DNA of 64,000 nt, from the NCBI GenBank assembly GCA_947073545.1, contig CAMTMP010000009.1:1-64000 (forward strand), written 5' to 3'. Both the position numbers and the translations under genes were made by a program. This DNA comes from an uncultured bacterium. GTDB lineage: Bacteria > Bacillota > Clostridia > Lachnospirales > Lachnospiraceae. A model generated the notes under the pieces. The model saw only the letters and a list, made by a program, of their open reading frames with translations, was not told the origin of the DNA and did not search any database. This document shows positions 1 through 64,000 of this stretch, piece after piece; the first letter of the stretch is position 1, and the number at the start of each line of letters is the position of its first letter.

Positions 1-51
1 TTTAGAACACAAAAGGGAAAATGCAATGGCTTTTTCTATCCGACTAGAAAT

Positions 52-93
52 GGTCAATTCTAAGCGACTCTGGGTGGCCAATTCTGCCCGACC
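52..93. repeat. Imperfect tandem 17-mers, possible IS21-type transposon end
   Basis: Two related 17-mers lie 24 bp apart: ggtcaattctaagcgac at 52-68 and ggccaattctgcccgac at 76-92. Iterated 'GGTCAATTCT' units of this kind are, from memory, typical of the multiple transposase-binding sites at the ends of IS21-family elements. No transposase gene is inside the window, so the body of the element would have to lie to the left. The assignment is an inference. Confidence 0.35.
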
Positions 94-303
94 CTAACAT
101 CATAAAAATCGCCCTCCCTATTGCCATTATAAGGTATATGGCAATAAGAATAAAGAATGCAATAAGTGCTAAAAAGCAAATATCCGTTGCGCGCTGTTTT
201 ACAGTTTTTCAAAAGCAATTTCCAGAATAAAGGATTGCCTGACAGGAAGGAATGTGAGAAAATGGAAACGGAAAAAAACGATTGTGCGAAGGAGGAACTC
301 AGT

Positions 304-987
304 ATGCAGTACAGAATTATCGGAGACACGATGCCGGCAGTGGAGATTTTGTTTGATGCGCCGGGAGAGTCCATGTACACCCAGTCGGGCGGTATGGCTT
401 GGATGACGGAGGGCATTTCCATGGATTCCAACATGAAGGGTGGTCTGGGAAAGAGCATTGGCCGGATGTTTTCGGGAGAATCTCTCTTTATGGCAACTTA
501 TAAAGCGGAGCGCGCGGGCAGTATGGTGGCTTTTGCCTCAACCGTGGCCGGGGAGGTACTTCCCATTGATGTGGGGGCAAGCGGTGGTATGATCTGTCAG
601 AAAGGCGCGTTTCTCTGTGCACAGGAGACGGTGCATCTGAACGTAACTCTGACCAAGAAGCTGTCTGCAGGGCTGTTCGGCGGGGAAGGATTTATCCTGC
701 AGGATATCAGCGGAACCGGAATGGTATTTCTGGAGATTGACGGCAATAAAGTAGAGAAAAATCTGGCGCCCGGAGAGGTTCTCAAAGTAGATACAGGAAA
801 TGTGGTTGCTTTCGAGCGGAGCGTCAGCTATGAGATTGAGACCGTGAAGGGGATTAAGAACATTCTTTTAGGCGGAGAGGGTCTGTTTTTGACAAAGCTC
901 ACAGGGCCGGGGAAGGTGATCCTCCAGACGCAGAACTTTAATGAGTTTGCGGGGCGGATTATCAGGATGGTGCCGTCGTCGAGGTAG
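304..987 (+). CDS. AIM24 / TIGR00266 family protein
   Basis: This is a 227-residue beta-rich protein of the AIM24 (TIGR00266) family. Its N-terminus is MQYRIIGDTMPAVEI, followed by the family-typical 'YTQSGGMAWM' segment and repeated Gly-rich strands such as 'GGEGFILQDISGTG'. Bacterial members have no established biochemical role; the fold resembles tryptophan RNA-binding attenuator protein-like beta structures. I chose ATG 304 because a GGAGG site lies at 291-295. The frame stays open upstream to 166, but that extension looks unlike the family. The gene stands alone and is followed by a strong hairpin terminator. It has no signal peptide or membrane segment. The family call is confident and the function is unknown. 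Confidence 0.85.
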   Translation: MQYRIIGDTMPAVEILFDAPGESMYTQSGGMAWMTEGISMDSNMKGGLGKSIGRMFSGESLFMATYKAERAGSMVAFASTVAGEVLPIDVGASGGMICQKGAFLCAQETVHLNVTLTKKLSAGLFGGEGFILQDISGTGMVFLEIDGNKVEKNLAPGEVLKVDTGNVVAFERSVSYEIETVKGIKNILLGGEGLFLTKLTGPGKVILQTQNFNEFAGRIIRMVPSSR

Positions 988-1030
988 AAGATTTTATAAT
1001 AGAAAAGTGATTGGAAGAGGGTTGTGGAAG

Positions 1031-1066
1031 GCTGAAAAATGTGATAAAAGCATTTTTCAGCTTTTT
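1031..1066 (+). terminator. Rho-independent terminator after the AIM24 gene
   Basis: An 11-bp perfect stem (gctgaaaaatg at 1031-1041, catttttcagc at 1051-1061) with a 9-nt loop is followed by a short T-run. It sits 44 bp after the AIM24-family stop codon. Confidence 0.8.
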
Positions 1067-1184
1067 ATATGAACGTGTTTTGTTGGCATGTATTGTATAA
1101 AATTGCTTTCTAAATTGAAATATAATTCGGTTTAATCGCAGGAAAAGGGGAGGAAATATTTCTTGAAACAAAAGTTATTACAGC

Positions 1185-1609
1185 ATGTTAGGGATTGATA
1201 AGGCCGCAGATGAAATTATGGGAGAGATTAACGAATATATGGAGCCTGTGTTTGAAGATATTTGCAGACAATATTTAATCAGACGTGCCAAGACCGGAAC
1301 GCTTCTTTTATTCCGTATACCATTGGCAAGTGGTGGGGAAATAACCCGGTCATTAAGGCGCAGGATGATGTGGATTTACTCGCGCTAGACCGGAAAGGGG
1401 AGAGGGGGATCTTTGTGGAATGCAAGTTCCGGAACAGGCCGATGGCATTGGAGGAATATGATGATCTGGTGACGGCAGCGGAGGCATTTCCAGACGTGAA
1501 GGAGAAGATGTTTTTGTTTATCAGTAAGAGTGGGTTTACGGAAGCGGTGAAGAGGAGGGCTGAAAAAGAGGGGGCGGAACTGGTTGAGGCAGGGGAGCTG
1601 TATGGGTGA
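1185..1609 (+). pseudogene. C-terminal remnant of an archaeal-type ATPase (DUF234 domain), frameshifted
   Basis: Two overlapping reading frames join into one protein tail. The first (from 1185) reads MEPVFEDICRQYLIRRAK. The second (to 1609) continues with SFIPYTIGKWWGNNPVIKAQ and then 'DDVDLLALDRKGERGIFVECKF'-like residues, a PD-(D/E)XK-like core with D...E-C-K. This matches the C-terminal DUF234 part of the archaeal-type AAA ATPases common in Clostridia. The P-loop ATPase half is absent and the frame is lost around 1295-1312; one missing base in the cttcttttattcc stretch would restore it. Truncation plus frameshift make it a pseudogene. It lies in a short decayed zone before the defence island. 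Confidence 0.6.
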
Positions 1610-1741
1610 GAGGATAACGGCGGCCTTTTGGCCCGAATGTTGTAATAATAGGATATTTGGTCTATAATATTTTTATGATTTTATCAATACAGTATGCCAT
1701 TTTAAAGGATATACATTGTATGGCGGAAGGGGAAAGGCTGT

Positions 1742-2076
1742 ATGTGTGAGGAAAAGATAAGGGCGGTCGTGACACAGTTTGCAAAAGAAGCGGAGAAAAT
1801 ATATGGAGCAGTTTTGCGGGCTGTGATTTTGTATGGTTCCTTTGCACGGGGGATTTTGCAGACGATAGTGATATCGACATTATGGTTTTGCTGGATGTTG
1901 GGCAGGATGAGATCGGGATAGCAAGGAAGAAAATTTTAGATGTTTCAGATCAGATCGATTTGAAGTATGATGTAGTTTTAGCGCCGGTGATTCAGAGCTG
2001 GCGGTTATATAATCAGTATATGGCAGTGTCGTGCTTTTATCAGAATGTGCAGAAAGAAGGTATTAAGTTTGCTTGA
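1742..2076 (+). pseudogene. MntA-like nucleotidyltransferase, frameshifted in a G-run
   Basis: The frame from ATG 1742 begins MCEEKIRAVVTQFAKEAEK and reaches VILYGSFARG. A break follows, and the adjacent frame continues with DFADDSDIDIMVLLDVGQ and ends at 2076. Joined, this is a roughly 110-residue MNT-type minimal nucleotidyltransferase with the signature G-S-x-A-R-G then S-D-I-D-I. The break lies in a run of five G at about 1848-1852; six would restore the frame. MNT proteins usually act as antitoxins that AMPylate a HEPN toxin partner, and a HEPN-like remnant overlaps the stop codon here. It could be a true decayed gene, a phase-variable G-tract, or a base-calling error. Confidence 0.65.
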
Positions 2077-2173
2077 ATATAAAGAATTACAAAAAGATTA
2101 TGCAAAATAAAGACTTGATAAATTGAGGGAAGATTTGGATTATTTTACCAGAGTAGTTGATAATATGGTATGA
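2069..2173 (+). pseudogene. Possible HEPN toxin N-terminal remnant
   Basis: Starting from TTG 2069, overlapping the nucleotidyltransferase stop, the frame reads MLEYKELQKDYAK, a stop at 2108-2110, then RLDKLREDLDYFTRVVDNMV and a second stop. The 'Y-x-K-(Y)RLDKxxEDLD' pattern resembles the first helix of HEPN partners of MNT antitoxins. Only about 34 residues remain. The identification rests on a short pattern and on position next to an MNT gene, so it is tentative. Confidence 0.35.
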
Positions 2174-2187
2174 TGTTAATATATAAA
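2157..2187 (+). promoter_or_regulatory. Candidate promoter of the left defence operon
   Basis: TTGATA at 2157-2162 is followed by an AT-rich stretch with -10-like hexamers (ATATAA at 2181-2186, 18-bp spacing). It precedes the AGGAG ribosome site at 2192-2196 of the first defence gene. Such hexamers are common in AT-rich DNA, so this is a weak call. Confidence 0.3.
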
Positions 2188-2207
2188 AAATAGGAGCGAA
2201 AAATAAT

Positions 2208-3563
2208 ATGAATAATTTATTAGTAAATTCTTCTCCGTCAAAAGAGTTTTTCCTAAATATGATTACGAAAGACGTGACTGTTGAGAGTAGCATTTTAGAT
2301 TTGATTGATAATTCAATAGATGCTTATAAGAGAGAAAGAGAAAAAACAAAACAGGGAATTATTGAAATTTCATATAGTATTGCTGATGATTTTTTTTCAA
2401 TCAATGATAACTGCGGAGGGATGTCCAAGGAAATTGCGGTTAATAAAGCATTTAGATTTGGAAATGAAAGAAATCGTGATGCCGGTACGTTAGGAATGTA
2501 TGGAATCGGTATGAAAAGATCGATTTTTAAAATCGGTTCCAATTTTGTTGTAGAGAGTAAGACAGATACAGATTCCTACAAGGTATATATGAATCGTGAT
2601 GAATGGATGACTCTTAAGGATGAAAAAACCAATGATGACATTTGGAAATTTCATTTGGATGATGTTGACTTGAGTTTTGATAATGGAGTTCACATTAAAA
2701 TAGAAAAGCTTAGCGATTCATTAAAAACGTATTTAAAAATGCGAAATAATGTGGAGACGTTAAGAGAAAAAGTCAGGAATGCATATAGAGAACTGTTGGG
2801 AAATGGTGTTGTTATATCTATTAATGGTGAGAAAATACATTATTCAAGTGAGACATTATATATGGCAAGCTTTTTGAAGCCGTATGTAAACACTTATAAT
2901 ATTGGGAGAAACAATGAAATTGCAATTAAGATAATTGCGGGAGTAGGGGATCCATCGCCAAAAGATGCAGGGTGGGATATTATTTGTAACGGACGTGCTG
3001 TGATTCAAAAGGATCGGACAGAACTGACGGGGTGGGAATCATCATATGATTTGGAAGAAGAAAATGGTGTAGATGAAGCCTTTCAGGGGAAAATCATACC
3101 GGCTTTTCATAATGATTTTGCAAGATTTAGGGGATATGTGTATATTGATTGTGACGATCCGAATCAATTGCCACTTAATACAACTAAGGATAGTATAGAT
3201 CAGCAACATTTTGTATATCAATTTATATTTCAGGAAATGCGAAATGCAATGCGTTATATTTTGCCTAAATTGCGAAGATTACAAGAAACCATTAGAGATT
3301 GCAAAAAGGAATCAAAGATTCCTCCAAATGAGAAATTTCAAGAACAAAAGGTGACGGCTTACCTTGCTTCTGAAAAAACGGAATTTAAGCTTGAATTGAG
3401 TGAATATCATGCAACGGAAAAAGCAATAAGAATTCCTCTGTCACTGGATGAAAAAACAGTCAAAGAGTGGAAGATATATTTTCAGGCAGAAACAAATAAA
3501 GCTCTGGGTGAAGAAATTAAAAAGTTTGTACAAGAGAGGCTGATTACAGATGAACAGTTATGA
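2208..3563 (+). CDS. GHKL-type ATPase (HATPase_c superfamily), first gene of the left defence operon
   Basis: This is a 451-residue protein with a GHKL ATP-binding fold at its N-terminus. Visible motifs are the N-box 'LDLIDNSIDAY' near residues 28-38, the G1 box 'DNCGGM' near 64-69, and the G2-like 'GMYGIGMKRS' near 95-104. This arrangement resembles MORC/Hsp90/MutL-type ATPases more than sensor kinases, because there is no HisKA or sensor domain. A middle region carries 'CNGRAVIQKDRTELTGWES', similar to the transducer part of such ATPases. RBS AGGAG lies at 2192-2196. It overlaps the next gene by 14 bp, so the two products probably work together. GHKL ATPases of this type are seen in defence islands, probably as conformational clamps. 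The specific role here is unknown. Confidence 0.75.
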   Translation: MNNLLVNSSPSKEFFLNMITKDVTVESSILDLIDNSIDAYKREREKTKQGIIEISYSIADDFFSINDNCGGMSKEIAVNKAFRFGNERNRDAGTLGMYGIGMKRSIFKIGSNFVVESKTDTDSYKVYMNRDEWMTLKDEKTNDDIWKFHLDDVDLSFDNGVHIKIEKLSDSLKTYLKMRNNVETLREKVRNAYRELLGNGVVISINGEKIHYSSETLYMASFLKPYVNTYNIGRNNEIAIKIIAGVGDPSPKDAGWDIICNGRAVIQKDRTELTGWESSYDLEEENGVDEAFQGKIIPAFHNDFARFRGYVYIDCDDPNQLPLNTTKDSIDQQHFVYQFIFQEMRNAMRYILPKLRRLQETIRDCKKESKIPPNEKFQEQKVTAYLASEKTEFKLELSEYHATEKAIRIPLSLDEKTVKEWKIYFQAETNKALGEEIKKFVQERLITDEQL

Positions 3564-4509
3564 GAAAATAAATTATAAGTTACGACCACAGAAAAGAATT
3601 GAAAGAGCTTTAATTGCACAGTTAATTAATAATTTCCAGCATATTATTGGAGAGAAAATAAATTATATTGGAATGGGATCTCTCTTTTATGCTGATTTTG
3701 TATATTTTAATCGTTATTGTGATTTAAATGAAATGATCAGCATTGAAATGATGGAAGATGAGTTTGGGATTTATGATGAAAAGAAAGAAACGAGGTTTAG
3801 GAACAATAAGCCGCTTGAATCGATCCAGTTGATTCCGAAAGCGGTATCGAAGGCAATTGATGATTTACCATTTGAGCAATCAAATTTTGTTTGGCTTGAT
3901 TATGATGGTTCTTTTGAGCCCGCAATCATTAGTGATGTTGAAGAGATAGTTAAAAGGACGAAGAAATCATCAATTATTGCTGTTTCATATAATGATCGTA
4001 TTCCAAAACAATATAAATCGAATCAGGAGTTTTATATTGAAAAATGTAAGAAAGAATATAGTGAATTTGTTTTGGAAGGAGTAGATCATAACTTTACATC
4101 AAAGGGTTACGCAAGAATAGCATCTGGAATTTGTGAAAAGTATTTAGAAGACCAGATGGATTTTTATAACAACGTTAATGGAACTAATTTTGTACTGAAA
4201 AAATTGAGTAAAGTTGAGTATAAGGATGGCGAAAAAATGAATACGATTATTTGGGTGCTGCTGGATGAAGATCAGCCTTATGCACAGTCTTTTGAGCAAC
4301 AAATATCTGATTCGGAAATATATGGGGAATTGAATCTTAAAATGGAGATATTGACGTTGTTTGAAAAGCAGTTACTTGACAGAAAGCCGTCTGCAGATCG
4401 AAAAGACAGAAAAAGGACGGCTGAAGAGCTGGGATTAGAGATCGAGACAGTTGAGCAGTATTATAAATATGCAAAATATATTCCGGAGTATACGGAGATC
4501 ATTGTTTAA
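3550..4509 (+). CDS. Rossmann methyltransferase-like protein of defence islands
   Basis: This 319-residue protein has no named family I can assign with certainty. The N-terminal half reads like a class I Rossmann methyltransferase: 'INYIGMGSLFYADFVYF' could be the motif I loop, 'MISIEMMEDE' supplies an acidic strand end where SAM ribose would bind, and 'FVWLDYDG' resembles motif IV. No DPPY/NPPY motif is present, so a classical adenine methyltransferase is unlikely. The last 35 residues ('RTAEELGLEIETVEQYYKYA') look like a helix-turn-helix. It starts inside the preceding GHKL ATPase gene, so translation is probably coupled. It might modify nucleic acid or a small molecule, or be an inactive methyltransferase fold. 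NCBI lists phosphorothioation-associated putative methyltransferases, but I cannot confirm membership. Confidence 0.55.
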   Translation: MNSYEKINYKLRPQKRIERALIAQLINNFQHIIGEKINYIGMGSLFYADFVYFNRYCDLNEMISIEMMEDEFGIYDEKKETRFRNNKPLESIQLIPKAVSKAIDDLPFEQSNFVWLDYDGSFEPAIISDVEEIVKRTKKSSIIAVSYNDRIPKQYKSNQEFYIEKCKKEYSEFVLEGVDHNFTSKGYARIASGICEKYLEDQMDFYNNVNGTNFVLKKLSKVEYKDGEKMNTIIWVLLDEDQPYAQSFEQQISDSEIYGELNLKMEILTLFEKQLLDRKPSADRKDRKRTAEELGLEIETVEQYYKYAKYIPEYTEIIV

Positions 4510-4591
4510 AACATACATATGAGATGTATATTTATAGAATGATAGCTATTATTAAGTGTTTCCAGCAAGATGCGAAAGGCTAATTCTGAAG

Positions 4592-6652
4592 ATGACATTA
4601 AAAGATTTATCATTAAAAATTAGTTATAGGAGTAAAGGACCTGGTAATATACTTGATGAACTTTTAATTCCCGGGTTAAGATGCTCAAAAATATATAAAA
4701 GAAGTGTTGGCTATTTTTCTTCCGGTGTATTCGATCTTATCGGTGAGGGATTAACTGAGTTGGCTCAAAATGATGGTGAAATAAGGCTGATCTGTAATCC
4801 TGAGTTAAGCAATGAAGATATTGAAGGAATCAGGTTAGGGTATCATTTGAAGGAAATTATAATTCGAAATAAATTTGAGGAGGATTTGGAGAATTCCTTA
4901 AAAGCAATTGATGACAATAATTTGAAACTTCTTATTGAATTAATTGGACATGGGAAAATGAATGTATTAGTAGTTGATTTGGAGGATGAATTAGGCATAT
5001 ATCATGATAAAATTGGATTGCTGGTGGATTATGACAATAATAAGGTGCTTTTTGTAGGTTCTCCCAATGAGTCGATAGGGGGTTATAGAAATAACTATGA
5101 AAAAATTCGTGTGTCAATGAGCTGGAAAGTGGGAGATGATGAGCGAATTCAAGATGACGAAAAGGAGTTTGACGATATATGGGATGGATTAAATGAATAT
5201 GTTATGCGTATTGATTATACACAATTGGTTTTATCTCGGTTGGAAAAGGAAAGAGTGAATAGAGGCCGGGTGAGACAACCCGAAACAGGAGTTAAACTTC
5301 GCGAATATCAAAAGGCAGCGATTAGTGCATGGGAGAATAATGGTTATCATGGCTTTTATGTAATGGCCACTGGAACAGGGAAAACTTGGACGGCTATTTA
5401 TTCTGCATTAAAAATTATTGAACAAGAAGATATTCTGCTTGTAATCTGCGCTCCATATAAGCACCTTGTCAGACAATGGTATGAGGATGTACATAATGTT
5501 TTGCCTGACAGTAATATAATTATGGTTTCCAGTGAAAACAAAAGTTGGGAAGAAGAATTTCTAAATGCTGTCTATAATTCTAATTATAATAGCAGCGGAA
5601 CAATTATCGTGATATCTACGATCGTATCTTTTGGTTTGCAAAGATTTGAGCGAATCGTTAACAAATCGAAAATGAATAAAATGCTGATTGTTGATGAAGC
5701 TCATCGGTTTAAAAACAGAGAAAGTAAATTAAATGAATTGTATTCATATATGCTTGGTCTGAGTGCAACACCTTCCAATAAGAAAAGTGATGAATATGGT
5801 GAAGCATTAATGAATTTCTTCGGAGGACAAGTATATAATTTGCCGATAGAATATGCAATTGAGAAAAATTATTTAGTTCATTATAATTATCATCCAATTT
5901 TTGTATATGCAACCGAACAAGAGGAAAAAGATTTTGAGAGATATACACGCTTAATGGTTTCTTGTTTTAGAAATGGAAAGTGTTTTGATCTTGAAAGTCT
6001 TTCCAGACATAAGCGGTCACGGTTAAGAGTTATATCAATGGCAGAGGAAAAGATTTCAAACATGAAATGGATTTTAAGCCAGGTTCAGGAGTCAGACCAT
6101 TTTATTGTATACTGTGGGGATGGCAAACTATTTGATAGTAACTCTGGAGAGGAAATAAGACATATTCAATATGTCAAGGAAATATTGTATGAACTCGGAT
6201 ATAAATCCAGTCAGTTTACAGCGCAGGAAGATATGAAAACTAGAATGCAGTTGGTGGAAGCATTCAATAAGGGGCATATAGATTCGATGGTGGCAATTAG
6301 ATGTCTGGATGAGGGGATTAATATTCCGTCAATTAAAGGAGCTCTAATTTTGTCAAGTAACGATGATTATAGAGAATTTGTACAACGGCGAGGGAGAATT
6401 TTAAGAACATATACTGATGAAATGTCTGGGGAAGAGAAGCAGATCGCAAATATATATGATGTGATTGTTCTTCCGAGTGATCATTTGCATAATTTTGCTT
6501 TGATTGAATTGAGAAGATTTTTTGAGTATCTTAGTCTTGCAGAAAATAAGCAAGAGTATATGGAAACTTTAGAAGAACTATGTACCAGATATGGTGTTGA
6601 GCAAGAAGAGCTTATGGAATTGGATGAGAATGAGGAGGATCTGGATGAATAG
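4592..6652 (+). CDS. PLD-domain DEAD/DEAH helicase fusion, candidate phosphorothioation-system restriction enzyme
   Basis: This is a 686-residue superfamily 2 helicase with an N-terminal phospholipase-D-like nuclease domain. The PLD half shows 'YHDKIGL' (His138, Lys140) and 'GSPNES' (Asn159), an HxK...N half-site like those of PLD nucleases that dimerise. The helicase half shows Walker A 'TGTGKT' near 261-266, 'VDEAHRF' (DEAH at 368-371), 'LSATPS', and motif VI 'QRRGRILR'. This architecture fits the COG1061-type proteins linked by profile to dnd clusters as candidate restriction enzymes (TIGR04095, from memory). I chose ATG 4592 although the frame is open from GTG 4556; neither start has a strong ribosome site. 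It overlaps the next small gene by 8 bp. It is the best candidate effector of the left operon. Confidence 0.75.
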   Translation: MTLKDLSLKISYRSKGPGNILDELLIPGLRCSKIYKRSVGYFSSGVFDLIGEGLTELAQNDGEIRLICNPELSNEDIEGIRLGYHLKEIIIRNKFEEDLENSLKAIDDNNLKLLIELIGHGKMNVLVVDLEDELGIYHDKIGLLVDYDNNKVLFVGSPNESIGGYRNNYEKIRVSMSWKVGDDERIQDDEKEFDDIWDGLNEYVMRIDYTQLVLSRLEKERVNRGRVRQPETGVKLREYQKAAISAWENNGYHGFYVMATGTGKTWTAIYSALKIIEQEDILLVICAPYKHLVRQWYEDVHNVLPDSNIIMVSSENKSWEEEFLNAVYNSNYNSSGTIIVISTIVSFGLQRFERIVNKSKMNKMLIVDEAHRFKNRESKLNELYSYMLGLSATPSNKKSDEYGEALMNFFGGQVYNLPIEYAIEKNYLVHYNYHPIFVYATEQEEKDFERYTRLMVSCFRNGKCFDLESLSRHKRSRLRVISMAEEKISNMKWILSQVQESDHFIVYCGDGKLFDSNSGEEIRHIQYVKEILYELGYKSSQFTAQEDMKTRMQLVEAFNKGHIDSMVAIRCLDEGINIPSIKGALILSSNDDYREFVQRRGRILRTYTDEMSGEEKQIANIYDVIVLPSDHLHNFALIELRRFFEYLSLAENKQEYMETLEELCTRYGVEQEELMELDENEEDLDE

Positions 6653-6824
6653 ACTTACAGATGATGAAATGGTGAGTAAAATCATTGAGATAGAGAAGAA
6701 TGCGTCGAGGAAAAAGATGTTTGCTGAAGCAGGCGGGGGATTTAAAGTTTCTGCTATGAAAATAAATTCTGATGCAATTGACAGTATACTTAAGTTGCTT
6801 GAGGAGGAGTTGAATGAAAATTAA
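6645..6824 (+). CDS. Small protein (59 aa) coupled between helicase and SMC genes
   Basis: MNRLTDDEMVSKIIEIEKN begins at ATG 6645, with GAGGAGG just upstream inside the helicase gene and a start that overlaps the helicase stop by 8 bp. The stop overlaps the next gene by 11 bp. The protein is charged and predicted helical, with a Gly-rich hinge 'FAEAGGGFKV' in the middle and an acidic C-terminus. No family is recognised. The double overlap suggests tight stoichiometric coupling, as for a small subunit or adaptor between the helicase and the SMC ATPase. An open frame extends upstream to 6591, but the ribosome site favours 6645. Confidence 0.7.
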   Translation: MNRLTDDEMVSKIIEIEKNASRKKMFAEAGGGFKVSAMKINSDAIDSILKLLEEELNEN

Positions 6825-8796
6825 ATCAATTGAATATCAAAATTTTCGTAATTTTGAGAAACGTGGAAAGATTTATTTTGATACAGATGGGAAAATTACG
6901 ATTGTATATGGAACAAACGGAGATGGTAAAACGACACTTCATCAATTGTTTCAATGGATTCTTTATGGACGGGTCAATTTTAACAGAACAACAAGTGGAA
7001 ATAAACTTTATAATTTGGATGCTGGCGAGAGGTTAAGTATAGGATCTTTTTTTAAAACATATGGAAAAATTGAATTTGAACATAGTGGGGAAGAATATGA
7101 GGTTTGCAGAGAATGGTGTTATTATAAACAAAGTAATGGAAATATATCAAGAAAAACAGAAAATGATGATTTTTCGATATATAAGTGTGATGAGAATAAA
7201 GATTGGAGACGATTAGAGAATCCCGGTATCATTATTAATGAGGTTCTTCCGGGTGGCTTATCATCCTATTTCTTTTTTGATGGAGAGACAATGATAGCAG
7301 ATTTAAAAATGACAGGGAGTGAATCAGCTAAATCATTGAAATCGGCTCTTTTTACAATTTTAGAACTTGAGTTATACGAATATGCTTTAAGGGATTTGGG
7401 ATCAAAAACGCAATCTCAAACAGTTCTGGGAAATTTATTTAGTAAAAGTATAAAAGCACGTGAGAGAGCAACTACGGAAAAAGAGAGTCAAGACTTACTT
7501 AGAGAAATTAGAATATTGAATAGTAGGATAGATAAAATAAACGATGAACTTGTAGTAAAGAACGAAAAAATAAAACAAAATAGCGAACAAATAAAAAGCC
7601 TGTCGGAACGTATTGGTTTAAATAAATCTAATAAGGAATTAGATAATGAAAGAAAAAAATTGAATGAGAGAATTGCAAAAAAGAAATTAATGATTAAGGA
7701 TGAACAAATGCGATTTGGCAATGAAGCAGCGAATAATATGTCCTATTTATTAATTGCAAAAGTTGCAAATGAAGCTGATCAAAGATTGTGCTTGGAAGTA
7801 CAAGAAGAGGAAAAGAATGTAATTCCTGGGTTGACAAAGGAATTATTGAATAACTTGTTAAATGAGGAATATTGTATTTGCGGGAACCCATTGTGTGAAC
7901 ATGAGCATGCTGCGCTGGAAAAATGGAAAACATATTTCCCACCGACATCTTATAAGGCAACATATAATCGATTCAGCCACAGTATGACAAAGTATTCTGG
8001 TAGTTATACTGGCAATCGCTTATTGGAGTATTTTCAGAGAATTATTGGGTATAAAAACGAAATTCGAGATTTAAATACAGATATTCAAGAACTTGACAAA
8101 AAGCTGAAAAAGAATGAGGATGTAGATTTTTATATTGATAAACGCGCTCAACTTGAAAAAGAGAATGAGAAATTAATTGAGGAAATAGAGGATGATAAAA
8201 AGCAGCAAGGTGATTTGGAGCACAAATTATATATTAGGGAGAGAAGGGCTAAGACAAATAATAATGCGAGCAGCGAGGCATTGGAATACGAAGAAAAATA
8301 TGAATATATGCTTAAAATAAAAGAAGCAATTAAGGATAAATTAAAAAGAGAGACAGAAGACTATACGCATAGGCTTGAAAATGAAATTGAAAAATTAGTA
8401 GATGCCATGTTGACAAGCGAACGAAAAGTAACGCTTAATGATGATTTTCAGTTGAAAGTGTGTGATAGTCACGGTGACGAATCAAAATCGGAAGGGCAGT
8501 TTGCAGTGATTTCGTTTGCGTATATAGGTGGCGTTTTAAAAGTGCTCAGCAATTTTAAGCATTTTAAGGAGAAAGAATATCCTCTTATTTTGGACGGGCC
8601 GTTTTCTAAATTGGATTCTGAGCAGAAAGCCAATATTCTTAATACGATACCAGAATATGTTCCGCAGGTTATTATTTTTTCAAAAGATCCGTTATTTAAG
8701 GATATTAAAGAAGAAAAAATAGGAAAAGTTTGGACCATACAAAGTAATGCTGAGAAAAACAATGCAACGATAGAGGAGGGGTATCTATGGAAGTAA
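6814..8796 (+). CDS. DndD-like SMC/Rad50-type ATPase with zinc-hook-like motif
   Basis: This is a 660-residue SMC-family ATPase. Walker A 'GTNGDGKTT' lies near residue 33, 'YFFFDGE' (a hallmark also of DndD) near 151-157, a long coiled coil spans about 210-560, an ABC-signature-like 'SEGQFAVISFAY' lies near 555-566, and Walker B 'LILDGPFSKLD' near 590-600. At the coiled-coil apex 'CICGNPLC' (Cys354, Cys356, Cys361) resembles a Rad50-style zinc hook. The protein is clearly a paralogue of the DndD encoded at 12077-14023, which lacks such cysteines. It overlaps both neighbours (11 bp and 10 bp). A role in DNA scanning or in loading the helicase-nuclease is inferred from context only. Confidence 0.8.
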   Translation: MKIKSIEYQNFRNFEKRGKIYFDTDGKITIVYGTNGDGKTTLHQLFQWILYGRVNFNRTTSGNKLYNLDAGERLSIGSFFKTYGKIEFEHSGEEYEVCREWCYYKQSNGNISRKTENDDFSIYKCDENKDWRRLENPGIIINEVLPGGLSSYFFFDGETMIADLKMTGSESAKSLKSALFTILELELYEYALRDLGSKTQSQTVLGNLFSKSIKARERATTEKESQDLLREIRILNSRIDKINDELVVKNEKIKQNSEQIKSLSERIGLNKSNKELDNERKKLNERIAKKKLMIKDEQMRFGNEAANNMSYLLIAKVANEADQRLCLEVQEEEKNVIPGLTKELLNNLLNEEYCICGNPLCEHEHAALEKWKTYFPPTSYKATYNRFSHSMTKYSGSYTGNRLLEYFQRIIGYKNEIRDLNTDIQELDKKLKKNEDVDFYIDKRAQLEKENEKLIEEIEDDKKQQGDLEHKLYIRERRAKTNNNASSEALEYEEKYEYMLKIKEAIKDKLKRETEDYTHRLENEIEKLVDAMLTSERKVTLNDDFQLKVCDSHGDESKSEGQFAVISFAYIGGVLKVLSNFKHFKEKEYPLILDGPFSKLDSEQKANILNTIPEYVPQVIIFSKDPLFKDIKEEKIGKVWTIQSNAEKNNATIEEGYLWK

Positions 8797-9365
8797 AGTC
8801 CCATTTAGTATGTAAAGGGGAGGCGTGGTATCAAATTAATAGCAAATTGGTACATACTTTTTTTGACACCCTTTGGGATGCGTTCAAGTTGTGTATTTCG
8901 ATTGGAATACTTTATGATCATGCAAAAGAAGAATTGGGTGACAGCGAAGATCAGGCGACTGTTCCAAGTAATATGTTTAATAGAAATTCGGAAGTAATGT
9001 CATATTTTTTTAAGACAGCAATTCTGACATCTAATTTAGTGGATTTTACAGAGAAGGATAGACTTTATTTGGCATTCTCAGAGGATGTTAAAACAGAAGA
9101 TCTCGAAGGTGATGACCGGGAGCTATTAATTAAGGGTGTGTCGGAAAAAGCTCTTTCATTTGATAAAGTTGCTTTTTTAAGGACCTTTGCAAATTATGGA
9201 GCAGAGAAGCTTGCTTCATGTATATCGGTCAATGATAATGAGACAATGGAAAACTTAATGGATTTTCTAAATGATTCATATGATGGAGTGACAGAAGAAT
9301 TGATGAAGATGAAAGAACTTAATGAAAAGTTTGACGATGAATGGGGTGATGAAGTTATAGAGTAA
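8787..9365 (+). CDS. Defence-island protein of unknown function (192 aa)
   Basis: This 192-residue, mostly helical acidic protein starts MEVKSHLVCKGEAWYQINS and ends in a Glu/Asp-rich tail. I recognise no catalytic motif. The start overlaps the SMC ATPase stop by 10 bp, with a GAGGAGGGG ribosome site inside that gene. It is the last gene before the dndB promoter. The length and position recall the short Dnd-associated proteins catalogued near dnd loci, but I cannot assign it to one. It might be an accessory subunit of the left operon complex. Confidence 0.65.
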   Translation: MEVKSHLVCKGEAWYQINSKLVHTFFDTLWDAFKLCISIGILYDHAKEELGDSEDQATVPSNMFNRNSEVMSYFFKTAILTSNLVDFTEKDRLYLAFSEDVKTEDLEGDDRELLIKGVSEKALSFDKVAFLRTFANYGAEKLASCISVNDNETMENLMDFLNDSYDGVTEELMKMKELNEKFDDEWGDEVIE

Positions 9366-9396
9366 TAGTAATTAGACTAAAACAGGATTATTGTTA

Positions 9397-9443
9397 TTGA
9401 CAAAAAACATCTACTTAAGTATACTGCTTAAGTAGATGTTTTT
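9397..9443 (+). promoter_or_regulatory. dndB promoter embedded in a perfect 17-bp inverted repeat (operator or terminator)
   Basis: A near-consensus promoter is present: TTGACA at 9397-9402, a 17-bp spacer, and TATACT at 9420-9425. The spacer is itself the left arm aaaaacatctacttaag (9403-9419) of a perfect 17-bp inverted repeat whose right arm cttaagtagatgttttt lies at 9427-9443. The 7-nt centre contains the -10 box. A protein bound to the palindrome would cover the promoter, so autorepression is likely. DndB represses dnd promoters by binding an inverted repeat in other bacteria (established for Salmonella). The arm ending in T5 could also terminate the upstream operon. RBS GGAGG follows at 9446-9450. 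Confidence 0.75.
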
Positions 9444-9455
9444 GCGGAGGTAAAT

Positions 9456-10517
9456 ATGAATTTCAGTTACAGATTCCCAGTAGTAAAGGGAATTCAAGCA
9501 GGTAAAATATATTATATAGCTATGGTTCCCCTTAAGATGCTCGGTCGCCTTTTTGCAAGTGATGAGGAATATGTTTTGCCTGAATACAGGGCACAGAGAA
9601 GGTTAAATGAGGCGAGAATCCCTGAAATAAAAAAATATATTTTAGATAATATGGATACATACGTTTTTTCTGCACTGGCAGCTTCCATAGATGGAGAGTT
9701 TAATTTTCTCGAGAAAGACAATGATGGAACCGGAATCTTGGAAGTGGCGCTGGACGCTAAGTTTTTGATTAATGACGGGCAGCATAGAAAAGCGGCTATA
9801 ATGGCGGCACTTGAAGAGAATCCAGTGCTGGAAGATGAAACAATTTCGGTGGTGTTCTATGAAGATCAAGGACTAGCACGGAGTCAACAGATGTTTACTG
9901 ATTTAAATAAACATGCGCTTAAGACATCTAATTCACTTGCGGAACTGTACGATTCAAGAGATCTGCTTGCCGTTGCGACCAGAGAAGTAATTTCGGAAAT
10001 AGATTTTTTAAATACATATGTAGATAAAGAGAAAGATAATCTCGGGAAATATTCTGCGTCGCTATTTACTTTAAATATTTTTTATTCGGCCAATAAAAAA
10101 ATTTTACGGAGAAAAGAATGTGATGAGGATTTTAAAGAATTTCTCAAAATGTTCTGGGGGCTAGTAGTGAAGTATATGGTTCCATGGAATGATTTGATTT
10201 CGAAGGAATTAAGCAAAACGGAGCTGCGTGAACAATATATTGCCGCTCAGGGAGTTGTGATTAAGGCATTTGGAAGAGTGGGAGGGTACTTGTTTGAACA
10301 TGATGAGTGTGAGTTGGACCAGTATCTTCCCAAAATTATAAATGTAAATTGGAAACGAAATGCTGTCCAATGGAAACGACGTGTGATTGGTAATAATGGT
10401 CGTATGATTACAAATTCAAATGCAGTTCTGTTGGCTGGGAACGTTATTAAGAATTATATGGAGTTGCCGTTGACTGAGGATGAAAAAAATGCAGAAGATA
10501 AATTTATGAATAATTAA
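9456..10517 (+). CDS. dndB: DndB, DGQHR-domain regulator of DNA phosphorothioation
   Basis: This 353-residue protein has the diagnostic DGQHR motif at residues 107-111 (NDGQHRKAA) and a following 'FTDLNKHA' segment, both typical of the DndB/DGQHR ParB-like superfamily. DndB is not needed for sulfur insertion. In other species it represses the dnd operon and influences modification frequency. It is the first gene behind the palindromic promoter, which fits autoregulation. GGAGG at 9446-9450 sets the ATG at 9456. The gap to dndC is only about 12 bp. Confidence 0.9.
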   Translation: MNFSYRFPVVKGIQAGKIYYIAMVPLKMLGRLFASDEEYVLPEYRAQRRLNEARIPEIKKYILDNMDTYVFSALAASIDGEFNFLEKDNDGTGILEVALDAKFLINDGQHRKAAIMAALEENPVLEDETISVVFYEDQGLARSQQMFTDLNKHALKTSNSLAELYDSRDLLAVATREVISEIDFLNTYVDKEKDNLGKYSASLFTLNIFYSANKKILRRKECDEDFKEFLKMFWGLVVKYMVPWNDLISKELSKTELREQYIAAQGVVIKAFGRVGGYLFEHDECELDQYLPKIINVNWKRNAVQWKRRVIGNNGRMITNSNAVLLAGNVIKNYMELPLTEDEKNAEDKFMNN

Positions 10518-10529
10518 TTATAGAGATTG

Positions 10530-12080
10530 ATGATGAAAGAGAAGCGTGCTATGGAGAAAAAGAAAGAGGAAGCGACAATAACAAGAGATAAGATTGATGG
10601 ACTAATGGAGACCGTGCGTAATCTATATATGTCTGATGATATTCCATGGGTAATAGGATATTCAGGTGGAAAAGACAGCACAGCTGCTTTACAGCTGGTT
10701 TGGCTGGCGCTTAGCGGGATGAACAAAGCGGATTTGAGGAAGGATGTCCATGTAATTAATACGGATACGTTGGTCGAGTCTCCGATTATTGAAAAGTGGG
10801 TTGAAAAATCTTTAAAGATTATGGATGAAACCGCGAAAGAAAAGGGGTTGCCTTTTATTACACATAGACTTACGCCGGCGATGGATCAGACATTTTGGGT
10901 TAATCTCATAGGGAGAGGATATCCATTTCCAAGGAAAAAATTTCGGTGGTGTACCGATCGGCTAAAAATTCAGCCGGTCAATAATTTTATTAAATCGGCG
11001 ATTGCTGAGCATGGTGAAATTATAATGGTATTAGGCACGAGAAAAGCGGAAAGCCAAAGAAGAGCAAGAACAATGGCTTATTATGAAAAGAAAAGGGTGC
11101 GTGAATTGCTTAGTCCGAATCCGACATTAGCGAATGAACTTGTATTTTCACCTTTAGAGGAGTGGAATGATGATGACGTCTGGGTATTTTTAATGCAGTA
11201 TAAAAATCCATGGGGATATTCAAACCATGAATTACTTACGCTATATAAAGGTGCGAGAGCAGATAATGAATGTCCGATGATGGTAGAAAAAAATCTTCCC
11301 AGTTGCGGTAAAAGTCGATTTGGGTGCTGGGTTTGTACGATGGTGGAAAAGGATAAATCCATGGAGGCGATGATTGACAATGATAATGAAAAAGCATGGA
11401 TGGCTCCTTTATTAGACTTCCGTAATAAATTTGGTGATGAAGAGTTAGATCGTGACCGGCGAAGCTTTAAGAAAATGCAGGGCTTTTTGCAGGGATCTTA
11501 TGGGAGATTGCATCATGGACCGTATAAAAAGGAAATAAGAGAAGAGTGGTTAGAAGAGCTGCTGAGAATACAGATGGAAATTAATCAAAATGGACCTGCG
11601 GAATTTGCAGATTTGGAATTAATTTCTTTGCCGGAGTTAAGAAATATTCGGAGAATCTGGGTAAATGAGAAGCATGAATTTGATGATTCCCTGCCAAGAA
11701 TTTATGAGTTGGTAACGGGGGAAAAATTTGAAGATCCCGATTGGATTGGTCTGGAAATGTATGGAAAAGATGAATGGGATCTCTTAAAAGAAACTTGTAA
11801 TGATTTATTTAGAGATGAAAAGTTGTCATTTGAGATGATGTATAATTTGGTTGCCATTGAGAATGCAGCGAACAATGTCAATGATCGGAAAGGCATTCTA
11901 AATTCAATAGAAAATTGCATAAGGCATAATTTTTATACAGATGAGCAGGATGCTACTGCATATTATACAACTCAGTTAGACAGAAAGAAAAGGCTTGGCG
12001 GTAAATATGATGAGAGATTCTTTGCACATATTCGAGAGGAAGCCGAAGAATTTGATGGTGCGGAAGAGGAAGCAGAATGA
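10530..12080 (+). CDS. dndC: DndC, PP-loop ATPase of DNA phosphorothioation
   Basis: DndC is a PAPS-reductase-like PP-loop ATP pyrophosphatase thought to activate the DNA backbone for sulfur insertion. The protein (516 aa) has the PP-loop SGGKDS near residues 45-50, 'WCTDRLKIQP', and a four-cysteine cluster Cys248-x10-Cys259-x6-Cys266-x2-Cys269, as expected for its 4Fe-4S centre. The start is ambiguous: TTG 10527, ATG 10530 and ATG 10533 are adjacent, and the ribosome site is weak, which suggests translational coupling to dndB. The stop overlaps dndD by 4 bp. Confidence 0.92.
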   Translation: MMKEKRAMEKKKEEATITRDKIDGLMETVRNLYMSDDIPWVIGYSGGKDSTAALQLVWLALSGMNKADLRKDVHVINTDTLVESPIIEKWVEKSLKIMDETAKEKGLPFITHRLTPAMDQTFWVNLIGRGYPFPRKKFRWCTDRLKIQPVNNFIKSAIAEHGEIIMVLGTRKAESQRRARTMAYYEKKRVRELLSPNPTLANELVFSPLEEWNDDDVWVFLMQYKNPWGYSNHELLTLYKGARADNECPMMVEKNLPSCGKSRFGCWVCTMVEKDKSMEAMIDNDNEKAWMAPLLDFRNKFGDEELDRDRRSFKKMQGFLQGSYGRLHHGPYKKEIREEWLEELLRIQMEINQNGPAEFADLELISLPELRNIRRIWVNEKHEFDDSLPRIYELVTGEKFEDPDWIGLEMYGKDEWDLLKETCNDLFRDEKLSFEMMYNLVAIENAANNVNDRKGILNSIENCIRHNFYTDEQDATAYYTTQLDRKKRLGGKYDERFFAHIREEAEEFDGAEEEAE

Positions 12081-14023
12081 TTATTAAAGAATTGGTATTG
12101 CACAATTTTGGTATATATGCGTCTACAAATAAGTTGGAGTTTCATGGTGAAAAACCAGTTGTTTTGATTGGTGGTATGAATGGCAGAGGGAAAACGACCT
12201 TGTTGGAAGGAATTCTTTTGGCATTATATGGAAACAATTCGTTTGCATATCGAGAGAGCAGTCATCATTCCTATGGACAATATTTGAAATCTTTTGTGAA
12301 TAGGATAGACGGGACATTAAGAACGTATATTGAATTAGAATTTTTGATGAAAGACGAGGATGCTACATATCGAATTCGTAGGGAATGGGATGGTAACAAG
12401 AGAAGGCTGACAGAAAGTATATCAGTATTTAAAGATGGTAAACCGAATCAGTTTTTGACAGAGCATTGGCTTATGTTTATGGAAAGTCTTCTTCCAAGCG
12501 GTTTATCAGAATTTTTCTTTTTTGACGGTGAAAAAATAGCTAAACTGGCGGAGGAAAAGACAAGTAAGCAAATGCAGGAGTCAATTAAGGCGTTAATGGG
12601 AATCTCAGTGTTAGATTCGTTGGAAAATGATCTGTACAGAGTCATTAACAAGACAGCTAAAAGCAGATTGGATGATAATGAAATTGAAGAAATTGAAAAT
12701 TTGCGTCAAATAAAGGAGGAGGCAATAAAAAAGCTGGAGTTGGTTGATGTAAGAATTAATGATTTGTATTTAGAAAAAGAAATGTTGATTCAACGAATGG
12801 AAAAATTGCAGCAGGATTATCAAAAAAGAGGAGGCGATGTGGTGGCTCAGCAGCAGGAACTCTTTCAAAAAAGATCTTCTGTAGCAGCCAGGATGGCGAA
12901 TATTCAAGAGCAATTAGTGAATGACGCTGCTTCGGAATTACCACTTGTTCTTGTGAGGAAATTGTTAGAAAATATAAAAGAAAATGCTGAAATTGCACAG
13001 GACGAGAAGATGATGGAGACTGCATTAAAAAAAATGGATAGTCTGATTGCGGACTTTGATCAGAATGGTACCCATAGTCAGGATATTCAAAAATTTATGG
13101 ATTTTGTGAAAAGGAGGGCAAAGAAGAAGCAGGGAGCCCCTTCTTATAATCTTTCGGATACAGCAATTTTCAAGCTGCAAGTACTTTTGGAGGAGCAGTT
13201 ACTTGGCAATAAACTGTCTGTTCAAAACCGACAGGAAGGATTATTGAAATTGCAGAAAGAGGCAGAGCAATTGGATAGTTATCTGTCTGTTGAAATTGAT
13301 GAAAAAGCTGTGGCCAGAATATATAAGAGAATAAAAGAAGCAGAGCAAAAGTATTTAGCGTTAGAAGTGAATATTGAGTGTATGAATGAGGAGAGACGAA
13401 TCTGTAATAGAGATGCCATAGCTGCTACAGCGTTATATAGTAAGAAGGTAGAAGGATACTTAAAACGTGTTGAACTAAATGAGGATCGTGATCGAATTAT
13501 TAAATACTCGCATATGGCAGTTACTATTTTAAATGAATATAAAATTCGATTACAACATAGGAAAATTAAGTTAGTGGCAGAGACGATGACGAAATGCTAT
13601 AAAAAATTAGCTAATAAGAAAAATATGATTCAACGAATTGAAATGGATCCCGATTCATTAGATTTAAAATATATGAATCAATTGGGGGAAGAGGTTGCAA
13701 AATCGTCTTTATCTGCGGGAGAAAAGCAGTTGATGGTTGTTTCTCTTTTATGGGCATTGGCATTATGTTCAAAAAAGAAACTGCCTGTTATTATTGATAC
13801 GCCGTTATCTCGCTTGGATTCGGCACATAGGGAATCGTTGATTAATATATATTTTCCGAAGGCAAGTGAACAGACCATTATTTTGTCAACAGATTCGGAA
13901 ATTGATAGATCCTGTTATGAATCTATGAAAGACAATATAGGAGACGAGTATACACTGGAATATAATGATGAGACAAAAACCACGACTGTTAAAAAAGGAT
14001 ATTTTACGGAGGCATTAAAATGA
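12077..14023 (+). CDS. dndD: DndD, SMC-like ATPase of DNA phosphorothioation
   Basis: This 648-residue SMC-like ATPase has Walker A 'GMNGRGKTT' near residue 33, 'FFFFDGEKIA' near 150, a coiled coil across about 200-540, ABC signature 'SLSAGEKQL' and Walker B 'VIIDTPLSRLD'. These match DndD, whose ATPase activity is thought to support DNA structure change or nicking during sulfur incorporation. No zinc-hook cysteines are seen, unlike the paralogue at 6814-8796. The ATG overlaps the dndC stop (ATGA), and the stop overlaps dndE in the same way, so these genes are translated as a unit. Confidence 0.93.
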   Translation: MIIKELVLHNFGIYASTNKLEFHGEKPVVLIGGMNGRGKTTLLEGILLALYGNNSFAYRESSHHSYGQYLKSFVNRIDGTLRTYIELEFLMKDEDATYRIRREWDGNKRRLTESISVFKDGKPNQFLTEHWLMFMESLLPSGLSEFFFFDGEKIAKLAEEKTSKQMQESIKALMGISVLDSLENDLYRVINKTAKSRLDDNEIEEIENLRQIKEEAIKKLELVDVRINDLYLEKEMLIQRMEKLQQDYQKRGGDVVAQQQELFQKRSSVAARMANIQEQLVNDAASELPLVLVRKLLENIKENAEIAQDEKMMETALKKMDSLIADFDQNGTHSQDIQKFMDFVKRRAKKKQGAPSYNLSDTAIFKLQVLLEEQLLGNKLSVQNRQEGLLKLQKEAEQLDSYLSVEIDEKAVARIYKRIKEAEQKYLALEVNIECMNEERRICNRDAIAATALYSKKVEGYLKRVELNEDRDRIIKYSHMAVTILNEYKIRLQHRKIKLVAETMTKCYKKLANKKNMIQRIEMDPDSLDLKYMNQLGEEVAKSSLSAGEKQLMVVSLLWALALCSKKKLPVIIDTPLSRLDSAHRESLINIYFPKASEQTIILSTDSEIDRSCYESMKDNIGDEYTLEYNDETKTTTVKKGYFTEALK

Positions 14024-14400
14024 TCATAAAGCAGATCAAACTGTCGAGTCAGGCAAAAGATAAATTATCCCGGTTGAAGGGAAAAACAGGAATCAGAAAT
14101 TGGAATGTTTTGTGCAGATGGGCATTCTGTTATTCGTTGAATGAAAATAGCGTACCTGCGGATGTGCCAATCGAATCCGATAGTAATTTAGAAATGTCAT
14201 GGTATACTTTTGCAGGTGAGTATAGTGAGCTGTACGAGGCGCTGATGATTGAATGGTGTATGGAAATGGGAATAGAAGCAAGTGAGACTAATCTGGCAAA
14301 GTATTTTAAGCTAAACCTTGAGAGAGGAATTGCACATTTATCGGGAACGAATTTTATTAAAAATTTGGATGATTTATTGAATTTGGCGACGGGGATTTAA
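14020..14400 (+). CDS. dndE: DndE, DNA phosphorothioation nicked-DNA-binding protein
   Basis: This 126-residue basic and helical protein begins MIIKQIKLSSQAKDKLSRLK, the typical DndE N-terminus, with 'KTGIRNWNVLCRWAFCYSL' following. DndE binds nicked double-stranded DNA as a tetramer in E. coli and is required for modification. Its length agrees with the family (about 110-130 aa). The start overlaps the dndD stop by 4 bp. A 59-bp gap separates it from dndA. Confidence 0.92.
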   Translation: MIIKQIKLSSQAKDKLSRLKGKTGIRNWNVLCRWAFCYSLNENSVPADVPIESDSNLEMSWYTFAGEYSELYEALMIEWCMEMGIEASETNLAKYFKLNLERGIAHLSGTNFIKNLDDLLNLATGI

Positions 14401-14459
14401 GAAGCTGATTCAGAATAACATGTTTGAGAATGAAAATTTGATGAGTGTGGAGAAGAGTA

Positions 14460-15611
14460 ATGGGTATTTATTTAGATTATAACGCTTCGTCCCCTATTGA
14501 TCATAGGGTGTTGGATTTAATGATTGATGTATATAAAAATGTATATGGCAATTCCGATAGTAGAACGCACATATATGGGGAGAATGCCAGAAAAGTTGTT
14601 GAAAATGCAAGATTGCAAGTGGCACAGCTACTAAGAGTAAAAAGCGGAGAAATTTTTTTTACAAGCGGTGCTACGGAAAGCAATAATATTGCAATTCGAG
14701 GTTTACGAAAATATGCGGAAGAATCGGGGAAGAAGCACATTATTACTTCATCAATAGAACACAAGGCAGTATTAGAAACGGTTAGGAGTCTTAAAGGAGA
14801 GAGATTTGAAGTAGATTTCGTTGATCCGGAAGAAGATGGGCGAGTAGATTTGAATAAGGTTCTTGCCTTAATAAGAAATGATACGCTGCTTGTAAGTCTT
14901 ATGCATGCAAATAATGAAACTGGTGTCATTCAGCCAGTAAAGGAAATAGGAGATGTATTGGCAGAAAAAGATATTTTGTTTCATGTTGATGCTACACAGA
15001 GCTGTGGGAAATTAGTGCCAGAACTAAAAGAACTAAAATATAATATGCTTTCTATAAGTGCACATAAGTTAAATGGACCGCAGGGCGTTGGTGCATTAGT
15101 TCTTAGAAAAAGGCAGTATAAGTTGCCGCCAGTAAAAGCGATAACATTTGGGGGATTGCAAGAATGTGGAATTCGCCCGGGAACAGTGCCGGTTGCACTT
15201 GCTGCCGGGTTAGGGAAGGCGTGCGAATTAGCTGATGCAGAATATGACGAAAACTATGCACGGTATCTTGAGAAAAAGCAAGCTATTATAGAAGTGATTG
15301 AAAAATCTGGGATTTGTTATGTTTTTAATGGTGATCAAAAATACTGTATGCCAAACACTATTAATGTAAGTTTCCTGGGTGTTGAATCGGAAGCGTTGAT
15401 GCTTTCTGTTAAACAGTTTTGTGGTATTTCGAATGGCTCTGCATGTACATCGCATGATTATACTCCTAGTTATGTATTACGGGCTATGGGATTAGATACA
15501 GAAAGAATTTCGTCTGCTGTCAGGATTAGCTGGGGGGCAGATACGGATAAAATAGAACTCGTTAATCAAGTAAAGAAATTAATTGAGGTTGCGAGAGGAT
15601 TAAAGACTTAA
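14460..15611 (+). CDS. dndA: DndA, cysteine desulfurase supplying sulfur for phosphorothioation
   Basis: This 383-residue PLP-dependent class V aminotransferase is of the NifS/IscS type. It begins MGIYLDYNASSPID. Visible features are 'FTSGATESNN', 'HVDATQSCGK', the PLP-binding lysine in 'ISAHKLNGPQGVGAL', and the active-site cysteine in 'NGSACTSHDY'. The ATG at 14460 has GGAGAAG 5 bp upstream; the frame is open from GTG 14445. Sulfur from cysteine would be passed to DndC. Here dndA follows dndE in the same direction rather than being divergent from dndBCDE. A general IscS role is possible, but position argues for DndA. Confidence 0.88.
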   Translation: MGIYLDYNASSPIDHRVLDLMIDVYKNVYGNSDSRTHIYGENARKVVENARLQVAQLLRVKSGEIFFTSGATESNNIAIRGLRKYAEESGKKHIITSSIEHKAVLETVRSLKGERFEVDFVDPEEDGRVDLNKVLALIRNDTLLVSLMHANNETGVIQPVKEIGDVLAEKDILFHVDATQSCGKLVPELKELKYNMLSISAHKLNGPQGVGALVLRKRQYKLPPVKAITFGGLQECGIRPGTVPVALAAGLGKACELADAEYDENYARYLEKKQAIIEVIEKSGICYVFNGDQKYCMPNTINVSFLGVESEALMLSVKQFCGISNGSACTSHDYTPSYVLRAMGLDTERISSAVRISWGADTDKIELVNQVKKLIEVARGLKT

Positions 15612-15752
15612 TATACGAAATCGGGATTTAGATAGTATCGAATATAATCAGAGCATTGGTAATCAAGGCGTGTAACTTGTTTAGATTGTAATAGTCCAGA
15701 TTGAAAGCGGAATTAATTGTCATCAAGAGGTGAGCAGAGGGAGGAAATATAA

Positions 15753-16562
15753 ATGACAATAGTAGAGTCACTAAAGGCTGTATTGAGTGAATACCCTGGC
15801 GGAATGACAAATAAGGAAGCGTATGAAGCAATAATAAAAAAAGGGTTATATGAATTTTCTGCTAAACAACCTGAACATATTGTTAATGGCATACTTAGAA
15901 GACACTGTTTCGGGTTAGATTTCCCGACGGCAAACCCGGTTAAATATTTTAAAATAGTGGGACATAAAGGAAAGAAACCATTATATTCGCTAGTAGATAT
16001 AACTGAAATAGAACCAGAAATTTTGAAGAATAGTTTTAGAGATACGGAAACACTTCCAGAGGAAAAAATACAAAAATTTTATGATGTACATTTGGAAAAT
16101 ATATATGCCCAGATCATAGATATTATTACAGGTAAATTGCCTGAGTTTTTTGAACGTCTTATTGTGGATTTGTTATTAAAAATGGGTTACGGATATGACC
16201 GTAATTCCGGAATTGTTGTGGGAGGAAGTCACGATGGCGGGGTTGATGGAATAATAAATGAGGATAAGTTGGGCTTAAGCTTAATATACCTACAAGCGAA
16301 AAGATATACATCTGGAAATAATGTTGGTAGACCCGAGATACAATCTTTCGTGGGTGCAATGCAAAATATTCAAAAAGGTGTTTTTATTACAACGTCAGGT
16401 TTTACACGTGAAGCAATGGAATATGTAGAACGCCAGCAACAAAAAAGTTTGCGATTGATTGACGGAGAAATGTTGGCTCGTTTAATGGTTAAATATGAAG
16501 TGGGAATAGTAAGTCAGCAAAGCTTAAAGATTTATAAAGTAGATAATTCTTATTTCGAATAA
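15753..16562 (+). CDS. Mrr-like PD-(D/E)XK restriction endonuclease
   Basis: This is a 269-residue protein with two parts. Residues 1-75 resemble a winged-helix domain (HARE-HTH/Mrr N-terminal like): 'YPGGMTNKEAYEAIIKKGLY'. Residues 140-250 form an Mrr_cat nuclease: 'FERLIVDLLLKMGYG', 'DGGVDGII' (Asp165) and 'LQAKRY' (Q181-A182-K183, the Q-x-K variant of the catalytic motif), then 'GVFITTSGFTREA'. Mrr-type enzymes usually cut modified DNA. GGGAGG lies just upstream of ATG 15753, 141 bp after dndA. It is AT-rich like the rest of the island and is the last gene before hisS. It may cleave non-phosphorothioated invaders, or be an independent type IV enzyme. Confidence 0.8.
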   Translation: MTIVESLKAVLSEYPGGMTNKEAYEAIIKKGLYEFSAKQPEHIVNGILRRHCFGLDFPTANPVKYFKIVGHKGKKPLYSLVDITEIEPEILKNSFRDTETLPEEKIQKFYDVHLENIYAQIIDIITGKLPEFFERLIVDLLLKMGYGYDRNSGIVVGGSHDGGVDGIINEDKLGLSLIYLQAKRYTSGNNVGRPEIQSFVGAMQNIQKGVFITTSGFTREAMEYVERQQQKSLRLIDGEMLARLMVKYEVGIVSQQSLKIYKVDNSYFE

Positions 16563-16630
16563 TGGAGGATATTCTGTGGTATGCTCAAAGAGCTGATATT
16601 TGTGATTTAGACTTATCAGTTTCCAGCATC

Positions 16631-16659
16631 TTGAAAAACCGCCCAAAACAGTGTAAAAT
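16631..16659 (+). promoter_or_regulatory. hisS-aspS promoter
   Basis: TTGAAA (16631-16636), a 17-bp spacer and TAAAAT (16654-16659) lie 66 bp before the hisS ATG. No T-box specifier, T-box bulge sequence or terminator hairpin is seen in the leader. Confidence 0.55.
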
Positions 16660-16725
16660 CTAACAAGCATGTATTTCGTACGACAACACGAGGAAACAGG
16701 AAACAACTCTGACACGGAGGTAACT

Positions 16726-17988
16726 ATGGCATTAAGTAAAAAACCGATGACAGGTATGAAGGACATTCTCCCGGAGGAGATGGAGATCCGCGACTATGTG
16801 ATCGGCATCATCAAAGAAACCTACGGCAATTTCGGCTTTACCTCGATCGAGACGCCCTGCGTGGAAAACCTTCCCAACTTAAACTGCAAGGCGGGGGGCG
16901 AGAACGAGAAGCTGATTTTTAAAATATTGAAGCGCGGAGAGAAGCTGCGCATCGACGAAGCAAAGAGCGAGGAGGATCTGACGGACGGAGGTCTGCGCTA
17001 TGATCTGACGGTGCCTCTTGTGCGGTATTATTCCAACCACGCAAACGAGCTGCCTGCGCCGTTCAAGGCTTTGCAGATGGGAAATGTGTGGCGGGCCGAC
17101 AGGCCCCAGCGGGGACGTTACCGCCAGTTTATGCAGTGTGATATTGACATTTTGGGGGAGGCCTCGAATCTGGCGGAGATCGAGTTGATTCTGGCTACCA
17201 CCACGACCCTTGGCAGGATCGGATTCAAAGATTTTAACATCCGCATCAATGACAGGCAGATCTTAAAGGCCATGGCGGCCTACAGCGGCTTTGCACAGGA
17301 AGACTATGATCAGGTGTTTATCATTTTAGATAAGATGGATAAGATCGGCAGGGACGGTGTGGAGGCGGAGCTTCTGGAAGCCGGATTTCCGAAGGAGAAT
17401 GTGGACAAGTATCTGGCGCTCTTTGCGGGGATGGAACAGGCGGATGACGCCATCGCCTACATTGCGGAGAGACTGGAGGGCGTGCTTCCGGCAGGGGTAA
17501 AAGAGAGCTTTCAGGAGATCATAGACAGTGTGGAGGCCACCAAGGGGGACTTCTTTAAGCTGGTGTTTGATCCCACGCTGGTGCGCGGCATGTCCTACTA
17601 TACGGGCACGATCTTTGAGATTGACATGCCTCAGTTTGGCGGAAGCTGCGGCGGCGGTGGAAGATATGATAAGATGGTGGGGAAATTTACAGGAAACGAC
17701 GTGCCTGCCTGCGGTTTTTCCATCGGTTTCGAGCGGATTATCCTGCTGCTTTTGGAGAGCGGCTTCAAGGTGCCAAAGGCGGGAAAGAAAATTGCGTATC
17801 TGATGGAAAAGGGGCTGCCTTCTGAAAAGCTGTGCGAAGTGATGGCAAAAGCGCAGGAGGAGCGGGAAAAGGGAAACCAGATTCTGGTGGCCCGGATGAA
17901 TAAGAACAAGAAGTTCCAGAAGGAGCAGCTCACCGCACAGGGGTATGAGGCTTTCGAGGAATTTTACAAAGAGGAACTGAAAAGATAA
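16726..17988 (+). CDS. hisS: Histidyl-tRNA synthetase
   Basis: This 420-residue class II synthetase charges tRNA-His in the cytoplasm. Motif 2 reads 'GNVWRADRPQRGRYRQF', the histidine-binding signature is 'RGMSYYTG', and motif 3 is 'GFSIGFERI', followed by a C-terminal anticodon-binding domain. CGGAGG at 16715-16720 sets ATG 16726, although the frame is open from 16669. It is GC-rich, in contrast to the island ending 163 bp upstream, so the junction between core and island lies in this gap. aspS follows after 36 bp, the usual hisS-aspS pairing of Firmicutes. Confidence 0.95.
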   Translation: MALSKKPMTGMKDILPEEMEIRDYVIGIIKETYGNFGFTSIETPCVENLPNLNCKAGGENEKLIFKILKRGEKLRIDEAKSEEDLTDGGLRYDLTVPLVRYYSNHANELPAPFKALQMGNVWRADRPQRGRYRQFMQCDIDILGEASNLAEIELILATTTTLGRIGFKDFNIRINDRQILKAMAAYSGFAQEDYDQVFIILDKMDKIGRDGVEAELLEAGFPKENVDKYLALFAGMEQADDAIAYIAERLEGVLPAGVKESFQEIIDSVEATKGDFFKLVFDPTLVRGMSYYTGTIFEIDMPQFGGSCGGGGRYDKMVGKFTGNDVPACGFSIGFERIILLLLESGFKVPKAGKKIAYLMEKGLPSEKLCEVMAKAQEEREKGNQILVARMNKNKKFQKEQLTAQGYEAFEEFYKEELKR

Positions 17989-18024
17989 CAAAGATAACAT
18001 AACAGAAAAGAGGGAATCACAGTT

Positions 18025-19821
18025 ATGGCAGAATCAATGAAGGGTTTAACGAGGTCGCACCGCTGCGCGGAGCTTTCCATGAGCAATGTGGGGGAAGAAG
18101 TGACCGTGATGGGATGGGTGCAGAAGCAGAGGAACAAGGGCGGCATTATATTTGTGGATCTGCGCGACCGTTCCGGCATTTTGCAGATTATATTTGAGGA
18201 GAGCGACTGCGGCGCGGAGGCGTTCGCCAAGGCGGAGAAGATGAGAAGCGAGTTCGTCATCGCCGTTGTGGGCAAGGTGGAGAAGCGCTCCGGGGCTGTC
18301 AACGAGAATTTAAAGACGGGAGAGATCGAGATACGCGCTGCGCAGGTGCGCGTTTTGTCCGAATCCGAGACGCCGCCGTTTCCGGTGGAGGCGGACTCTA
18401 AGACAAAGGAAGAGATCCGTTTAAAATATCGGTATCTGGATTTGAGAAGACCGGATCTGCAGGAGAAGCTGATTCTGAGAAGTAAGATCGTCTCGGAAAT
18501 GCGCGCTTTTATGGCGAAGGAAGGCTTTCTGGAGATCGAGACGCCGATTCTGTGTAAGTCTACGCCGGAGGGAGCGAGGGACTATCTGGTGCCCAGCCGC
18601 GTGCATCCCGGCAGTTTCTATGCGCTGCCCCAGTCACCGCAGCTTTATAAGCAGCTTCTGATGTGTTCCGGTTACGACCGGTATTTCCAGATCGCCAAGT
18701 GCTTCCGGGACGAGGATCTGCGTGCGGACAGGCAGCCCGAGTTCACACAGGCGGATATGGAATTGTCTTTTGTGGATGTGGACGATGTGCTGGAAGTGAA
18801 CGAGCGGCTGATCAAACATATCTGCAAGGAGGCCATCGGGCTTGACGTGCAGCTTCCCCTGCCCCGCATGACATGGCAGGAAGCGATGGATCGTTTCGGT
18901 TCCGACAAGCCGGACACCCGCTTCGCAATGGAACTGAAAGATGTGTCAGATGTAGTGGCAGGCTGTGGCTTTGGCGTGTTTACGTCGGCCTTGGAAAGCG
19001 GCGGTTCCGTGCGCGGCTTAAATGTGAAGGGACAGGCGGCGATGCCTCGCAAAAAGATCGACGCGCTGGTGGATTTTGCGAAGGGCTACGGCGCGAAGGG
19101 GCTGGCTTACTTAAGCGTGCAGGAGGACGGCACTTATAAGTCTTCCTTTGCAAAGTTTATGACGGAGGAGGAGCTTTCGAAGCTGGTGCAGGCGATGCAG
19201 GGCGAGAAAGGCGATCTGCTTCTGTTTGCGGCCGACAAGAAAAATATCGTTTACAGCGTGCTCGGCGCGCTGCGCGTGGAGCTTGGGAAGCAGCTTGGGC
19301 TGATCGACGAGTCGCAGTTTCACTTCCTCTGGATCGTGGAATTTCCGCTTCTTGAGTGGAGCGAGGAGGAGAACCGCTTTATGGCGATGCACCATCCGTT
19401 CACGATGCCTATGGAGGAGGACTGGCAGTATATCGACTCCGATCCGGGCAGGGTGCGGGCGAAGGCTTATGATATCGTGTTAAACGGGGTGGAGCTTGGC
19501 GGCGGTTCCGTCAGAATCCATCAGGATGACATTCAGGAGAAAATGTTTGAGGTGCTGGGCTTTACAAAGGAGCAGGCCTGGGAGCAGTTCGGTTTCCTCT
19601 TAAGCGCCTTCAAGTACGGCGTGCCGCCCCACGCGGGACTCGCTTACGGCCTTGACCGTATCGTGATGCTTTTGACCCATGCGGACAGCATCCGTGAGGT
19701 GATCGCATTTCCGAAGATCAAGGATGCGTCCTGCCTCATGACGGAGGCACCCGGCACGGTGGATGAGAAGCAGCTTGCGGAGCTGCAGATTGCGATCACA
19801 CCTGCGCCGGAAAAGGAATAA
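18025..19821 (+). CDS. aspS: Aspartyl-tRNA synthetase, bacterial type
   Basis: This 598-residue class IIb synthetase has an N-terminal OB-fold anticodon domain ('VTVMGWVQKQRNKGGIIFVD'), motif 2 'CFRDEDLRADRQPEFTQ', the bacterial GAD insertion domain in the middle, and motif 3 'GLAYGLDRIVMLL' near the C-terminus. Its length matches the bacterial family. It probably shares the hisS transcript. Whether it is discriminating or also charges tRNA-Asn cannot be read from the sequence. Confidence 0.95.
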   Translation: MAESMKGLTRSHRCAELSMSNVGEEVTVMGWVQKQRNKGGIIFVDLRDRSGILQIIFEESDCGAEAFAKAEKMRSEFVIAVVGKVEKRSGAVNENLKTGEIEIRAAQVRVLSESETPPFPVEADSKTKEEIRLKYRYLDLRRPDLQEKLILRSKIVSEMRAFMAKEGFLEIETPILCKSTPEGARDYLVPSRVHPGSFYALPQSPQLYKQLLMCSGYDRYFQIAKCFRDEDLRADRQPEFTQADMELSFVDVDDVLEVNERLIKHICKEAIGLDVQLPLPRMTWQEAMDRFGSDKPDTRFAMELKDVSDVVAGCGFGVFTSALESGGSVRGLNVKGQAAMPRKKIDALVDFAKGYGAKGLAYLSVQEDGTYKSSFAKFMTEEELSKLVQAMQGEKGDLLLFAADKKNIVYSVLGALRVELGKQLGLIDESQFHFLWIVEFPLLEWSEEENRFMAMHHPFTMPMEEDWQYIDSDPGRVRAKAYDIVLNGVELGGGSVRIHQDDIQEKMFEVLGFTKEQAWEQFGFLLSAFKYGVPPHAGLAYGLDRIVMLLTHADSIREVIAFPKIKDASCLMTEAPGTVDEKQLAELQIAITPAPEKE

Positions 19822-19866
19822 GACGGCGGAAGAACTTGCAAAGAGTAGTGCGGAAAAGAGGGTAAT

Positions 19867-20796
19867 ATGGCGGAACAAAAAACAGATAACAAGGCGTTGG
19901 AACAGGCGATCGAGGCTTTTCGCGCGGATAAGGAGAAAGACAGCTATGTGAAGGTGATGGAGCTTTTGGAGAAATCCATTGTGCTTGTGCCTGCCATACC
20001 GCCGAAGGATATTGACCCGGCTCTCATGGAGCAGTTGAAAGCGGGAAAGCCGGTGCAGTTTCCCAAGGATACGAAGATCGTTCCCTGTCTGCTGCGCAAG
20101 GAGACGGGAGAGCAGGCGCTTCCCATCTTTACCTCGCCGGAGCAGATTCCGGAGGATAAGAGGAGTCCTATGGTGATGGCCATGCCTTTTATGGGAGTGG
20201 TCTCCATGGCCGCGGCCAATCAGGATAAGGTGGAGGAAGTTGTGGTCAATCCTTTTACCGGTATGATGGTCTTAAATAAGTCGGTTTTAGAGATTGCGGA
20301 AAAGCGCAGAAAGGCAGCCGGGCAGATTAAGACGGTCCAGTTGACGCAGGAGCAGTTTAGGGATCTGGCCCATAACAGGGTGTCGCTTTTCCTTCTGCCT
20401 AAATTCTTGTTTGAACAGAAAGAAGCGGGGCTTAAGAGGCTGCAGCAGGAGGAGGGCACGTTTCTTCTGCAGCTTTACGACGAGGTTTACCCGAAGGGGA
20501 AAAAGAGCGGATGCAGGGCGGAGGACTTCTCCCTGATGACGCTGAATCTGTCGGATACGATACAGCTTACCCGTCTGGACCTGCCCGACGAGACGAATAA
20601 AAAGGGGCTGTGCTACCGTGTCTATGCGGTCTTTAAGAGGGACACGGAAGAGGTGCTCTACTACACGCTGGAAAACACGAAGGACGGCAATATGATCGCC
20701 AGAGTCACACAGGACGGGAAACATGAGGTGGTAGAACCCGCGCCGGACAACGGGGCGGAGATTGAGGCGATTCTGAATCTTGTGGAGCCGAGTTAA
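19867..20796 (+). CDS. SseB-family protein
   Basis: This 309-residue soluble protein has an SseB-like N-terminal domain: 'ALEQAIEAFRADKEKDSYVK' then 'CLLRKETGEQALPIFTSPEQ', the typical pattern of a short alpha-beta domain. A second, less conserved half follows. SseB is named for enhanced serine sensitivity in E. coli, and its molecular role is unknown. It starts 45 bp after aspS, so co-transcription with the synthetases is likely. Confidence 0.7.
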   Translation: MAEQKTDNKALEQAIEAFRADKEKDSYVKVMELLEKSIVLVPAIPPKDIDPALMEQLKAGKPVQFPKDTKIVPCLLRKETGEQALPIFTSPEQIPEDKRSPMVMAMPFMGVVSMAAANQDKVEEVVVNPFTGMMVLNKSVLEIAEKRRKAAGQIKTVQLTQEQFRDLAHNRVSLFLLPKFLFEQKEAGLKRLQQEEGTFLLQLYDEVYPKGKKSGCRAEDFSLMTLNLSDTIQLTRLDLPDETNKKGLCYRVYAVFKRDTEEVLYYTLENTKDGNMIARVTQDGKHEVVEPAPDNGAEIEAILNLVEPS

Positions 20797-20814
20797 GGCA
20801 GCGAAATGCCATAG

Positions 20815-20910
20815 GACCAAACGGGTGAGTCTTGGGAGAGCACAAGAAAAACGGACGGCGTAACGTTTGGGGACCGAAAAGGTGAGTTTGGGGGCGCATA
20901 AGAAAAACGG
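20815..20910 (+). repeat. Imperfect 40-bp direct repeat between sseB-like gene and gph
   Basis: Two copies of a roughly 40-bp unit lie at 20815-20854 and 20872-20910. Both contain ggtgagt in the middle and end in aagaaaaacgg. They are separated by 17 bp. No open frame or RNA family is recognised. This looks like a local duplication in the spacer. Confidence 0.7.
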
Positions 20911-20942
20911 CGCATGTCCCGGACAGGAAGGAAAAGGACGGC

Positions 20943-21611
20943 ATGAGAGATACGGTTATCTTTGATTTGGACGGGACACTCCTCGACACGCTGGAGGATT
21001 TGACGGACAGCGTCAATTACGCCATGAAAAAGTTTGGCTTTCCCGTGCACACGATTGAGGAGATACGCACCTTTGTGGGGAACGGCGCGCCCAAGCTCTT
21101 GGAGCGCAGCATACCGAACGGTGTGGCAAATCCTGACTACGAGGCTGCGCTGGCAGCCTTTAAGGCGCATTATGCCGAGCACTGCGAGGACAAGACAAAA
21201 CCCTATGAAGGGGTGACGGAGACGCTTGCCGAATTAAAGCGGCAGGGGTATCATCTCGCCGTTGTCTCCAATAAATTCGACGGTGCGGTGAAAAAGCTGT
21301 GTAAAAAATACTTTGGGGAATATATAACGGTCTCTATCGGGGAGAGCGCGGAGGTCAAGAGAAAGCCTGCGCCCGATACGGTGTACCGGGCGCTTCGTGA
21401 ACTTGGATGTGACGGCTCCCGCGCGGTTTACGTGGGAGATTCCGAAGTGGATATTCAGACGGCGAAAAATGCGTCGCTGCCCTGTATCAGTGTTACATGG
21501 GGATTCCGCACCGAAGAAAAGCTGCGGAGCGAGGGCGCGCTGGATGAGTTTTTTGTCAGGACTCCTCAGACGCTTGTGTCCCTTCTGGCTCGTCTTCGGT
21601 TGGAAGGGTAA
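20943..21611 (+). CDS. gph: HAD-family phosphoglycolate phosphatase-like protein
   Basis: This 222-residue HAD hydrolase begins MRDTVIFDLDGTLLDTLEDL, containing the DxDGT nucleophile motif (Asp9, Asp11). Motif II is 'VVSNK', and motifs III-IV are 'KRKPAPD' and 'YVGDSEVD'. The four-helix cap type fits Gph/PGPase-like enzymes that dephosphorylate 2-phosphoglycolate or similar small phosphates. The exact substrate cannot be read. Its 3' end overlaps the convergent CNNM-type gene by 56 bp. Confidence 0.85.
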   Translation: MRDTVIFDLDGTLLDTLEDLTDSVNYAMKKFGFPVHTIEEIRTFVGNGAPKLLERSIPNGVANPDYEAALAAFKAHYAEHCEDKTKPYEGVTETLAELKRQGYHLAVVSNKFDGAVKKLCKKYFGEYITVSIGESAEVKRKPAPDTVYRALRELGCDGSRAVYVGDSEVDIQTAKNASLPCISVTWGFRTEEKLRSEGALDEFFVRTPQTLVSLLARLRLEG

Positions 21612-22848
21612 TCAGCACTTTCACGATATGGTTATTTTTGATGCCGCAGGCCCGCAGGGTGATGCCGTTTTCTAAGGCGATGGTTTCCTGATCCTGCGGC
21701 AGACGGTCAAGCTGCTCGATCATAAGACCGCCGATGGAATCATAGTCTTCGGAATCCAGAGAGACGTTGAGCGCATCGCTTAAGTCGTCCAGCTTCATGC
21801 CGCCTTCTACCAGATATTGGCCTTCCTCCGTTTCCTGAATCAGTTCTTCTTCGTCCGCGTCGTACTCGTCGCGGATTTCTCCTACCAGCTCCTCTATCAT
21901 ATCTTCCATGGTGATCATACCGACCGTGGCGCCGTATTCGCTTAAGACGAAGGCGATACTGCTGGACTTTTCACGGATTTCCATTAACAGGTCCGATACG
22001 TTCTTGTATTCATAAGTATAGTAGGCCTCGCGCAAAATCTTCTTGAGGCTGAATTTTTCCTTGTCCTTTACCAGAATAAAATCCTTGATATTGACAATGC
22101 CGATGATGTGGTCCGGATCTTCGTCATATACCGGAAGGCGCGTAAACATGCAGGACTGAAAGGTAGAGAGCAGTTCCTGATAGCTCGCGCTCAGAGGAAC
22201 CGTGGTCATCTGGATGCGGGGGATCATGATATCTTTCGCGACGGTGTCACCGAAATCAAACACGTTGTAAATGAGCGTCCGCTCCTCCGACTCGATCACG
22301 CCGCCCTCATGGCTTACGTCCACATAGGTCTTCAATTCTTTCTCGGTGATGCTGAAATTGTTTCCCTCCGAGCTGATATGTAACAGGCGCAGAATCCAGT
22401 TAGAGAGCATGTCCACCAGAAAGATAACCGGCGTAAGCAGTGTCATCAACAGGCGGATCATTGGTCCGAACATGAGCGCAATAGGTTCGGCGCGCTGCAT
22501 AGCCCATGTCTTGGGGATGATTTCGCCAAACATCAGAATGACAAAGGTCAGAATGCCAGTGGCGATTCCCACAGCCTTATTGCCCCAGAGACTGATTGCC
22601 AAAGTAGTCGTCAGAGAGGAAGCGGACAGATTGACAATGTTGTTGCCAATCAGGATGGCGCTCAGCATTTTGCCATACTGGTCTAAAATGGCGAGCACAC
22701 GGATGGCTCCCTTGTGGTCTTCTTCGGCTAAGGTGCGCAGACGCACTCTGTTGACGGTCGAAAAGGCAGTCTCGGACGAGGAGAAAAAGGCCGATAAGAG
22801 CACGAGCACTCCCAGCGAGACGAGTTGTATGACACCTGTGGTATCCAA
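21556..22848 (-). CDS. CNNM/HlyC-CorC family transport protein (DUF21-CBS-CorC)
   Basis: This 430-residue membrane protein has an N-terminal DUF21 (CNNM) domain with four hydrophobic segments in residues 1-190, a CBS pair at about 205-325 ('IMIPRIQMTTVPLSASYQEL'), and a C-terminal CorC_HlyC domain ('YLVEGGMKLDDLSDAL'). Family members are linked to Mg2+/Co2+ efflux; older annotations call them hemolysins. It starts with TTG at 22848, supported by GGAGTG at about 22856-22861. Its own promoter lies upstream. The last 56 bp overlap the end of gph tail to tail. Confidence 0.88.
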   Translation of the reverse strand: MDTTGVIQLVSLGVLVLLSAFFSSSETAFSTVNRVRLRTLAEEDHKGAIRVLAILDQYGKMLSAILIGNNIVNLSASSLTTTLAISLWGNKAVGIATGILTFVILMFGEIIPKTWAMQRAEPIALMFGPMIRLLMTLLTPVIFLVDMLSNWILRLLHISSEGNNFSITEKELKTYVDVSHEGGVIESEERTLIYNVFDFGDTVAKDIMIPRIQMTTVPLSASYQELLSTFQSCMFTRLPVYDEDPDHIIGIVNIKDFILVKDKEKFSLKKILREAYYTYEYKNVSDLLMEIREKSSSIAFVLSEYGATVGMITMEDMIEELVGEIRDEYDADEEELIQETEEGQYLVEGGMKLDDLSDALNVSLDSEDYDSIGGLMIEQLDRLPQDQETIALENGITLRACGIKNNHIVKVLITLPTEDEPEGTQASEES

Positions 22849-22883
22849 TGATTTTCACTCCTTTACCATATCTATAATCAAAA

Positions 22884-22912
22884 ATATTAGTATAAGAACA
22901 AGATTGTGTCAA
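22884..22912 (-). promoter_or_regulatory. Promoter of the CNNM-type gene
   Basis: On the minus strand TTGACA (plus 22907-22912), a 17-bp spacer and TAATAT (plus 22884-22889) form a near-consensus sigma-A promoter. It lies 36 bp before the TTG start. Confidence 0.75.
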
Positions 22913-22973
22913 GTTTTAATGCGTGCGGGAATACATATTTATAAGAGAGAAGAGAAAGGACAAGGGGGTTATC

Positions 22974-23348
22974 ATGGGAAAAAAGGATTTATATATGGAA
23001 AAGGCCGTCTTTATCATTAAATGTATGCTGGGCGCGTACATTCTGACAGCGGGGCTTCTGCTTCTGCTTGCGTTTATGCTGTACCGTTTCGGTTTGTCCG
23101 AGAAGGTGGTTTCCATCTGTATCATAGCGGTCTACATTATCGTTACTTTTCTGGCGGGACTGCTAGCGGGGAAGAAGGAGAAGCGGAAGAAATTCCTGTG
23201 GGGACTTGTCATGGGTGCGATGTACTTCGGTATTCTGGTGGTCGTGTCCCTTGCGGTGAACAAAGGCGTGGAGGATATCGCGGGAAATATGATGACGGTC
23301 TTTTTCCTCTGCGCCGGCAGCGGTATGCTCGGAGGGATGGTGAGCTGA
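22974..23348 (+). CDS. TIGR04086-like small membrane protein
   Basis: This 124-residue protein has four hydrophobic segments (about residues 12-35, 44-64, 70-90 and 100-122) and a basic loop 'AGKKEKRKKF' between the second and third. It resembles the TIGR04086 family of four-helix membrane proteins, which in Clostridia lies upstream of the SCIFF genes. No function is known. ATG 22974 has AAGGGGG at 22962-22968; an upstream open frame to 22923 is less likely. Confidence 0.7.
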   Translation: MGKKDLYMEKAVFIIKCMLGAYILTAGLLLLLAFMLYRFGLSEKVVSICIIAVYIIVTFLAGLLAGKKEKRKKFLWGLVMGAMYFGILVVVSLAVNKGVEDIAGNMMTVFFLCAGSGMLGGMVS

Positions 23349-23401
23349 CCCACCAGTTCAGCCAGACCTTCGTCTGACCGGCAAATCATGCCAGCATGAA
23401 T

Positions 23402-23430
23402 TTGACGGGCGAAAAGTTTTGTGCTATACT
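23402..23430 (+). promoter_or_regulatory. Promoter of the SCIFF operon
   Basis: TTGACG (23402-23407), a 17-bp spacer and TATACT (23425-23430) lie 43 bp before the scfA start. A small hairpin (cagac-cttc-gtctg near 23364) precedes it. Confidence 0.75.
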
Positions 23431-23473
23431 GTCTAAAGTTATGAGCAAGTTTATACATAAGGAGGATACACCG

Positions 23474-23617
23474 GTGAAACATATTAAGACCTTATCTACC
23501 AGAGATCTGAAGGAGTCCATGAAGAAGGGCGGCTGCGGCGAGTGCCAGACATCCTGCCAGTCTGCATGTAAGACTTCCTGCACCGTAGGAAACCAGAGCT
23601 GCGAGAAGGCGAGATAG
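23474..23617 (+). CDS. scfA: SCIFF precursor peptide (six cysteines in forty-five)
   Basis: The 47-residue peptide starts MKHIKTLSTRDLKESMKKGG and then carries six cysteines at 21, 24, 28, 32, 36 and 43. This is the SCIFF ranthipeptide precursor, almost universal in Clostridia. The partner radical-SAM enzyme joins Cys sulfur to a Thr carbon by a thioether bond. The GTG start at 23474 is set by AAGGAGG at 23459-23465. A longer frame from 23396 exists but has no ribosome site and covers the promoter. The cellular role of mature SCIFF is not settled. Confidence 0.95.
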   Translation: MKHIKTLSTRDLKESMKKGGCGECQTSCQSACKTSCTVGNQSCEKAR

Positions 23618-23797
23618 TTTCCGTTTGCGCTGGCGCAGGCTATTCGCGCCGACGTTTCGCATCAGAAGAAAAGATCAGGAAAAGACAGGCCCGGCATGCG
23701 GCGCATGACGGGTCTGCTTGTACGTTATGCAGCAGTTTGGCAGGGGCGGCGGACGCGGGCCGGACTGCGATCAAAGACAGAAGTCAGGAGAATCATT

Positions 23798-25246
23798 GTG
23801 ATACATCAATATATAAGCAACGGTTACCATATTGTGATGGACGTAAACAGCGGCAGTGTTCATGTGATGGACAAGCCTGCCTATGACACCGTTCCGGTCG
23901 TGGAGCGGCTGCTTCGGCAGGGAATAGAAAAGCGGGAGGAGATCGCCCGCACGGTGGCAGAGGAGTTGTCCATGGACCGTCCCGTGGCGGAGGAGACGGT
24001 GGAGGAAATCCTGTATTTGAAGGAGCAGGGACAGCTTTTTACGGAGGATATCTATGAGAAATACATAGACGCCTTTCAAAATCGGGAGACCGTGGTGAAG
24101 GCGCTCTGCCTGCATATCGCCCACGACTGTAATCTGGCCTGCAGATACTGTTTTGCAGGGGAGGGGGAGTACCACGGCAGACGGGCGCTGATGAGCCTGG
24201 AAGTGGGAAAAAAAGCGCTGGATTTCCTTGTGGCCAATTCCGGCAGCCGGGTGAATCTGGAGGTGGATTTCTTCGGCGGCGAGCCGCTTATGAACTGGCA
24301 GGTGGTGAAAGATCTGGTGGCTTACGGCAGATCCCTTGAGGAGCCGCACCACAAGAAATTCCGTTTTACCCTGACCACCAACGGTGTGCTGCTTGACGAT
24401 GAGATTTTGGGATTTGCAAACAGGGAAATGGCAAATCTTGTTTTAAGCATAGACGGCAGGAAGGAAATCCACGATCTGATGCGGCCCCACCGCGGCGGAC
24501 AGGGCAGTTACGATGAGATCCTCCCGAAATATAAGAGGGCGGCAGAGAGCAGGAATCAGATGAACTACTATGTGCGGGGCACATACACTCACAACAACAC
24601 CGACTTTGCTGCGGATGTGATTCATCTGGCAGACGAGGGCTTTGAGCAGATCTCGGTGGAGCCTGTGGTGGCGGAGAAAAAAGAAGATTATGCCCTTCGC
24701 ATGGAGGATGTACCCAAGCTCCTTTCCGAGTATGACAGGCTTGCTTTGGAATATATTCGCAGAAAAAGGGAAGGAAAGGGTTTTCAATTCTTTCATTTTA
24801 TGATAGATTTAGAAGGTGGCCCTTGCGTGGCAAAGAGACTGTCAGGCTGCGGGTCAGGTACGGAGTATCTGGCGGTTACCCCCTGGGGAGATCTTTATCC
24901 CTGTCATCAGTTTGTGGGGCAGGAAGAATTTCTCATGGGAAATGTGGACGAGGGGATTGTCCGGGAGGATCTGCGGGATCAGTTTAAAGCGTGCAATGTC
25001 TACGCGAAGAAGGCGTGCAGGGATTGTTTCGCGAAATTTTATTGCAGTGGCGGCTGCGCGGCCAACGCTTACCATGAGAGCGGTGACGTGAACGGTTCCT
25101 ATGAGTTGGGGTGTGAACTACAGCGGAAGCGTGTCGAATGTGCGATTATGATAAAAGCGGCGCTTGCCGATAAGGAATCATCGCTCGGCAGCGATGATGT
25201 GAGTATGCCTGTGGCAAACTCTGAGAATGCTTCGCATTCTCCTTAA
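23798..25246 (+). CDS. scfB: SCIFF radical-SAM maturase (thioether-forming)
   Basis: This 482-residue radical-SAM enzyme begins MIHQYISNGYHIVMDVNSGS, has the 4Fe-4S motif 'CNLACRYC', and a C-terminal SPASM domain with 'CHQF' and 'CRDCFAKFYCSGGC' for auxiliary clusters. It installs the thioether cross-link in the SCIFF peptide encoded 180 bp upstream. GTG 23798 is chosen because AGGAG lies at 23785-23789; the open frame continues upstream without a good start. The last 25 or so residues (from about 458) are encoded by a dispersed palindromic repeat and end 'NSENASHSP', so the C-terminus has probably been replaced. Confidence 0.93.
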   Translation: MIHQYISNGYHIVMDVNSGSVHVMDKPAYDTVPVVERLLRQGIEKREEIARTVAEELSMDRPVAEETVEEILYLKEQGQLFTEDIYEKYIDAFQNRETVVKALCLHIAHDCNLACRYCFAGEGEYHGRRALMSLEVGKKALDFLVANSGSRVNLEVDFFGGEPLMNWQVVKDLVAYGRSLEEPHHKKFRFTLTTNGVLLDDEILGFANREMANLVLSIDGRKEIHDLMRPHRGGQGSYDEILPKYKRAAESRNQMNYYVRGTYTHNNTDFAADVIHLADEGFEQISVEPVVAEKKEDYALRMEDVPKLLSEYDRLALEYIRRKREGKGFQFFHFMIDLEGGPCVAKRLSGCGSGTEYLAVTPWGDLYPCHQFVGQEEFLMGNVDEGIVREDLRDQFKACNVYAKKACRDCFAKFYCSGGCAANAYHESGDVNGSYELGCELQRKRVECAIMIKAALADKESSLGSDDVSMPVANSENASHSP

Positions 25247-25264
25247 ATGATTTACACAGTTGCG
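25169..25264 (+). repeat. Dispersed palindromic repeat, copy 1 (inside the 3' end of scfB)
   Basis: This 96-bp segment matches the reverse complement of 56634-56729. The central 45 bp differ at one position. It contains the stem gagaatgc-ttc-gcattctc and further small palindromes (cgctcggcagcg). It runs through the scfB stop codon into the spacer before secDF. Confidence 0.85.
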
Positions 25265-25296
25265 TTTTTCGAATTATGAACAAAGGAGAGTTAGAA

Positions 25297-27561
25297 ATGA
25301 AAAAGAGCAGAGCGGTTGTCAGTCTGATCGTCTATGTGCTGATTTTGGGACTGCTGGGTTATACGGCAGTCTTCGGCGTCGGTTCGGACAAGTCGGGCGC
25401 GGCGGAGAGCATTAAGTTGGGACTGGATCTGGCGGGCGGCGTCAGTATCACCTATCAGGTAGTGGGAGACGAGGATCCCAGCGCGGAGGATATGAGCGAT
25501 ACCATCTACAAATTGCAGCAGCGTGTGGAAGGTTATAGCACGGAGGCGCAGGTATATCAGGAGGGGACTGACCGGATCAATATTGAGATTCCCGGCGTTA
25601 CCGATGCCAATGCGATTTTAGAGGAGCTTGGTAAGCCAGGAAGCCTTTACTTTATCGCCCAGACGGACAGCGAGGGCAACAATAACTATGACATGGGCTA
25701 CGGAGTGGATGCGGCAGGAAATCTGGTTCCGCAGTACCAGTTGAACAAGACATTGGAGGAATTGCAGGCGGACGGCTCCATCGTGCTTACAGGTACGGAG
25801 GTGGACGGTGCGCAGGCGAGAGCCCAGCAGGATTCCATGGGTAATCTGGAAAACGTAGTTTCCCTTTCCTTTAACGAGGCGGGTAAGCAGGCATTTGCAG
25901 AGGCGACGACCAAGGCTTTTGAGAACGGTGAGACCATTGCGATCTACTACGACGGCGAGTTTGTGAGCGTGCCCAATGTACAGGCGGCTATCACGGACGG
26001 CAACGCGGTCATCACGGGGCAGAGCACGGCGGCGGAGGCGGAACAGCTTGCTTCCACCATCCGTATCGGCGGACTGAAGCTGGAACTTGAGGAGCTGCGA
26101 TCCAACGTGGTGGGCGCACAGCTTGGTTCGGCGGCGATCCAGACAAGCCTGACGGCGGCGGCAGTCGGTTTTGCGCTGGTGGTTATCTTCATGATTGCGG
26201 TTTATTATGTGGCGGGTTTTGCGGCGTCTCTGGCGCTGTGCCTGTATACGGAGCTGCTGGTCATTCTGATGTATGCCTTTGAGGTGACTTTAACCTTACC
26301 CGGTATTGCGGGTATTATCTTAACCGTCGGTATGGCGGTGGATGCGAATGTGATTATTTTCGCCCGTATCCGCGAGGAGCTGGCGGAAGGCAAGAGTGTG
26401 CAGAATGCGATTAAAATAGGTTTCCAGAAAGCGTTGTCCGCGATTCTGGATGGCAATATCACCACATTGATTGCGGGTCTGGTACTCTACTTTATGGGAA
26501 GCGGTACGATCAAGGGCTTCTCCATTACTTTGATGTTAGGTATCGTCCTTTCCATGTTTACGGCGCTTGTGGTGACCAAGTTCTTAGTAAATGCACTCTA
26601 TGCGCTGGGCATTCAGAGTGAGAAAGCCTACGGCGTGGCGAAGGAGAGAAAGACCATCAACTTCCTCTCAAAGAGATATGTGTTCTTCGGTATTTCCGCC
26701 GCAGCGATTCTGGCAGGATTCGTTGCTATGGGCATCAATAAGTCGAGTATCGGCATGACCATGAATTACAGTCTGGATTTCGTGGGCGGCACTTCCACAA
26801 CCATGACCCTTAACGAGGATATGAGCATCGAGGAGATCGACGCGCAGATCGTTCCCCATATCGAGAAGATTACCGGGGATAGCAATGTGATGAGCACAAA
26901 GGTGGCCGGCTCCAACGATATTATTATCAAGACTAGAACGTTGAACGTGCAGGAGAGAGAAGCCTTCAACGAGGTGATGGTAAACAACTTCGGCGTGGAC
27001 GAGAACAGCATCACAGCGGAAACCATCAGCGCGACAATCAGCTCCGAAATGCAGTCCGGCGCGATCAAGGCGATTCTGGTGTCCACGGTGCTGATGCTTC
27101 TGTATATCTGGTTCCGCTTTAAGGATATCCGTTTCGGTGCAAGCTCTGTGATCGCACTGCTGCATGACGTACTTGTGGTGCTTGCGTTCTACGCGATTGT
27201 GAGGGTGTCTGTGGGCAATACCTTTATCGCGTGTATGCTGACGATTGTCGGCTACTCCATCAACGCCACCATCGTTATTTTCGACCGTGTGCGTGAGAAT
27301 CTTCGTGGAATGAGGAGCAAGGAAGGGCTGGATGAGATGGTCAACAGAAGTATCACCCAGACGCTCACAAGAAGTATCTTTACTTCCCTGACCACCTTCT
27401 TCATGGTGGCTGCGCTGGAAGTGTTCGGCGTTTCTTCTATCCGTGAGTTCGCGCTGCCTCTGATGGCCGGTATTATATGCGGTACCTATTCTTCCATCTG
27501 TCTGACAGGTGCGCTCTGGTATGTGTTCCGCACGAAGCTGGTGAAGAAGGCGGCAAAGTAA
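25297..27561 (+). CDS. secDF: SecDF fusion, protein export membrane protein
   Basis: This 754-residue protein fuses SecD and SecF, as in many Clostridia and Bacillus. The SecD part shows 'LGLDLAGGVSITYQV' (D1-type motif) near residues 41-55, a large extracytoplasmic domain, and 'GMAVDANVIIFARI' (D4-type). The SecF part shows 'YSLDFVGGTSTTM' and 'YSINATIVIFDRV'. Twelve membrane helices are expected. SecDF uses the proton motive force to pull translocating proteins. ATG 25297 follows AAAGGAGAG; ATG 25276 is less likely. A terminator follows at 27601. Confidence 0.95.
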   Translation: MKKSRAVVSLIVYVLILGLLGYTAVFGVGSDKSGAAESIKLGLDLAGGVSITYQVVGDEDPSAEDMSDTIYKLQQRVEGYSTEAQVYQEGTDRINIEIPGVTDANAILEELGKPGSLYFIAQTDSEGNNNYDMGYGVDAAGNLVPQYQLNKTLEELQADGSIVLTGTEVDGAQARAQQDSMGNLENVVSLSFNEAGKQAFAEATTKAFENGETIAIYYDGEFVSVPNVQAAITDGNAVITGQSTAAEAEQLASTIRIGGLKLELEELRSNVVGAQLGSAAIQTSLTAAAVGFALVVIFMIAVYYVAGFAASLALCLYTELLVILMYAFEVTLTLPGIAGIILTVGMAVDANVIIFARIREELAEGKSVQNAIKIGFQKALSAILDGNITTLIAGLVLYFMGSGTIKGFSITLMLGIVLSMFTALVVTKFLVNALYALGIQSEKAYGVAKERKTINFLSKRYVFFGISAAAILAGFVAMGINKSSIGMTMNYSLDFVGGTSTTMTLNEDMSIEEIDAQIVPHIEKITGDSNVMSTKVAGSNDIIIKTRTLNVQEREAFNEVMVNNFGVDENSITAETISATISSEMQSGAIKAILVSTVLMLLYIWFRFKDIRFGASSVIALLHDVLVVLAFYAIVRVSVGNTFIACMLTIVGYSINATIVIFDRVRENLRGMRSKEGLDEMVNRSITQTLTRSIFTSLTTFFMVAALEVFGVSSIREFALPLMAGIICGTYSSICLTGALWYVFRTKLVKKAAK

Positions 27562-27600
27562 GAATAGGGTTCAGCACGCGCTCATAAAGTACTATAAATT

Positions 27601-27652
27601 ACCCTCTGAAAATGTTACAATAGGTTGTGACTTTTTCGGAGGGTGTTTTTTG
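27601..27652 (+). terminator. Terminator after secDF
   Basis: Arms accctctgaaaa (27601-27612) and ttttcggagggt (about 27633-27644) pair with one mismatch around a 20-nt loop and are followed by gtttttt. Confidence 0.7.
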
Positions 27653-27704
27653 CGCTAGAGGAAATGGCAGTAGATACAGAAAGGTTTGACAGTGGTGTTT
27701 TTAT

Positions 27705-29495
27705 ATGGCGAAATGGATGCTATCCGCCAAGAAAGCGGATTTTAACGATATAGCGGCGAAATTTCAGATTGATCCGGTGATTGCCAGAATCATACGAAAC
27801 AGGGACGTGGTGGGAGATGAGATGATCGAAAAATTCCTGCATGGCACGACGGCCGACTTATATGATCCGGCTCTGCTAAAGGACGCAGAGAAGGCGGCGG
27901 CTATTCTCTGTGAGAAAACGAAGGAGAAGAAAAAGATCCGGGTAATCGGAGATTATGATATCGACGGCGTCTGTGCTACGTATATTCTGACGGCATGTCT
28001 GGAGCGGTGCGGCGCGGAAGTGTCTGCGGTGATTCCCCACCGGATTCTGGACGGTTACGGGTTGAATGACCGGCTGATCGAGGAGGCGGGAGAGGAGGGC
28101 GTGGACACCATACTTACCTGTGACAATGGCATTGCGGCGCTTTCGCAGATTGCCTATGCGAAAGCGCTTGGCATGACGGTGATTGTGACGGATCACCACG
28201 AAGTGCCTTACGAGGTGCAGGCGGACGGAAGCCGCGTGGAGACGCTGCCCGCTGCCGACGCGGTGGTGGACCCGAAGCAGAGCGATTGTCCCTATCCCTA
28301 CAAGGGCATCTGCGGTGCGGTGACGGCATATAAACTGATGGAAATTTATTTGGGAGGCATGGCGGATGAGGGCGCCCTGTCCGCGGGGGAGAGAGAGACG
28401 CTCTTGCAGGAGATGCTGGCTTTCGCTGGTTTTGCCACAGTGGGAGATGTGATGGAGCTGACGGACGAGAACCGGATTCTGGTCAGGTATGGCCTGCGGC
28501 AGATTGAGCGGTCTGATAATCCCGGTCTTCGCGCGCTGCTCACGGTGAACGAATTGACACAGAAGCGGCTGACGGGGTATCATATCGGCTTTGTTCTGGG
28601 TCCCTGCCTGAATGCGACGGGACGGCTTGACACGGCGAAACGAGCGCTTACTATGTTCAGGACGAAGGAGGAGGCGCAGGCCGTGACCATAGCCGGGGAG
28701 CTGAAAGCGTTAAATGACAGCCGGAAGGAAATGACCCTTCTTGGGACGCAGCGGGCCATGGAACTGATAGAGAATACGGCGTTGAAAGAAGATAAGGTGC
28801 TGGTGGTATTCTTGCCGGATTGTCACGAGAGTCTGGCGGGGATCATTGCCGGGCGGATCAGAGAGCGGTACTATAAGCCGGTTTTTGTGTTGACATGCGG
28901 CGAAGAGGGTGTGAAGGGTTCCGGACGGTCCATAGAGTCCTATCATATGTACGATAGGATGAGCGAGTGCAAGGAGCTGTATACGAAGTACGGCGGGCAC
29001 AAGATGGCGGCAGGGGTGTCCATGCCCGAGGAGAATGTGGAGGCGTTCCGGACATATCTGAACGCGCACAGCGGCCTGACGGATGCGGATCTTGAGGAGG
29101 TCATACATATCGACGTGCCCATGCCCATGTCCTATGTGACGATTGATTTTGTCAGGCAGCTTTCCCTGTTAGAGCCTTTCGGCAACGGCAATCCCAAGCC
29201 GGTCTTCGCCCAGAAGGATGTGAGGGTATGCAGGGGACGGATTCTGGGGAAAAATAGAAATGTGGGAAAATACCGGGTGGCCGACGGGAGCGGGCGGGAG
29301 TATGACATGATGTATTTTGGGGATCTGGAGAAGTGGCACGCTTTTCTCACAGACCATTTCGGGCAGAAGGAGACAGACAGACTCTACGCCGGGGGCAGCA
29401 GCGCCATCGTCATCAGCGTTATCTACTATCCCGATATCAATGTGTACCGGGGAGTCGAGTCCCTGCAGATGGTGATGCAGGACTATAGTGCCTAA
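27705..29495 (+). CDS. recJ: Single-strand-specific 5'-3' exonuclease RecJ
   Basis: This 596-residue DHH-superfamily nuclease has motif I 'GDYDIDGVCAT' near residue 84, 'CDNGIAA', motif III 'TDHHEVP', and DHHA1 motif 'GSGRS'. RecJ degrades single-stranded DNA in recombination and repair. The ATG at 27705 has no strong ribosome site. A hairpin with T-rich arm follows the stop. Confidence 0.93.
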   Translation: MAKWMLSAKKADFNDIAAKFQIDPVIARIIRNRDVVGDEMIEKFLHGTTADLYDPALLKDAEKAAAILCEKTKEKKKIRVIGDYDIDGVCATYILTACLERCGAEVSAVIPHRILDGYGLNDRLIEEAGEEGVDTILTCDNGIAALSQIAYAKALGMTVIVTDHHEVPYEVQADGSRVETLPAADAVVDPKQSDCPYPYKGICGAVTAYKLMEIYLGGMADEGALSAGERETLLQEMLAFAGFATVGDVMELTDENRILVRYGLRQIERSDNPGLRALLTVNELTQKRLTGYHIGFVLGPCLNATGRLDTAKRALTMFRTKEEAQAVTIAGELKALNDSRKEMTLLGTQRAMELIENTALKEDKVLVVFLPDCHESLAGIIAGRIRERYYKPVFVLTCGEEGVKGSGRSIESYHMYDRMSECKELYTKYGGHKMAAGVSMPEENVEAFRTYLNAHSGLTDADLEEVIHIDVPMPMSYVTIDFVRQLSLLEPFGNGNPKPVFAQKDVRVCRGRILGKNRNVGKYRVADGSGREYDMMYFGDLEKWHAFLTDHFGQKETDRLYAGGSSAIVISVIYYPDINVYRGVESLQMVMQDYSA

Positions 29496-29501
29496 GCAAA
29501 A

Positions 29502-29538
29502 GAAAAACAAGCGACGGCGAAGCCGGCATTTGTTTTTC
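29502..29538 (+). terminator. recJ terminator
   Basis: Arms gaaaaacaa (29502-29510) and ttgtttttc (29530-29538) pair perfectly around an inner GGC-gaa-GCC stem. It lies 6 bp after the recJ stop. Confidence 0.65.
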
Positions 29539-29539
29539 A

Positions 29540-29595
29540 GAAGAATCGAAGATTCTTCACGGCACATAACGAGCAAATGTCCGATGAAATCGGAC
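29540..29595. repeat. Array of GAA-loop palindromes
   Basis: gaagaatc-gaa-gattcttc lies at 29540-29558 and gtccgat-gaa-atcggac at 29579-29595. A third GGC-gaa-GCC sits inside the recJ terminator just before. All three have the same GAA triloop. Confidence 0.75.
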
Positions 29596-29923
29596 GTGGA
29601 GTGCTGAAAGCGCGGATTTGCGAGTCTCATGCCTGAGTAAGAGAAAAACAGGCGGCAGGACACGAAAAAGCCCGGACATGCCGGGCTCTCTCGCAGTTTT
29701 CTTATGAGGGGGAGATAGTGAATTCATCAACTATCTTGATATTTATCATAATGTGTAATTGTGTCTAAAATGTGTTTAGAGTATGAAGTAAAAATAAAAA
29801 AAGATTAAGAAACCTTAAAGCAGCGTGAAGGAAAACACTAAGCTTGAAAGAACCTCACTAAGTGTTTTCAGGCTTCACACGAGAGAATGCCAAAGAACGG
29901 CATTCTCTGCAGGAAGACAAAAA

Positions 29924-29952
29924 TTGCAAAAAAGCGTTTTTCGTGCTATCTT
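29924..29952 (+). promoter_or_regulatory. Promoter of the murE operon
   Basis: TTGCAA (29924-29929), a 17-bp spacer and TATCTT (29947-29952) lie 53 bp before the murE start codon. Confidence 0.6.
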
Positions 29953-30005
29953 ACTATATAAATAAATATAAGAATATATGAGGAAAAGATTTTAAGAGGT
30001 GAAAT

Positions 30006-31475
30006 ATGGCAGCTTTGGGAGAATTGTTGCAGGGGATATCCTATACGTGCGTTAGCGGCACGGCAGAACGGGAGATAACGGATGTTATATATGATTCCAG
30101 AAAGGTTATGGAGGGCTGTCTGTTCGTCTGCATACCGGGGGCGAAGGCGGACGGCCATCAGTTTGCGGCGGATGCGGTGCGCGCCGGGGCGAAAGCGCTG
30201 CTTACGGAGCGTGAAGTGGCGCTGTCTGAAGATGCGGATGTGACGGTGATCCGTGTGGCGGACGTTCGTTATGCCATGGCTTTTGTGTCGGCGGCTTATT
30301 TCGGGCATCCGGCAGAGCAGATGAAAATCATAGGCATTACGGGTACAAAAGGCAAAACAACGACCACATATCTGGTGAAGTCTATTCTGGAGCAGGCGGG
30401 CAGGAAGGTGGGGCTGATCGGCACCATCGAAATCATTATCGGTGATACCCATATTCATGCGGAAAATACAACGCCCCAGTCTTATCTGGTGCAGAAATAT
30501 TTCCGGATGATGGCGGATGCCGGGTGCGATACGGTGGTGATGGAGGTTTCCTCGCAGGGACTGATGCTGCACAGAACGCAGGGCTTTGTTTTTGATTTCG
30601 GCATTTTCACGAATCTGGAGCCGGATCATATCGGAGAAAACGAGCATAAGGATTTTGACGACTATCTGCACTGTAAGAGTCTGCTGTTCAGACAATGCAG
30701 GGTGGGAATTGTGAACCGGGACGATTCCCACTGGGAGGCGGTCACGAAAGACTGCACCTGTCAGCTTGAGACTTACGGGATCGATACGGAGGCGGATCTT
30801 CGGGCGACAGATATTACTTTCTTAATCGAAAGGGGCAGTCTGGGAATGGCTTTCACCACAAAAGGGCTTACGGAACTTTCGGTGAAGACGGCGTCTCCCG
30901 GAAAATTCAGTGTTTACAATGCGCTTACGGCCATTGCCATCTGCAGGCATTTCGGCGTGGACGGGGAGGAGATACGAAGCGCCCTTGCGGCTGCGAAGGT
31001 GAAGGGACGCACGGAGATGGTGCGGGTATCCGACGAGTTTACTCTGATGATTGACTATGCTCACAACGCCATGGCGCTTAAGAGTCTGCTGGAAACGCTC
31101 AGGGCTTACAAGCCCCATCGTCTGGTCTGTCTTTTCGGCTGCGGCGGCAACCGGGCGAAATCCAGACGCTACGAGATGGGGGAGGTGAGCGGCCGCCTGG
31201 CGGATCTGACCATCATCACCTCCGACAATCCGCGGACGGAGGAACCCCAGGCGATCATCGACGATATTAAGACCGGAATCGCGAAAACAGACGGCAGGTA
31301 TGTGGAGATCTGCGACAGAAAAGAGGCCATTGCCTACGCCATCGATCATGGCGAGCCGGGGGATATTATTGTGCTGGCGGGCAAAGGACATGAGGACTAT
31401 CAGGAGATAAACGGCGTGAAGTACCCGATGGATGAGAGAGTGCTGATACGGGAAATTCTAGAGGAGAGAGCATGA
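30006..31475 (+). CDS. murE: UDP-MurNAc-tripeptide synthetase MurE (meso-DAP type)
   Basis: This 489-residue Mur ligase adds the third residue of the peptidoglycan stem peptide. The ATP-binding loop is 'GITGTKGKTTTT' near residues 111-122. The motif 'TSDNPRTEEP' carries the DNPR sequence typical of enzymes that add meso-diaminopimelate rather than lysine. AAGAGGTG precedes the ATG. It is the first gene of a long operon; its stop overlaps priA by 4 bp. Confidence 0.93.
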   Translation: MAALGELLQGISYTCVSGTAEREITDVIYDSRKVMEGCLFVCIPGAKADGHQFAADAVRAGAKALLTEREVALSEDADVTVIRVADVRYAMAFVSAAYFGHPAEQMKIIGITGTKGKTTTTYLVKSILEQAGRKVGLIGTIEIIIGDTHIHAENTTPQSYLVQKYFRMMADAGCDTVVMEVSSQGLMLHRTQGFVFDFGIFTNLEPDHIGENEHKDFDDYLHCKSLLFRQCRVGIVNRDDSHWEAVTKDCTCQLETYGIDTEADLRATDITFLIERGSLGMAFTTKGLTELSVKTASPGKFSVYNALTAIAICRHFGVDGEEIRSALAAAKVKGRTEMVRVSDEFTLMIDYAHNAMALKSLLETLRAYKPHRLVCLFGCGGNRAKSRRYEMGEVSGRLADLTIITSDNPRTEEPQAIIDDIKTGIAKTDGRYVEICDRKEAIAYAIDHGEPGDIIVLAGKGHEDYQEINGVKYPMDERVLIREILEERA

Positions 31476-33709
31476 CGGAGCGGTATGCGGATGTGATTAT
31501 AGATATCGCCCATGAGAAGGTGGATCGGGTTTTCCAATACCGGATTCCGGATGAACTGTCGGATGCGGTAAGGCCCGGCGTGCAGGTGCGCGTGCCTTTC
31601 GGCAATGGAAACCGTGAGAGGACGGGATATGTGGTGGACCTTTCGGAGGAGACGGACTACCCGCCGGAGAAGATCAAGGCGGTCAGCGCGGTGGATGAGA
31701 AGGGTATGTCCGTGGAGGGCAGGCAGATCCTGATCGCCTACTGGTTAAAGAGTAATTACGGTTCCACCACCATAGCGGCCTTAAAGACCGTGCTTCCCGT
31801 GAAGCAGAAGCAGAAAACGCTGGAGAAAAAGAAGGTGGTGCGGCTTCTGCCGGAGGAGGAGACGGAGAGGGCTGCCTGCGAGTGCGAGAGAAAGTACCAG
31901 CGGGCGAAAGCCAGAGTGCTGGCGGCCCTGCAGACGGAGGAAGAGCTGCCTTACGAGTTGATCAGGCAGAAGCTCCATGTGGCGGCCTCCACCTTACAGG
32001 CATTGGAGAAGCAGGGATATATCCGGATAGAGAAAGAGGCTTTTTACCGGAATCCTGTCAAGGCCGGGGATCGCAGCGAGACGCGCCCCGCGCTGAATCA
32101 GGCACAGCGGCATATCATAGAGGAAGTGCTTGCGGATTACCGGACGGGACGCCCGGGCGTGCATCTGGTGCACGGCGTTACGGGCAGCGGCAAGACGGAG
32201 GTTTACCTTGGCATCATCGAGGAGATGATCGCTATGGGAAAACAGGCCATTATGCTGATTCCGGAGATTGCACTGACTTACCAGACGCTTCTGCGGTTTT
32301 ACAAGAGATTCGGAGACCGGGTTTCGGTGATCAATTCCTCGCTGTCCGCGGGAGAAAAGTATGACCAGATCGAGCGTGCGAAGGCGGGGGAGATAGACGT
32401 GATGATCGGGCCACGCTCGGCGTTGTTTACGCCCTTTGCCAATCTGGGCGTCATTGTGGTGGATGAGGAGCATGAGAAAAGTTATAAAAGTGAGACCTCG
32501 CCCAGATATCATGCCAGAGAGACGGCGGTGGAGATCGCGTCCCTGTGCGGCGCAAGCGTGGTGCTTGGCTCGGCTACGCCGTCCATGGAGGCCTACTACC
32601 GCGCTGTCAGAGGAGAATATAAGTTATATGAGATGAGAGAGAGGCCGGGAAACAGTGTGCTTCCGGCGGTGTATACAATAGATTTGAGAGAAGAGCTGAA
32701 ACAGGGAAATCGTTCCATATTCAGCCGGAAATTGAAAGAGCTGATGCAGGATCGGCTTTCCAAGGGGGAGCAGACGATTTTGTTTTTGAACAGGAGAGGC
32801 TACGCGGGATTTATCTCCTGCCGTTCCTGCGGGCACGTGATGAAATGTCCCCACTGTGACGTGTCGCTGTCGGAGCACAGAAACGGAATGCTAACCTGTC
32901 ATTACTGCGGGTATCAGGAGCGGAAACCGGCAAAGTGCCCTTCCTGTGGATCTCCCTATCTGATGGGCTTCAAGGCGGGGACAGAGCAGGTGGAGGAGGC
33001 GATTCACAGGGAATTTCCAGGGGCCAGGGTGCTGCGCATGGATGCGGACACGACCCGTAGAAAGGACAGCTATGAGCAGATCTTGGCCGCTTTTGCGGAC
33101 GGGGAGGCGAATGTGCTTGTGGGAACCCAGATGATTGTGAAGGGACATGATTTTCCCGGTGTGACGCTGGTGGGCGTGCTGGCGGCGGATCTTTCCTTAA
33201 ACCGGAATGACTATCGGGCGGGGGAGCGCACTTTTCAGCTTTTGACACAGGCGGCGGGCCGCGCGGGCCGGGGGGAGCGGCCGGGCGAGGTGGTGATCCA
33301 GACGTACCAGCCGGAACATTACAGTGTGGTTCATGCGGCGAGACAGGATTATCCGGGTTTTTATGCGGAGGAGATCGCTTACAGGGGTCTTGTGGGCTAC
33401 CCTCCCGTGGAACATATGCTGGCGGTTCTCATCGTCTCCCGTGTGCAGGCGGAGGGAGAGTCGCTTGGAAAAGAAATGACCGATTTAGTCAAAAACGAGA
33501 TGGCCGATGTGGCAGGTCTTCGGGTAATCGGACCGACGGAGGCGGTGATCGGGAAAATATCTGATCTTTACCGTCATACTTTTTATATCAGGCACGGAGC
33601 CTATCAGACATTGGTGGAGGCCAAGGACAGGCTGGAGTGTTTTTGCAGGGAGAGGAAGCTTAAAGGACAGACGGTACAGTTTGACTTTGATCCGATGAAT
33701 ACATTTTAG
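31472..33709 (+). CDS. priA: Primosomal helicase PriA
   Basis: This 745-residue superfamily 2 helicase restarts stalled replication forks. Walker A is 'GVTGSGKTE', the DEAH-box variant is 'VVDEEHEKSYK', and the zinc-binding cluster spans four CxxC pairs: 'CRSCGHVMKCPHC' and 'CHYCG...CPSC'. The ATG overlaps murE by 4 bp. Its length and order are normal for the family. Confidence 0.95.
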   Translation: MTERYADVIIDIAHEKVDRVFQYRIPDELSDAVRPGVQVRVPFGNGNRERTGYVVDLSEETDYPPEKIKAVSAVDEKGMSVEGRQILIAYWLKSNYGSTTIAALKTVLPVKQKQKTLEKKKVVRLLPEEETERAACECERKYQRAKARVLAALQTEEELPYELIRQKLHVAASTLQALEKQGYIRIEKEAFYRNPVKAGDRSETRPALNQAQRHIIEEVLADYRTGRPGVHLVHGVTGSGKTEVYLGIIEEMIAMGKQAIMLIPEIALTYQTLLRFYKRFGDRVSVINSSLSAGEKYDQIERAKAGEIDVMIGPRSALFTPFANLGVIVVDEEHEKSYKSETSPRYHARETAVEIASLCGASVVLGSATPSMEAYYRAVRGEYKLYEMRERPGNSVLPAVYTIDLREELKQGNRSIFSRKLKELMQDRLSKGEQTILFLNRRGYAGFISCRSCGHVMKCPHCDVSLSEHRNGMLTCHYCGYQERKPAKCPSCGSPYLMGFKAGTEQVEEAIHREFPGARVLRMDADTTRRKDSYEQILAAFADGEANVLVGTQMIVKGHDFPGVTLVGVLAADLSLNRNDYRAGERTFQLLTQAAGRAGRGERPGEVVIQTYQPEHYSVVHAARQDYPGFYAEEIAYRGLVGYPPVEHMLAVLIVSRVQAEGESLGKEMTDLVKNEMADVAGLRVIGPTEAVIGKISDLYRHTFYIRHGAYQTLVEAKDRLECFCRERKLKGQTVQFDFDPMNTF

Positions 33710-33747
33710 AGGGATAGAAAACAGGAAAGACAGGAGGAAGAAGCAGT

Positions 33748-34230
33748 ATGGCAACCAGAAAAGTCAGGGAGATGGGAGATCCGGTTTTGAATAAGCAGTG
33801 TAAGGAGGTGACGGAGGTTACCCCCAGATTGCAGGAGCTGATCGACGATATGTTTGAGACGCTGTACGAGGAGAACGGCGTGGGACTGGCGGCGCCTCAG
33901 GTAGGCATCTTAAAGCGTGTCGTGGTGATCGACACCACGGGGGAGGATCCGCTTCTGCTGATCAATCCGAAAATACTGGAGACCAGCGGGGAACAGGACG
34001 GATACGAGGGATGCTTAAGCGTCCCTGGCAAGAGCGGCAAGGTGACCAGACCCAATTATGTGAAAGCGCTTGCCTATGACGAGAATATGGAGCCTTTCGA
34101 GATCGAGGGGACGGAGCTGCTTGCCAGAGCCATCTGCCACGAGGTAGATCATCTGAACGGGTGCCTGTATGTGGAAAAGGTGCACGGGCCGCTTGTCAAT
34201 ACAGAGGATCTGCGGGACGACGAGGAATGA
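33748..34230 (+). CDS. def: Peptide deformylase
   Basis: This 160-residue metalloenzyme removes the N-formyl group from new proteins. All three motifs are present: 'GVGLAAPQVG', 'EGCLSVP' and 'HEVDH' (the HExxH metal site). AGGAGGAAG lies upstream of ATG 33748. It sits directly before fmt, the usual def-fmt pairing. Confidence 0.95.
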   Translation: MATRKVREMGDPVLNKQCKEVTEVTPRLQELIDDMFETLYEENGVGLAAPQVGILKRVVVIDTTGEDPLLLINPKILETSGEQDGYEGCLSVPGKSGKVTRPNYVKALAYDENMEPFEIEGTELLARAICHEVDHLNGCLYVEKVHGPLVNTEDLRDDEE

Positions 34231-34299
34231 TACCGACGACAGATGCGGACGGGAAACAGCGGATATATCGCGGGGCCCGGAAAGGAGAGCGTTAGACAG

Positions 34300-35349
34300 A
34301 TGAAAGTGGTGTTTATGGGAACGCCTGATTTTGCGGTGGGCGCGTTGGAAACAATCATAGAGGCCGGACATCAGGTGACGGCGGTGGTGACTCAGCCGGA
34401 TAAGCCGAAGGGCAGGGGGAAGGAAGTGCAGATGACGCCGGTAAAGACGTGCGCGCTAGAGCACGGCATTCCGGTTTTTCAGCCGGTAAAAGTCCGGGAG
34501 CCGGAGGCGGTGGAGACGCTTCGCGGTTATGAGGCGGATATTTTTGTGGTGGCGGCCTTCGGGCAGATTCTTCCGGAGGGGATACTTGCCATGCCAAAGT
34601 ATGGCTGCGTGAATATCCATGCCTCGCTTCTGCCAAAGTACCGTGGGGCAGGGCCGATCCAGTGGGCCATCATCAACGGCGAAAAAATAACGGGCGTTAC
34701 TATTATGCAGATGGATAAAGGGCTGGACACCGGGGATATGCTATTGCAGGCGGAGGTGGAGATTGCCGCAGGCGAGACGGCGGACACCCTGCACGACAAG
34801 CTGGCGGCAGCGGGTGCGCGGCTGATCGTGGAGGCGCTGGCGAAGATAGAGGCAGGCAATGTGACGCCCGTTAAGCAAAACGATGAGGCGTCCTGTTATG
34901 CGAAGATGCTGAATAAATCCATGGGGAAGATTGACTGGAACATGGAGGCGGAGAAGCTGGACTGTCTGATACGGGGGCTGATTTCATGGCCGGGCGCCTT
35001 CACCGTCTTTCGGGGAAAAACCTTGAAAATCTGGCAGGAGGAAGCGGTTTCGGAGCAGATGTTTGCCGGGGAGAATCCTGTCTGCAGCGCACAGCATGAA
35101 CAAAAACCGACGGGAAAAAGGGGCGTGACGGCGTGTGAAACAGATGCTTCGAACGCAGATACGCCGTCCGGCACGGTGGTTCGTGTGGATAAGGATGCAT
35201 TCTATGTACAGACGGGAAAGGGCGTGCTTAAGATACTGGAGGTGCAGCCGGAGGGCAAAAAGCGCATGGCTGTCAGGGACTTTCTGCTGGGATATCCGGT
35301 GAAGGCAGGCGACATGTTTGAGAAGAATGTCCGGCAGTCTGCGCCATAG
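34300..35349 (+). CDS. fmt: Methionyl-tRNA formyltransferase
   Basis: This 349-residue enzyme formylates the initiator Met-tRNA. It begins MKVVFMGTPDFAVGALE and has 'HASLLPKYRGAGPIQWAI' near residue 106 (formyl-folate site, with Asn just before). ATG 34300 follows AAAGGAGAG at 34281-34289. The usual length is about 312 aa. Here a polar insert of about 30 residues (around 265-295, rich in Thr, Ala, Glu and two Cys) interrupts the C-terminal OB domain. Confidence 0.94.
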   Translation: MKVVFMGTPDFAVGALETIIEAGHQVTAVVTQPDKPKGRGKEVQMTPVKTCALEHGIPVFQPVKVREPEAVETLRGYEADIFVVAAFGQILPEGILAMPKYGCVNIHASLLPKYRGAGPIQWAIINGEKITGVTIMQMDKGLDTGDMLLQAEVEIAAGETADTLHDKLAAAGARLIVEALAKIEAGNVTPVKQNDEASCYAKMLNKSMGKIDWNMEAEKLDCLIRGLISWPGAFTVFRGKTLKIWQEEAVSEQMFAGENPVCSAQHEQKPTGKRGVTACETDASNADTPSGTVVRVDKDAFYVQTGKGVLKILEVQPEGKKRMAVRDFLLGYPVKAGDMFEKNVRQSAP

Positions 35350-35425
35350 GATGTTTTGCTGATTGGTTCGAAGTTTCAAATAGGAGAAGGCAGGAATGAA
35401 TTCTCCTCAGACTGGAGGAATGAAT

Positions 35426-36142
35426 ATGGGATATTACGGATACGGATTCGGTTATTATTTTGATCCGACTTACTTCCTTGTACTGATCGGAGCGGTGCTA
35501 TGTCTCCTGGCGCAGGCTAAGGTCAGCTCTACCTACGGCAGGTTTTCCAGAGTGCAGAGCCGGACGGGCATGACGGGCGCGCAGGCGGCCCAGAGGATAT
35601 TACAGATGTCGGGGATTTATGACGTGCGGATCGAGCATGTGGGCGGAAATCTTACGGATCACTATGATCCGGTGCACAAGGTGCTCCGTCTCTCGGATTC
35701 CGTGTACGGTTCCACTTCTGTGGCGGCCATCGGGGTGGCGGCCCATGAATGTGGACACGCGGTACAGCACGATAAGGGATATGGGCCGTTGAAATTCCGC
35801 TCGGCTTTGGTGCCTGCGGCCAATATCGGCTCGAAAGCGGGGATCCCGCTCATCATTCTGGGTGCGATTCTGGGGATGAATCAGGTGCTGATTCAGATCG
35901 GCATCTGGGTTTTTGCTCTGGCAGTGCTTTTTCAGGTGGTGACTCTGCCCGTGGAGTTCAATGCATCCGGCAGGGCGCTTGCCATGCTGGGGGATTACGG
36001 GATGTTGGAGCGTGATGAGACAGCCGGATGCCGGAAGGTACTGCAAGCGGCTGCCCTGACCTATGTGGCGGCGGCTGCGTCGTCAATCTTACAGCTACTG
36101 CGGCTTGTGCTTCTGTTTGGAAACCGGAGCCGCGACGATTGA
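35426..36142 (+). CDS. Membrane zinc metallopeptidase, YugP/Zn_peptidase_2 family
   Basis: This 238-residue membrane protease begins MGYYGYGFGYYFDPTYF. The first helix is at about 8-28, the metal site 'AAHECGHAVQH' (HExxH) lies near residue 105, and two or three C-terminal hydrophobic segments follow. The family (YugP) has no defined substrate. ATG 35426 has GGAGG at 35414-35418; ATG 35396 with AGGAG at 35382 is the alternative. It sits between fmt and rsmB, which is a common Lachnospiraceae order. Confidence 0.85.
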   Translation: MGYYGYGFGYYFDPTYFLVLIGAVLCLLAQAKVSSTYGRFSRVQSRTGMTGAQAAQRILQMSGIYDVRIEHVGGNLTDHYDPVHKVLRLSDSVYGSTSVAAIGVAAHECGHAVQHDKGYGPLKFRSALVPAANIGSKAGIPLIILGAILGMNQVLIQIGIWVFALAVLFQVVTLPVEFNASGRALAMLGDYGMLERDETAGCRKVLQAAALTYVAAAASSILQLLRLVLLFGNRSRDD

Positions 36143-36263
36143 ACGCAGGACGGATGAAGGGACGAAAGCGTCGGATAAGGAAAGCGGGCGCGGCGACGGC
36201 ATCGGAGGCAAAACGCGGGTGCATCAATGCCTGCGATGAGAAAAGTGACGGGAGTGCGGGGAC

Positions 36264-37646
36264 ATGGCACAAATCAATGTACGGGAGATCGTTCTGGATA
36301 TTCTGCTGGAGTTTTCCGGGCAAACAGAATACAGCAATGTACTGATCGGGGCGGCGCTGGATAAATACAATTATTTGGACAGCAGGGAAAAGGCTTTTAT
36401 CAAGCGGGTCAGCGAGGGAACCATCGAGAGGCGGATCCAGCTCGACTATGTGCTGGATCAATATTCAAAAACGCCTGTTATAAAAATAAAGCCGCTGATC
36501 AGGGAACTTCTGCGCATGAGTGTGTACCAGCTTTTGTGCATGGAGCACATTCCGGCGTCGGCGGTCTGCAACGAGGCGGTGAAACTGGCAAAAAAGCGCA
36601 GGTTTCAGAGCCTGCAGGGATATGTGAACGGCGTGCTCAGAAATATTGCCAGAGGGCGGGAGGCGCTGACATGGCCGGACAGGCAGAGCGATCCGCTCGG
36701 GTATATGTCCGTCTGTTACTCTATGCCGCTTTGGCTGGTGGCGCACTTTGCAAAGAGCTACGGAGAGGAGGTCTGCGGGAAGATTCTGGGCGCATATCTG
36801 GAGAGTGGACCGGTGAGTGTGCGTCTGGACGAACGCCTTTCGGAAAAGGAGCGGGAAGAACTCCTTGCCGCGTGGGAAAAGGAAGGGGTCAGGGTGCGCA
36901 GACACCCGTACCTGTCCTATGCGGCCGGATTACAGGGGGTGTCAGGCATTCCCGGTCTCGCCGGATATCGGGAGGGCCGGTTTTCGGTGCAGGACGTCAG
37001 TTCCATGCTGGTGGTGGAGGCGGCAGGTATCCGCCCCGGAGATACGGTGATCGACGTCTGCGCGGCGCCCGGCGGCAAGGCGCTTCACGCGGCGGTGAAG
37101 CTGAACGGGTCAGGTGAGGTCATTGCCTGCGATGTGAGCCGCTATAAAACGGATAAGATCGAGGAAAACCGTGCCCGTCTCGGCATGGAGAATGTGTCTG
37201 TCCGGGTGCAGGATGCGCGGGAGAAAGACACTTCCCTTGTGGAAAAGGCGGATGTTCTGCTGGCGGATGTGCCCTGTTCGGGGCTTGGCGTGATCGGCCA
37301 TAAGCAGGATATCAAGTATCGGGTGACGGAGGAATCTCTGGTGGAGATTCAGAAACTGCAAAAAGAAATAATAGCAAATGTTATTGATTATATCAAGCCC
37401 GGCGGCATTTTGATGTACAGCACTTGTACCATGAATCCCGGGGAGAATGAAGAGATGGCGGCATGGATTTGCGAATCCTTCGGTCTGGAGAAGGTGAGCA
37501 TGGAGGACAGTCTTCCCGATGGATTGGCCAAAGAGGGAAAACGGGGGATGCTGCAGCTTTTGCCGGGGATTCACGAGACGGACGGCTTTTTTATGGCGAA
37601 GCTGCAAAAAGCGAAGACGCCGGTTGATCGGAAAAGCGAATCGTGA
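36264..37646 (+). CDS. rsmB: 16S rRNA m5C967 methyltransferase RsmB
   Basis: This 460-residue enzyme has an N-terminal NusB-like RNA-binding domain ('VREIVLDILLEF', 'EHIPASAVCNEAVKLAKK') and a C-terminal SAM methyltransferase domain. Motif I is 'DVCAAPGGKA', the catalytic-site loops are 'DVPCSGLG' and 'YSTCTMNP'. Each contains one of the two conserved cysteines. The stop overlaps upstream frame of rlmN, but the true rlmN start lies 80 bp later. Confidence 0.93.
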   Translation: MAQINVREIVLDILLEFSGQTEYSNVLIGAALDKYNYLDSREKAFIKRVSEGTIERRIQLDYVLDQYSKTPVIKIKPLIRELLRMSVYQLLCMEHIPASAVCNEAVKLAKKRRFQSLQGYVNGVLRNIARGREALTWPDRQSDPLGYMSVCYSMPLWLVAHFAKSYGEEVCGKILGAYLESGPVSVRLDERLSEKEREELLAAWEKEGVRVRRHPYLSYAAGLQGVSGIPGLAGYREGRFSVQDVSSMLVVEAAGIRPGDTVIDVCAAPGGKALHAAVKLNGSGEVIACDVSRYKTDKIEENRARLGMENVSVRVQDAREKDTSLVEKADVLLADVPCSGLGVIGHKQDIKYRVTEESLVEIQKLQKEIIANVIDYIKPGGILMYSTCTMNPGENEEMAAWICESFGLEKVSMEDSLPDGLAKEGKRGMLQLLPGIHETDGFFMAKLQKAKTPVDRKSES

Positions 37647-37726
37647 CAGTCTGGCCAGAGACTTTGCGCTTGCCGCAAAGTCCGGGGAGTATGCGGATTC
37701 GCTCAGGAAAGAAAGCGGAACTTATT

Positions 37727-38827
37727 ATGGAGAAGAAGGATATTAAGTCCCTTACGCTGGAGGAACTGAAAGCGGAGATGGCCGCGCTTGGTGAAAAGCC
37801 GTTTCGGGCGGTACAACTTTACGAGTGGATGCATAAGAAACAGGCGCGTGAGTTTGCGGAAATGACCAACATTCCGCTGGCTATGAAAGAGAAATGTGGG
37901 GAATGCTATCATTATACGGTGCTGCGTGCGGAGGCGGTACAGGAGTCGTTCATAGACGGCACGAAAAAATACCTGTTTGCGCTCTCTGACGGAAATATGG
38001 TGGAGAGTGTGTGGATGCGCTATAAACACGGCAACTCGGTCTGTATTTCTTCGCAGGTGGGATGCCGCATGGGGTGTCGCTTTTGTGCCTCCACGCTGGA
38101 CGGACTGGTGCGGAACCTGACCGCTTCGGAGATGCTGGACCAGATTTACGCCATCACAAAAGAGACGGGTGAGCGGGTTTCTAATGTGGTGGTGATGGGA
38201 AGTGGGGAGCCCCTTGACAACTATGAGAATCTTCTTAGGTTTATCGGGCTGCTTACGGATGAGAACGGCTTGCATATCAGCCAGCGGAATGTGACAGTGT
38301 CCACCTGCGGCATTGTGCCCATGATGCGGAGGCTGGCGAAAGAGAAACTGCAGATTACGCTGGCCCTTTCCCTTCATGCGGCGACGGATGAGAAAAGGCG
38401 GGAACTGATGCCCATCGCCAATCAGTATACGCTGGAGGAGCTGATGGCCTGCTGTGCTTACTATTTTGAACAGACCGGACGGCGGATTACCTTCGAGTAC
38501 AGTCTGGTGCGGGATGTCAACGATACGCGCAGGGACGCGGAGACGCTGGCGGCCCTGATTCGGGGTTTGAACTGCCATGTAAATCTGATACCGGTGAATC
38601 CCGTAAAAGAAAGGGAGTATGTGCAGTCGGAGAGACAGGCGGTGGAGGCTTTCGCCGCGCTTCTTGCCAAAAAGGGAATTAACGCCACGGTCCGCAGGGA
38701 GATGGGCAGGGATATCGACGGAGCCTGCGGACAGCTCAGACGGCGCTTTTTGGATAACGGTTCAGCCGGAACGAAGTTGACTGGCAAATCGGACCTGCAC
38801 GAATTTGACGGACAACAAATGGTCTGA
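37727..38827 (+). CDS. rlmN: Dual-specificity RNA methyltransferase RlmN
   Basis: This 366-residue radical-SAM enzyme methylates C2 of A2503 in 23S rRNA and A37 in some tRNAs. The cluster motif is 'CRMGCRFC' near residue 114, and a conserved cysteine near the C-terminus ('GACGQL') is the methyl-carrying residue type. ATG 37727 (MEKKDIKSLTLEEL) matches the usual N-terminus, although the frame is open upstream to 37643 and the ribosome site is weak. Confidence 0.94.
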   Translation: MEKKDIKSLTLEELKAEMAALGEKPFRAVQLYEWMHKKQAREFAEMTNIPLAMKEKCGECYHYTVLRAEAVQESFIDGTKKYLFALSDGNMVESVWMRYKHGNSVCISSQVGCRMGCRFCASTLDGLVRNLTASEMLDQIYAITKETGERVSNVVVMGSGEPLDNYENLLRFIGLLTDENGLHISQRNVTVSTCGIVPMMRRLAKEKLQITLALSLHAATDEKRRELMPIANQYTLEELMACCAYYFEQTGRRITFEYSLVRDVNDTRRDAETLAALIRGLNCHVNLIPVNPVKEREYVQSERQAVEAFAALLAKKGINATVRREMGRDIDGACGQLRRRFLDNGSAGTKLTGKSDLHEFDGQQMV

Positions 38828-38847
38828 GGGAACGCGGTTTAAATAGC

Positions 38848-38876
38848 TTGCTCTTTTGCAGGGAATATGCTAACAT
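38848..38876 (+). promoter_or_regulatory. Promoter before prpC-prkC
   Basis: TTGCTC (38848-38853), 17-bp spacer, TAACAT with TG one base upstream (38871-38876). It lies 38 bp before the phosphatase gene and would allow separate expression of the kinase-phosphatase pair. Confidence 0.5.
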
Positions 38877-38914
38877 GGGTAATTGGTAAAATATGCTAAA
38901 CGGAGGAATATGCC

Positions 38915-39652
38915 GTGCTTAGGTCTTATGCGCTGACAGATATCGGGCGAAGAAGGCAATTAAATCAGGATTATATTTATTGCAGTGAGACGCCGGTCGG
39001 GAATCTGCCGAATCTTTTTATTGTGGCGGACGGTATGGGCGGCCATAAGGCCGGTGATTACGCTTCCGACCTGGCAGTGGAGACGGTGATTGCGGAGGTG
39101 GAGACTTCTTTTGAGAAGAATCCCGAGAAGATTTTGAATCATGCGATTTCCAGAGCAAATGAGATTCTGCGGAAACGTGCCAGTGAGGACTATTCCTTGA
39201 GCGGTATGGGGACGACGTTTGTCGCGGCTGCCTGTCTGGGGCGCTTTCTGGAAGTGGCGAATGTGGGAGACAGCAGACTCTATGTGATCGGCGAAAAGAT
39301 CGAACAGATTACGGAGGATCATTCTCTGGTGGAGGAGATGGTCCGGATGGGCGGGATCGGCCGGGAGGAGGCCAAGAACCACCCGGATAAAAATATCATT
39401 ACCCGTGCGGTGGGGGCAAGGGATGATGTGGAGGTCGATTTTTTCAATCGGGAATTACAGACAGGAGATATGGTTTTACTTTGTTCGGATGGTTTGACTA
39501 ACATGGTGGACGACGAGACGATATGCCGGATATTGAAAAACGGCAACAGCCTCAGGGACAGGGTAGAAGAACTGGTAGAGACGGCCAACTTAAACGGAGG
39601 CAGAGACAATATATCGGTGATCGTTATCGAACCGTTAGCAGACGAGGCGTGA
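38915..39652 (+). CDS. prpC: PP2C-type Ser/Thr protein phosphatase (PrpC/Stp)
   Basis: This 245-residue PPM phosphatase has 'RRRQLNQDYI', 'VADGMGGHKAGDYAS' (metal-binding Asp and Gly), 'GMGTTFVAA', 'NVGDSRLY', and 'CSDGLTNMVDD' motifs. It reverses phosphorylation by the PASTA kinase encoded 24 bp downstream. Its own start codon was not given a strong ribosome site, only CGGAGG about 15 bp upstream. Confidence 0.92.
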   Translation: MLRSYALTDIGRRRQLNQDYIYCSETPVGNLPNLFIVADGMGGHKAGDYASDLAVETVIAEVETSFEKNPEKILNHAISRANEILRKRASEDYSLSGMGTTFVAAACLGRFLEVANVGDSRLYVIGEKIEQITEDHSLVEEMVRMGGIGREEAKNHPDKNIITRAVGARDDVEVDFFNRELQTGDMVLLCSDGLTNMVDDETICRILKNGNSLRDRVEELVETANLNGGRDNISVIVIEPLADEA

Positions 39653-39675
39653 AATGCTCCGAAATGAGGTAGAAC

Positions 39676-41784
39676 ATGATTAAGATTGGAATGATGATTG
39701 CTGACCGGTATGAGATTTTGGAGAAGATCGGTACCGGCGGTATGTCAGATGTATATAAAGCAAAAGATCATAAACTGAACCGTTTTGTGGCGGTGAAGGT
39801 TTTAAAGCAGGAGTTCAGTGAGAACGCCAATTTTGTATCCAAATTCCGGATCGAAGCGCAGGCGGCGGCGGGGCTTATGCACCCCAATATCGTCAATGTC
39901 TACGATGTGGGTGAGGAGGGTGAGAACCACTACATTGTCATGGAACTTGTGGAAGGAATCACCCTCAAGAAATATATCGAGAAGAAAGCAAGGCTATCCG
40001 TCAAGGAGGCGGTGAGCATTGCGATTCAGGTTTCCATGGGAATAGAGTCGGCGCACAACAACCATATTATCCACAGGGATATCAAGCCGCAGAATATCAT
40101 TATTTCCAAGGAAGGCAAAGTGAAGGTGACAGACTTTGGCATCGCCAAGGCCGCCACCAGCAATACGATCACTTCCAATGTCATGGGAAGCGTGCATTAC
40201 ACTTCGCCGGAGCAGGCAAGAGGAGGCTACAGCGACGAGAAAAGCGACATTTATTCGCTTGGCGTCACCATGTTTGAGATGCTTACGGGCAGAGTGCCCT
40301 TTAACGGGGAGACCACGGTAGCCATCGCGATCAAACATATTCAGGAAGAGTTTCCCTCGCCGAGGGAATATGTGCCGGAAATACCGATCTGTGTGGAGCA
40401 GATTGTTTTCAAGTGCTGTCAGAAAAGCCCGGACAGAAGATACCAGTCCATGTCCGAGCTGATTGTGGATTTAAAGCAGTCGTTAATCAGCCCCGACGAG
40501 GATTTTGTCAGGGTGGCAGATCCGGATGAGGAGGCTTCCACCCGTATGATCACCGACAGAGATATGGTGCAGATCAAGCGCCAGTCGGAGAACCGGGATT
40601 CCATGGATGAGGCCATGCGTCTAAAGAAGGATGTCAGAGACAGGGATCATGCGCGCTCCTATGAAGAGGATGAGGACGAGGATTGGGACGATGACGAGGA
40701 GGACTACGATCCCAAGATGGAGAAGATCACTACCATACTTGCGGTGGTGGCGGCTCTGCTGATCGGCTGTATCCTGATCTTTCTGGTAGGCAGGACGATG
40801 GGCGTCTTTACCTTCGGGGAAGAAAAAATGCCTGAGAATCAGGAACAGGAGACTGAACAGGTGGAGATGATCCGCGTGGTCGGTATGCATGTGGACGAAG
40901 CGAAGCGGATGCTTCTTGATCTGGATCTGACGCCGGAGATCAAATATGAGGTGAGTACTTCTTACGATGCGGGAACGGTGCTCCGGGCCAGCGTACAGGA
41001 CGGGCTGATGATAGATAAGGGGACTACGATCATGCTCACGGTGGCGGAGGCTGCGGAGGGCGTGGAAGTGCCCGACGCGGCGGGAAAATCCCGGGCAGAG
41101 GCGACGTCCCTTCTGGAGAAGGACGGATTTGTGGTAAATGTGGTGGAAAGCCATGATCCGCAGGTGGAGAAGGGAATTGTGATTTCCCAGTCTCCGGAGG
41201 CGGGGACTACGGCATCCGCCGGTTCCAGTATCACCATTCGCGTCAGCCAGGGCGCGGAGGACGATAAGGTCAGAGTGCCCGATGTGGTCGGTATGACGGA
41301 GATGGATGCCACGGCTACGCTGACGGAGAGTGGGCTGCCCGTAGGAAACGTCACAGAGACGACCCATGATGATCCTGCGCTAGCGGGGATGGTATGCTAT
41401 CAGAGCTACTCGGTCGGCTCCTATGTGGACAAAGGTACGCCTGTGGATCTGCGGATCAGCACCGGGGCTACCCAGAAGACGTACAAGTATGCAGAGGGAA
41501 TTACGGCGCCTACGGAGGAGCCGTCTTACCAGAACGGGATGCAGGTAAACGTGACACTCACCGCAGGGGATGGTACACAGCTTTTAAATACGCAGACGAC
41601 CACATTCCCGGTGGGAGTAAACTATACAGGAATCAAGTCAGCCACAGGTATCATCCGCTATACATTTACGGTACAGACGGAGCCTACCACGATCACCAAT
41701 CCCGAGACCGGAGAGACGACGACCGAGGGCGGCGGGACGGAGACAAAGACGGTAGAGAGACAGGTTAATTTCGTAGAAGAGTAA
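39676..41784 (+). CDS. prkC: PASTA-domain Ser/Thr kinase PrkC
   Basis: This 702-residue membrane kinase has an N-terminal eukaryotic-like kinase domain (about 12-270) with 'GTGGMSDVYKA', 'HRDIKPQNI' and 'TDFGIAK'. An acidic juxtamembrane stretch leads to one membrane helix at about 353-375. Outside the cell three PASTA repeats follow (about 395-600), then a Thr-rich tail with 'NPETGETTTEGGG'. Such kinases sense muropeptides or lipid II and control cell wall growth and spore germination. The context with prpC and rsgA is standard. Confidence 0.93.
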   Translation: MIKIGMMIADRYEILEKIGTGGMSDVYKAKDHKLNRFVAVKVLKQEFSENANFVSKFRIEAQAAAGLMHPNIVNVYDVGEEGENHYIVMELVEGITLKKYIEKKARLSVKEAVSIAIQVSMGIESAHNNHIIHRDIKPQNIIISKEGKVKVTDFGIAKAATSNTITSNVMGSVHYTSPEQARGGYSDEKSDIYSLGVTMFEMLTGRVPFNGETTVAIAIKHIQEEFPSPREYVPEIPICVEQIVFKCCQKSPDRRYQSMSELIVDLKQSLISPDEDFVRVADPDEEASTRMITDRDMVQIKRQSENRDSMDEAMRLKKDVRDRDHARSYEEDEDEDWDDDEEDYDPKMEKITTILAVVAALLIGCILIFLVGRTMGVFTFGEEKMPENQEQETEQVEMIRVVGMHVDEAKRMLLDLDLTPEIKYEVSTSYDAGTVLRASVQDGLMIDKGTTIMLTVAEAAEGVEVPDAAGKSRAEATSLLEKDGFVVNVVESHDPQVEKGIVISQSPEAGTTASAGSSITIRVSQGAEDDKVRVPDVVGMTEMDATATLTESGLPVGNVTETTHDDPALAGMVCYQSYSVGSYVDKGTPVDLRISTGATQKTYKYAEGITAPTEEPSYQNGMQVNVTLTAGDGTQLLNTQTTTFPVGVNYTGIKSATGIIRYTFTVQTEPTTITNPETGETTTEGGGTETKTVERQVNFVEE

Positions 41785-41791
41785 AGCGAGA

Positions 41792-41895
41792 AGTACTTCT
41801 AAAGCGCAGCAGCATAGGCTGCATCGCAAAGTCAGCGTAGCTGCCTTGGAAGTACTAAGTTTCGCTTAGGAGGATGCCCAAAAGCGGCATTCTCC
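41792..41895. repeat. Palindromic spacer repeat between prkC and rsgA
   Basis: agtacttc (41792-41799) and gaagtact (41849-41856) frame a stretch with further GCAGC/GCTGC palindromes. A second hairpin ggaggatgcc/ggcattctcc lies at 41869-41895 and resembles the one at 29882-29908. No coding frame is seen. Confidence 0.65.
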
Positions 41896-41924
41896 GCACA
41901 GTGGGATGATGTTGGTTGGAGTGT

Positions 41925-42803
41925 ATGCTGGGAAAAATCATGAAAGGGATCGCCGGCTTCTACTATGTGCATGTGGAAGGGCGCGGCGTCTATGAGTGCA
42001 AGGCAAAGGGAATATTCAGAAAAGAGGGAATCAAGCCTCTGGTCGGGGATGACGTCGAGATGGACGTGCTGGATGAGCCGGAAATGCGCGGCAATATCCG
42101 TAACATTCTGCCAAGGAAAAGTGCGTTGGTAAGACCTGCGGTGGCCAATGTGGATCAGGCATTGATTCTCTTTGCGATTGTGAAACCGAATCCGAACTTT
42201 AATTTGCTGGATCGTTTTTTGATTCGTTTGGAGCAGCAGAAGCTCCCGACAATCATCTGTTTTAATAAAGAAGACATCGCGTCCCCAGAGGAAAAGGAGG
42301 CGCTTCGCAAGGCTTATGAGACTTGTGGATACCGTGTGTTATTTATAAGCGTTTTGGAAAACAGGGGGCTGGATCAGGTGAGAGAGCTGCTGGCGGGAAA
42401 AACCACCACGCTGGCGGGGCCCAGCGGCGTCGGCAAGTCCTCTCTGATCAATCGGCTTTCCCCTGCCACACATATGGAGACGGGGGAGATCAGCGAAAAG
42501 ATCGAGCGCGGCAGGCATACCACCAGACATTCGGAGATCATTGCGCTGGGGGACGGCACCTATATCATGGATACGCCGGGATTTACCTCACTGGACATGC
42601 CGGAGATCACGAAGGAGGAACTGGGCGGGTATTATCCGGAGTTTGGCGCGTATGAACCGTTTTGTAAGTTCCGTGGTTGCGCCCATATCAGCGAGCCTGA
42701 CTGTAAGGTCAAGGATGCTGTGGAGGCGGGAGGGATCAGTTTTGTGCGGTATGAGAATTATGCGGTTCTTTACAGGGAGCTTAAGGAGAAAAAGAGGTAT
42801 TGA
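41925..42803 (+). CDS. rsgA: Ribosome small-subunit GTPase RsgA
   Basis: This 292-residue circularly permuted GTPase has an N-terminal OB fold, then G-motifs in permuted order: 'CFNKEDIAS' (G4), 'GPSGVGKSSL' (G1), 'DTPGFTSLD' (G3), and a C-terminal zinc finger 'CKFRGCAHISEPDC'. It checks 30S assembly. ATG 41925 is chosen with GGTTGGA just upstream; TTG 41916 and ATG 41940 are alternatives. In related genomes rpe and a thiamine pyrophosphokinase gene often follow, but here accessory DNA does. Confidence 0.93.
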   Translation: MLGKIMKGIAGFYYVHVEGRGVYECKAKGIFRKEGIKPLVGDDVEMDVLDEPEMRGNIRNILPRKSALVRPAVANVDQALILFAIVKPNPNFNLLDRFLIRLEQQKLPTIICFNKEDIASPEEKEALRKAYETCGYRVLFISVLENRGLDQVRELLAGKTTTLAGPSGVGKSSLINRLSPATHMETGEISEKIERGRHTTRHSEIIALGDGTYIMDTPGFTSLDMPEITKEELGGYYPEFGAYEPFCKFRGCAHISEPDCKVKDAVEAGGISFVRYENYAVLYRELKEKKRY

Positions 42804-43036
42804 GACTGGAGCGTAGTGAGCCTGCAAAGAAAATGATGTTTTGCGCCGCAATCGGAATTTAAGACAGGTAGTGTTGCAGAGAGGTATTCCGTTCGAAATG
42901 AAGCTGCCGCAGACAGCACTATCATAGCTGTTGAGGCTTTTTGATTGGGAATGTTTTAAAAGATAAAGACGATTATCAAGTAATGAAAAGTATTGTGATG
43001 AATCAAACAGAGGAAACAACGGAGGAATAAGCTAAC

Positions 43037-43147
43037 ATGAAACTAGGCATCGTAATACGCGGTGCCGATTTCATATTTCCACGGATTTTTATAAATGTCT
43101 ATAAAACCCAGTGTTTTCAATGCTTTGCGGGATTCGGGGATTCATAA
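43037..43147 (+). CDS. Small ORF (36 aa), possibly a gene fragment
   Basis: ATG 43037 follows GGAGG at 43021-43025 (11-bp spacing) and encodes MKLGIVIRGADFIFPRIF and 18 more residues. The 'GIxIxGADF' start resembles the first residues of longer phage-like or surface proteins in gut bacteria, after which the similarity seems to stop. It may be a truncated remnant. Function is unknown. Confidence 0.3.
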   Translation: MKLGIVIRGADFIFPRIFINVYKTQCFQCFAGFGDS

Positions 43148-43173
43148 AGATTCATGTGGATTTCTATAGATTC

Positions 43174-43238
43174 ATGTCAGATTGGCGCGGAATTGGTGCG
43201 GTAATATTGGGGAGAAAGAGTTCCAACACAGAAAATCC
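43174..43238 (+). repeat. Left flank repeat of the Rpn-type cassette
   Basis: atgtcagattgg begins at 43174 and is followed by tgcggt..tatt..gg and a 'gttccaacacagaaaa' stretch. The same order of elements occurs at 44278-44340 right after the stop of the Rpn-type gene, with one 11-bp length difference. Confidence 0.55.
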
Positions 43239-43297
43239 ATTTTGTAATTATTGATTTAAGCGTTGAGGTCACTTATAATAAACGAAAGAGGGAATAA

Positions 43298-44277
43298 ATG
43301 AAAAGACAAATTTAGCAGAGACGGTCGATGCAACGAATGATTCGGGAGCAGTATATGATACGAATGTAAAATATTTGCTTGCAGATAAGCAAATACTATC
43401 AAGAATATTGAAATGTACAGTTGAGGAATTCCAGGATATGGACATTTCCGATATCATGGGTTGTATTGGTGAAGATATTGAGATAGGAACAAGACCAGTT
43501 GATGCCGGTCTTTCCAATCTTGGACGTATGACAGGAACAGCAGCGGAAGATAATGTTCCGGGAGAAGGAATAATCTATTATGATATTCGTTTTACTGCAT
43601 ATCATAAGGAAAGAGAGATAAAAATCCTTATTAATATTGAAGCGCAGAAATCATCGGATTCCGGTAAGTTAGGATATCATTTGGAAAACCGGATCATATT
43701 TTATCTTGCAAGGATGATTTCGGCACAGAAACAGACAGAATTTTTCCACAGCGATTTTGATAGCTTGAAAAAAGTCCGAAGTATCTGGATCTGTATGGAT
43801 AATATCGGGACAGAAGATTCGATTGAGGAAATAAGCCTTGACAGAAAAACGGTCTTTGGGAATAAGAAAAATCCATATTATATTGATTTGATGAAGGCTG
43901 TCATTGTTAATATAAGAAATGGTTCGGGAGAGTTTGTAAAGAAATCTCAAAATGTATTGATCGCTATGTTGGAAGAGTTGATTTCTAAGAAAGATGCAGC
44001 AGAAAAGAAACGTATTTTGGTGGATGAATATGGCATGGTAATGACTGCTGAATTGGAAAGGAGAATCCAGATTATGTGTAATTGGTCAGAAAGTATTAGA
44101 GAACGGGAAAGAATTGATGCCAGAAATGAGGCTAGAATTGATGTTAGAAATGAGGCTAGAATTGAGATTATTGAAAAAATGATTAAGGCGAATGCGGCCA
44201 AAGAGCAGATTATTTCTTATGGGTTTACGGAAGCTGAATACGCAGAGGCAGAAAACTCTGTATATGCAAATTTATAA
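43298..44277 (+). pseudogene. Rpn-type PD-(D/E)XK nuclease (transposase-like), frameshifted at its start
   Basis: A frame open from 43282 to 44277 encodes 'TNLAETVDATNDSGAVYDTN' then 'VKYLLADKQILSRILKCTVE' and the nuclease core 'YYDIRFTAY...ILINIEAQ' (Asp...Glu-x-Gln). It is an Rpn/PF12784-like protein of about 325 aa. The well-placed ATG at 43298 (AGAGGG 5 bp upstream) is in another frame and stops after five codons. One extra A in the AAAA run right after it would restore the frame. The only in-frame start seen is TTG 43375, without a ribosome site. The C-terminus contains a 24-bp tandem duplication (44110-44157, RIDARNEA/RIDVRNEA). Rpn proteins promote RecA-independent recombination. It may be decayed or a sequencing artefact. 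Confidence 0.6.
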
Positions 44278-44340
44278 ATGTCAGATTGGTGCGGTGTTAT
44301 TTTGGAAAATGAGGTTCAACGCAGGAAAAGGTCAATGACT
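44278..44340 (+). repeat. Right flank repeat of the Rpn-type cassette
   Basis: atgtcagattgg at 44278 directly abuts the Rpn stop codon and continues with elements shared with 43174-43238 (tgcggt, tatt, gttcaac..cag.aaaa). Confidence 0.55.
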
Positions 44341-44360
44341 TAAAGGTTGTTGACCTTTTT
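44326..44360 (+). terminator. Terminator after the Rpn-type gene
   Basis: aaaaggtcaa (44326-44335) and ttgacctttt (44350-44359) form a perfect 10-bp stem ending in a T-run. Confidence 0.7.
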
Positions 44361-44383
44361 GCTGATTTTAGAGTATCATTTGT

Positions 44384-46012
44384 TTATAGCAGGAGAAAAT
44401 ATTGTGAGGACAGATATGGAAATTTTTCACTCCACGGCGCCAGTTCCGCCAGCTGTTCATCGGTCATATCTTTACTTGGCCGATGCTCCAGCAGAAATTT
44501 GAGATATTCGTAAATATTCAGGCCGTTCGCTTTTGCCATCTCAACCATTGTATAAACTACCGCACTGGCATTCGCCCCTTCTACGGAACTGCTGAACAGC
44601 CAGTTCTTCCGGCCTACTGCGAATGGACGGATTGCATTCTCGCTGAGATGATTAGTAAAGCTGCAGCGTCCGTCTTCCAGATAGGTCTCCGCTGTATCTC
44701 GCCGATTGAGAACATAATTAACCGCTTTATCCATCCGGGTGTTCCGGACTGGCTTCTGCTGATCCAGCCACGACCAGAAGGCCTCCAGAACAGGTTTTTC
44801 CTTCTCGAGACGCATCTGGTTCCGCTTTTCATAATCACCGGGATACTTTTTGTTAATGGAGTCCTCAATGGCGAATAACCGGTTGCAGTACTGGACTCCC
44901 TGCACTCCCGGCTGGCTGTAATCATACTGCTTTCCTTTGGGAACAGCATCGATAAAGTATCGGCGGATATGTGCCCAGCAGGAGCAGCGCCGGATCCCCG
45001 GCAGATTGTTATAACCCTGATAGCCGTCCGTTTCCAGATATCCGCTGTAGCCTTCCAGAAACTTTTTTGCATGGCTGCCACTCCTGGTCGGAGAATAGCC
45101 ATACAGGATGATCACCGGAAGCCCATCCTCACCGCTTCGGAACAGCCACATGAACGACTGGGTCTGCGCTCTGCGGCCTTCCTCATTCAACACCTGGACC
45201 CGGGTCTCATCTGCCATTGCAAAACTGCGTTTCAGTAACTCCCGGTGAAAGTAATCATACATCGGCTGAAAATAGTTCTGCGAACAGTAGATGATCCAGT
45301 TGGCAAAGGTAGTGCGGCTGATTTGGGCGCCATACTGTTTCCAGTCCTTCTCCTGTCGGTAAAGGGGAAGTCCATTGGCATACTTCTGATACATCGTCCA
45401 TGCAACAGTGGATGCTGAGGCAGGACCCTTCCCAACCAGAGCCGCCGGAACCTGAGACTTTATGATCACGGGTTTTTCCGTATCGCCGAGTCCTTCCTTG
45501 CAGGATGGGCATCCGTAACTCTGGCTGTAGTATTCGATCACTTTACAGGTGGCAGGAATGAATTCCAGTTCCCGGCGGACATACTCCTCGCCGATCAGGA
45601 CCATCTGCGTACCGCAGACCGGGCAGATCCGGTCTTCTTCCGGAAGAGGGATCACTACTTTTTCAACCTTCAGGCCTTTGAAAAGCTCCTCATGAGCTGC
45701 CTTCTTTTTACGGGTATGCTCCCGGATCACAGTATCTTCTTCCGGCAAGGAGGGATCCTGTTCCATTTCCGCTTCATCAAAGAGATTCTGTTGTCCCGGA
45801 ATGTCATCGGATCTTCTTTCACTGGATGAGCCGAAAAGCTTTTTGGTCAGATAATCTACCTGTTCCTGAAGCGCTTTCTCGTGACTGGATTTTTCATCAA
45901 TCATAAGACGGAGAGATCTGATCAGCTCAGTCTGTTCAGATACCATTGTTTTCAGCCCGGATACTGTATCTTTCAGCTCTCTGAGCTGGATATCTTTTGC
46001 GCTGGAAGCCAT
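44384..46012 (-). CDS. tnpC: IS66 transposase TnpC (DDE)
   Basis: This 542-residue IS66 transposase has an N-terminal coiled coil (about 8-60, 'LRELKDTVSGLKTMVSEQTE'), a zinc-finger-like segment 'CPVCGTQMV' and 'YGCPSCKEG', and a DDE core with 'MADETRVQVL', 'ETDGYQGYNNL' and a late Glu in 'HLSENAIRPFAVGRKNW'. It appears intact and may be active. Confidence 0.92.
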   Translation of the reverse strand: MASSAKDIQLRELKDTVSGLKTMVSEQTELIRSLRLMIDEKSSHEKALQEQVDYLTKKLFGSSSERRSDDIPGQQNLFDEAEMEQDPSLPEEDTVIREHTRKKKAAHEELFKGLKVEKVVIPLPEEDRICPVCGTQMVLIGEEYVRRELEFIPATCKVIEYYSQSYGCPSCKEGLGDTEKPVIIKSQVPAALVGKGPASASTVAWTMYQKYANGLPLYRQEKDWKQYGAQISRTTFANWIIYCSQNYFQPMYDYFHRELLKRSFAMADETRVQVLNEEGRRAQTQSFMWLFRSGEDGLPVIILYGYSPTRSGSHAKKFLEGYSGYLETDGYQGYNNLPGIRRCSCWAHIRRYFIDAVPKGKQYDYSQPGVQGVQYCNRLFAIEDSINKKYPGDYEKRNQMRLEKEKPVLEAFWSWLDQQKPVRNTRMDKAVNYVLNRRDTAETYLEDGRCSFTNHLSENAIRPFAVGRKNWLFSSSVEGANASAVVYTMVEMAKANGLNIYEYLKFLLEHRPSKDMTDEQLAELAPWSEKFPYLSSQYFLLL

Positions 46013-46154
46013 CGTTTCTCTCCTCGAATTTGATACCTTTATTATACCAGAAACGGGGCTTTTACGAAAGGAAAACAGCTCCTGAAAAATGCCGGATTTA
46101 CAAGAAATTTCCGGATTCTTCTGTGCAGGATTTCTGCTGAAATCCAGATGCTTT

Positions 46155-46496
46155 TTACTCTGCTTTCAGGGCTTTTGGCTGGTCAATATCAATCCCCGAC
46201 ATCAGCCAGTCAAACTCCCGCCAGGAAAGATTCCGGACCTCTGACTGCTTCCTGGGCCATTGATCGCCGCCGCGGACAGATAACCGCTTATAGATTAGAA
46301 CGAAGCCGTCCGGTTCCCGGAACAAGGCTTTGATCCTGTCCCGTCTTCTTCCGCAGAAAAGGAAGAGAGCGCTAGACGACGGATCCATCTTAAGCTGGTC
46401 TTCGATAACGGCGCAGAGTCCATCAATGGATTTTCGCATATCGGTATAGCCGCAGACAATGTAGATCTTTTCAAGTCCGGAGATGTCGCCTAACAT
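46155..46496 (-). CDS. tnpB: IS66 accessory protein TnpB
   Basis: This 113-residue IS66 Orf2 protein has 'IYIVCGYTDMRKSIDGLCAV' and 'LFLFCGRRRDRIKAL', both hallmarks of the IS66 TnpB family. It is needed for transposition but not catalytic. It overlaps tnpA by 7 bp. Confidence 0.92.
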   Translation of the reverse strand: MLGDISGLEKIYIVCGYTDMRKSIDGLCAVIEDQLKMDPSSSALFLFCGRRRDRIKALFREPDGFVLIYKRLSVRGGDQWPRKQSEVRNLSWREFDWLMSGIDIDQPKALKAE

Positions 46497-46900
46497 GAGA
46501 GTTCCTCAAGCAGGCGGAATGTCCTGGTAAGCAGGGCCGGATCCGCATCATTGCTAATACGGATTGTGATATCCTTCATAGCAACTTCAATCGTATGTAA
46601 ATTGTTAAGGTACGGGTTCTGCATCTGTGATGCTGTATGTTGTTCCGAAATGTGATCCGGCACAATGTCAATGGGGACCACGTCCTGTTTCGGGCGGGGA
46701 ACCTCAAGATGACCGTAATTCGCTGCTGGGATCTGATCCGCTGCTGTTTTCCGACAGCGGCTGACCCAGTTGTAAAAAGTGCTTACTGCAATGTCGTTTT
46801 CACGACACCAGTCAGCATCTGTCATGCCGCTCTGGCGGCATTCATTGATAAGCCGGATCTGTTCCACCATCGGAACACGGGCTTTGCGAGTACCTGCCAT
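46490..46900 (-). CDS. tnpA: IS66 accessory protein TnpA
   Basis: This 136-residue helix-turn-helix protein has 'IRLINECRQSGMTDADWCRE' and 'ISTFYNWVSRCRK'-like motifs (seen as 'AVSTFYNWVSRC'). GGAGG at 46907-46911 on the minus strand sets the ATG at 46900. The C-terminal half is less conserved. Confidence 0.88.
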   Translation of the reverse strand: MAGTRKARVPMVEQIRLINECRQSGMTDADWCRENDIAVSTFYNWVSRCRKTAADQIPAANYGHLEVPRPKQDVVPIDIVPDHISEQHTASQMQNPYLNNLHTIEVAMKDITIRISNDADPALLTRTFRLLEELSC

Positions 46901-46969
46901 AATCTATCCTCCATAATTGTAGTGAAATAGTCTAAATATCTATCGACTACAATTATAGGTGATACTTGA

Positions 46970-47167
46970 GGATCAGGAAATCCGCAGGAATATTTGGCGC
47001 TTACGAAACATTATCTGAAAGAGTACAAGAGAGGGATTTATTCAGGCTTGTTACTATCTGGCGAATTAAAGAAACATCTGCTCATGATACAGGAACAGGC
47101 AGAGGAAAGATTTGATTTGCTGGTGCAGCAGATGGCAGAGCGGGAGGCTGGCCGCATGGTGAGCTGA
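46970..47167 (+). pseudogene. TnpV C-terminal fragment
   Basis: The frame from 46970 to the stop at 47167 reads 'NPQEYLALTKHYLKEYKRG' then 'IYSGLLLSGELKKHLLMI' and 'RFDLLVQQMAEREAG'. This matches the C-terminal half of TnpV, a small protein of Clostridia mobile elements. No start codon or N-terminal half is present, and it begins right beside the IS66 end. It appears to be a remnant of an older element. Confidence 0.55.
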
Positions 47168-47252
47168 ATATCCTCCTCCAACGCCTCATTCATGCTCGAA
47201 TTTAATTTACAAAATCTATCTGTACAAAAGTTTTCCCCATGCTGACTTGAAT

Positions 47253-47303
47253 TTACATTATGGTAGACTTTTGCCCGTAAACCTGATAGAATACATATAT
47301 TAT
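47253..47303 (+). promoter_or_regulatory. Shared 51-bp promoter element, copy 1 (DUF342 gene); sigma-28-like
   Basis: It carries TAGACT (47264-47269), 17 bp, TAGAAT (47287-47292). Read as a sigma-28 promoter it is TAGA-N14-CCTGATAG. It is identical to 53206-53256 in 46 of 51 positions, including bases outside the hexamers. It lies 73 bp before the DUF342 gene start. Confidence 0.65.
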
Positions 47304-47375
47304 CATGATTTTAACAGACAACATTGATAGGAACTGGAATGACTTTATTCATATAAGGAAAGATTGGTAGCAGGT

Positions 47376-49544
47376 ATGGGTGATTTGGGCGGGGCAAAGC
47401 AGCAGAAACTGCATTTTCCCATGATGGAAAATGACGAGTATCAGAAAGCGCAGCGACAGGAAATCAAACTCGGGAAAGAGGAAGGGCTGGACGTATCTAT
47501 TTACTCAAACCCCGAATTTAACTGGCTGCAGATGGAGCAGATCCGCATGGGGCTTAAGGATAAGGTGGATGCCTCTGTGTATGCCGATCCTGCTTACAAT
47601 TACGAGACCATGCGACAGATCAGACTGTCTCTCTACTCGGCGATAGACCTGATCCCCTATCTGAAAAGGGGATTTGCGGATGACGATCTGGAGGAAATCC
47701 GTTTTGCGCTCATGAACCGGCTGCCGATTGACAAGTGGTTACAGGATATGATGTGTGCGCCGCAGATCCATGAGATCAGGATCGGGCTGTGTGAGGATAT
47801 TGATATCACGCCTTACGCCAATATCATGTATAACTGGATGCAGATGCGGGAGATCCGTCTGGGGCTGGAGAAAAAGCTGAACGTGTCGCTTTATACCAAT
47901 CGTCTGTTTAACCATGCGCAGATGCGGGAGATCCGTCTCGGACTGGAGGCCGGGCTTGACGTCACATCCTATTGCAGTCTGGTTTACTCGGCCACGGACA
48001 TGAAGGAGAAACGGCAGGCGATTATCAACCGCAAGCGGGCAAGCGGCACGGCAGCGCCGGAGAACAGAGCGGAGACACAAAAGGCTGTAGATGCAGAGCA
48101 GGAACCGGTGAAAAATACGGATAAAGGAAAGAATGCCGTTTCGCAGGATAAGAAGGGGAAAAGTTCTCTGGCCGCGTCCCTCCAGAAGAAAGAATTTTCT
48201 ATAAGTATAGAAGAAAACGGAAATAAAGCGTATGCCTACATTCCTTGGATTCCGGGCAATATCGTCACCGAAGAGGATATCTATAAAGATCTGGAGAGGC
48301 GGGAGATCGTTTTTGGCATCAAGGAAGATGCGATTGCCGATATGATTGACCGCAGAAGGCTGAATGAAAAAATTCTGATTGCCGAGGGAATCCCGGCCCA
48401 GAAGGGAAAAGACGGCTGGTTTGAATGGTTTGTCAGACTCGATCTGCCGCGTATTCCGGCGCCGCTGCCGGACGGCGGGGTTGACTATGTCAATATAGAA
48501 GCGTTCGAGATGGTGGACGAGGGCGAGAAGATTGCCTTTTATCACCGGGCGGAAACAGGCATCAGCGGCAAAAATATATATGGGGAAATGATTCATGCCG
48601 AAAACGGTATGGAGCTGAAACCGTTAAGGGGAATCGGATTTGCGATTGAGCCGGACGGATGTACTTACACATCTAAAATGAACGGGAAGTTCGAGTTTAC
48701 GGCGGGACGTATTCTGATTACCAATATGCTGATTGTGCGCGAGGATGTGACCGCCGTGACCGGAAAGCTGGAGGTGGACGGTTCTGTCTATGTGGTTGGC
48801 AGTATCTATTCCGGGGGCTATGTCAAGGCAACCGGGGATATCATTGTCGAGCATAATGTGGAAACATGCAGGCTGATCGCCGGCGGAAACGTTATGATCA
48901 AAACGGGAAGCTGTTCTAAGAACGACTGCTTTATCGACGCAGGCGGCGAAGTTTCCGGAAGCTTTTTTGAGGCTGCCAATATCCATGCGGGAGGCAATGT
49001 CAAGGCCAACTACATTATGAACAGCAGCATTAAGACGATGGGAAGGGTGATCGTATCGGGAAGCAAGGGGATGCTTCTGGGCGGTATGGTCAGCGCAGTC
49101 AGGGGCGTGGAAACCTATAATCTGGGCAACAGGCTGCACCTGAAAACCGTGCTTGACATTGGCCGGAACGAGCTGTATGAAAAGGCCCATGAGGAATATG
49201 AGAAAAAGCGTGAAAAACTCCTTAGCGATTTAAAAGCGCTGGAGCAGGAGTGGGGAAAAATCTTACAGCTTGAGGAAGCCGGAAAAGAGGTGCCGGAGGA
49301 GATACAGCGTAAAATTTATGCGGCGATTGAGGTGCAGGGACAGAAACTGGCGGAGATCGACGGTGAGGAGTCAAAATTAGCCAATCTGACGGGGCAGGCG
49401 GCCAAAGAACCTGTCTGTGTCAGAGGCAGGGCTTATGAAGGCAGTGTGGTTATACTAAACGGCATCAAGTATACACTGTCTGCAGAGGTGCGCAGGGTTC
49501 TTTTTAAACTTCGCAACAAACAGGTAGTGATGGTAGCTTTGTAA
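47376..49544 (+). CDS. DUF342 (FapA) protein with N-terminal IRxGL repeats
   Basis: This 722-residue protein has two parts. Residues about 10-215 hold seven or eight repeats of about 26 residues, each with a core like 'QMREIRLGLEKKLNVSLY' and 'QMEQIRMGLKDKVDASVY'. The rest is a DUF342/FapA-type beta-helix: 'GISGKNIYGEMI' then a run of short Gly-rich rungs ('VDGSVYVVGSIYSGG'), and a coiled coil at about 600-690. FapA-type proteins have been linked to flagella or polar structures. ATG 47376 is chosen; TTG 47364 is an alternative. It is preceded by a promoter shared with the EAL gene. Confidence 0.8.
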   Translation: MGDLGGAKQQKLHFPMMENDEYQKAQRQEIKLGKEEGLDVSIYSNPEFNWLQMEQIRMGLKDKVDASVYADPAYNYETMRQIRLSLYSAIDLIPYLKRGFADDDLEEIRFALMNRLPIDKWLQDMMCAPQIHEIRIGLCEDIDITPYANIMYNWMQMREIRLGLEKKLNVSLYTNRLFNHAQMREIRLGLEAGLDVTSYCSLVYSATDMKEKRQAIINRKRASGTAAPENRAETQKAVDAEQEPVKNTDKGKNAVSQDKKGKSSLAASLQKKEFSISIEENGNKAYAYIPWIPGNIVTEEDIYKDLERREIVFGIKEDAIADMIDRRRLNEKILIAEGIPAQKGKDGWFEWFVRLDLPRIPAPLPDGGVDYVNIEAFEMVDEGEKIAFYHRAETGISGKNIYGEMIHAENGMELKPLRGIGFAIEPDGCTYTSKMNGKFEFTAGRILITNMLIVREDVTAVTGKLEVDGSVYVVGSIYSGGYVKATGDIIVEHNVETCRLIAGGNVMIKTGSCSKNDCFIDAGGEVSGSFFEAANIHAGGNVKANYIMNSSIKTMGRVIVSGSKGMLLGGMVSAVRGVETYNLGNRLHLKTVLDIGRNELYEKAHEEYEKKREKLLSDLKALEQEWGKILQLEEAGKEVPEEIQRKIYAAIEVQGQKLAEIDGEESKLANLTGQAAKEPVCVRGRAYEGSVVILNGIKYTLSAEVRRVLFKLRNKQVVMVAL

Positions 49545-49628
49545 TGCGTGCGGACTGCACGGCGGCCGAAACACGATGGGCAGCACAGCGCATTCTCTAA
49601 ACAAGGAATGAGAAGGTACAGGTAAATT

Positions 49629-50729
49629 ATGAAACGTGACACCATTTTAATTTTTGAGGACAACGAAATTGATCGTGCAATTCTGGTTGGATTGTTACAG
49701 TCGGAGTACAAGATACTGGAAGCATCTAACGGCAAGGAGGGAATTGCACTGCTAAACTCCCATTTTGCGTCTATTGCGATTGTCCTGCTCGATAATCTGA
49801 TGCCGCTGATGGACGGTTTCACCGTGTTGGAAAATTTGAAGGAAAAAAATGTACTCAATAAGATTCCTTTTATCATGATTACCGGAGAAAGTTCGCCGGA
49901 GATGGAGAGAAAGGGCTACGAGTATGGAATCGTAAGCTATGTGAAGAAACCGTATCAGTCTGATGTGGTGAAGCAGGTGGTGCAGAATGCCATCGGCTGG
50001 TTCCAGTATAAAATGCAGTTGGAGATGATGGTCAAAAAGCAGAACATCAGTATCCAGAAGCAGAACAGCGTATTGCGCCAGCAGACGAAAAAGCTGAATC
50101 ATGTGAATGAGATTCTGATTGATTCCCTGAGCAATATTGTGGAATTTAGGAATATGGAATCCAAGCAGCATATCAAAAGGATTCGGGAGTATTCCATGTG
50201 CCTTGGCAAGAGTGTTATGAAGCTTTATCCGGAGTATGAGCTGACACCGGAGAAGCTCATACAGATTGGTTGGGCGTCCTCGCTGCATGATATTGGGAAG
50301 ATTGCCATTCCGGATACCATTATTTTGAAGCCGGCCAAGCTGACGGCGGACGAATTTGAGCTTATCAAATCGCACACGACGAAGGGTGCGGAGATCATAC
50401 AGAACAGAGTGCGCTTGAATGACAGGGCGATCTATGACTATGCCTACGATATTGCGCGGCATCACCATGAAAAATATGACGGAAAGGGATATCCTGACGG
50501 CCTGAAAGGGGATGAGATCAGCATTGCGGCGCAGATCGTGTCGTTGGTGGATGTGTACGATGCGCTCACCTCGAAGCGGGTTTATAAAATAGCTTATGAA
50601 TCGGATAAGGCATATCAGATGATCCTGAACGGACACAGCGGAAACTTTTCACCGAAGCTCCTGAAGGCTTTTGCGGAGGTGAAATCCAGCTTTGAACATC
50701 TGCTGGAGATGTATTGTGATGAGGAGTGA
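49629..50729 (+). CDS. Response regulator with HD-GYP-type phosphodiesterase domain
   Basis: This 366-residue cytoplasmic regulator has a REC domain (1-120; 'IFEDNEIDR', phospho-acceptor Asp in 'LLDNLMPLMDG', 'KKPY'), a short coiled linker, and an HD domain: 'LHDIGKIAIPD', 'HTTKGAEII', 'HHHEKYDGKGYPDGL'. The GYP signature suggests c-di-GMP hydrolysis. The start is set by AGAAGGT. The input kinase is not adjacent; the hybrid kinase at 60416 lies 10 kb away. Confidence 0.85.
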   Translation: MKRDTILIFEDNEIDRAILVGLLQSEYKILEASNGKEGIALLNSHFASIAIVLLDNLMPLMDGFTVLENLKEKNVLNKIPFIMITGESSPEMERKGYEYGIVSYVKKPYQSDVVKQVVQNAIGWFQYKMQLEMMVKKQNISIQKQNSVLRQQTKKLNHVNEILIDSLSNIVEFRNMESKQHIKRIREYSMCLGKSVMKLYPEYELTPEKLIQIGWASSLHDIGKIAIPDTIILKPAKLTADEFELIKSHTTKGAEIIQNRVRLNDRAIYDYAYDIARHHHEKYDGKGYPDGLKGDEISIAAQIVSLVDVYDALTSKRVYKIAYESDKAYQMILNGHSGNFSPKLLKAFAEVKSSFEHLLEMYCDEE

Positions 50730-50870
50730 CCTTTTCGTAGGTTGAAAACGGATAAGCGATGATCCCAACTTCTGCGTGTTTCGCTTCACCACCCAGCGCT
50801 ATAACTTGTTTATAGACTGGGAAGTGGTGAAAGGGGAGATACACGGATAATCGATTGAGAAAATATAAAT

Positions 50871-50927
50871 AAGGCCCTCCGATTACCATTGAGACTTGCT
50901 TGCAAGTATCTGGGAAAGGAGGGCCTT
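50871..50927 (-). terminator. Terminator of the chemoreceptor gene (minus strand)
   Basis: aaggccctcc (50871-50880) and ggagggcctt (50918-50927) form a 10-bp stem; on the minus strand the stem is followed by ttatttatatttt. An inner acttgc/gcaagt hairpin lies in the loop. Confidence 0.6.
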
Positions 50928-51022
50928 GCCAATGTCAAAAACAGAAGGTCTGACAGCGGCCGTCAGCTTATGACTGGCAGCTTTCGGCCGCGGATATGCG
51001 ATAGGAAAAAGGATGCCGTCTA

Positions 51023-53053
51023 TCAGCACAACTCGAATTTCTGAACCATTTTATTCAGCATTTCCGCCTGCGAAGCCAGTTCTTCCGAGGTTGCGGAAGT
51101 TTCCTGGGAGGCTGCGGAGTTATCCTGTATACTGTGGGTGATCTCATCGATTCCTATCTGGAGCTGTCTCATGCTCTCTGCTTGAATGACCGCGACTCCC
51201 GCTGTATTTTGAATCATTTCGTTTACATTGTTGACAGCGCTTACGGATTCTTTCAGGGAATCCATAGCCCCGTTGGCAATGGTATTGCCTTTGGTGATCT
51301 CTTCCATGGAGATTTCGATCAGCTCTCTTGTATTGTTGGCGGCTTTGGAGCTTTCCTGAGCCAGTTTTCCGATTTCGTCGGCAACCACTGCGAAGCCTCT
51401 TCCGGCCTCGCCTGCACGGGCGGCCTCAATGGAGGCGTTCAATGACAGAAGGTTTGTCTGGGAGGCGATGTCTTCGATTGTCTGAATGATGCCGACCACT
51501 TGCCGGGAAGTTTCTTGAATCTTGTTCATGGCATCTATCATCAGCTTCATTTTTTCCTGATTTTCTTCGATCATAACGGCCGCCTGCGCGGTTGCCTGTG
51601 CGGAAGTTTCCGCATCCCTGCGGCTGTTTTCCACCTGATCTGCCATAGTGGTCGTGGTTGCGGAAATTTCTTCAATGGACGCGGCTTGTGCCTGTGCCCC
51701 CTCTGCCAAAACTTGGGAGGCAGAAGCCAGCTCGTTGGCTCCTAAGGATACCCGTTCTGCGCTGTCATTGATTCCAACCATGACCTGATTCATGGAATCG
51801 GAGATATTTAACAGTGCGGTTTTGATCTTTTGAAATTCTCCCACATAATCATACTGCAGATCAATACGCAGTTTTCCGTCGGCAATTTGTGATAGCACCT
51901 GTGCAGTCTCATCAATATATGCGATATATTCTTTCAGACGGTCAACGGTTTTCTGGAAGGAATTACCCAATTCCCCGATCTCGTCTTCACTGGTAATATG
52001 AATATCAACGTCCAGGTTTCCGGCGGCAAGCTGCTGTGCGGTGTGATTCAGCTCCAGAATCGGTTTTGTCAGCTTGTCTGCGCTCTTTTTGATGCTCAGG
52101 GCGATCATTACGATACCTGCCGCAAAAATGATGATCAGTGCAACAATCATTGCGGCCAATACAGAGTAGTACTCTGACATCGGCATATTGCTAAGCACAA
52201 CATAACCGGTATCCCCGGCATATTGCAGGGAGCCGTATTTGGTGAGGCCGTCTACTTTGTATTTCAGAAATGCATCCGTTTTTGAAGCGATCGCACTCCT
52301 GACATTCTCGGAGACATTCACGTCGTTGATATTCTTTTGAATGATATCCGTCTGCGGATGATATAGGAAAGTGCCGTTTTCAGACAGTAACAGCATATAC
52401 CCTTTGCGCCCGATCTTATATCCGCTCATAATTTCTGTCATATGATCCAGAGCGATATCCATCCCCACGGCACCTAGAACCTCGCCTGTGGCATCGTCAT
52501 ATACGGGGGAAGCGGCGCTTAAGATCAGCTTGCCGGTGGAGGAATCCACATAGGGCTCTGTCAGGACGGTTTTCTTTTCAGTGATGCAGCCGTACCATCC
52601 CCGCCCTGTGATATCCCATCCTTCTTCGCTTATAAATCCGTCGGACTGCGCCAAAGCGCTTGCATCAAGATCGGAAATCCATACGGCCATAACATTTTCC
52701 TTGTCGGTATTTGCGATTTTTATGAGATTATCCATAACGGTATCCATTTTTTCCGCTTGGAGGATATTGTCTCCTGCCGTGATTTCCTGCATGACACTTT
52801 TAATTTCGGGATTGACGGACAACTGCTCGGTGCTCTTGGTATATTGCTCAAGAAAGCCCGTTAACTGGTTTGCGGCGGCGTTGGATTCCTGCGTCAGTTC
52901 CTTTTCTTTTGAAGTAATGATCAGCCATCCGACCATACAAATGGCAACCACTGCGATCAGCAAAAGGACGAAGATAACGCTGCCGCCGATCTGCTGAAGA
53001 ATTTCATTCGCTATTTTTTTCTTAGAACCTTTCTTTTCCTTATGGTGTTTCAT
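51023..53053 (-). CDS. Methyl-accepting chemotaxis protein with Cache domain
   Basis: This 676-residue receptor has membrane helices at about 18-40 and 292-316, a periplasm-side dCache domain between them ('WDITGRGWYG', 'PYVDSSTGKLILS', 'AVGMDIALDHM'), a HAMP domain at about 318-372, and a cytoplasmic signalling hairpin with 'EAARAGEAGRGFAVVADEIG'. It binds an unknown small ligand, and the Cache core resembles amino-acid-binding receptors. The ATG has AAGGGGG just upstream. It is divergent from the EAL gene. Confidence 0.92.
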   Translation of the reverse strand: MKHHKEKKGSKKKIANEILQQIGGSVIFVLLLIAVVAICMVGWLIITSKEKELTQESNAAANQLTGFLEQYTKSTEQLSVNPEIKSVMQEITAGDNILQAEKMDTVMDNLIKIANTDKENVMAVWISDLDASALAQSDGFISEEGWDITGRGWYGCITEKKTVLTEPYVDSSTGKLILSAASPVYDDATGEVLGAVGMDIALDHMTEIMSGYKIGRKGYMLLLSENGTFLYHPQTDIIQKNINDVNVSENVRSAIASKTDAFLKYKVDGLTKYGSLQYAGDTGYVVLSNMPMSEYYSVLAAMIVALIIIFAAGIVMIALSIKKSADKLTKPILELNHTAQQLAAGNLDVDIHITSEDEIGELGNSFQKTVDRLKEYIAYIDETAQVLSQIADGKLRIDLQYDYVGEFQKIKTALLNISDSMNQVMVGINDSAERVSLGANELASASQVLAEGAQAQAASIEEISATTTTMADQVENSRRDAETSAQATAQAAVMIEENQEKMKLMIDAMNKIQETSRQVVGIIQTIEDIASQTNLLSLNASIEAARAGEAGRGFAVVADEIGKLAQESSKAANNTRELIEISMEEITKGNTIANGAMDSLKESVSAVNNVNEMIQNTAGVAVIQAESMRQLQIGIDEITHSIQDNSAASQETSATSEELASQAEMLNKMVQKFELC

Positions 53054-53205
53054 GATAGTCCCCCTTATGTAAATTTATGACTCCTTCTTTTATTGTACTG
53101 CTGATTTTCTGTCAATACAATAAAAAATTATACTTTTTTTATGATATTTTTAGGCAAAATTTACAAAGGCGTGAATCGCGTAAGTTGTATAACAATGGTA
53201 GATAT

Positions 53206-53256
53206 TTACATCATAGTAGACTTTTACCCGTAAACTTGATAGAATAAATATATTAT
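53206..53256 (+). promoter_or_regulatory. Shared 51-bp promoter element, copy 2 (EAL gene); sigma-28-like
   Basis: TAGACT (53217-53222), 17 bp, TAGAAT (53240-53245); alternatively TAGA-N14-CTTGATAG. It matches 47253-47303 with five differences in 51 bp. A related gtagatatttac lies just upstream of gtagacttttac, so the region may hold two copies of a short motif. Confidence 0.65.
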
Positions 53257-53296
53257 GTGGCTTACAAACAGGAGCGGCATCGGCAAAGGGGAAAAT

Positions 53297-55222
53297 ATGG
53301 GAAAAAGTCTGAGCTTTGATATAGCGGCGCTTCTGATTATTGCGCTGCTTCTGGTTTCATGCATAGTGAGGAAAATGACCAGCGGTACACCAAACCGGTT
53401 GTTTTTGGCACTTATTTCCGTGCATTTGTTTGCAACGGTCTTTGACATCTGGGCGGTGGCGCTTGATCATGTGTCCGGCACGAATCCGGCCGCGGTGTAT
53501 GCAGCGCATGCGGGATATTTAATCTTACATAATTTCTCGGTGCCGGTGTACGTGCTGTTTGTCATCAGTCTCACGGACACCTGGCACAAACTCAAAAAGG
53601 ACTTTCGGATTCAATTTGTGCTGTGGGCGCCTTTTTCGATCGTTTTTGCAGCGATCCTTGTCAATCCGTTTAGGAAAAAGATGTTTCTGGCAGACGGCGG
53701 CTATCAGCGGGGGCCATGGTACTTCCTGGTTTACGTGGCGGCAGCAGTCTATGCGGTTTTTATCATCGGCTATATGTTCCGGTACCGGAAGCTGGTGGAG
53801 CGTTCCAAAATTTTTGCGGTTATGTCTTATATACCGATTGGCGTTGGCGCTATGCTGATTCAGATGGCGTATCCGACGATGCTGGTGGAAATGTTCAGTG
53901 CGGCGGTCAGCCTGCTTCTTATGAGCGTAGGCGTTCAGAAGCCGGAGGAGATCGTGGATTCGGACACGCAGTTTATGAAGTACAGCGCCTATGCTACGGA
54001 TATGAAAAGAAATTACAGAAACGAAAAGCATGTGAACTTGGTTATGTTAAACCTCGGCAGCTTTTCATCCATCAACGCTATGATGGGATATGATTTTTCC
54101 ATGCTTGTATTAGGTGATGTGGTGGCAAGAATACGCAAGGTCAATAAGCTTTTGTACAATAAGGGGGAACTGTATTATTTGGACCGGGGACGGTTCCGTA
54201 TGGTGTTTGACGAGAAGCACCGGGAAAAGGCAGCGCAGGCGGCGGAACTGCTGGTGGAGAGTTTGAAAGAGAAGTCGGATTTTAACAATTTGGACGTGAG
54301 GCTGAATCCCTTTGTGGTACTGGCGAGCTGCCCGGAAGAGATTCCCGATTTTAAAGCGCTTATGACTTTTGGCACGGATTTTCACGAGAAACTCAAGTAT
54401 GAAGGGCGTGTGATGCACGTGCAGGAGGTCTATCATAAGGGACTCTTTGAAATCCACAAAAATATCGATCAGATCATTGAGGAGGCGTTGGAATTTCACC
54501 GGTTTCAGGTGTACTATCAGCCGATTTATTCTATAGAAAAAGGGAGATTTATATCTGCGGAAGCGCTGCTTCGGCTGTTTGACCCGGCATATGGTTTTAT
54601 TTCTCCGGAGATTCTTGTCACAGCGGCGGAGAAAAGCGGCGCGATTCACAGGATAGGGGATTATGTGCTGGAGGAGGTCTGCAAATTTATTGCCAGCGCG
54701 GAATTTAGAAAGCTGGGATTAGAGTACATAGAAGTCAATCTGTCGGTGATGCAGTGTATGCGTGTCAATCTGGCGGAAAAGGTGATGTCGATTATGGGCA
54801 AACATCGGGTTGCCTCCGAGCTGATCAATCTGGAGATCACGGAGACGGCGGCCAGCCACACGCAGGAAGTGATGGCGGAAAATCTGAACAAGCTGACCCG
54901 GGCAGGCGTATCTATTTCGCTGGATGATTATGGGACGGGCTATTCCAATATCAAACGTGTGATCCAGCTTCCGTTAAAAATTATAAAACTTGATAAAACT
55001 TTTGTGGATGAACAGGACAATCCCAAAATGCGGGTGGTTCTTAAGAATACGGTAGCGATGCTCAAAGATATGGACATGGAGATTGTGGTGGAGGGCATCG
55101 AGACACAGGAGATGCTTGATTTCTTTACGGACTTACGCTGCGATTTTATCCAAGGGTATTTCTTTTCCAAGCCGCTTCCGAAACCGGAATTTATAAATTT
55201 TCTCAGATCTCAGGCAGAATAG
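53297..55222 (+). CDS. EAL-domain c-di-GMP phosphodiesterase with 7-helix sensor
   Basis: This 641-residue membrane protein has seven hydrophobic segments in residues about 5-225, a degenerate GGDEF domain (signature replaced by 'DRGRFRMVF' at about 307), and a complete EAL domain: 'SAEALLRL' (EAL), 'NLEITETA', 'LDDYGTGYSN', 'LDKTFV', 'VVEGIET' and 'GYFFSKP'. It should hydrolyse c-di-GMP. AAAGGGG at 53285-53291 sets ATG 53297; ATG 53255 would lie inside the promoter element. Confidence 0.88.
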   Translation: MGKSLSFDIAALLIIALLLVSCIVRKMTSGTPNRLFLALISVHLFATVFDIWAVALDHVSGTNPAAVYAAHAGYLILHNFSVPVYVLFVISLTDTWHKLKKDFRIQFVLWAPFSIVFAAILVNPFRKKMFLADGGYQRGPWYFLVYVAAAVYAVFIIGYMFRYRKLVERSKIFAVMSYIPIGVGAMLIQMAYPTMLVEMFSAAVSLLLMSVGVQKPEEIVDSDTQFMKYSAYATDMKRNYRNEKHVNLVMLNLGSFSSINAMMGYDFSMLVLGDVVARIRKVNKLLYNKGELYYLDRGRFRMVFDEKHREKAAQAAELLVESLKEKSDFNNLDVRLNPFVVLASCPEEIPDFKALMTFGTDFHEKLKYEGRVMHVQEVYHKGLFEIHKNIDQIIEEALEFHRFQVYYQPIYSIEKGRFISAEALLRLFDPAYGFISPEILVTAAEKSGAIHRIGDYVLEEVCKFIASAEFRKLGLEYIEVNLSVMQCMRVNLAEKVMSIMGKHRVASELINLEITETAASHTQEVMAENLNKLTRAGVSISLDDYGTGYSNIKRVIQLPLKIIKLDKTFVDEQDNPKMRVVLKNTVAMLKDMDMEIVVEGIETQEMLDFFTDLRCDFIQGYFFSKPLPKPEFINFLRSQAE

Positions 55223-55232
55223 AAACAGACCA

Positions 55233-55261
55233 TTGCATTTCCGGCGCTGTAATGCTAATAT
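55233..55261 (+). promoter_or_regulatory. Promoter of the BMP lipoprotein gene
   Basis: TTGCAT (55233-55238), 17 bp, TAATAT (55256-55261) with TG one base upstream (TGc, extended -10). It lies 49 bp before the lipoprotein gene. Confidence 0.7.
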
Positions 55262-55309
55262 AAACTCGTTACACAAACGAAGCAATACAGTACGAAATGG
55301 AGGAAAATT

Positions 55310-56530
55310 ATGAAAAAGAGAGTTGTGGCAGTAATGCTTGCGGCGGCAATGGTATGTTCTCTTGCGGCCTGCGGCGGCGGTAATGAGGCAGCGGCGCCCG
55401 AGGCTGCACCGGAGAGCACAGAGGAAGCGGCTCCCGCAGAGGATGCGGCAGAGACGGAAGCAGCGGCGGAGGAAGCGCCGGCAGCGGAAGGGGAGACGGC
55501 GACAGGGCTTAAGATTGCGATTGTATCAAGTCCCTCCGGTGTGGATGACGGTTCCTTTAATCAGGACAACTACAATGGTATCCTTACCTTTATTGAGAGC
55601 CATCCCGACTGCACGGTGACGCCCGTGCAGGAGACGACGGGTGATGTGGCGGCAGCGGTGCAGGCGGTGGCTGACATTGTGGCTGACTATGATGTGATTG
55701 TGTGCTGTGGTTTCCAGTTCGCGGGAATTACGACCATTGCGCAGGAAAACCCTGATGTGAAGTTTGTGCTGGTGGACTCGTTCCCTTCCGGGGAGGATGG
55801 TAGCGACGCGGAAGTGGACAACATCTACGCGATGCAGTTTGCGGAGCAGGAGTCCGGTTTCTTTGCGGGTATGGCGGCAGCCCTCGAGACGAAGTCTAAT
55901 AAAGTGTCTGTGGTGAACGGTATCGCTTATCCCTCTAACGTGAATTACCAGTACGGTTTCGAGTGCGGTGTGAAGTATATCAATGAGACGGAAGGAAAGT
56001 CTGTTGAGATCGTGGAGCTTCCCTCCTATGCAGGCACGGACGTGACCGGCGCAGATGTGGGCGGCAACTATGTAGGTTCCTTTGCGGACGAGGCGACCGG
56101 CAAGGTAGTCGGCAACGCGCTGATCGCTGAGGGTGTGGATATCATCTTCGTGGCGGCAGGCGCATCCGGCAACGGCGTCCTCACTGCTGTGAAGGAGGCT
56201 GACGGCGTTTACTTCATCGGCTGTGACGTAGACCAGTATGATGACGGTGCAAACGGAGATGCGAATGTGGTTCTCACCTCTGCGGTGAAAGTGATGCATC
56301 TGAACGTGGAGCGTGCGCTGAATGCAGTTGTGGACGGCAGCTTTAAGGGTGGAAACGTTGTGCTGCAGGCCGATACGGATTCCACGGGATATATCAATGC
56401 GGACGGCAGACATCAGCTCTCCGCTGAATCTATCACAAAGCTGGATGCGGCGTACGAGCAGATCAAGAGCGGCGCGATCGTTCCGGCGGCAAACTTTAAC
56501 GGTGTGACACCGGAAGATTTCACTTGGTAG
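55310..56530 (+). CDS. BMP-family substrate-binding lipoprotein (nucleoside uptake)
   Basis: This 406-residue lipoprotein has a signal peptide with lipobox 'SLAAC' (Cys21), an Ala/Glu/Pro-rich linker to about residue 63, and a PnrA/BMP-type binding domain with 'SPSGVDDGSFNQDNYNG' and 'CDVDQYDDGANGD'. BMP proteins bind nucleosides for ABC uptake. The transporter genes follow 317 bp later, separated by a terminator, so the binding protein can be made in excess. AGGAGG-like sites precede ATG 55310. Confidence 0.92.
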   Translation: MKKRVVAVMLAAAMVCSLAACGGGNEAAAPEAAPESTEEAAPAEDAAETEAAAEEAPAAEGETATGLKIAIVSSPSGVDDGSFNQDNYNGILTFIESHPDCTVTPVQETTGDVAAAVQAVADIVADYDVIVCCGFQFAGITTIAQENPDVKFVLVDSFPSGEDGSDAEVDNIYAMQFAEQESGFFAGMAAALETKSNKVSVVNGIAYPSNVNYQYGFECGVKYINETEGKSVEIVELPSYAGTDVTGADVGGNYVGSFADEATGKVVGNALIAEGVDIIFVAAGASGNGVLTAVKEADGVYFIGCDVDQYDDGANGDANVVLTSAVKVMHLNVERALNAVVDGSFKGGNVVLQADTDSTGYINADGRHQLSAESITKLDAAYEQIKSGAIVPAANFNGVTPEDFTW

Positions 56531-56585
56531 GAAGCAGAGCTTGTGCGCAACCGGCGCACGGAAAAACAGCATATAATGATGATCG

Positions 56586-56620
56586 GACTGCGGGAGTGTT
56601 TCTCCCGCAGTCTTTCTTAT
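56586..56620 (+). terminator. Terminator between the BMP gene and the transporter genes
   Basis: gactgcgggag (56586-56596) and ctcccgcagtc (56602-56612) form a perfect 11-bp stem followed by tttcttattt. Confidence 0.85.
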
Positions 56621-56633
56621 TTCATAGGAAATT

Positions 56634-56729
56634 GCGACAGTGCAAACCATTCAAGGAGAATGCGAAGCATTCTCAGAGTTTGCCGCAGGCATACTCTTAA
56701 TGTCCGCTGCCGAGCGGCGATTTTTTATC
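56634..56729 (-). repeat. Dispersed palindromic repeat, copy 2
   Basis: This is the reverse-complement partner of 25169-25264. It includes gagaatgc-gaa-gcattctc and gccgct/agcggc stems and lies in the spacer before the nucleoside transporter ATPase gene. No gene is interrupted here. Confidence 0.85.
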
Positions 56730-56772
56730 CGCAAAGTCAGAAAAACGACAGAAGCAAGCGGAAGTATATATC

Positions 56773-56801
56773 TTGCGAGATATGCGACTTTGCCTTATAC
56801 T
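56773..56801 (+). promoter_or_regulatory. Promoter of the nucleoside ABC transporter genes
   Basis: TTGCGA (56773-56778), 17 bp, TATACT (56796-56801), located 46 bp before the ATPase start. Confidence 0.65.
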
Positions 56802-56847
56802 ATAATCAGATACGCGTTGGGATGCAGAGAAGGGCAGGAGACCGCAT

Positions 56848-58392
56848 ATGTCTGACTACATTATTGAGATGAATCACATTACAAAGCGTTTCCCGGGTAT
56901 TGTCGCGAATGACGATGTCTCTATTCAGGTAAAAAAGGGAGAGATATACGCCCTTTTGGGGGAGAATGGAGCGGGGAAATCCACGTTGATGAGTATGCTG
57001 TTCGGCATGTATGAGCCGGACGAGGGGGAGATCATCATCCGGGGAGAAAAGGTGAAGATTGAGTCCCCCAATCATGCGACCCGGTTGAATATCGGCATGG
57101 TGCACCAGCATTTTAAGCTGGTGAGCAACTATACCATAGCCGAAAACATCGTTATGGGGATGGAGCCGGTCAAAAAAGGTTTTGGTTTGTTTAAGACGCT
57201 GGACCAGAAGAGGGCCAATGAAGAGATCCGGGCGTTGTCTGAGAAATTCGGGCTGGAGGTGGACCCCACCAAAGTGATTGAAAACATCAACGTCTCCATG
57301 CAGCAGCGGGTGGAAATATTGAAGATGCTGTACAGGGAGGCGGAGATTCTGATCTTTGATGAGCCGACGGCGGTGCTGACGCCTCAGGAGATTGCGTTTC
57401 TTCTGGAGATCATAGAGAGTTTGCGGCGCGACGGTAAGACGATTATCCTGATTACCCACAAGCTGGAAGAGATTAAAAAAATAGCGGACCGCTGTGCGAT
57501 TCTATGCAGGGGAAAGCTGATCGACGTGCTCGACGTGAAGGAGACGGATACGAAGACCATGGCCAATCTGATGGTCGGCAGGGAAGTGAACTTTTCCGTG
57601 GACAAGCCCGCATCGGAATACGGCAGAGAGGTTCTTAAAGTGGAGCATCTGACGGTGCAGAATGAAGATAAATTTGAAGTCGTGAAAGACGTCAGCTTTT
57701 CCGTGCGCGGCGGAGAAATTTTTGCGGTGGCAGGCGTCTCGGGAAACGGGCAGGTGGAGCTGGCGGATGCGGTGGCAGGGCTTTTGAAACCCTCGAGTGG
57801 CACAATTACCTTAAACGGCAAGGATATCACACACGCCTCGATCCGCAGCCGCAATCTGGAGGGTATTTCCTATATCCCGGAGGATCGCCAGAATGTAGGA
57901 TTGGTGATGGATTTGTCCTTGTCGGACAATCTGGCATTGAAAAATTATTTCAAGCCGCCTTTTTCCAAGGGGCCGGTGATAGCGGGTGATGCGTTTACCG
58001 GCTACAGCGACGGGCTGATAGAGAAATACGACATAAGAAGCGGACAGGGGAGCGAAACCATTGTGCGTTCCATGAGCGGAGGCAACCAGCAGAAAGCGAT
58101 CATTGCCAGGGAAATCGAGCTGGATTCCTCTCTTCTGATCTTTGTCCAGCCCACAAGAGGATTGGATATCGGAGCGATCGAGAATATTCACAGGCAGATT
58201 GTGGAGCAGCGCAACAAGGGGAAAGCGGTATTGCTGATCTCACTGGAGCTGGATGAAGTGATGAATCTCGCGGACACGATCGGCGTGATCTATAACGGGA
58301 GAATCGAAAAGATTGCGGATGCGAAAACGTTGACTCCGGGCGAGGTCGGGGAATTTATGATGGGAGTGGGGGGACGCCATGAAAAAGCATGA
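56848..58392 (+). CDS. ABC transporter ATPase, nucleoside type (two ATPase domains)
   Basis: This 514-residue protein holds two ATP-binding cassettes. The first has Walker A 'GENGAGKST', signature 'NVSMQQRVEIL' and Walker B 'LIFDEPTAVL'. The second has degenerate Walker A 'GVSGNGQVE' and signature 'SGGNQQK'. It matches the YufO/NupB-type ATPases of BMP-dependent nucleoside importers. GGAG lies at 56837-56840 upstream of ATG. It overlaps the first permease by 14 bp. Confidence 0.93.
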   Translation: MSDYIIEMNHITKRFPGIVANDDVSIQVKKGEIYALLGENGAGKSTLMSMLFGMYEPDEGEIIIRGEKVKIESPNHATRLNIGMVHQHFKLVSNYTIAENIVMGMEPVKKGFGLFKTLDQKRANEEIRALSEKFGLEVDPTKVIENINVSMQQRVEILKMLYREAEILIFDEPTAVLTPQEIAFLLEIIESLRRDGKTIILITHKLEEIKKIADRCAILCRGKLIDVLDVKETDTKTMANLMVGREVNFSVDKPASEYGREVLKVEHLTVQNEDKFEVVKDVSFSVRGGEIFAVAGVSGNGQVELADAVAGLLKPSSGTITLNGKDITHASIRSRNLEGISYIPEDRQNVGLVMDLSLSDNLALKNYFKPPFSKGPVIAGDAFTGYSDGLIEKYDIRSGQGSETIVRSMSGGNQQKAIIAREIELDSSLLIFVQPTRGLDIGAIENIHRQIVEQRNKGKAVLLISLELDEVMNLADTIGVIYNGRIEKIADAKTLTPGEVGEFMMGVGGRHEKA

Positions 58393-59443
58393 TCTGATAC
58401 CTTTTTTAACGGTTCTTTTAAGTCTGATTCTCGGAATCGTGGTGATTGCGCTTCTTGGGAAAAATCCGTTTCAGGCATATTACAATCTGCTGCAGGGATC
58501 GGGACTCGCTCCGAAAGCGTCCTATGCGGGCCACAAGGGTATGATAACGGATTTTACCAGTTTTCTGAATGCGCTGACGCCGATGCTTTTAGCATCGCTT
58601 TCCGTGCTGATCGCCCTGAAGGCCGGGCTGTTTAACATCGGTGTTTCGGGACAAATGCTGGCAGCGGCTTTTGTGGCTACGGTTCTGGTGGGCTACTCTG
58701 AGCTTCCAGCAGTGGTGGCAAAACCGCTGGTTGTTTTGATCGGCGCAGCGGTTGGGGCGCTTGTGGGCGGTCTGGTCGGCTATCTGCGGCACCGCTTCAA
58801 CATCAATGAGGTGGTCTCCACCATCATGTGCAACTACATAGTGCAGTTTGTAGCCAGCTTTTTTATCAATGTGTTTTTTGTAGACCCGGTATCCAGACAG
58901 TCAAAAAATATAGGCGCGGCCAGCAGGCTGACGCTTGTGGACACGGTGGTGGGCGATTATAAGATGGACATTCCGCTGGGCATTCTTGTGGCGGCGGCAG
59001 CGGTAGCGGCCACGGTTTTTCTGCTCGGAAAAACGACGCTTGGTTTTGAGATCAAGGCGGTGGGCAGCAGCAGCCGTGCGGCAGAATACGCAGGTATCCG
59101 CGTGGGACGTACCAGAGTGCTCGCCATGATGCTCTCGGGCGGTGCGGCGGGACTGGCGGGCGTGACTTACTATTTGGGGTATTTCTGCTCCATGCAGCCG
59201 AGAGTGCTTGCAAGCACGGGGTATGACGCCATCGCGGTGGCGCTTTTGGGCAACAGCTCCCCGATCGGCATTATTTTTTCATCCTTCCTGATTACGGTGA
59301 TTTCCAAGGGAAGCACATACATGAGTTCCACGGCAGGGGTGCAGGCGGAAATGGCGTCCGCCCTTACGGGAATCATCCTGTTAATCAGCGCATGCGGCGC
59401 TTATGTGAGGGAAAGACTGGACAGATGGAAGGAGAACAGATGA
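58379..59443 (+). CDS. ABC transporter permease 1, nucleoside type (YufP-like)
   Basis: This 354-residue membrane protein belongs to the BPD_transp_2 family with eight to ten helices. The motif 'GLFNIGVSGQMLAAAF' near residue 83 and 'EIKAVGSSSRAAEYAGI' near 225 are typical. Translation is coupled to the ATPase gene by overlap. It forms the channel together with the next gene product. Confidence 0.92.
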   Translation: MKKHDLIPFLTVLLSLILGIVVIALLGKNPFQAYYNLLQGSGLAPKASYAGHKGMITDFTSFLNALTPMLLASLSVLIALKAGLFNIGVSGQMLAAAFVATVLVGYSELPAVVAKPLVVLIGAAVGALVGGLVGYLRHRFNINEVVSTIMCNYIVQFVASFFINVFFVDPVSRQSKNIGAASRLTLVDTVVGDYKMDIPLGILVAAAAVAATVFLLGKTTLGFEIKAVGSSSRAAEYAGIRVGRTRVLAMMLSGGAAGLAGVTYYLGYFCSMQPRVLASTGYDAIAVALLGNSSPIGIIFSSFLITVISKGSTYMSSTAGVQAEMASALTGIILLISACGAYVRERLDRWKENR

Positions 59444-59444
59444 T

Positions 59445-60404
59445 ATGAATACGATCATAATTGACGGTTTATCTTTTGCACTTCCGCTGTTTATCATGGC
59501 GATCGGCGGTATTTACTGTGAGCGCAGCGGCGTGACCAATCTGGCGATAGAAGGATTACAGGGCTTCGGCGCTTTCTGCGGCGCGCTGTTTGCGGTCAGT
59601 ATTGCACCCCTTTTTGCGGGTGATTCTCCGGTGCCTTTTTATCTGGCGATGGTATTCGCCTTTTTCGGGGGTATGCTTTTTTCCCTGCTTCATGCGATGC
59701 TGTGCATCCGATTTAAGGCGAATCAGGTGATCAGCGGCGTGGTCATCAATATTTTGGCGATGTCTTTGACGGAATTTATGACCAAACAGATCAATGCCAG
59801 CATTTTTCAGGCGGCTTCCAACAAGTTTGTCCTGGGTGTGTCGGCCCGCATGACTGTGCCGGGGATCTCTTCGGTTCCTGTGCTGGGTGCGGTCTTTACC
59901 AATCTCTATCCCTTTGAGCCGGTGATTGCGCTGATCGCCCTTTTGGCGTGGTACGTTCTTTACAAGACGCCCTTTGGCCTGCATCTGAGAGCCTGCGGGG
60001 ACAATCCGCACGCGGTGGATGCGGCGGGTATTGAGGTGGGAAAGGTGCGGCTGGTTGCGGTTATGGTTTCCGGTGCGCTTTCCGGGCTTGGCGGTATTTG
60101 TTTTGCCTATTCCATCTCCGCGAATTTCTCATCCAACATCTATTCGGGATACGGGTATCTTGCCATTGCGGCATTGATTTTCGGAAACTGGAAAATCCTG
60201 CCTACGCTGGGGGCATGTCTGCTTTTCGGCTTTGCGAGATCAGGCGGGTATGAGCTTGTAAAAATTTTGGAAATGCCGAGCAGCTATCAGGATTTGGTTA
60301 TGGTGCTGCCCTATGTGCTGACGCTTCTGATGCTTGTATTTTTTGGCAAAAAAAATCGTTCACCCAGGGCGCTTGGCGTTATTTATGATAAGGGTGCACG
60401 GTAG
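59445..60404 (+). CDS. ABC transporter permease 2, nucleoside type (YufQ-like)
   Basis: This 319-residue membrane permease starts one base after the previous stop, with AAGGAGAA upstream. 'CERSGVTNLAIEGLQGFGAF' and 'HLRACGDNPHAVDAAGI' are the family motifs of the second permease. It pairs with the first permease and the BMP lipoprotein. Confidence 0.92.
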   Translation: MNTIIIDGLSFALPLFIMAIGGIYCERSGVTNLAIEGLQGFGAFCGALFAVSIAPLFAGDSPVPFYLAMVFAFFGGMLFSLLHAMLCIRFKANQVISGVVINILAMSLTEFMTKQINASIFQAASNKFVLGVSARMTVPGISSVPVLGAVFTNLYPFEPVIALIALLAWYVLYKTPFGLHLRACGDNPHAVDAAGIEVGKVRLVAVMVSGALSGLGGICFAYSISANFSSNIYSGYGYLAIAALIFGNWKILPTLGACLLFGFARSGGYELVKILEMPSSYQDLVMVLPYVLTLLMLVFFGKKNRSPRALGVIYDKGAR

Positions 60405-60415
60405 GAGAGAGCAGC

Positions 60416-62674
60416 ATGAGCATTGCTTTGATCGGACTTCAGACATTTGGTATATGCGCCATCTTTTTTGCGCTGGTGCTTCTGTTAAGCGGGGACGGCT
60501 CCAGGGAACAGAAAATGATGGAATATTTTCTGGTGGGTGCGTTGGTACAAAATATCGGATATCTGCTGGAGCTGACGGCGCCTACGATGGAAGCGGCCTT
60601 GGTGGCGGTGAAAATGCAGCATCTTGGAACCATGACAATACCGATCTGCTATTGCTACTTTATTTACATCTATTGTTTTGAGGAAGCGCCGCTTAAGTCA
60701 CTGCGGCTTTTGGCAGTCGTTGACGGTTTTCTTTTGCTGGGGATTCTGACCTGTGACCACCATCGCCTTTTTTACAGACAAGTGGGATGGCATACGACGG
60801 CAGCGGGACATTCCTATCTGTTTCTGGAGTATGGTCCGGGATTTGCGGTCTTTATCATTTGCGCGACGCTCATTCCTTATGCGATGTCCCTGCGGGTGCT
60901 GATCCGCGCCTGTGCCCGAAAGGGTGAGGACGCGGTGGATCGCAAGTACGGGATGATTTTAGGACTCTCCTTTCTGCCGGTTATCGCTCTGTACGCGTAT
61001 GTTACGAAGCTGACGCGGGCGTACGATTTTACGCCGGTAGTGCTTGGGCTGGTGCTTTCTTTTGTGGTGATTCTGGTATGGAGCAGGCGGGTTTACGATT
61101 TCGGCAGCTTGGCGTCGGGCGCGCTTTTGAACAGTATGAGCGACGGCGTGATTGCGCTGGATGAAAAGAGGCGCATCGTCAACTACAATCCGGCGGCGGC
61201 ACGGATTTTTACAGGGCTGAACAGCCGTGCCATAGGCAGAAATATCGGAGAGATACTGGAGTTTCCGGAACCGGAGCCGGGCGAGGAGATAAATCATGAT
61301 ATTTTCATAGGTGACCGATACTATCAGAGCCATGTGGAGCCTGTGCCGGACCGCTTTGGCGTGATTAAGGGGCATGTGGTGTTGATTTTGGACATGACGG
61401 AGATCCGCAACAATATCGAGGAGATCAAGCGTGTCAGAATACAGGCGGAGCAGGCAAACGAGGCGAAGAGTGAGTTTCTGGCCAACATGTCCCATGAGAT
61501 CCGCACGCCCATGAATGCCATTGTGGGTTTGAGCGATATCATCATGGAGGAGAGCAAGGGGCGGAAGGTGCACGATTATGCCTGTGATATTAAGTCGGCT
61601 TCCCGAAATCTTTTGGCGCTTATCAATGACATTCTCGATCTGTCCAAGGTGGAAGCCGGGAAGATGGAGCTGGTGTGCACGGATTATCATATTAAGAACA
61701 TTGTGGACGAGGTGATTAATATGATGGACGGCGCGGCGTCGAAGCGTGGGATTCTGCTCAAATGTGAGTACGACATGTCCATACCGTGCCGGTACCACGG
61801 CGATGAGGGAAGGATCAGGCAGATTCTCATTAATCTTTTGAACAACGGATTAAAATTTACCAAGGAAGGGTATGTAAAACTTTCCGTGGGCGGCGGACCG
61901 GGAGAGGACGCGGACACGGCGCTTTTGCACATCGAAGTGAGGGATACCGGCTGCGGCATTAAGGAAGAAGACCTCGGGAAGATTTTTGAGAACTTCAGTC
62001 AGGTGGACGCGAAACGAAACCGCGCCGTGGAAGGAACCGGACTCGGTCTGTCCATCACCAGGCATCTGGTGGCGCTGATGGGAGGCGCCATCCGGGTGGA
62101 GAGTGTGTACGGGGAAGGTACGGCCTTTATTTTAGACATTCCGCAAAAGATTGTGGATCGGAGAAGCCTGACGGAGGTGCCGAAGGAGACTGTCGGAGAG
62201 GAAGAGGAGATACAGGTTTTCACGGCGGAAGACTGCCGGGTGCTGGTGGTGGACGATAACCTTGTCAATCGGAAAGTGGCCAAAGGCTTCCTGCGGCCGT
62301 ACGGCTTGATAATCGACGAGGCGGACGGCGGTATGAAGTCCATAGAATGCGTCAGACAGGCGAAATATGATATTATTTTTATGGATCACATGATGCCGGA
62401 AATGGACGGTATTGAGGCAGTACAGATCATCCGCAGCGAATGCGGGGAGAACGGTACAATGCCGGTGATTATCGCGCTGACGGCAAACGCCATGGAGGGC
62501 GTCAGGGAAATGTTTTTGCAAAACGGTTTTCAAGACTTTATCACCAAGCCGTTAGACAAGAGAGCGCTCAACGAAGCGCTCCGTAAGTGGATACCCGAGA
62601 AAAGGCGCAAAGCGCCGGATACTTGGGAGGAGAGCGTGGAAAAAATGAGGAAGGCGAAGTCGGAAGAAAAATAG
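60416..62674 (+). CDS. Hybrid sensor histidine kinase / response regulator
   Basis: This 752-residue protein has seven N-terminal hydrophobic segments (about 5-225), a PAS domain (about 235-330), HisKA with 'MSHEIRTPMNA' (the phosphorylated His), HATPase_c ('RDTGCGIKEEDLGKIFENF', 'GTGLGLSI'), and a REC domain with 'LVVDDNLVNRKVA' and 'FMDHMMPEMDG' (phospho-Asp). It starts 11 bp after the last permease gene, with GGAGAGAG upstream, so it may be co-expressed with the nucleoside transporter. No output domain is fused; its partner is unknown. Confidence 0.9.
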   Translation: MSIALIGLQTFGICAIFFALVLLLSGDGSREQKMMEYFLVGALVQNIGYLLELTAPTMEAALVAVKMQHLGTMTIPICYCYFIYIYCFEEAPLKSLRLLAVVDGFLLLGILTCDHHRLFYRQVGWHTTAAGHSYLFLEYGPGFAVFIICATLIPYAMSLRVLIRACARKGEDAVDRKYGMILGLSFLPVIALYAYVTKLTRAYDFTPVVLGLVLSFVVILVWSRRVYDFGSLASGALLNSMSDGVIALDEKRRIVNYNPAAARIFTGLNSRAIGRNIGEILEFPEPEPGEEINHDIFIGDRYYQSHVEPVPDRFGVIKGHVVLILDMTEIRNNIEEIKRVRIQAEQANEAKSEFLANMSHEIRTPMNAIVGLSDIIMEESKGRKVHDYACDIKSASRNLLALINDILDLSKVEAGKMELVCTDYHIKNIVDEVINMMDGAASKRGILLKCEYDMSIPCRYHGDEGRIRQILINLLNNGLKFTKEGYVKLSVGGGPGEDADTALLHIEVRDTGCGIKEEDLGKIFENFSQVDAKRNRAVEGTGLGLSITRHLVALMGGAIRVESVYGEGTAFILDIPQKIVDRRSLTEVPKETVGEEEEIQVFTAEDCRVLVVDDNLVNRKVAKGFLRPYGLIIDEADGGMKSIECVRQAKYDIIFMDHMMPEMDGIEAVQIIRSECGENGTMPVIIALTANAMEGVREMFLQNGFQDFITKPLDKRALNEALRKWIPEKRRKAPDTWEESVEKMRKAKSEEK

Positions 62675-63003
62675 AATGAAGAGGCAGCGGCAGTATATTC
62701 CGAGCATGGAGGGGATCAGGCATGGCGGATCGGCGGCGCTGTCTGTGCTGTTACTTTGACGGGGCGCCTATGTGTCACTAGTATTTTGTCCTTTCTCTCG
62801 AGGAGGTTGTCAGATTTTTAATCTCGGCAGTTGTTTTTCGGAAAAAGAGTTGGATGAAACGGTTATAGCTTATAAACAATGCCGCCTTTGTGTCCGATAT
62901 ATATAACAACAGTTTAATAACCGCAAAGGACGCAAAAGCGTCCGCAGCGTGCAGCTGCGGCAAATGGATTTGCCGCTCCGACAGTATCACGGAGGATATA
63001 AGT
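62675..63003. other. 329-bp spacer without a clear gene
   Basis: No gene is supported. It contains hairpins ggacgc-aaaa-gcgtcc (62928-62943) and ccgcag..ctgcgg (62942-62960) and the GGAGG site of the next gene. Confidence 0.65.
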
Positions 63004-63891
63004 ATGGGCATAAAAGTAGGTACGAATCCGAGTCCGAACCGGACTGCGGCTGCAGAGGCTGAATCTATTAAGCAGAGAACGCAGCAGGATATTAAGAACG
63101 AGTGCGCCGGTATTGCGGCGAGGCAGACGGCGAACGCCATCAGGATTCAAAAACAGAAAGCGAATCAAAAGAAGAAAAAACTGAATTATAATTATAAAAA
63201 GATTTCGAGACAGATTACCATGAACAACACCTCGACGGGTGCACGCAGGGTTATTACGAAAGCCCGTGAGGAGGTAGTCTCCCTTCTCAGAAAGCAGATG
63301 AGCGGAAAATACGACGAGACCGATCTTCGTCATGCGATTATCCATGCCAGAAAGATGGAGCGGGTTGCGCGCAGGAAGAAGAAGCATCTGGAAGAGGAGG
63401 AGAAGGCCGCCGCTACGGGAAAGGGCCTTGTTGAGCAAGGGGCTGCGTCGAACGAGGACGAACGGATGAAAAAGCTCGAGGAGTCCATGGAGCATGTGAA
63501 GGACGAGGAACTGGAGCGGATGCAGGAGCTGATGGAGGAGTATGAGCGGCTCATGCAGGAGCTTGAGGATACCGGCGGGGTCAACGATCTTATGAAGGAG
63601 TATATGGGCGCGTCCGAGCAGGAAATGACACCGGAACAGGTCGATCAGCTCCGGAAAAAACACCGCGCCAATGAGATGAAGGACATCGTGGAAGCGGATA
63701 TGAAATATCTGAAGGCGATGTTCAATAAGCTGGAGAGAGAGAAGCAGGCGGTAAGCCAGCAGGCATTCCAGCAGGAGACGAATCCGGCGGTATCGCTGGA
63801 GCTGCAGGGAGTGGACATTCCGGTTTCCCCGGATGTGGGACAATCGGGGGCAGAGCTGGTGGAAGGCGCCAATGTGGATGCGTTGGCGTAG
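63004..63891 (+). CDS. Coiled-coil protein of unknown function (295 aa)
   Basis: The protein begins MGIKVGTNPSPNRTAAAEAE, has a Lys/Gln-rich stretch 'KQKANQKKKKLNYNYKK', a helical segment 'SLLRKQMSGKYDETDLRHAI', and a long Glu-rich coiled coil (about 115-270). No catalytic motif, signal peptide or membrane segment is seen. GGAGG at 62991-62995 sets ATG 63004; an upstream open frame from 62890 crosses the hairpins and is unlikely. I do not recognise the family. Confidence 0.7.
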   Translation: MGIKVGTNPSPNRTAAAEAESIKQRTQQDIKNECAGIAARQTANAIRIQKQKANQKKKKLNYNYKKISRQITMNNTSTGARRVITKAREEVVSLLRKQMSGKYDETDLRHAIIHARKMERVARRKKKHLEEEEKAAATGKGLVEQGAASNEDERMKKLEESMEHVKDEELERMQELMEEYERLMQELEDTGGVNDLMKEYMGASEQEMTPEQVDQLRKKHRANEMKDIVEADMKYLKAMFNKLEREKQAVSQQAFQQETNPAVSLELQGVDIPVSPDVGQSGAELVEGANVDALA

Positions 63892-63904
63892 AGAGAATAG
63901 CGGG

Positions 63905-63938
63905 GCCTTTGCTATGAAGGATAGCAGAGGCTCTTTTA
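63905..63938 (+). terminator. Terminator after the coiled-coil gene
   Basis: gcctttgctat (63905-63915) pairs with atagcagaggc (63921-63931) with one G-T pair, followed by tcttttatt. Confidence 0.75.
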
Positions 63939-63964
63939 TTCCATAGGAATTTCAGGAGAGTGGA

Positions 63965-64000
63965 ATGGCGGATTTTCTGAAAACCGAAAAGAAATGCGGA
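63965..64000 (+). CDS. Start of a further gene, cut by the window end
   Basis: ATG 63965 follows CAGGAGAG and encodes MADFLKTEKKCG before the sequence ends. Too little is present to identify it. Confidence 0.4.
   Translation, partial: MADFLKTEKKCG

Follow-up and report, generated by a model that had tools for sequence, protein, structure and literature searches.

The island at positions 2208 to 16562 of the window, a stretch of 64,000 nucleotides (positions 1-64,000 of contig CAMTMP010000009.1, assembly GCA_947073545.1) from an uncultured Lachnospiraceae bacterium, combines a dndBCDEA set, a block of four genes assigned to the PbeABCD system, and a separate two-gene unit encoding a GHKL ATPase and a Methyltransf_35 protein (MT35). 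It is interpreted here, with a probability of about 0.58, as a composite modification-based anti-phage island in which Dnd would mark the DNA, Pbe would carry out the attack, and GHKL-MT35 would serve as a second arm on the restriction side. The pbe genes belong to a known group, and the extra GHKL-MT35 pair is the part that matters more. The window is the one place where GHKL-MT35 was found together with complete Dnd and Pbe.

Gene content and layout of the island

The genes run in the order GHKL, MT35, PLD-helicase, 59-aa protein, CxC-type ABC ATPase, 192-aa protein, dndB-C-D-E-A, and Mrr-like gene, all on the + strand. Their coordinates agree with those of the preliminary description, whose named genes are all present.

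2208..3563, +: GHKL (MORC/paraMORC-like) ATPase, 451 aa (HATPase_c_3, 8.3e-14)
3550..4509, +: MT35, putative class I SAM-methyltransferase-fold protein, 319 aa (PF20553, 3e-55)
4592..6652 (alternative GTG start, 4556), +: PbeA, PLD (HxK) domain and SF2 helicase (PADLOC PbeA, 1e-185)
6645..6824, +: PbeB-like small protein, 59 aa (position, and C-terminus similar by eye to sister ORFs)
6814..8796, +: PbeC, CxC-type ABC ATPase with Zn-hook-like motif C354-I-C356 (PADLOC PbeC, 4.4e-82)
8787..9365, +: PbeD, 192 aa (24-35% identity to same-place proteins of four sister pbe loci)
9397..9425, +: candidate promoter-like site upstream of dndB, TTGACA-17-TATACT (11/12 consensus)
9456..10517, +: DndB (PF14072, 2e-111; TIGR03233, above cut-off)
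10527..12080, +: DndC (TIGR03183, 605.7 bits, above cut-off)
12077..14023, +: DndD (TIGR03185, 458.9 bits, above cut-off)
14020..14400, +: DndE (TIGR03184, 115.3 bits, above cut-off; PF08870, 3.5e-39)
14460..15611 (ORF from GTG 14445), +: DndA cysteine desulfurase (TIGR03235, 435.1 bits, cut-off 480; Aminotran_5, 1e-68)
15753..16562, +: HARE-HTH-like and Mrr_cat restriction-endonuclease-fold protein, 269 aa (Mrr_cat, 5.9e-32)

The six genes upstream of dnd, previously taken for one overlapping operon, do share a strand but fall into two overlapping blocks, GHKL/MT35 (overlap of 14 bp) and PbeA/B/C/D (overlaps of 8, 11, and 10 bp, with the 59-aa start used). The blocks are separated by 46 bp if pbeA begins at GTG 4556 or by 82 bp if it begins at ATG 4592, the latter being favored because it fits the start of the PbeA profile match better. 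The promoter-like site upstream of dndB is weak, since the scan as a whole (65 sites) was no better than shuffled sequences (62.3).

DndB, DndC, DndD, and DndE each score above their own NCBIfam cut-offs and DndA below its cut-off (435 versus 480 bits), so the full dndB-C-D-E-A set described earlier is present, and we infer that DndBCDEA marks host DNA with phosphorothioate. The reported lack of DndF/G/H-like genes also holds: the PADLOC matches listed for all island proteins except DndA, eleven in number (best 25 of 49 matches for PbeC and best 25 of 56 for DndD), included no DndF, DndG, or DndH model, and DndH had no match in the whole 4.37-Mb assembly. The Mrr-like nuclease gene stands at the end of the island as described. 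Its product contains a D-x(n)-QAK motif, matches PADLOC mREase_IV (5.6e-52), and scores 25.6 bits for HARE-HTH, just below the cut-off of 25.9; HARE-REase genes adjoining dnd were noted by Rakesh et al. (PMC10853773). An assignment as DndI was rejected, since DndI is described in PMC11662687 as DUF262 plus HNH, whereas this protein combines HARE-HTH-like and Mrr_cat domains.

The PbeABCD block

Genes three to six of the island (PLD-helicase, 59 aa, CxC ATPase, and 192 aa) are, as judged from sequence, the named PbeABCD system. PbeA contains ResIII (PF04851, 4.6e-22) and Helicase_C (PF00271, 5.3e-11) domains, both above cut-off, a PLDc_2 match (PF13091, 1.3e-5) of 25.5 bits, slightly below the cut-off of 27, and the motifs HDK at 150, GTGKT, and DEAH. 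Its match to the NCBI model dnd_restrict_1 (TIGR04095) is 360 bits, below the cut-off of 600, which none of the 397 genomes of the family sample reaches (best, 530) and which is thus unfit for the sample as a whole. ORFs of 53 to 75 aa with a C-terminus similar by eye occupy the PbeB place between pbeA and pbeC in five other loci (L132, L133, L134, L138, and L125), and a CxC motif lies at residues 346-354 in all six PbeC proteins compared and is absent from the window's DndD. PbeD had no profile match in the databases searched; its identity of 24-35% is to a 169-177-aa protein at the same place in four sister pbe loci. PbeD has been claimed as a DndE relative (PMC10853773), and profile comparison with DndE gave a probability of 0.1% from tiny alignments of 5 and 4 sequences.

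According to Xiong et al. (2019; PMC6459918), PbeABCD acts with DndCDEA, as tested experimentally, and phosphorothioate-dependent virus exclusion has been demonstrated for these relatives of the island system; Rakesh et al. (2024; PMC10853773) cover the group as the CxC ABC ATPase-DndE system. The window resembles DndCDEA-PbeABCD of both sources in having pbe genes in the order A-B-C-D beside a dnd modification operon and in encoding a PLD plus SF2 helicase, a small protein, a CxC ATPase, and a small fourth protein. It differs in that pbe precedes dnd, dndB is present, GHKL-MT35 is added upstream, and a HARE-Mrr gene is added downstream. PbeA and PbeC also adjoin an SspABCD/BrxP-like set, as of SspABCD or BREX type 4, in the same-family genome L125, whereas the window carries DndBCDEA instead. 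The four pbe genes add one more bacterium to the known Dnd-PbeABCD group.

In the sample of 397 family genomes, pbeA (called at 300 bits or more, a threshold of our choosing) was found in 14 other genomes, and none of these contained MT35. The 14 pbe loci read, of which one (G547) ends inside pbeA, likewise gave no match to GHKL or MT35. In two genomes of the same family, pbeABCD-dndBCDEA has a gene order identical to that of the window, and a different gene (877/878 aa) occupies the place of the pair upstream of pbeA. Conversely, no dnd or pbe match was present in the stretches read of ten other MT35-led loci. GHKL-MT35 is therefore a unit separate from PbeABCD and independent of it. These observations, with the interruption of the overlapping gene runs between MT35 and pbeA, make it very improbable that the six genes form one machine in which GHKL and MT35 work as subunits of a Pbe-type complex specific to this Dnd system, even though all six share a strand and no other gene lies between MT35 and pbeA. 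The preliminary description had suggested a possible distinct six-gene restriction module, provided that the combination was not already a named system. The genes do constitute an alternative to DndFGH at a Dnd locus, and the unfamiliar full set was absent from every other locus examined, but four of the six already carry the name PbeABCD (PMC6459918) and the other two are an independent pair.

The GHKL-MT35 pair and its neighborhoods

A profile built from 32 relatives of the GHKL protein matched the solved structures of MORC3, topo VI-B, and MORC4 weakly (E, 0.04-0.09). Residues D31, N35, D67, G99, G101, K103, and K327 are invariant in all 32; their roles are presumably those of GHKL motif residues, K327 being the C-terminal (S5) lysine. 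The protein thus appears to have the GHKL motifs and S5-type lysine that define MORC/paraMORC GHKL modules. The paraMORC/MORC proteins that Iyer et al. (2008; PMC2292703) described from restriction-modification neighborhoods likewise carry the GHKL module at the N terminus and are linked there to DNA methylases and Vsr. Resemblance to MZA consists of a weak GHKL-domain match to MzaB (22.4 bits; cut-off, 850), and none of the MZA partner genes was seen at the island. A resemblance of the PfAC20 GHKL to part of the BbrUII/HgiDII restriction enzymes in NCBIfam (29.6 bits, far under the cut-off of 550) was not shared by nine other GHKLs or by the window GHKL.

MT35 matches Methyltransf_35 (PF20553) with 188 bits (curated cut-off, 27), its sole Pfam match at an E value of 0.01, and for this reason identification as an ordinary C5 DNA methyltransferase was rejected. 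It matched no solved structure by sequence. Its AlphaFold2 model (pLDDT, 88.6; pTM, 0.88) has the strand and helix order of a Rossmann methyltransferase, and conservation is high at G41 (25/30), G43 (29/30), position 66 (E or D, 30/30), W115 (30/30), and D117 (29/30). From the fold order and these SAM-site-like residues, MT35 is considered a putative methyltransferase. An MTaX1 domain, to which MT35 may correspond, is mentioned in PMC10853773. Neither GHKL nor MT35 matched a nuclease domain in Pfam.

GHKL and MT35 stand together beside a DNA-modification gene in all 11 MT35-led loci, the window included: a C5 DNA methyltransferase (C5-DNMT) in 6, a PP-loop protein in 3, DISARM in 1, and Dnd in 1. 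These counts exclude G772 (Methyltransf_35, 24.4 bits, below cut-off, with no GHKL match in the 13.6 kb read) and L013, a duplicate of G235. The single locus from a genome_contigs scan is, judging from length and gene content, identical with the contig of G235. The DISARM case is Microvirga terrae plasmid pR24_2, where the same pair lies between an MmeI-type gene and drmA, so that its host system is DISARM rather than Dnd-Pbe. Among viral contigs, where one representative was judged per GHKL cluster, a C5-DNMT lies at most 3 ORFs from GHKL in 34 of 35 clusters, MT35 is the next gene after GHKL in 30, and a Vsr-like gene occurs in 6; all 74 DNMT matches of >150 bits (1625 ORFs) are within 3 ORFs of a GHKL. 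The window GHKL as sole query found no relative in viral contigs. No further family recurred around the pair, the largest other family being present in 3 of 36 loci when neighbor ORFs were clustered by BLAST only; nucleases that differ from locus to locus may occur there. Word searches of open-licence papers found nothing that links GHKL with Methyltransf_35.

Proposed role of the pair

In the proposed model, DndBCDEA would place phosphorothioate marks on host DNA, and PbeABCD would read them as self versus non-self, so that unmarked invading DNA is stopped. A portable two-gene GHKL-MT35 module may have joined the operon upstream of pbe, where a GHKL dimer would close on DNA in an ATP-dependent manner if the mark is missing and MT35, the partner with a SAM-methyltransferase fold, would act as effector or regulator of GHKL. 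The pair would then be the second arm of the Dnd-Pbe island, and its restriction of DNA, reading of phosphorothioate, and clamp mechanism are all conditional on this model. A restriction-side role is proposed because in most loci elsewhere the pair is the only recurrent partner of the modifier. It has a published precedent in VcSduA, in which a GHKL ATPase and a Shedu nuclease are fused; VcSduA blocks phage and loses this effect upon mutation of either the ATPase or the nuclease (PMC12137116). The GHKL ATPase is common to both, whereas the VcSduA effector is a fused PD-(D/E)xK nuclease and the window partner is a separate methyltransferase-fold protein with no nuclease matched.

The pair might instead belong to the modification side, with MT35 adding or tuning a second mark, GHKL loading it onto DNA, and both protecting self. 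The methyltransferase fold order of MT35, the conserved G43, E/D66, and WLDY, and the constant adjacency of a modifier would fit such a role. We regard it as decidedly unlikely, however, because a complete DNA methyltransferase is already present in most of these loci, a second modifier would have no evident use in the absence of a restriction partner, and the unit contains no other recurrent gene. In addition, a GHKL of known effect works with a nuclease (PMC12137116), and MORC-like proteins have been proposed as restriction-side engines (PMC2292703).

The window also lacks the adjacent C5-DNMT of the DNMT-GHKL-MT35 unit, Dnd adjoining instead, and no branch of the tree is longer than that of its pair (1.72 substitutions per site), so that the pair may have changed role. 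C5-DNMT matches occur on three other contigs of the assembly (C1, C5, and C32), two of them strong (C1 and C5), and the pair might therefore serve these unlinked enzymes. Accordingly, the pair could be a defense-island hitchhiker that acts alone or with an unlinked C5-DNMT, unrelated to Dnd and Pbe; other content occupies the AIM24-hisS site in a same-genus genome, as expected of a variable defense spot. This explanation is considered unlikely, since the pair lies directly upstream of pbeA, is read in the same direction, and has counterparts in three genomes beside PP-loop modifiers whose chemistry is probably based on sulfur.

The PP-loop proteins of five genomes are 62-85% identical pairwise and are found with PbeABCD (G683, with a desulfurase), DndFGH (G586, with a desulfurase), or GHKL-MT35 (G666, G778, and G970). 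Their match to the DndC profile is weak (13% probability). Relatives that are 34-53% identical occur elsewhere: three family genomes have them in other settings, and they are also present in 27 viral loci, where GHKL and MT35 are absent from all 27.

GHKL-MT35 thus accompanies cytosine methyltransferases and a probable sulfur-modification enzyme and also occurs within DISARM. This distribution points to a modification-agnostic module for restriction or sensing in which no nuclease is recognized. A stronger form of the second-arm reading, held only tentatively and at less than even odds, is that the pair is a nuclease-free portable restriction module indifferent to the chemistry of the self-mark. 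The missing mark that it would sense is 5-methylcytosine in most loci, a sulfur mark in PP-loop loci, and Dnd phosphorothioate in the window. With the nuclease replaced by a MORC-like clamp plus a methyltransferase-fold effector, the pair would be a mechanistically distinct second arm. MORC-type ATPases are gene-silencing helpers in plants and animals, and the module, if real, would provide a direct bacterial handle on their modification-dependent action on DNA. A clear swap test also becomes possible, because the PP-loop proteins that accompany three different partner modules are close relatives of one another.

Gene content and site of the island

All of the genes named in the preliminary description are present in the window (bases 1-64000 of contig C9), every one on the forward strand.

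Genes of the island (coordinates, strand, identity)
2208-3563, +, GHKL (MORC-like) ATPase
3550-4509, +, Methyltransf_35 (PF20553) protein, MT35
end at 6652 with two possible starts, +, PLD-helicase, PbeA (PADLOC PbeA model, 1e-185)
6645-6824, +, 59-aa ORF in the place of PbeB
6814-8796, +, 660-aa ABC ATPase, PbeC (PADLOC PbeC model, 4.4e-82)
8787-9365, +, 192-aa protein in the place of PbeD
9456-15611, +, dndB, dndC, dndD, dndE, and dndA
15753-16562, +, HARE-HTH-like/Mrr gene

The first six genes had been read as one overlapping operon. Overlaps occur within two blocks, GHKL/MT35 (14 bp) and pbeA to pbeD (8 to 11 bp in turn), but the blocks themselves are 46 or 82 bp apart, according to the helicase start chosen. 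The reported lack of DndF/G/H-like genes holds for the island: PADLOC scans of eleven of its proteins (all except DndA) list no DndF, DndG, or DndH model among their matches (for PbeC and DndD, the best 25 of 49 and 56), and DndH had no match across the entire 4.37-Mb assembly. Upstream of the GHKL gene, fragments of a DUF234/Mrr_cat protein lie in two frames at 1185-1609, apparently the remnant of a broken gene.

A genome of the same genus (G763) shares the flanking AIM24 and hisS genes, with 10.9 kb of other content between them. The blastn matches between this genome and the window end at window positions 987 and 16629, save for an 82-bp piece at 73% identity. In this comparison with one genome, the island occupies a variable spot:

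988-16628, no strand assigned, variable spot between AIM24 and hisS (comparison with locus L173 of G763)

In another genome of the genus (G457), the contig ends at the site and AIM24 was not found.

PbeABCD and its sister loci

Genes 3 to 6 of the six-gene set are PbeABCD, a named Dnd-partner system, and GHKL-MT35 is not a regular part of it; the proposal that all six form one distinct restriction module is not supported. The paper naming the system describes a PbeA with PLD, Res, and helicase domains, a 66-aa PbeB, a PbeC with an AAA domain, and a 152-aa PbeD, and shows that the exclusion of virus is phosphorothioate (PT)-dependent (PMC6459918). The window PbeA scores 360 bits against the NCBI model dnd_restrict_1, under its cut-off of 600, which none of the 397 genomes of the family sample reaches. 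The C354-I-C356 motif of the window PbeC has a counterpart in all six PbeC proteins examined and is absent from DndD. The 59-aa ORF stands where PbeB is expected, and its C-terminus, judged by eye, resembles those of sister ORFs; the 192-aa protein is 24-35% identical to the same-place proteins of four sister loci. Rakesh et al. hold PbeD to be related to DndE (PMC10853773); a profile comparison of the two, on alignments of 5 and 4 sequences, too few to carry much weight, found no likeness.

Genomes were counted as pbeA carriers when their PbeA match scored 300 bits or more, a limit placed within the gap between 329 and 178 bits; they number 15 of 397 in the family sample, the window's own included. 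The other 14 loci (G399, G474, G737, G608, G693, G430, G507, G676, G473, G669, G683, G696, G522, and G547) were fetched in stretches of up to 20 kb each. The order PbeA, small ORF, PbeC, PbeD, DndB, DndC, DndD, DndE, DndA is that of the window in G399 and G474, and G737 keeps it as far as DndE in the 15 kb fetched. The six-gene order sought beside dnd in other genomes is found in part: pbeABCD-dndBCDEA recurs in G399 and G474, but a protein of 877 or 878 aa holds the place of GHKL-MT35 there. Its identity to a 928-aa G683 protein with RNA-polymerase alpha-CTD and sigma-region-4 domains is 32-35%. The pbe genes of G608 adjoin an SspA/SspB/SspC/BrxP-like set, and six loci (G693, G430, G507, G676, G473, and G669) resemble that of G608 by gene size alone. 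In G683, a cysteine desulfurase and a PP-loop protein of 333 aa accompany the pbe genes, with no match to DndB, DndC, DndD, or DndE within the 19.9 kb read; in G696, a type II methyltransferase is near PbeC.

Features of sister loci (no strand assigned)
L133:5756-8389 and L134:5967-8603 (G399 and G474), and L132:11043-13829 (G683), related proteins of 877 to 928 aa immediately preceding pbeA, the first two 32-35% identical to the third
L125:1495-16259 (G608), PbeA and PbeC beside the SspA/SspB/SspC/BrxP-like set (PADLOC on the locus)

GHKL-MT35 is not regarded as a regular part of Pbe because neither gene had a match in any of the 14 other pbe stretches (up to 20 kb; the G547 contig terminates inside pbeA) and because PF20553 exceeded its cut-off in only three of 397 family genomes, the window's, G666, and G778. 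PbeABCD adjoining dnd is an already known arrangement, and the point of interest is instead the portable GHKL-MT35 pair.

Modification partners of the GHKL-MT35 pair

Methyltransf_35 is rare, occurring in 4 of 398 phylum-sample, 3 of 397 family-sample, and 3 of 381 class-sample genomes; these samples overlap, each includes the window's genome, and a weak match in the family sample (G772) was left out of the counts. A tblastn search with the window MT35 added two plasmids and one phage, giving eleven MT35-led loci: the window, G235, G173, G380, G666, G778, G931, G970, phage PfAC20, Microvirga terrae pR24_2, and Sinorhizobium meliloti psymA. Every one of them has a GHKL gene with MT35. The two are immediate neighbours in ten, among them G380 with its MT35 interrupted by stops; the exception is psymA, where they stand on either side of an IS66-type insertion. 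All eleven also have a DNA-modification gene nearby. The partner is a C5-cytosine methyltransferase (C5-DNMT) in six (G235, G173, G380, G931, PfAC20, and psymA, where it is ~3 kb off). In three others (G666, G778, and G970) it is a PP-loop protein, with a PAPS-reductase domain, encoded just upstream; in Microvirga it is DISARM with an MmeI-type gene, and in the window Dnd.

Pairs on mobile elements (no strand assigned)
L011:6582-8996, GHKL-MT35 within DISARM, Microvirga terrae plasmid pR24_2
L010:280-3711, GHKL, MT35, and cytosine methyltransferase, located at an end of PfAC20, a filamentous phage of Pseudomonas

A second, larger sample came from viral contigs searched with an alignment of eight GHKLs, and it is biased toward relatives of these queries, four of which are DNMT-linked. 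The 75 loci formed 35 clusters at 70% identity, each counted by one representative. The gene next to GHKL is MT35 in 30 of the 35 clusters (70 of the 75 loci), and a C5-DNMT lies within three ORFs of GHKL in 34 clusters (74 loci), the sole exception being L032, whose GHKL is at the edge of the available stretch. For an internal control, DNMT hits above 150 bits were counted among 1625 ORFs; there were 74, every one of them within three ORFs of GHKL. The five clusters without MT35 (L085, L088, L089, L090, and L091) have a longer GHKL (573-586 aa) adjoining the C5-DNMT, which suggests that an extra domain replaces the MT35 partner; those of the proteins that were scanned yielded no family for the extra part. 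When other ORFs of at least 80 aa within 3 kb of the pair were grouped by BLAST in 36 loci, no family recurred in more than three, and no nuclease family recurred save a Vsr-like gene in a minority (6 of 35 viral clusters). A different nuclease in each locus could escape such BLAST grouping.

The PP-loop proteins of five genomes, 62-85% identical pairwise, have different partners: PbeABCD and a desulfurase in G683; a desulfurase together with DndF, DndG, and DndH in G586, whose PP-loop protein is 77% identical to that of G683; and GHKL-MT35 in G666, G778, and G970. GHKL-MT35 thus fills the place otherwise held by PbeABCD or DndFGH, and this partner swapping is the main reason for placing the pair on the restriction side.

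The PP-loop family (E up to 1e-40) occurs in 8 of 397 family genomes. The seven neighbourhoods read (all but G714) comprise two with GHKL-MT35 (G666 and G778), one with Pbe, one with DndFGH, and three with none (G000, the window's own genome, G436, and G437). Identity of these last three proteins to the other family copies is no more than 34-53%. Among relatives on viral contigs, no GHKL, MT35, Pbe, or Dnd match was found near any of 27 loci (530 ORFs), so the wider family serves other uses. Since the likeness to DndC is weak and the match to SspD/BrxP is low-scoring yet significant, it is from its neighbours that the PP-loop protein is inferred to put a sulfur mark on DNA.

Three stretches may be noted separately. 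At L132:4184-6320 (G683), the PP-loop protein and cysteine desulfurase adjoining PbeABCD, with no DndB, DndC, DndD, or DndE match in the stretch, are possibly a minimal sulfur-modification unit. At L186:7927-18602 (G586), the two adjoin DndF, DndG, and DndH, again with no DndB, DndC, DndD, or DndE matches. The more distant (~50% identical) PP-loop family gene of the window's genome is at L187:8689-9732 on contig C32, and a C5-DNMT match, a weak one, lies ~6 kb away.

Possible mode of action, structure, and phylogeny

PbeABCD is reported to need PT marks and to halt virus replication without visible cleavage (PMC6459918), whereas Rakesh et al. argue that the PLD domain cleaves (PMC10853773). 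A GHKL ATPase-Shedu nuclease fusion restricts phage and requires both activities (PMC12137116), and DNA looping has been proposed as a role of MORC-like proteins in restriction-modification (PMC2292703). GHKL-MT35 would sense unmarked DNA, the GHKL dimer would close on it, and MT35 may then execute or control the effect. The GHKL-DNMT-Vsr association agrees with the paraMORC neighbourhoods of PMC2292703, where one uncharacterised domain in a figure might be MT35, and the GHKL-DNMT association agrees with the link between HATPase_c_3 genes and methylases in PMC8011034. Searches of an open-licence library gave no indication of an earlier report of GHKL with Methyltransf_35; PADLOC 2023 has no match for the window MT35 and, for the GHKLs, either a weak one (MzaB) or none.

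In an AlphaFold2 model built on 30 sequences (pLDDT 88.6, pTM 0.88), the strands and helices of MT35 follow, by inspection, the order of a putative Rossmann methyltransferase fold and end in a strand hairpin. G41 (25/30), G43 (29/30), E/D at position 66 (30/30), W115 (30/30), and D117 (29/30) are conserved, and no solved structure matched by sequence. In GHKL, D31, N35, D67, G99, G101, K103, and K327 are invariant (32/32) and are presumably ATP-site positions; the catalytic position of GHKL proteins is usually E rather than D. The closest solved structures by sequence, all weak matches, are MORC3, topoisomerase VI-B, and MORC4.

The window pair is the longest branch in a tree of 39 pairs, yet it keeps all of these conserved residues, so that selection seems to act on it. 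A single clade with 100% support unites the three pairs linked to PP-loop proteins. The pairs of loci L017 and L175 are close in the tree though they come from different families, and their PP-loop proteins are 85% identical; this closeness suggests transfer.
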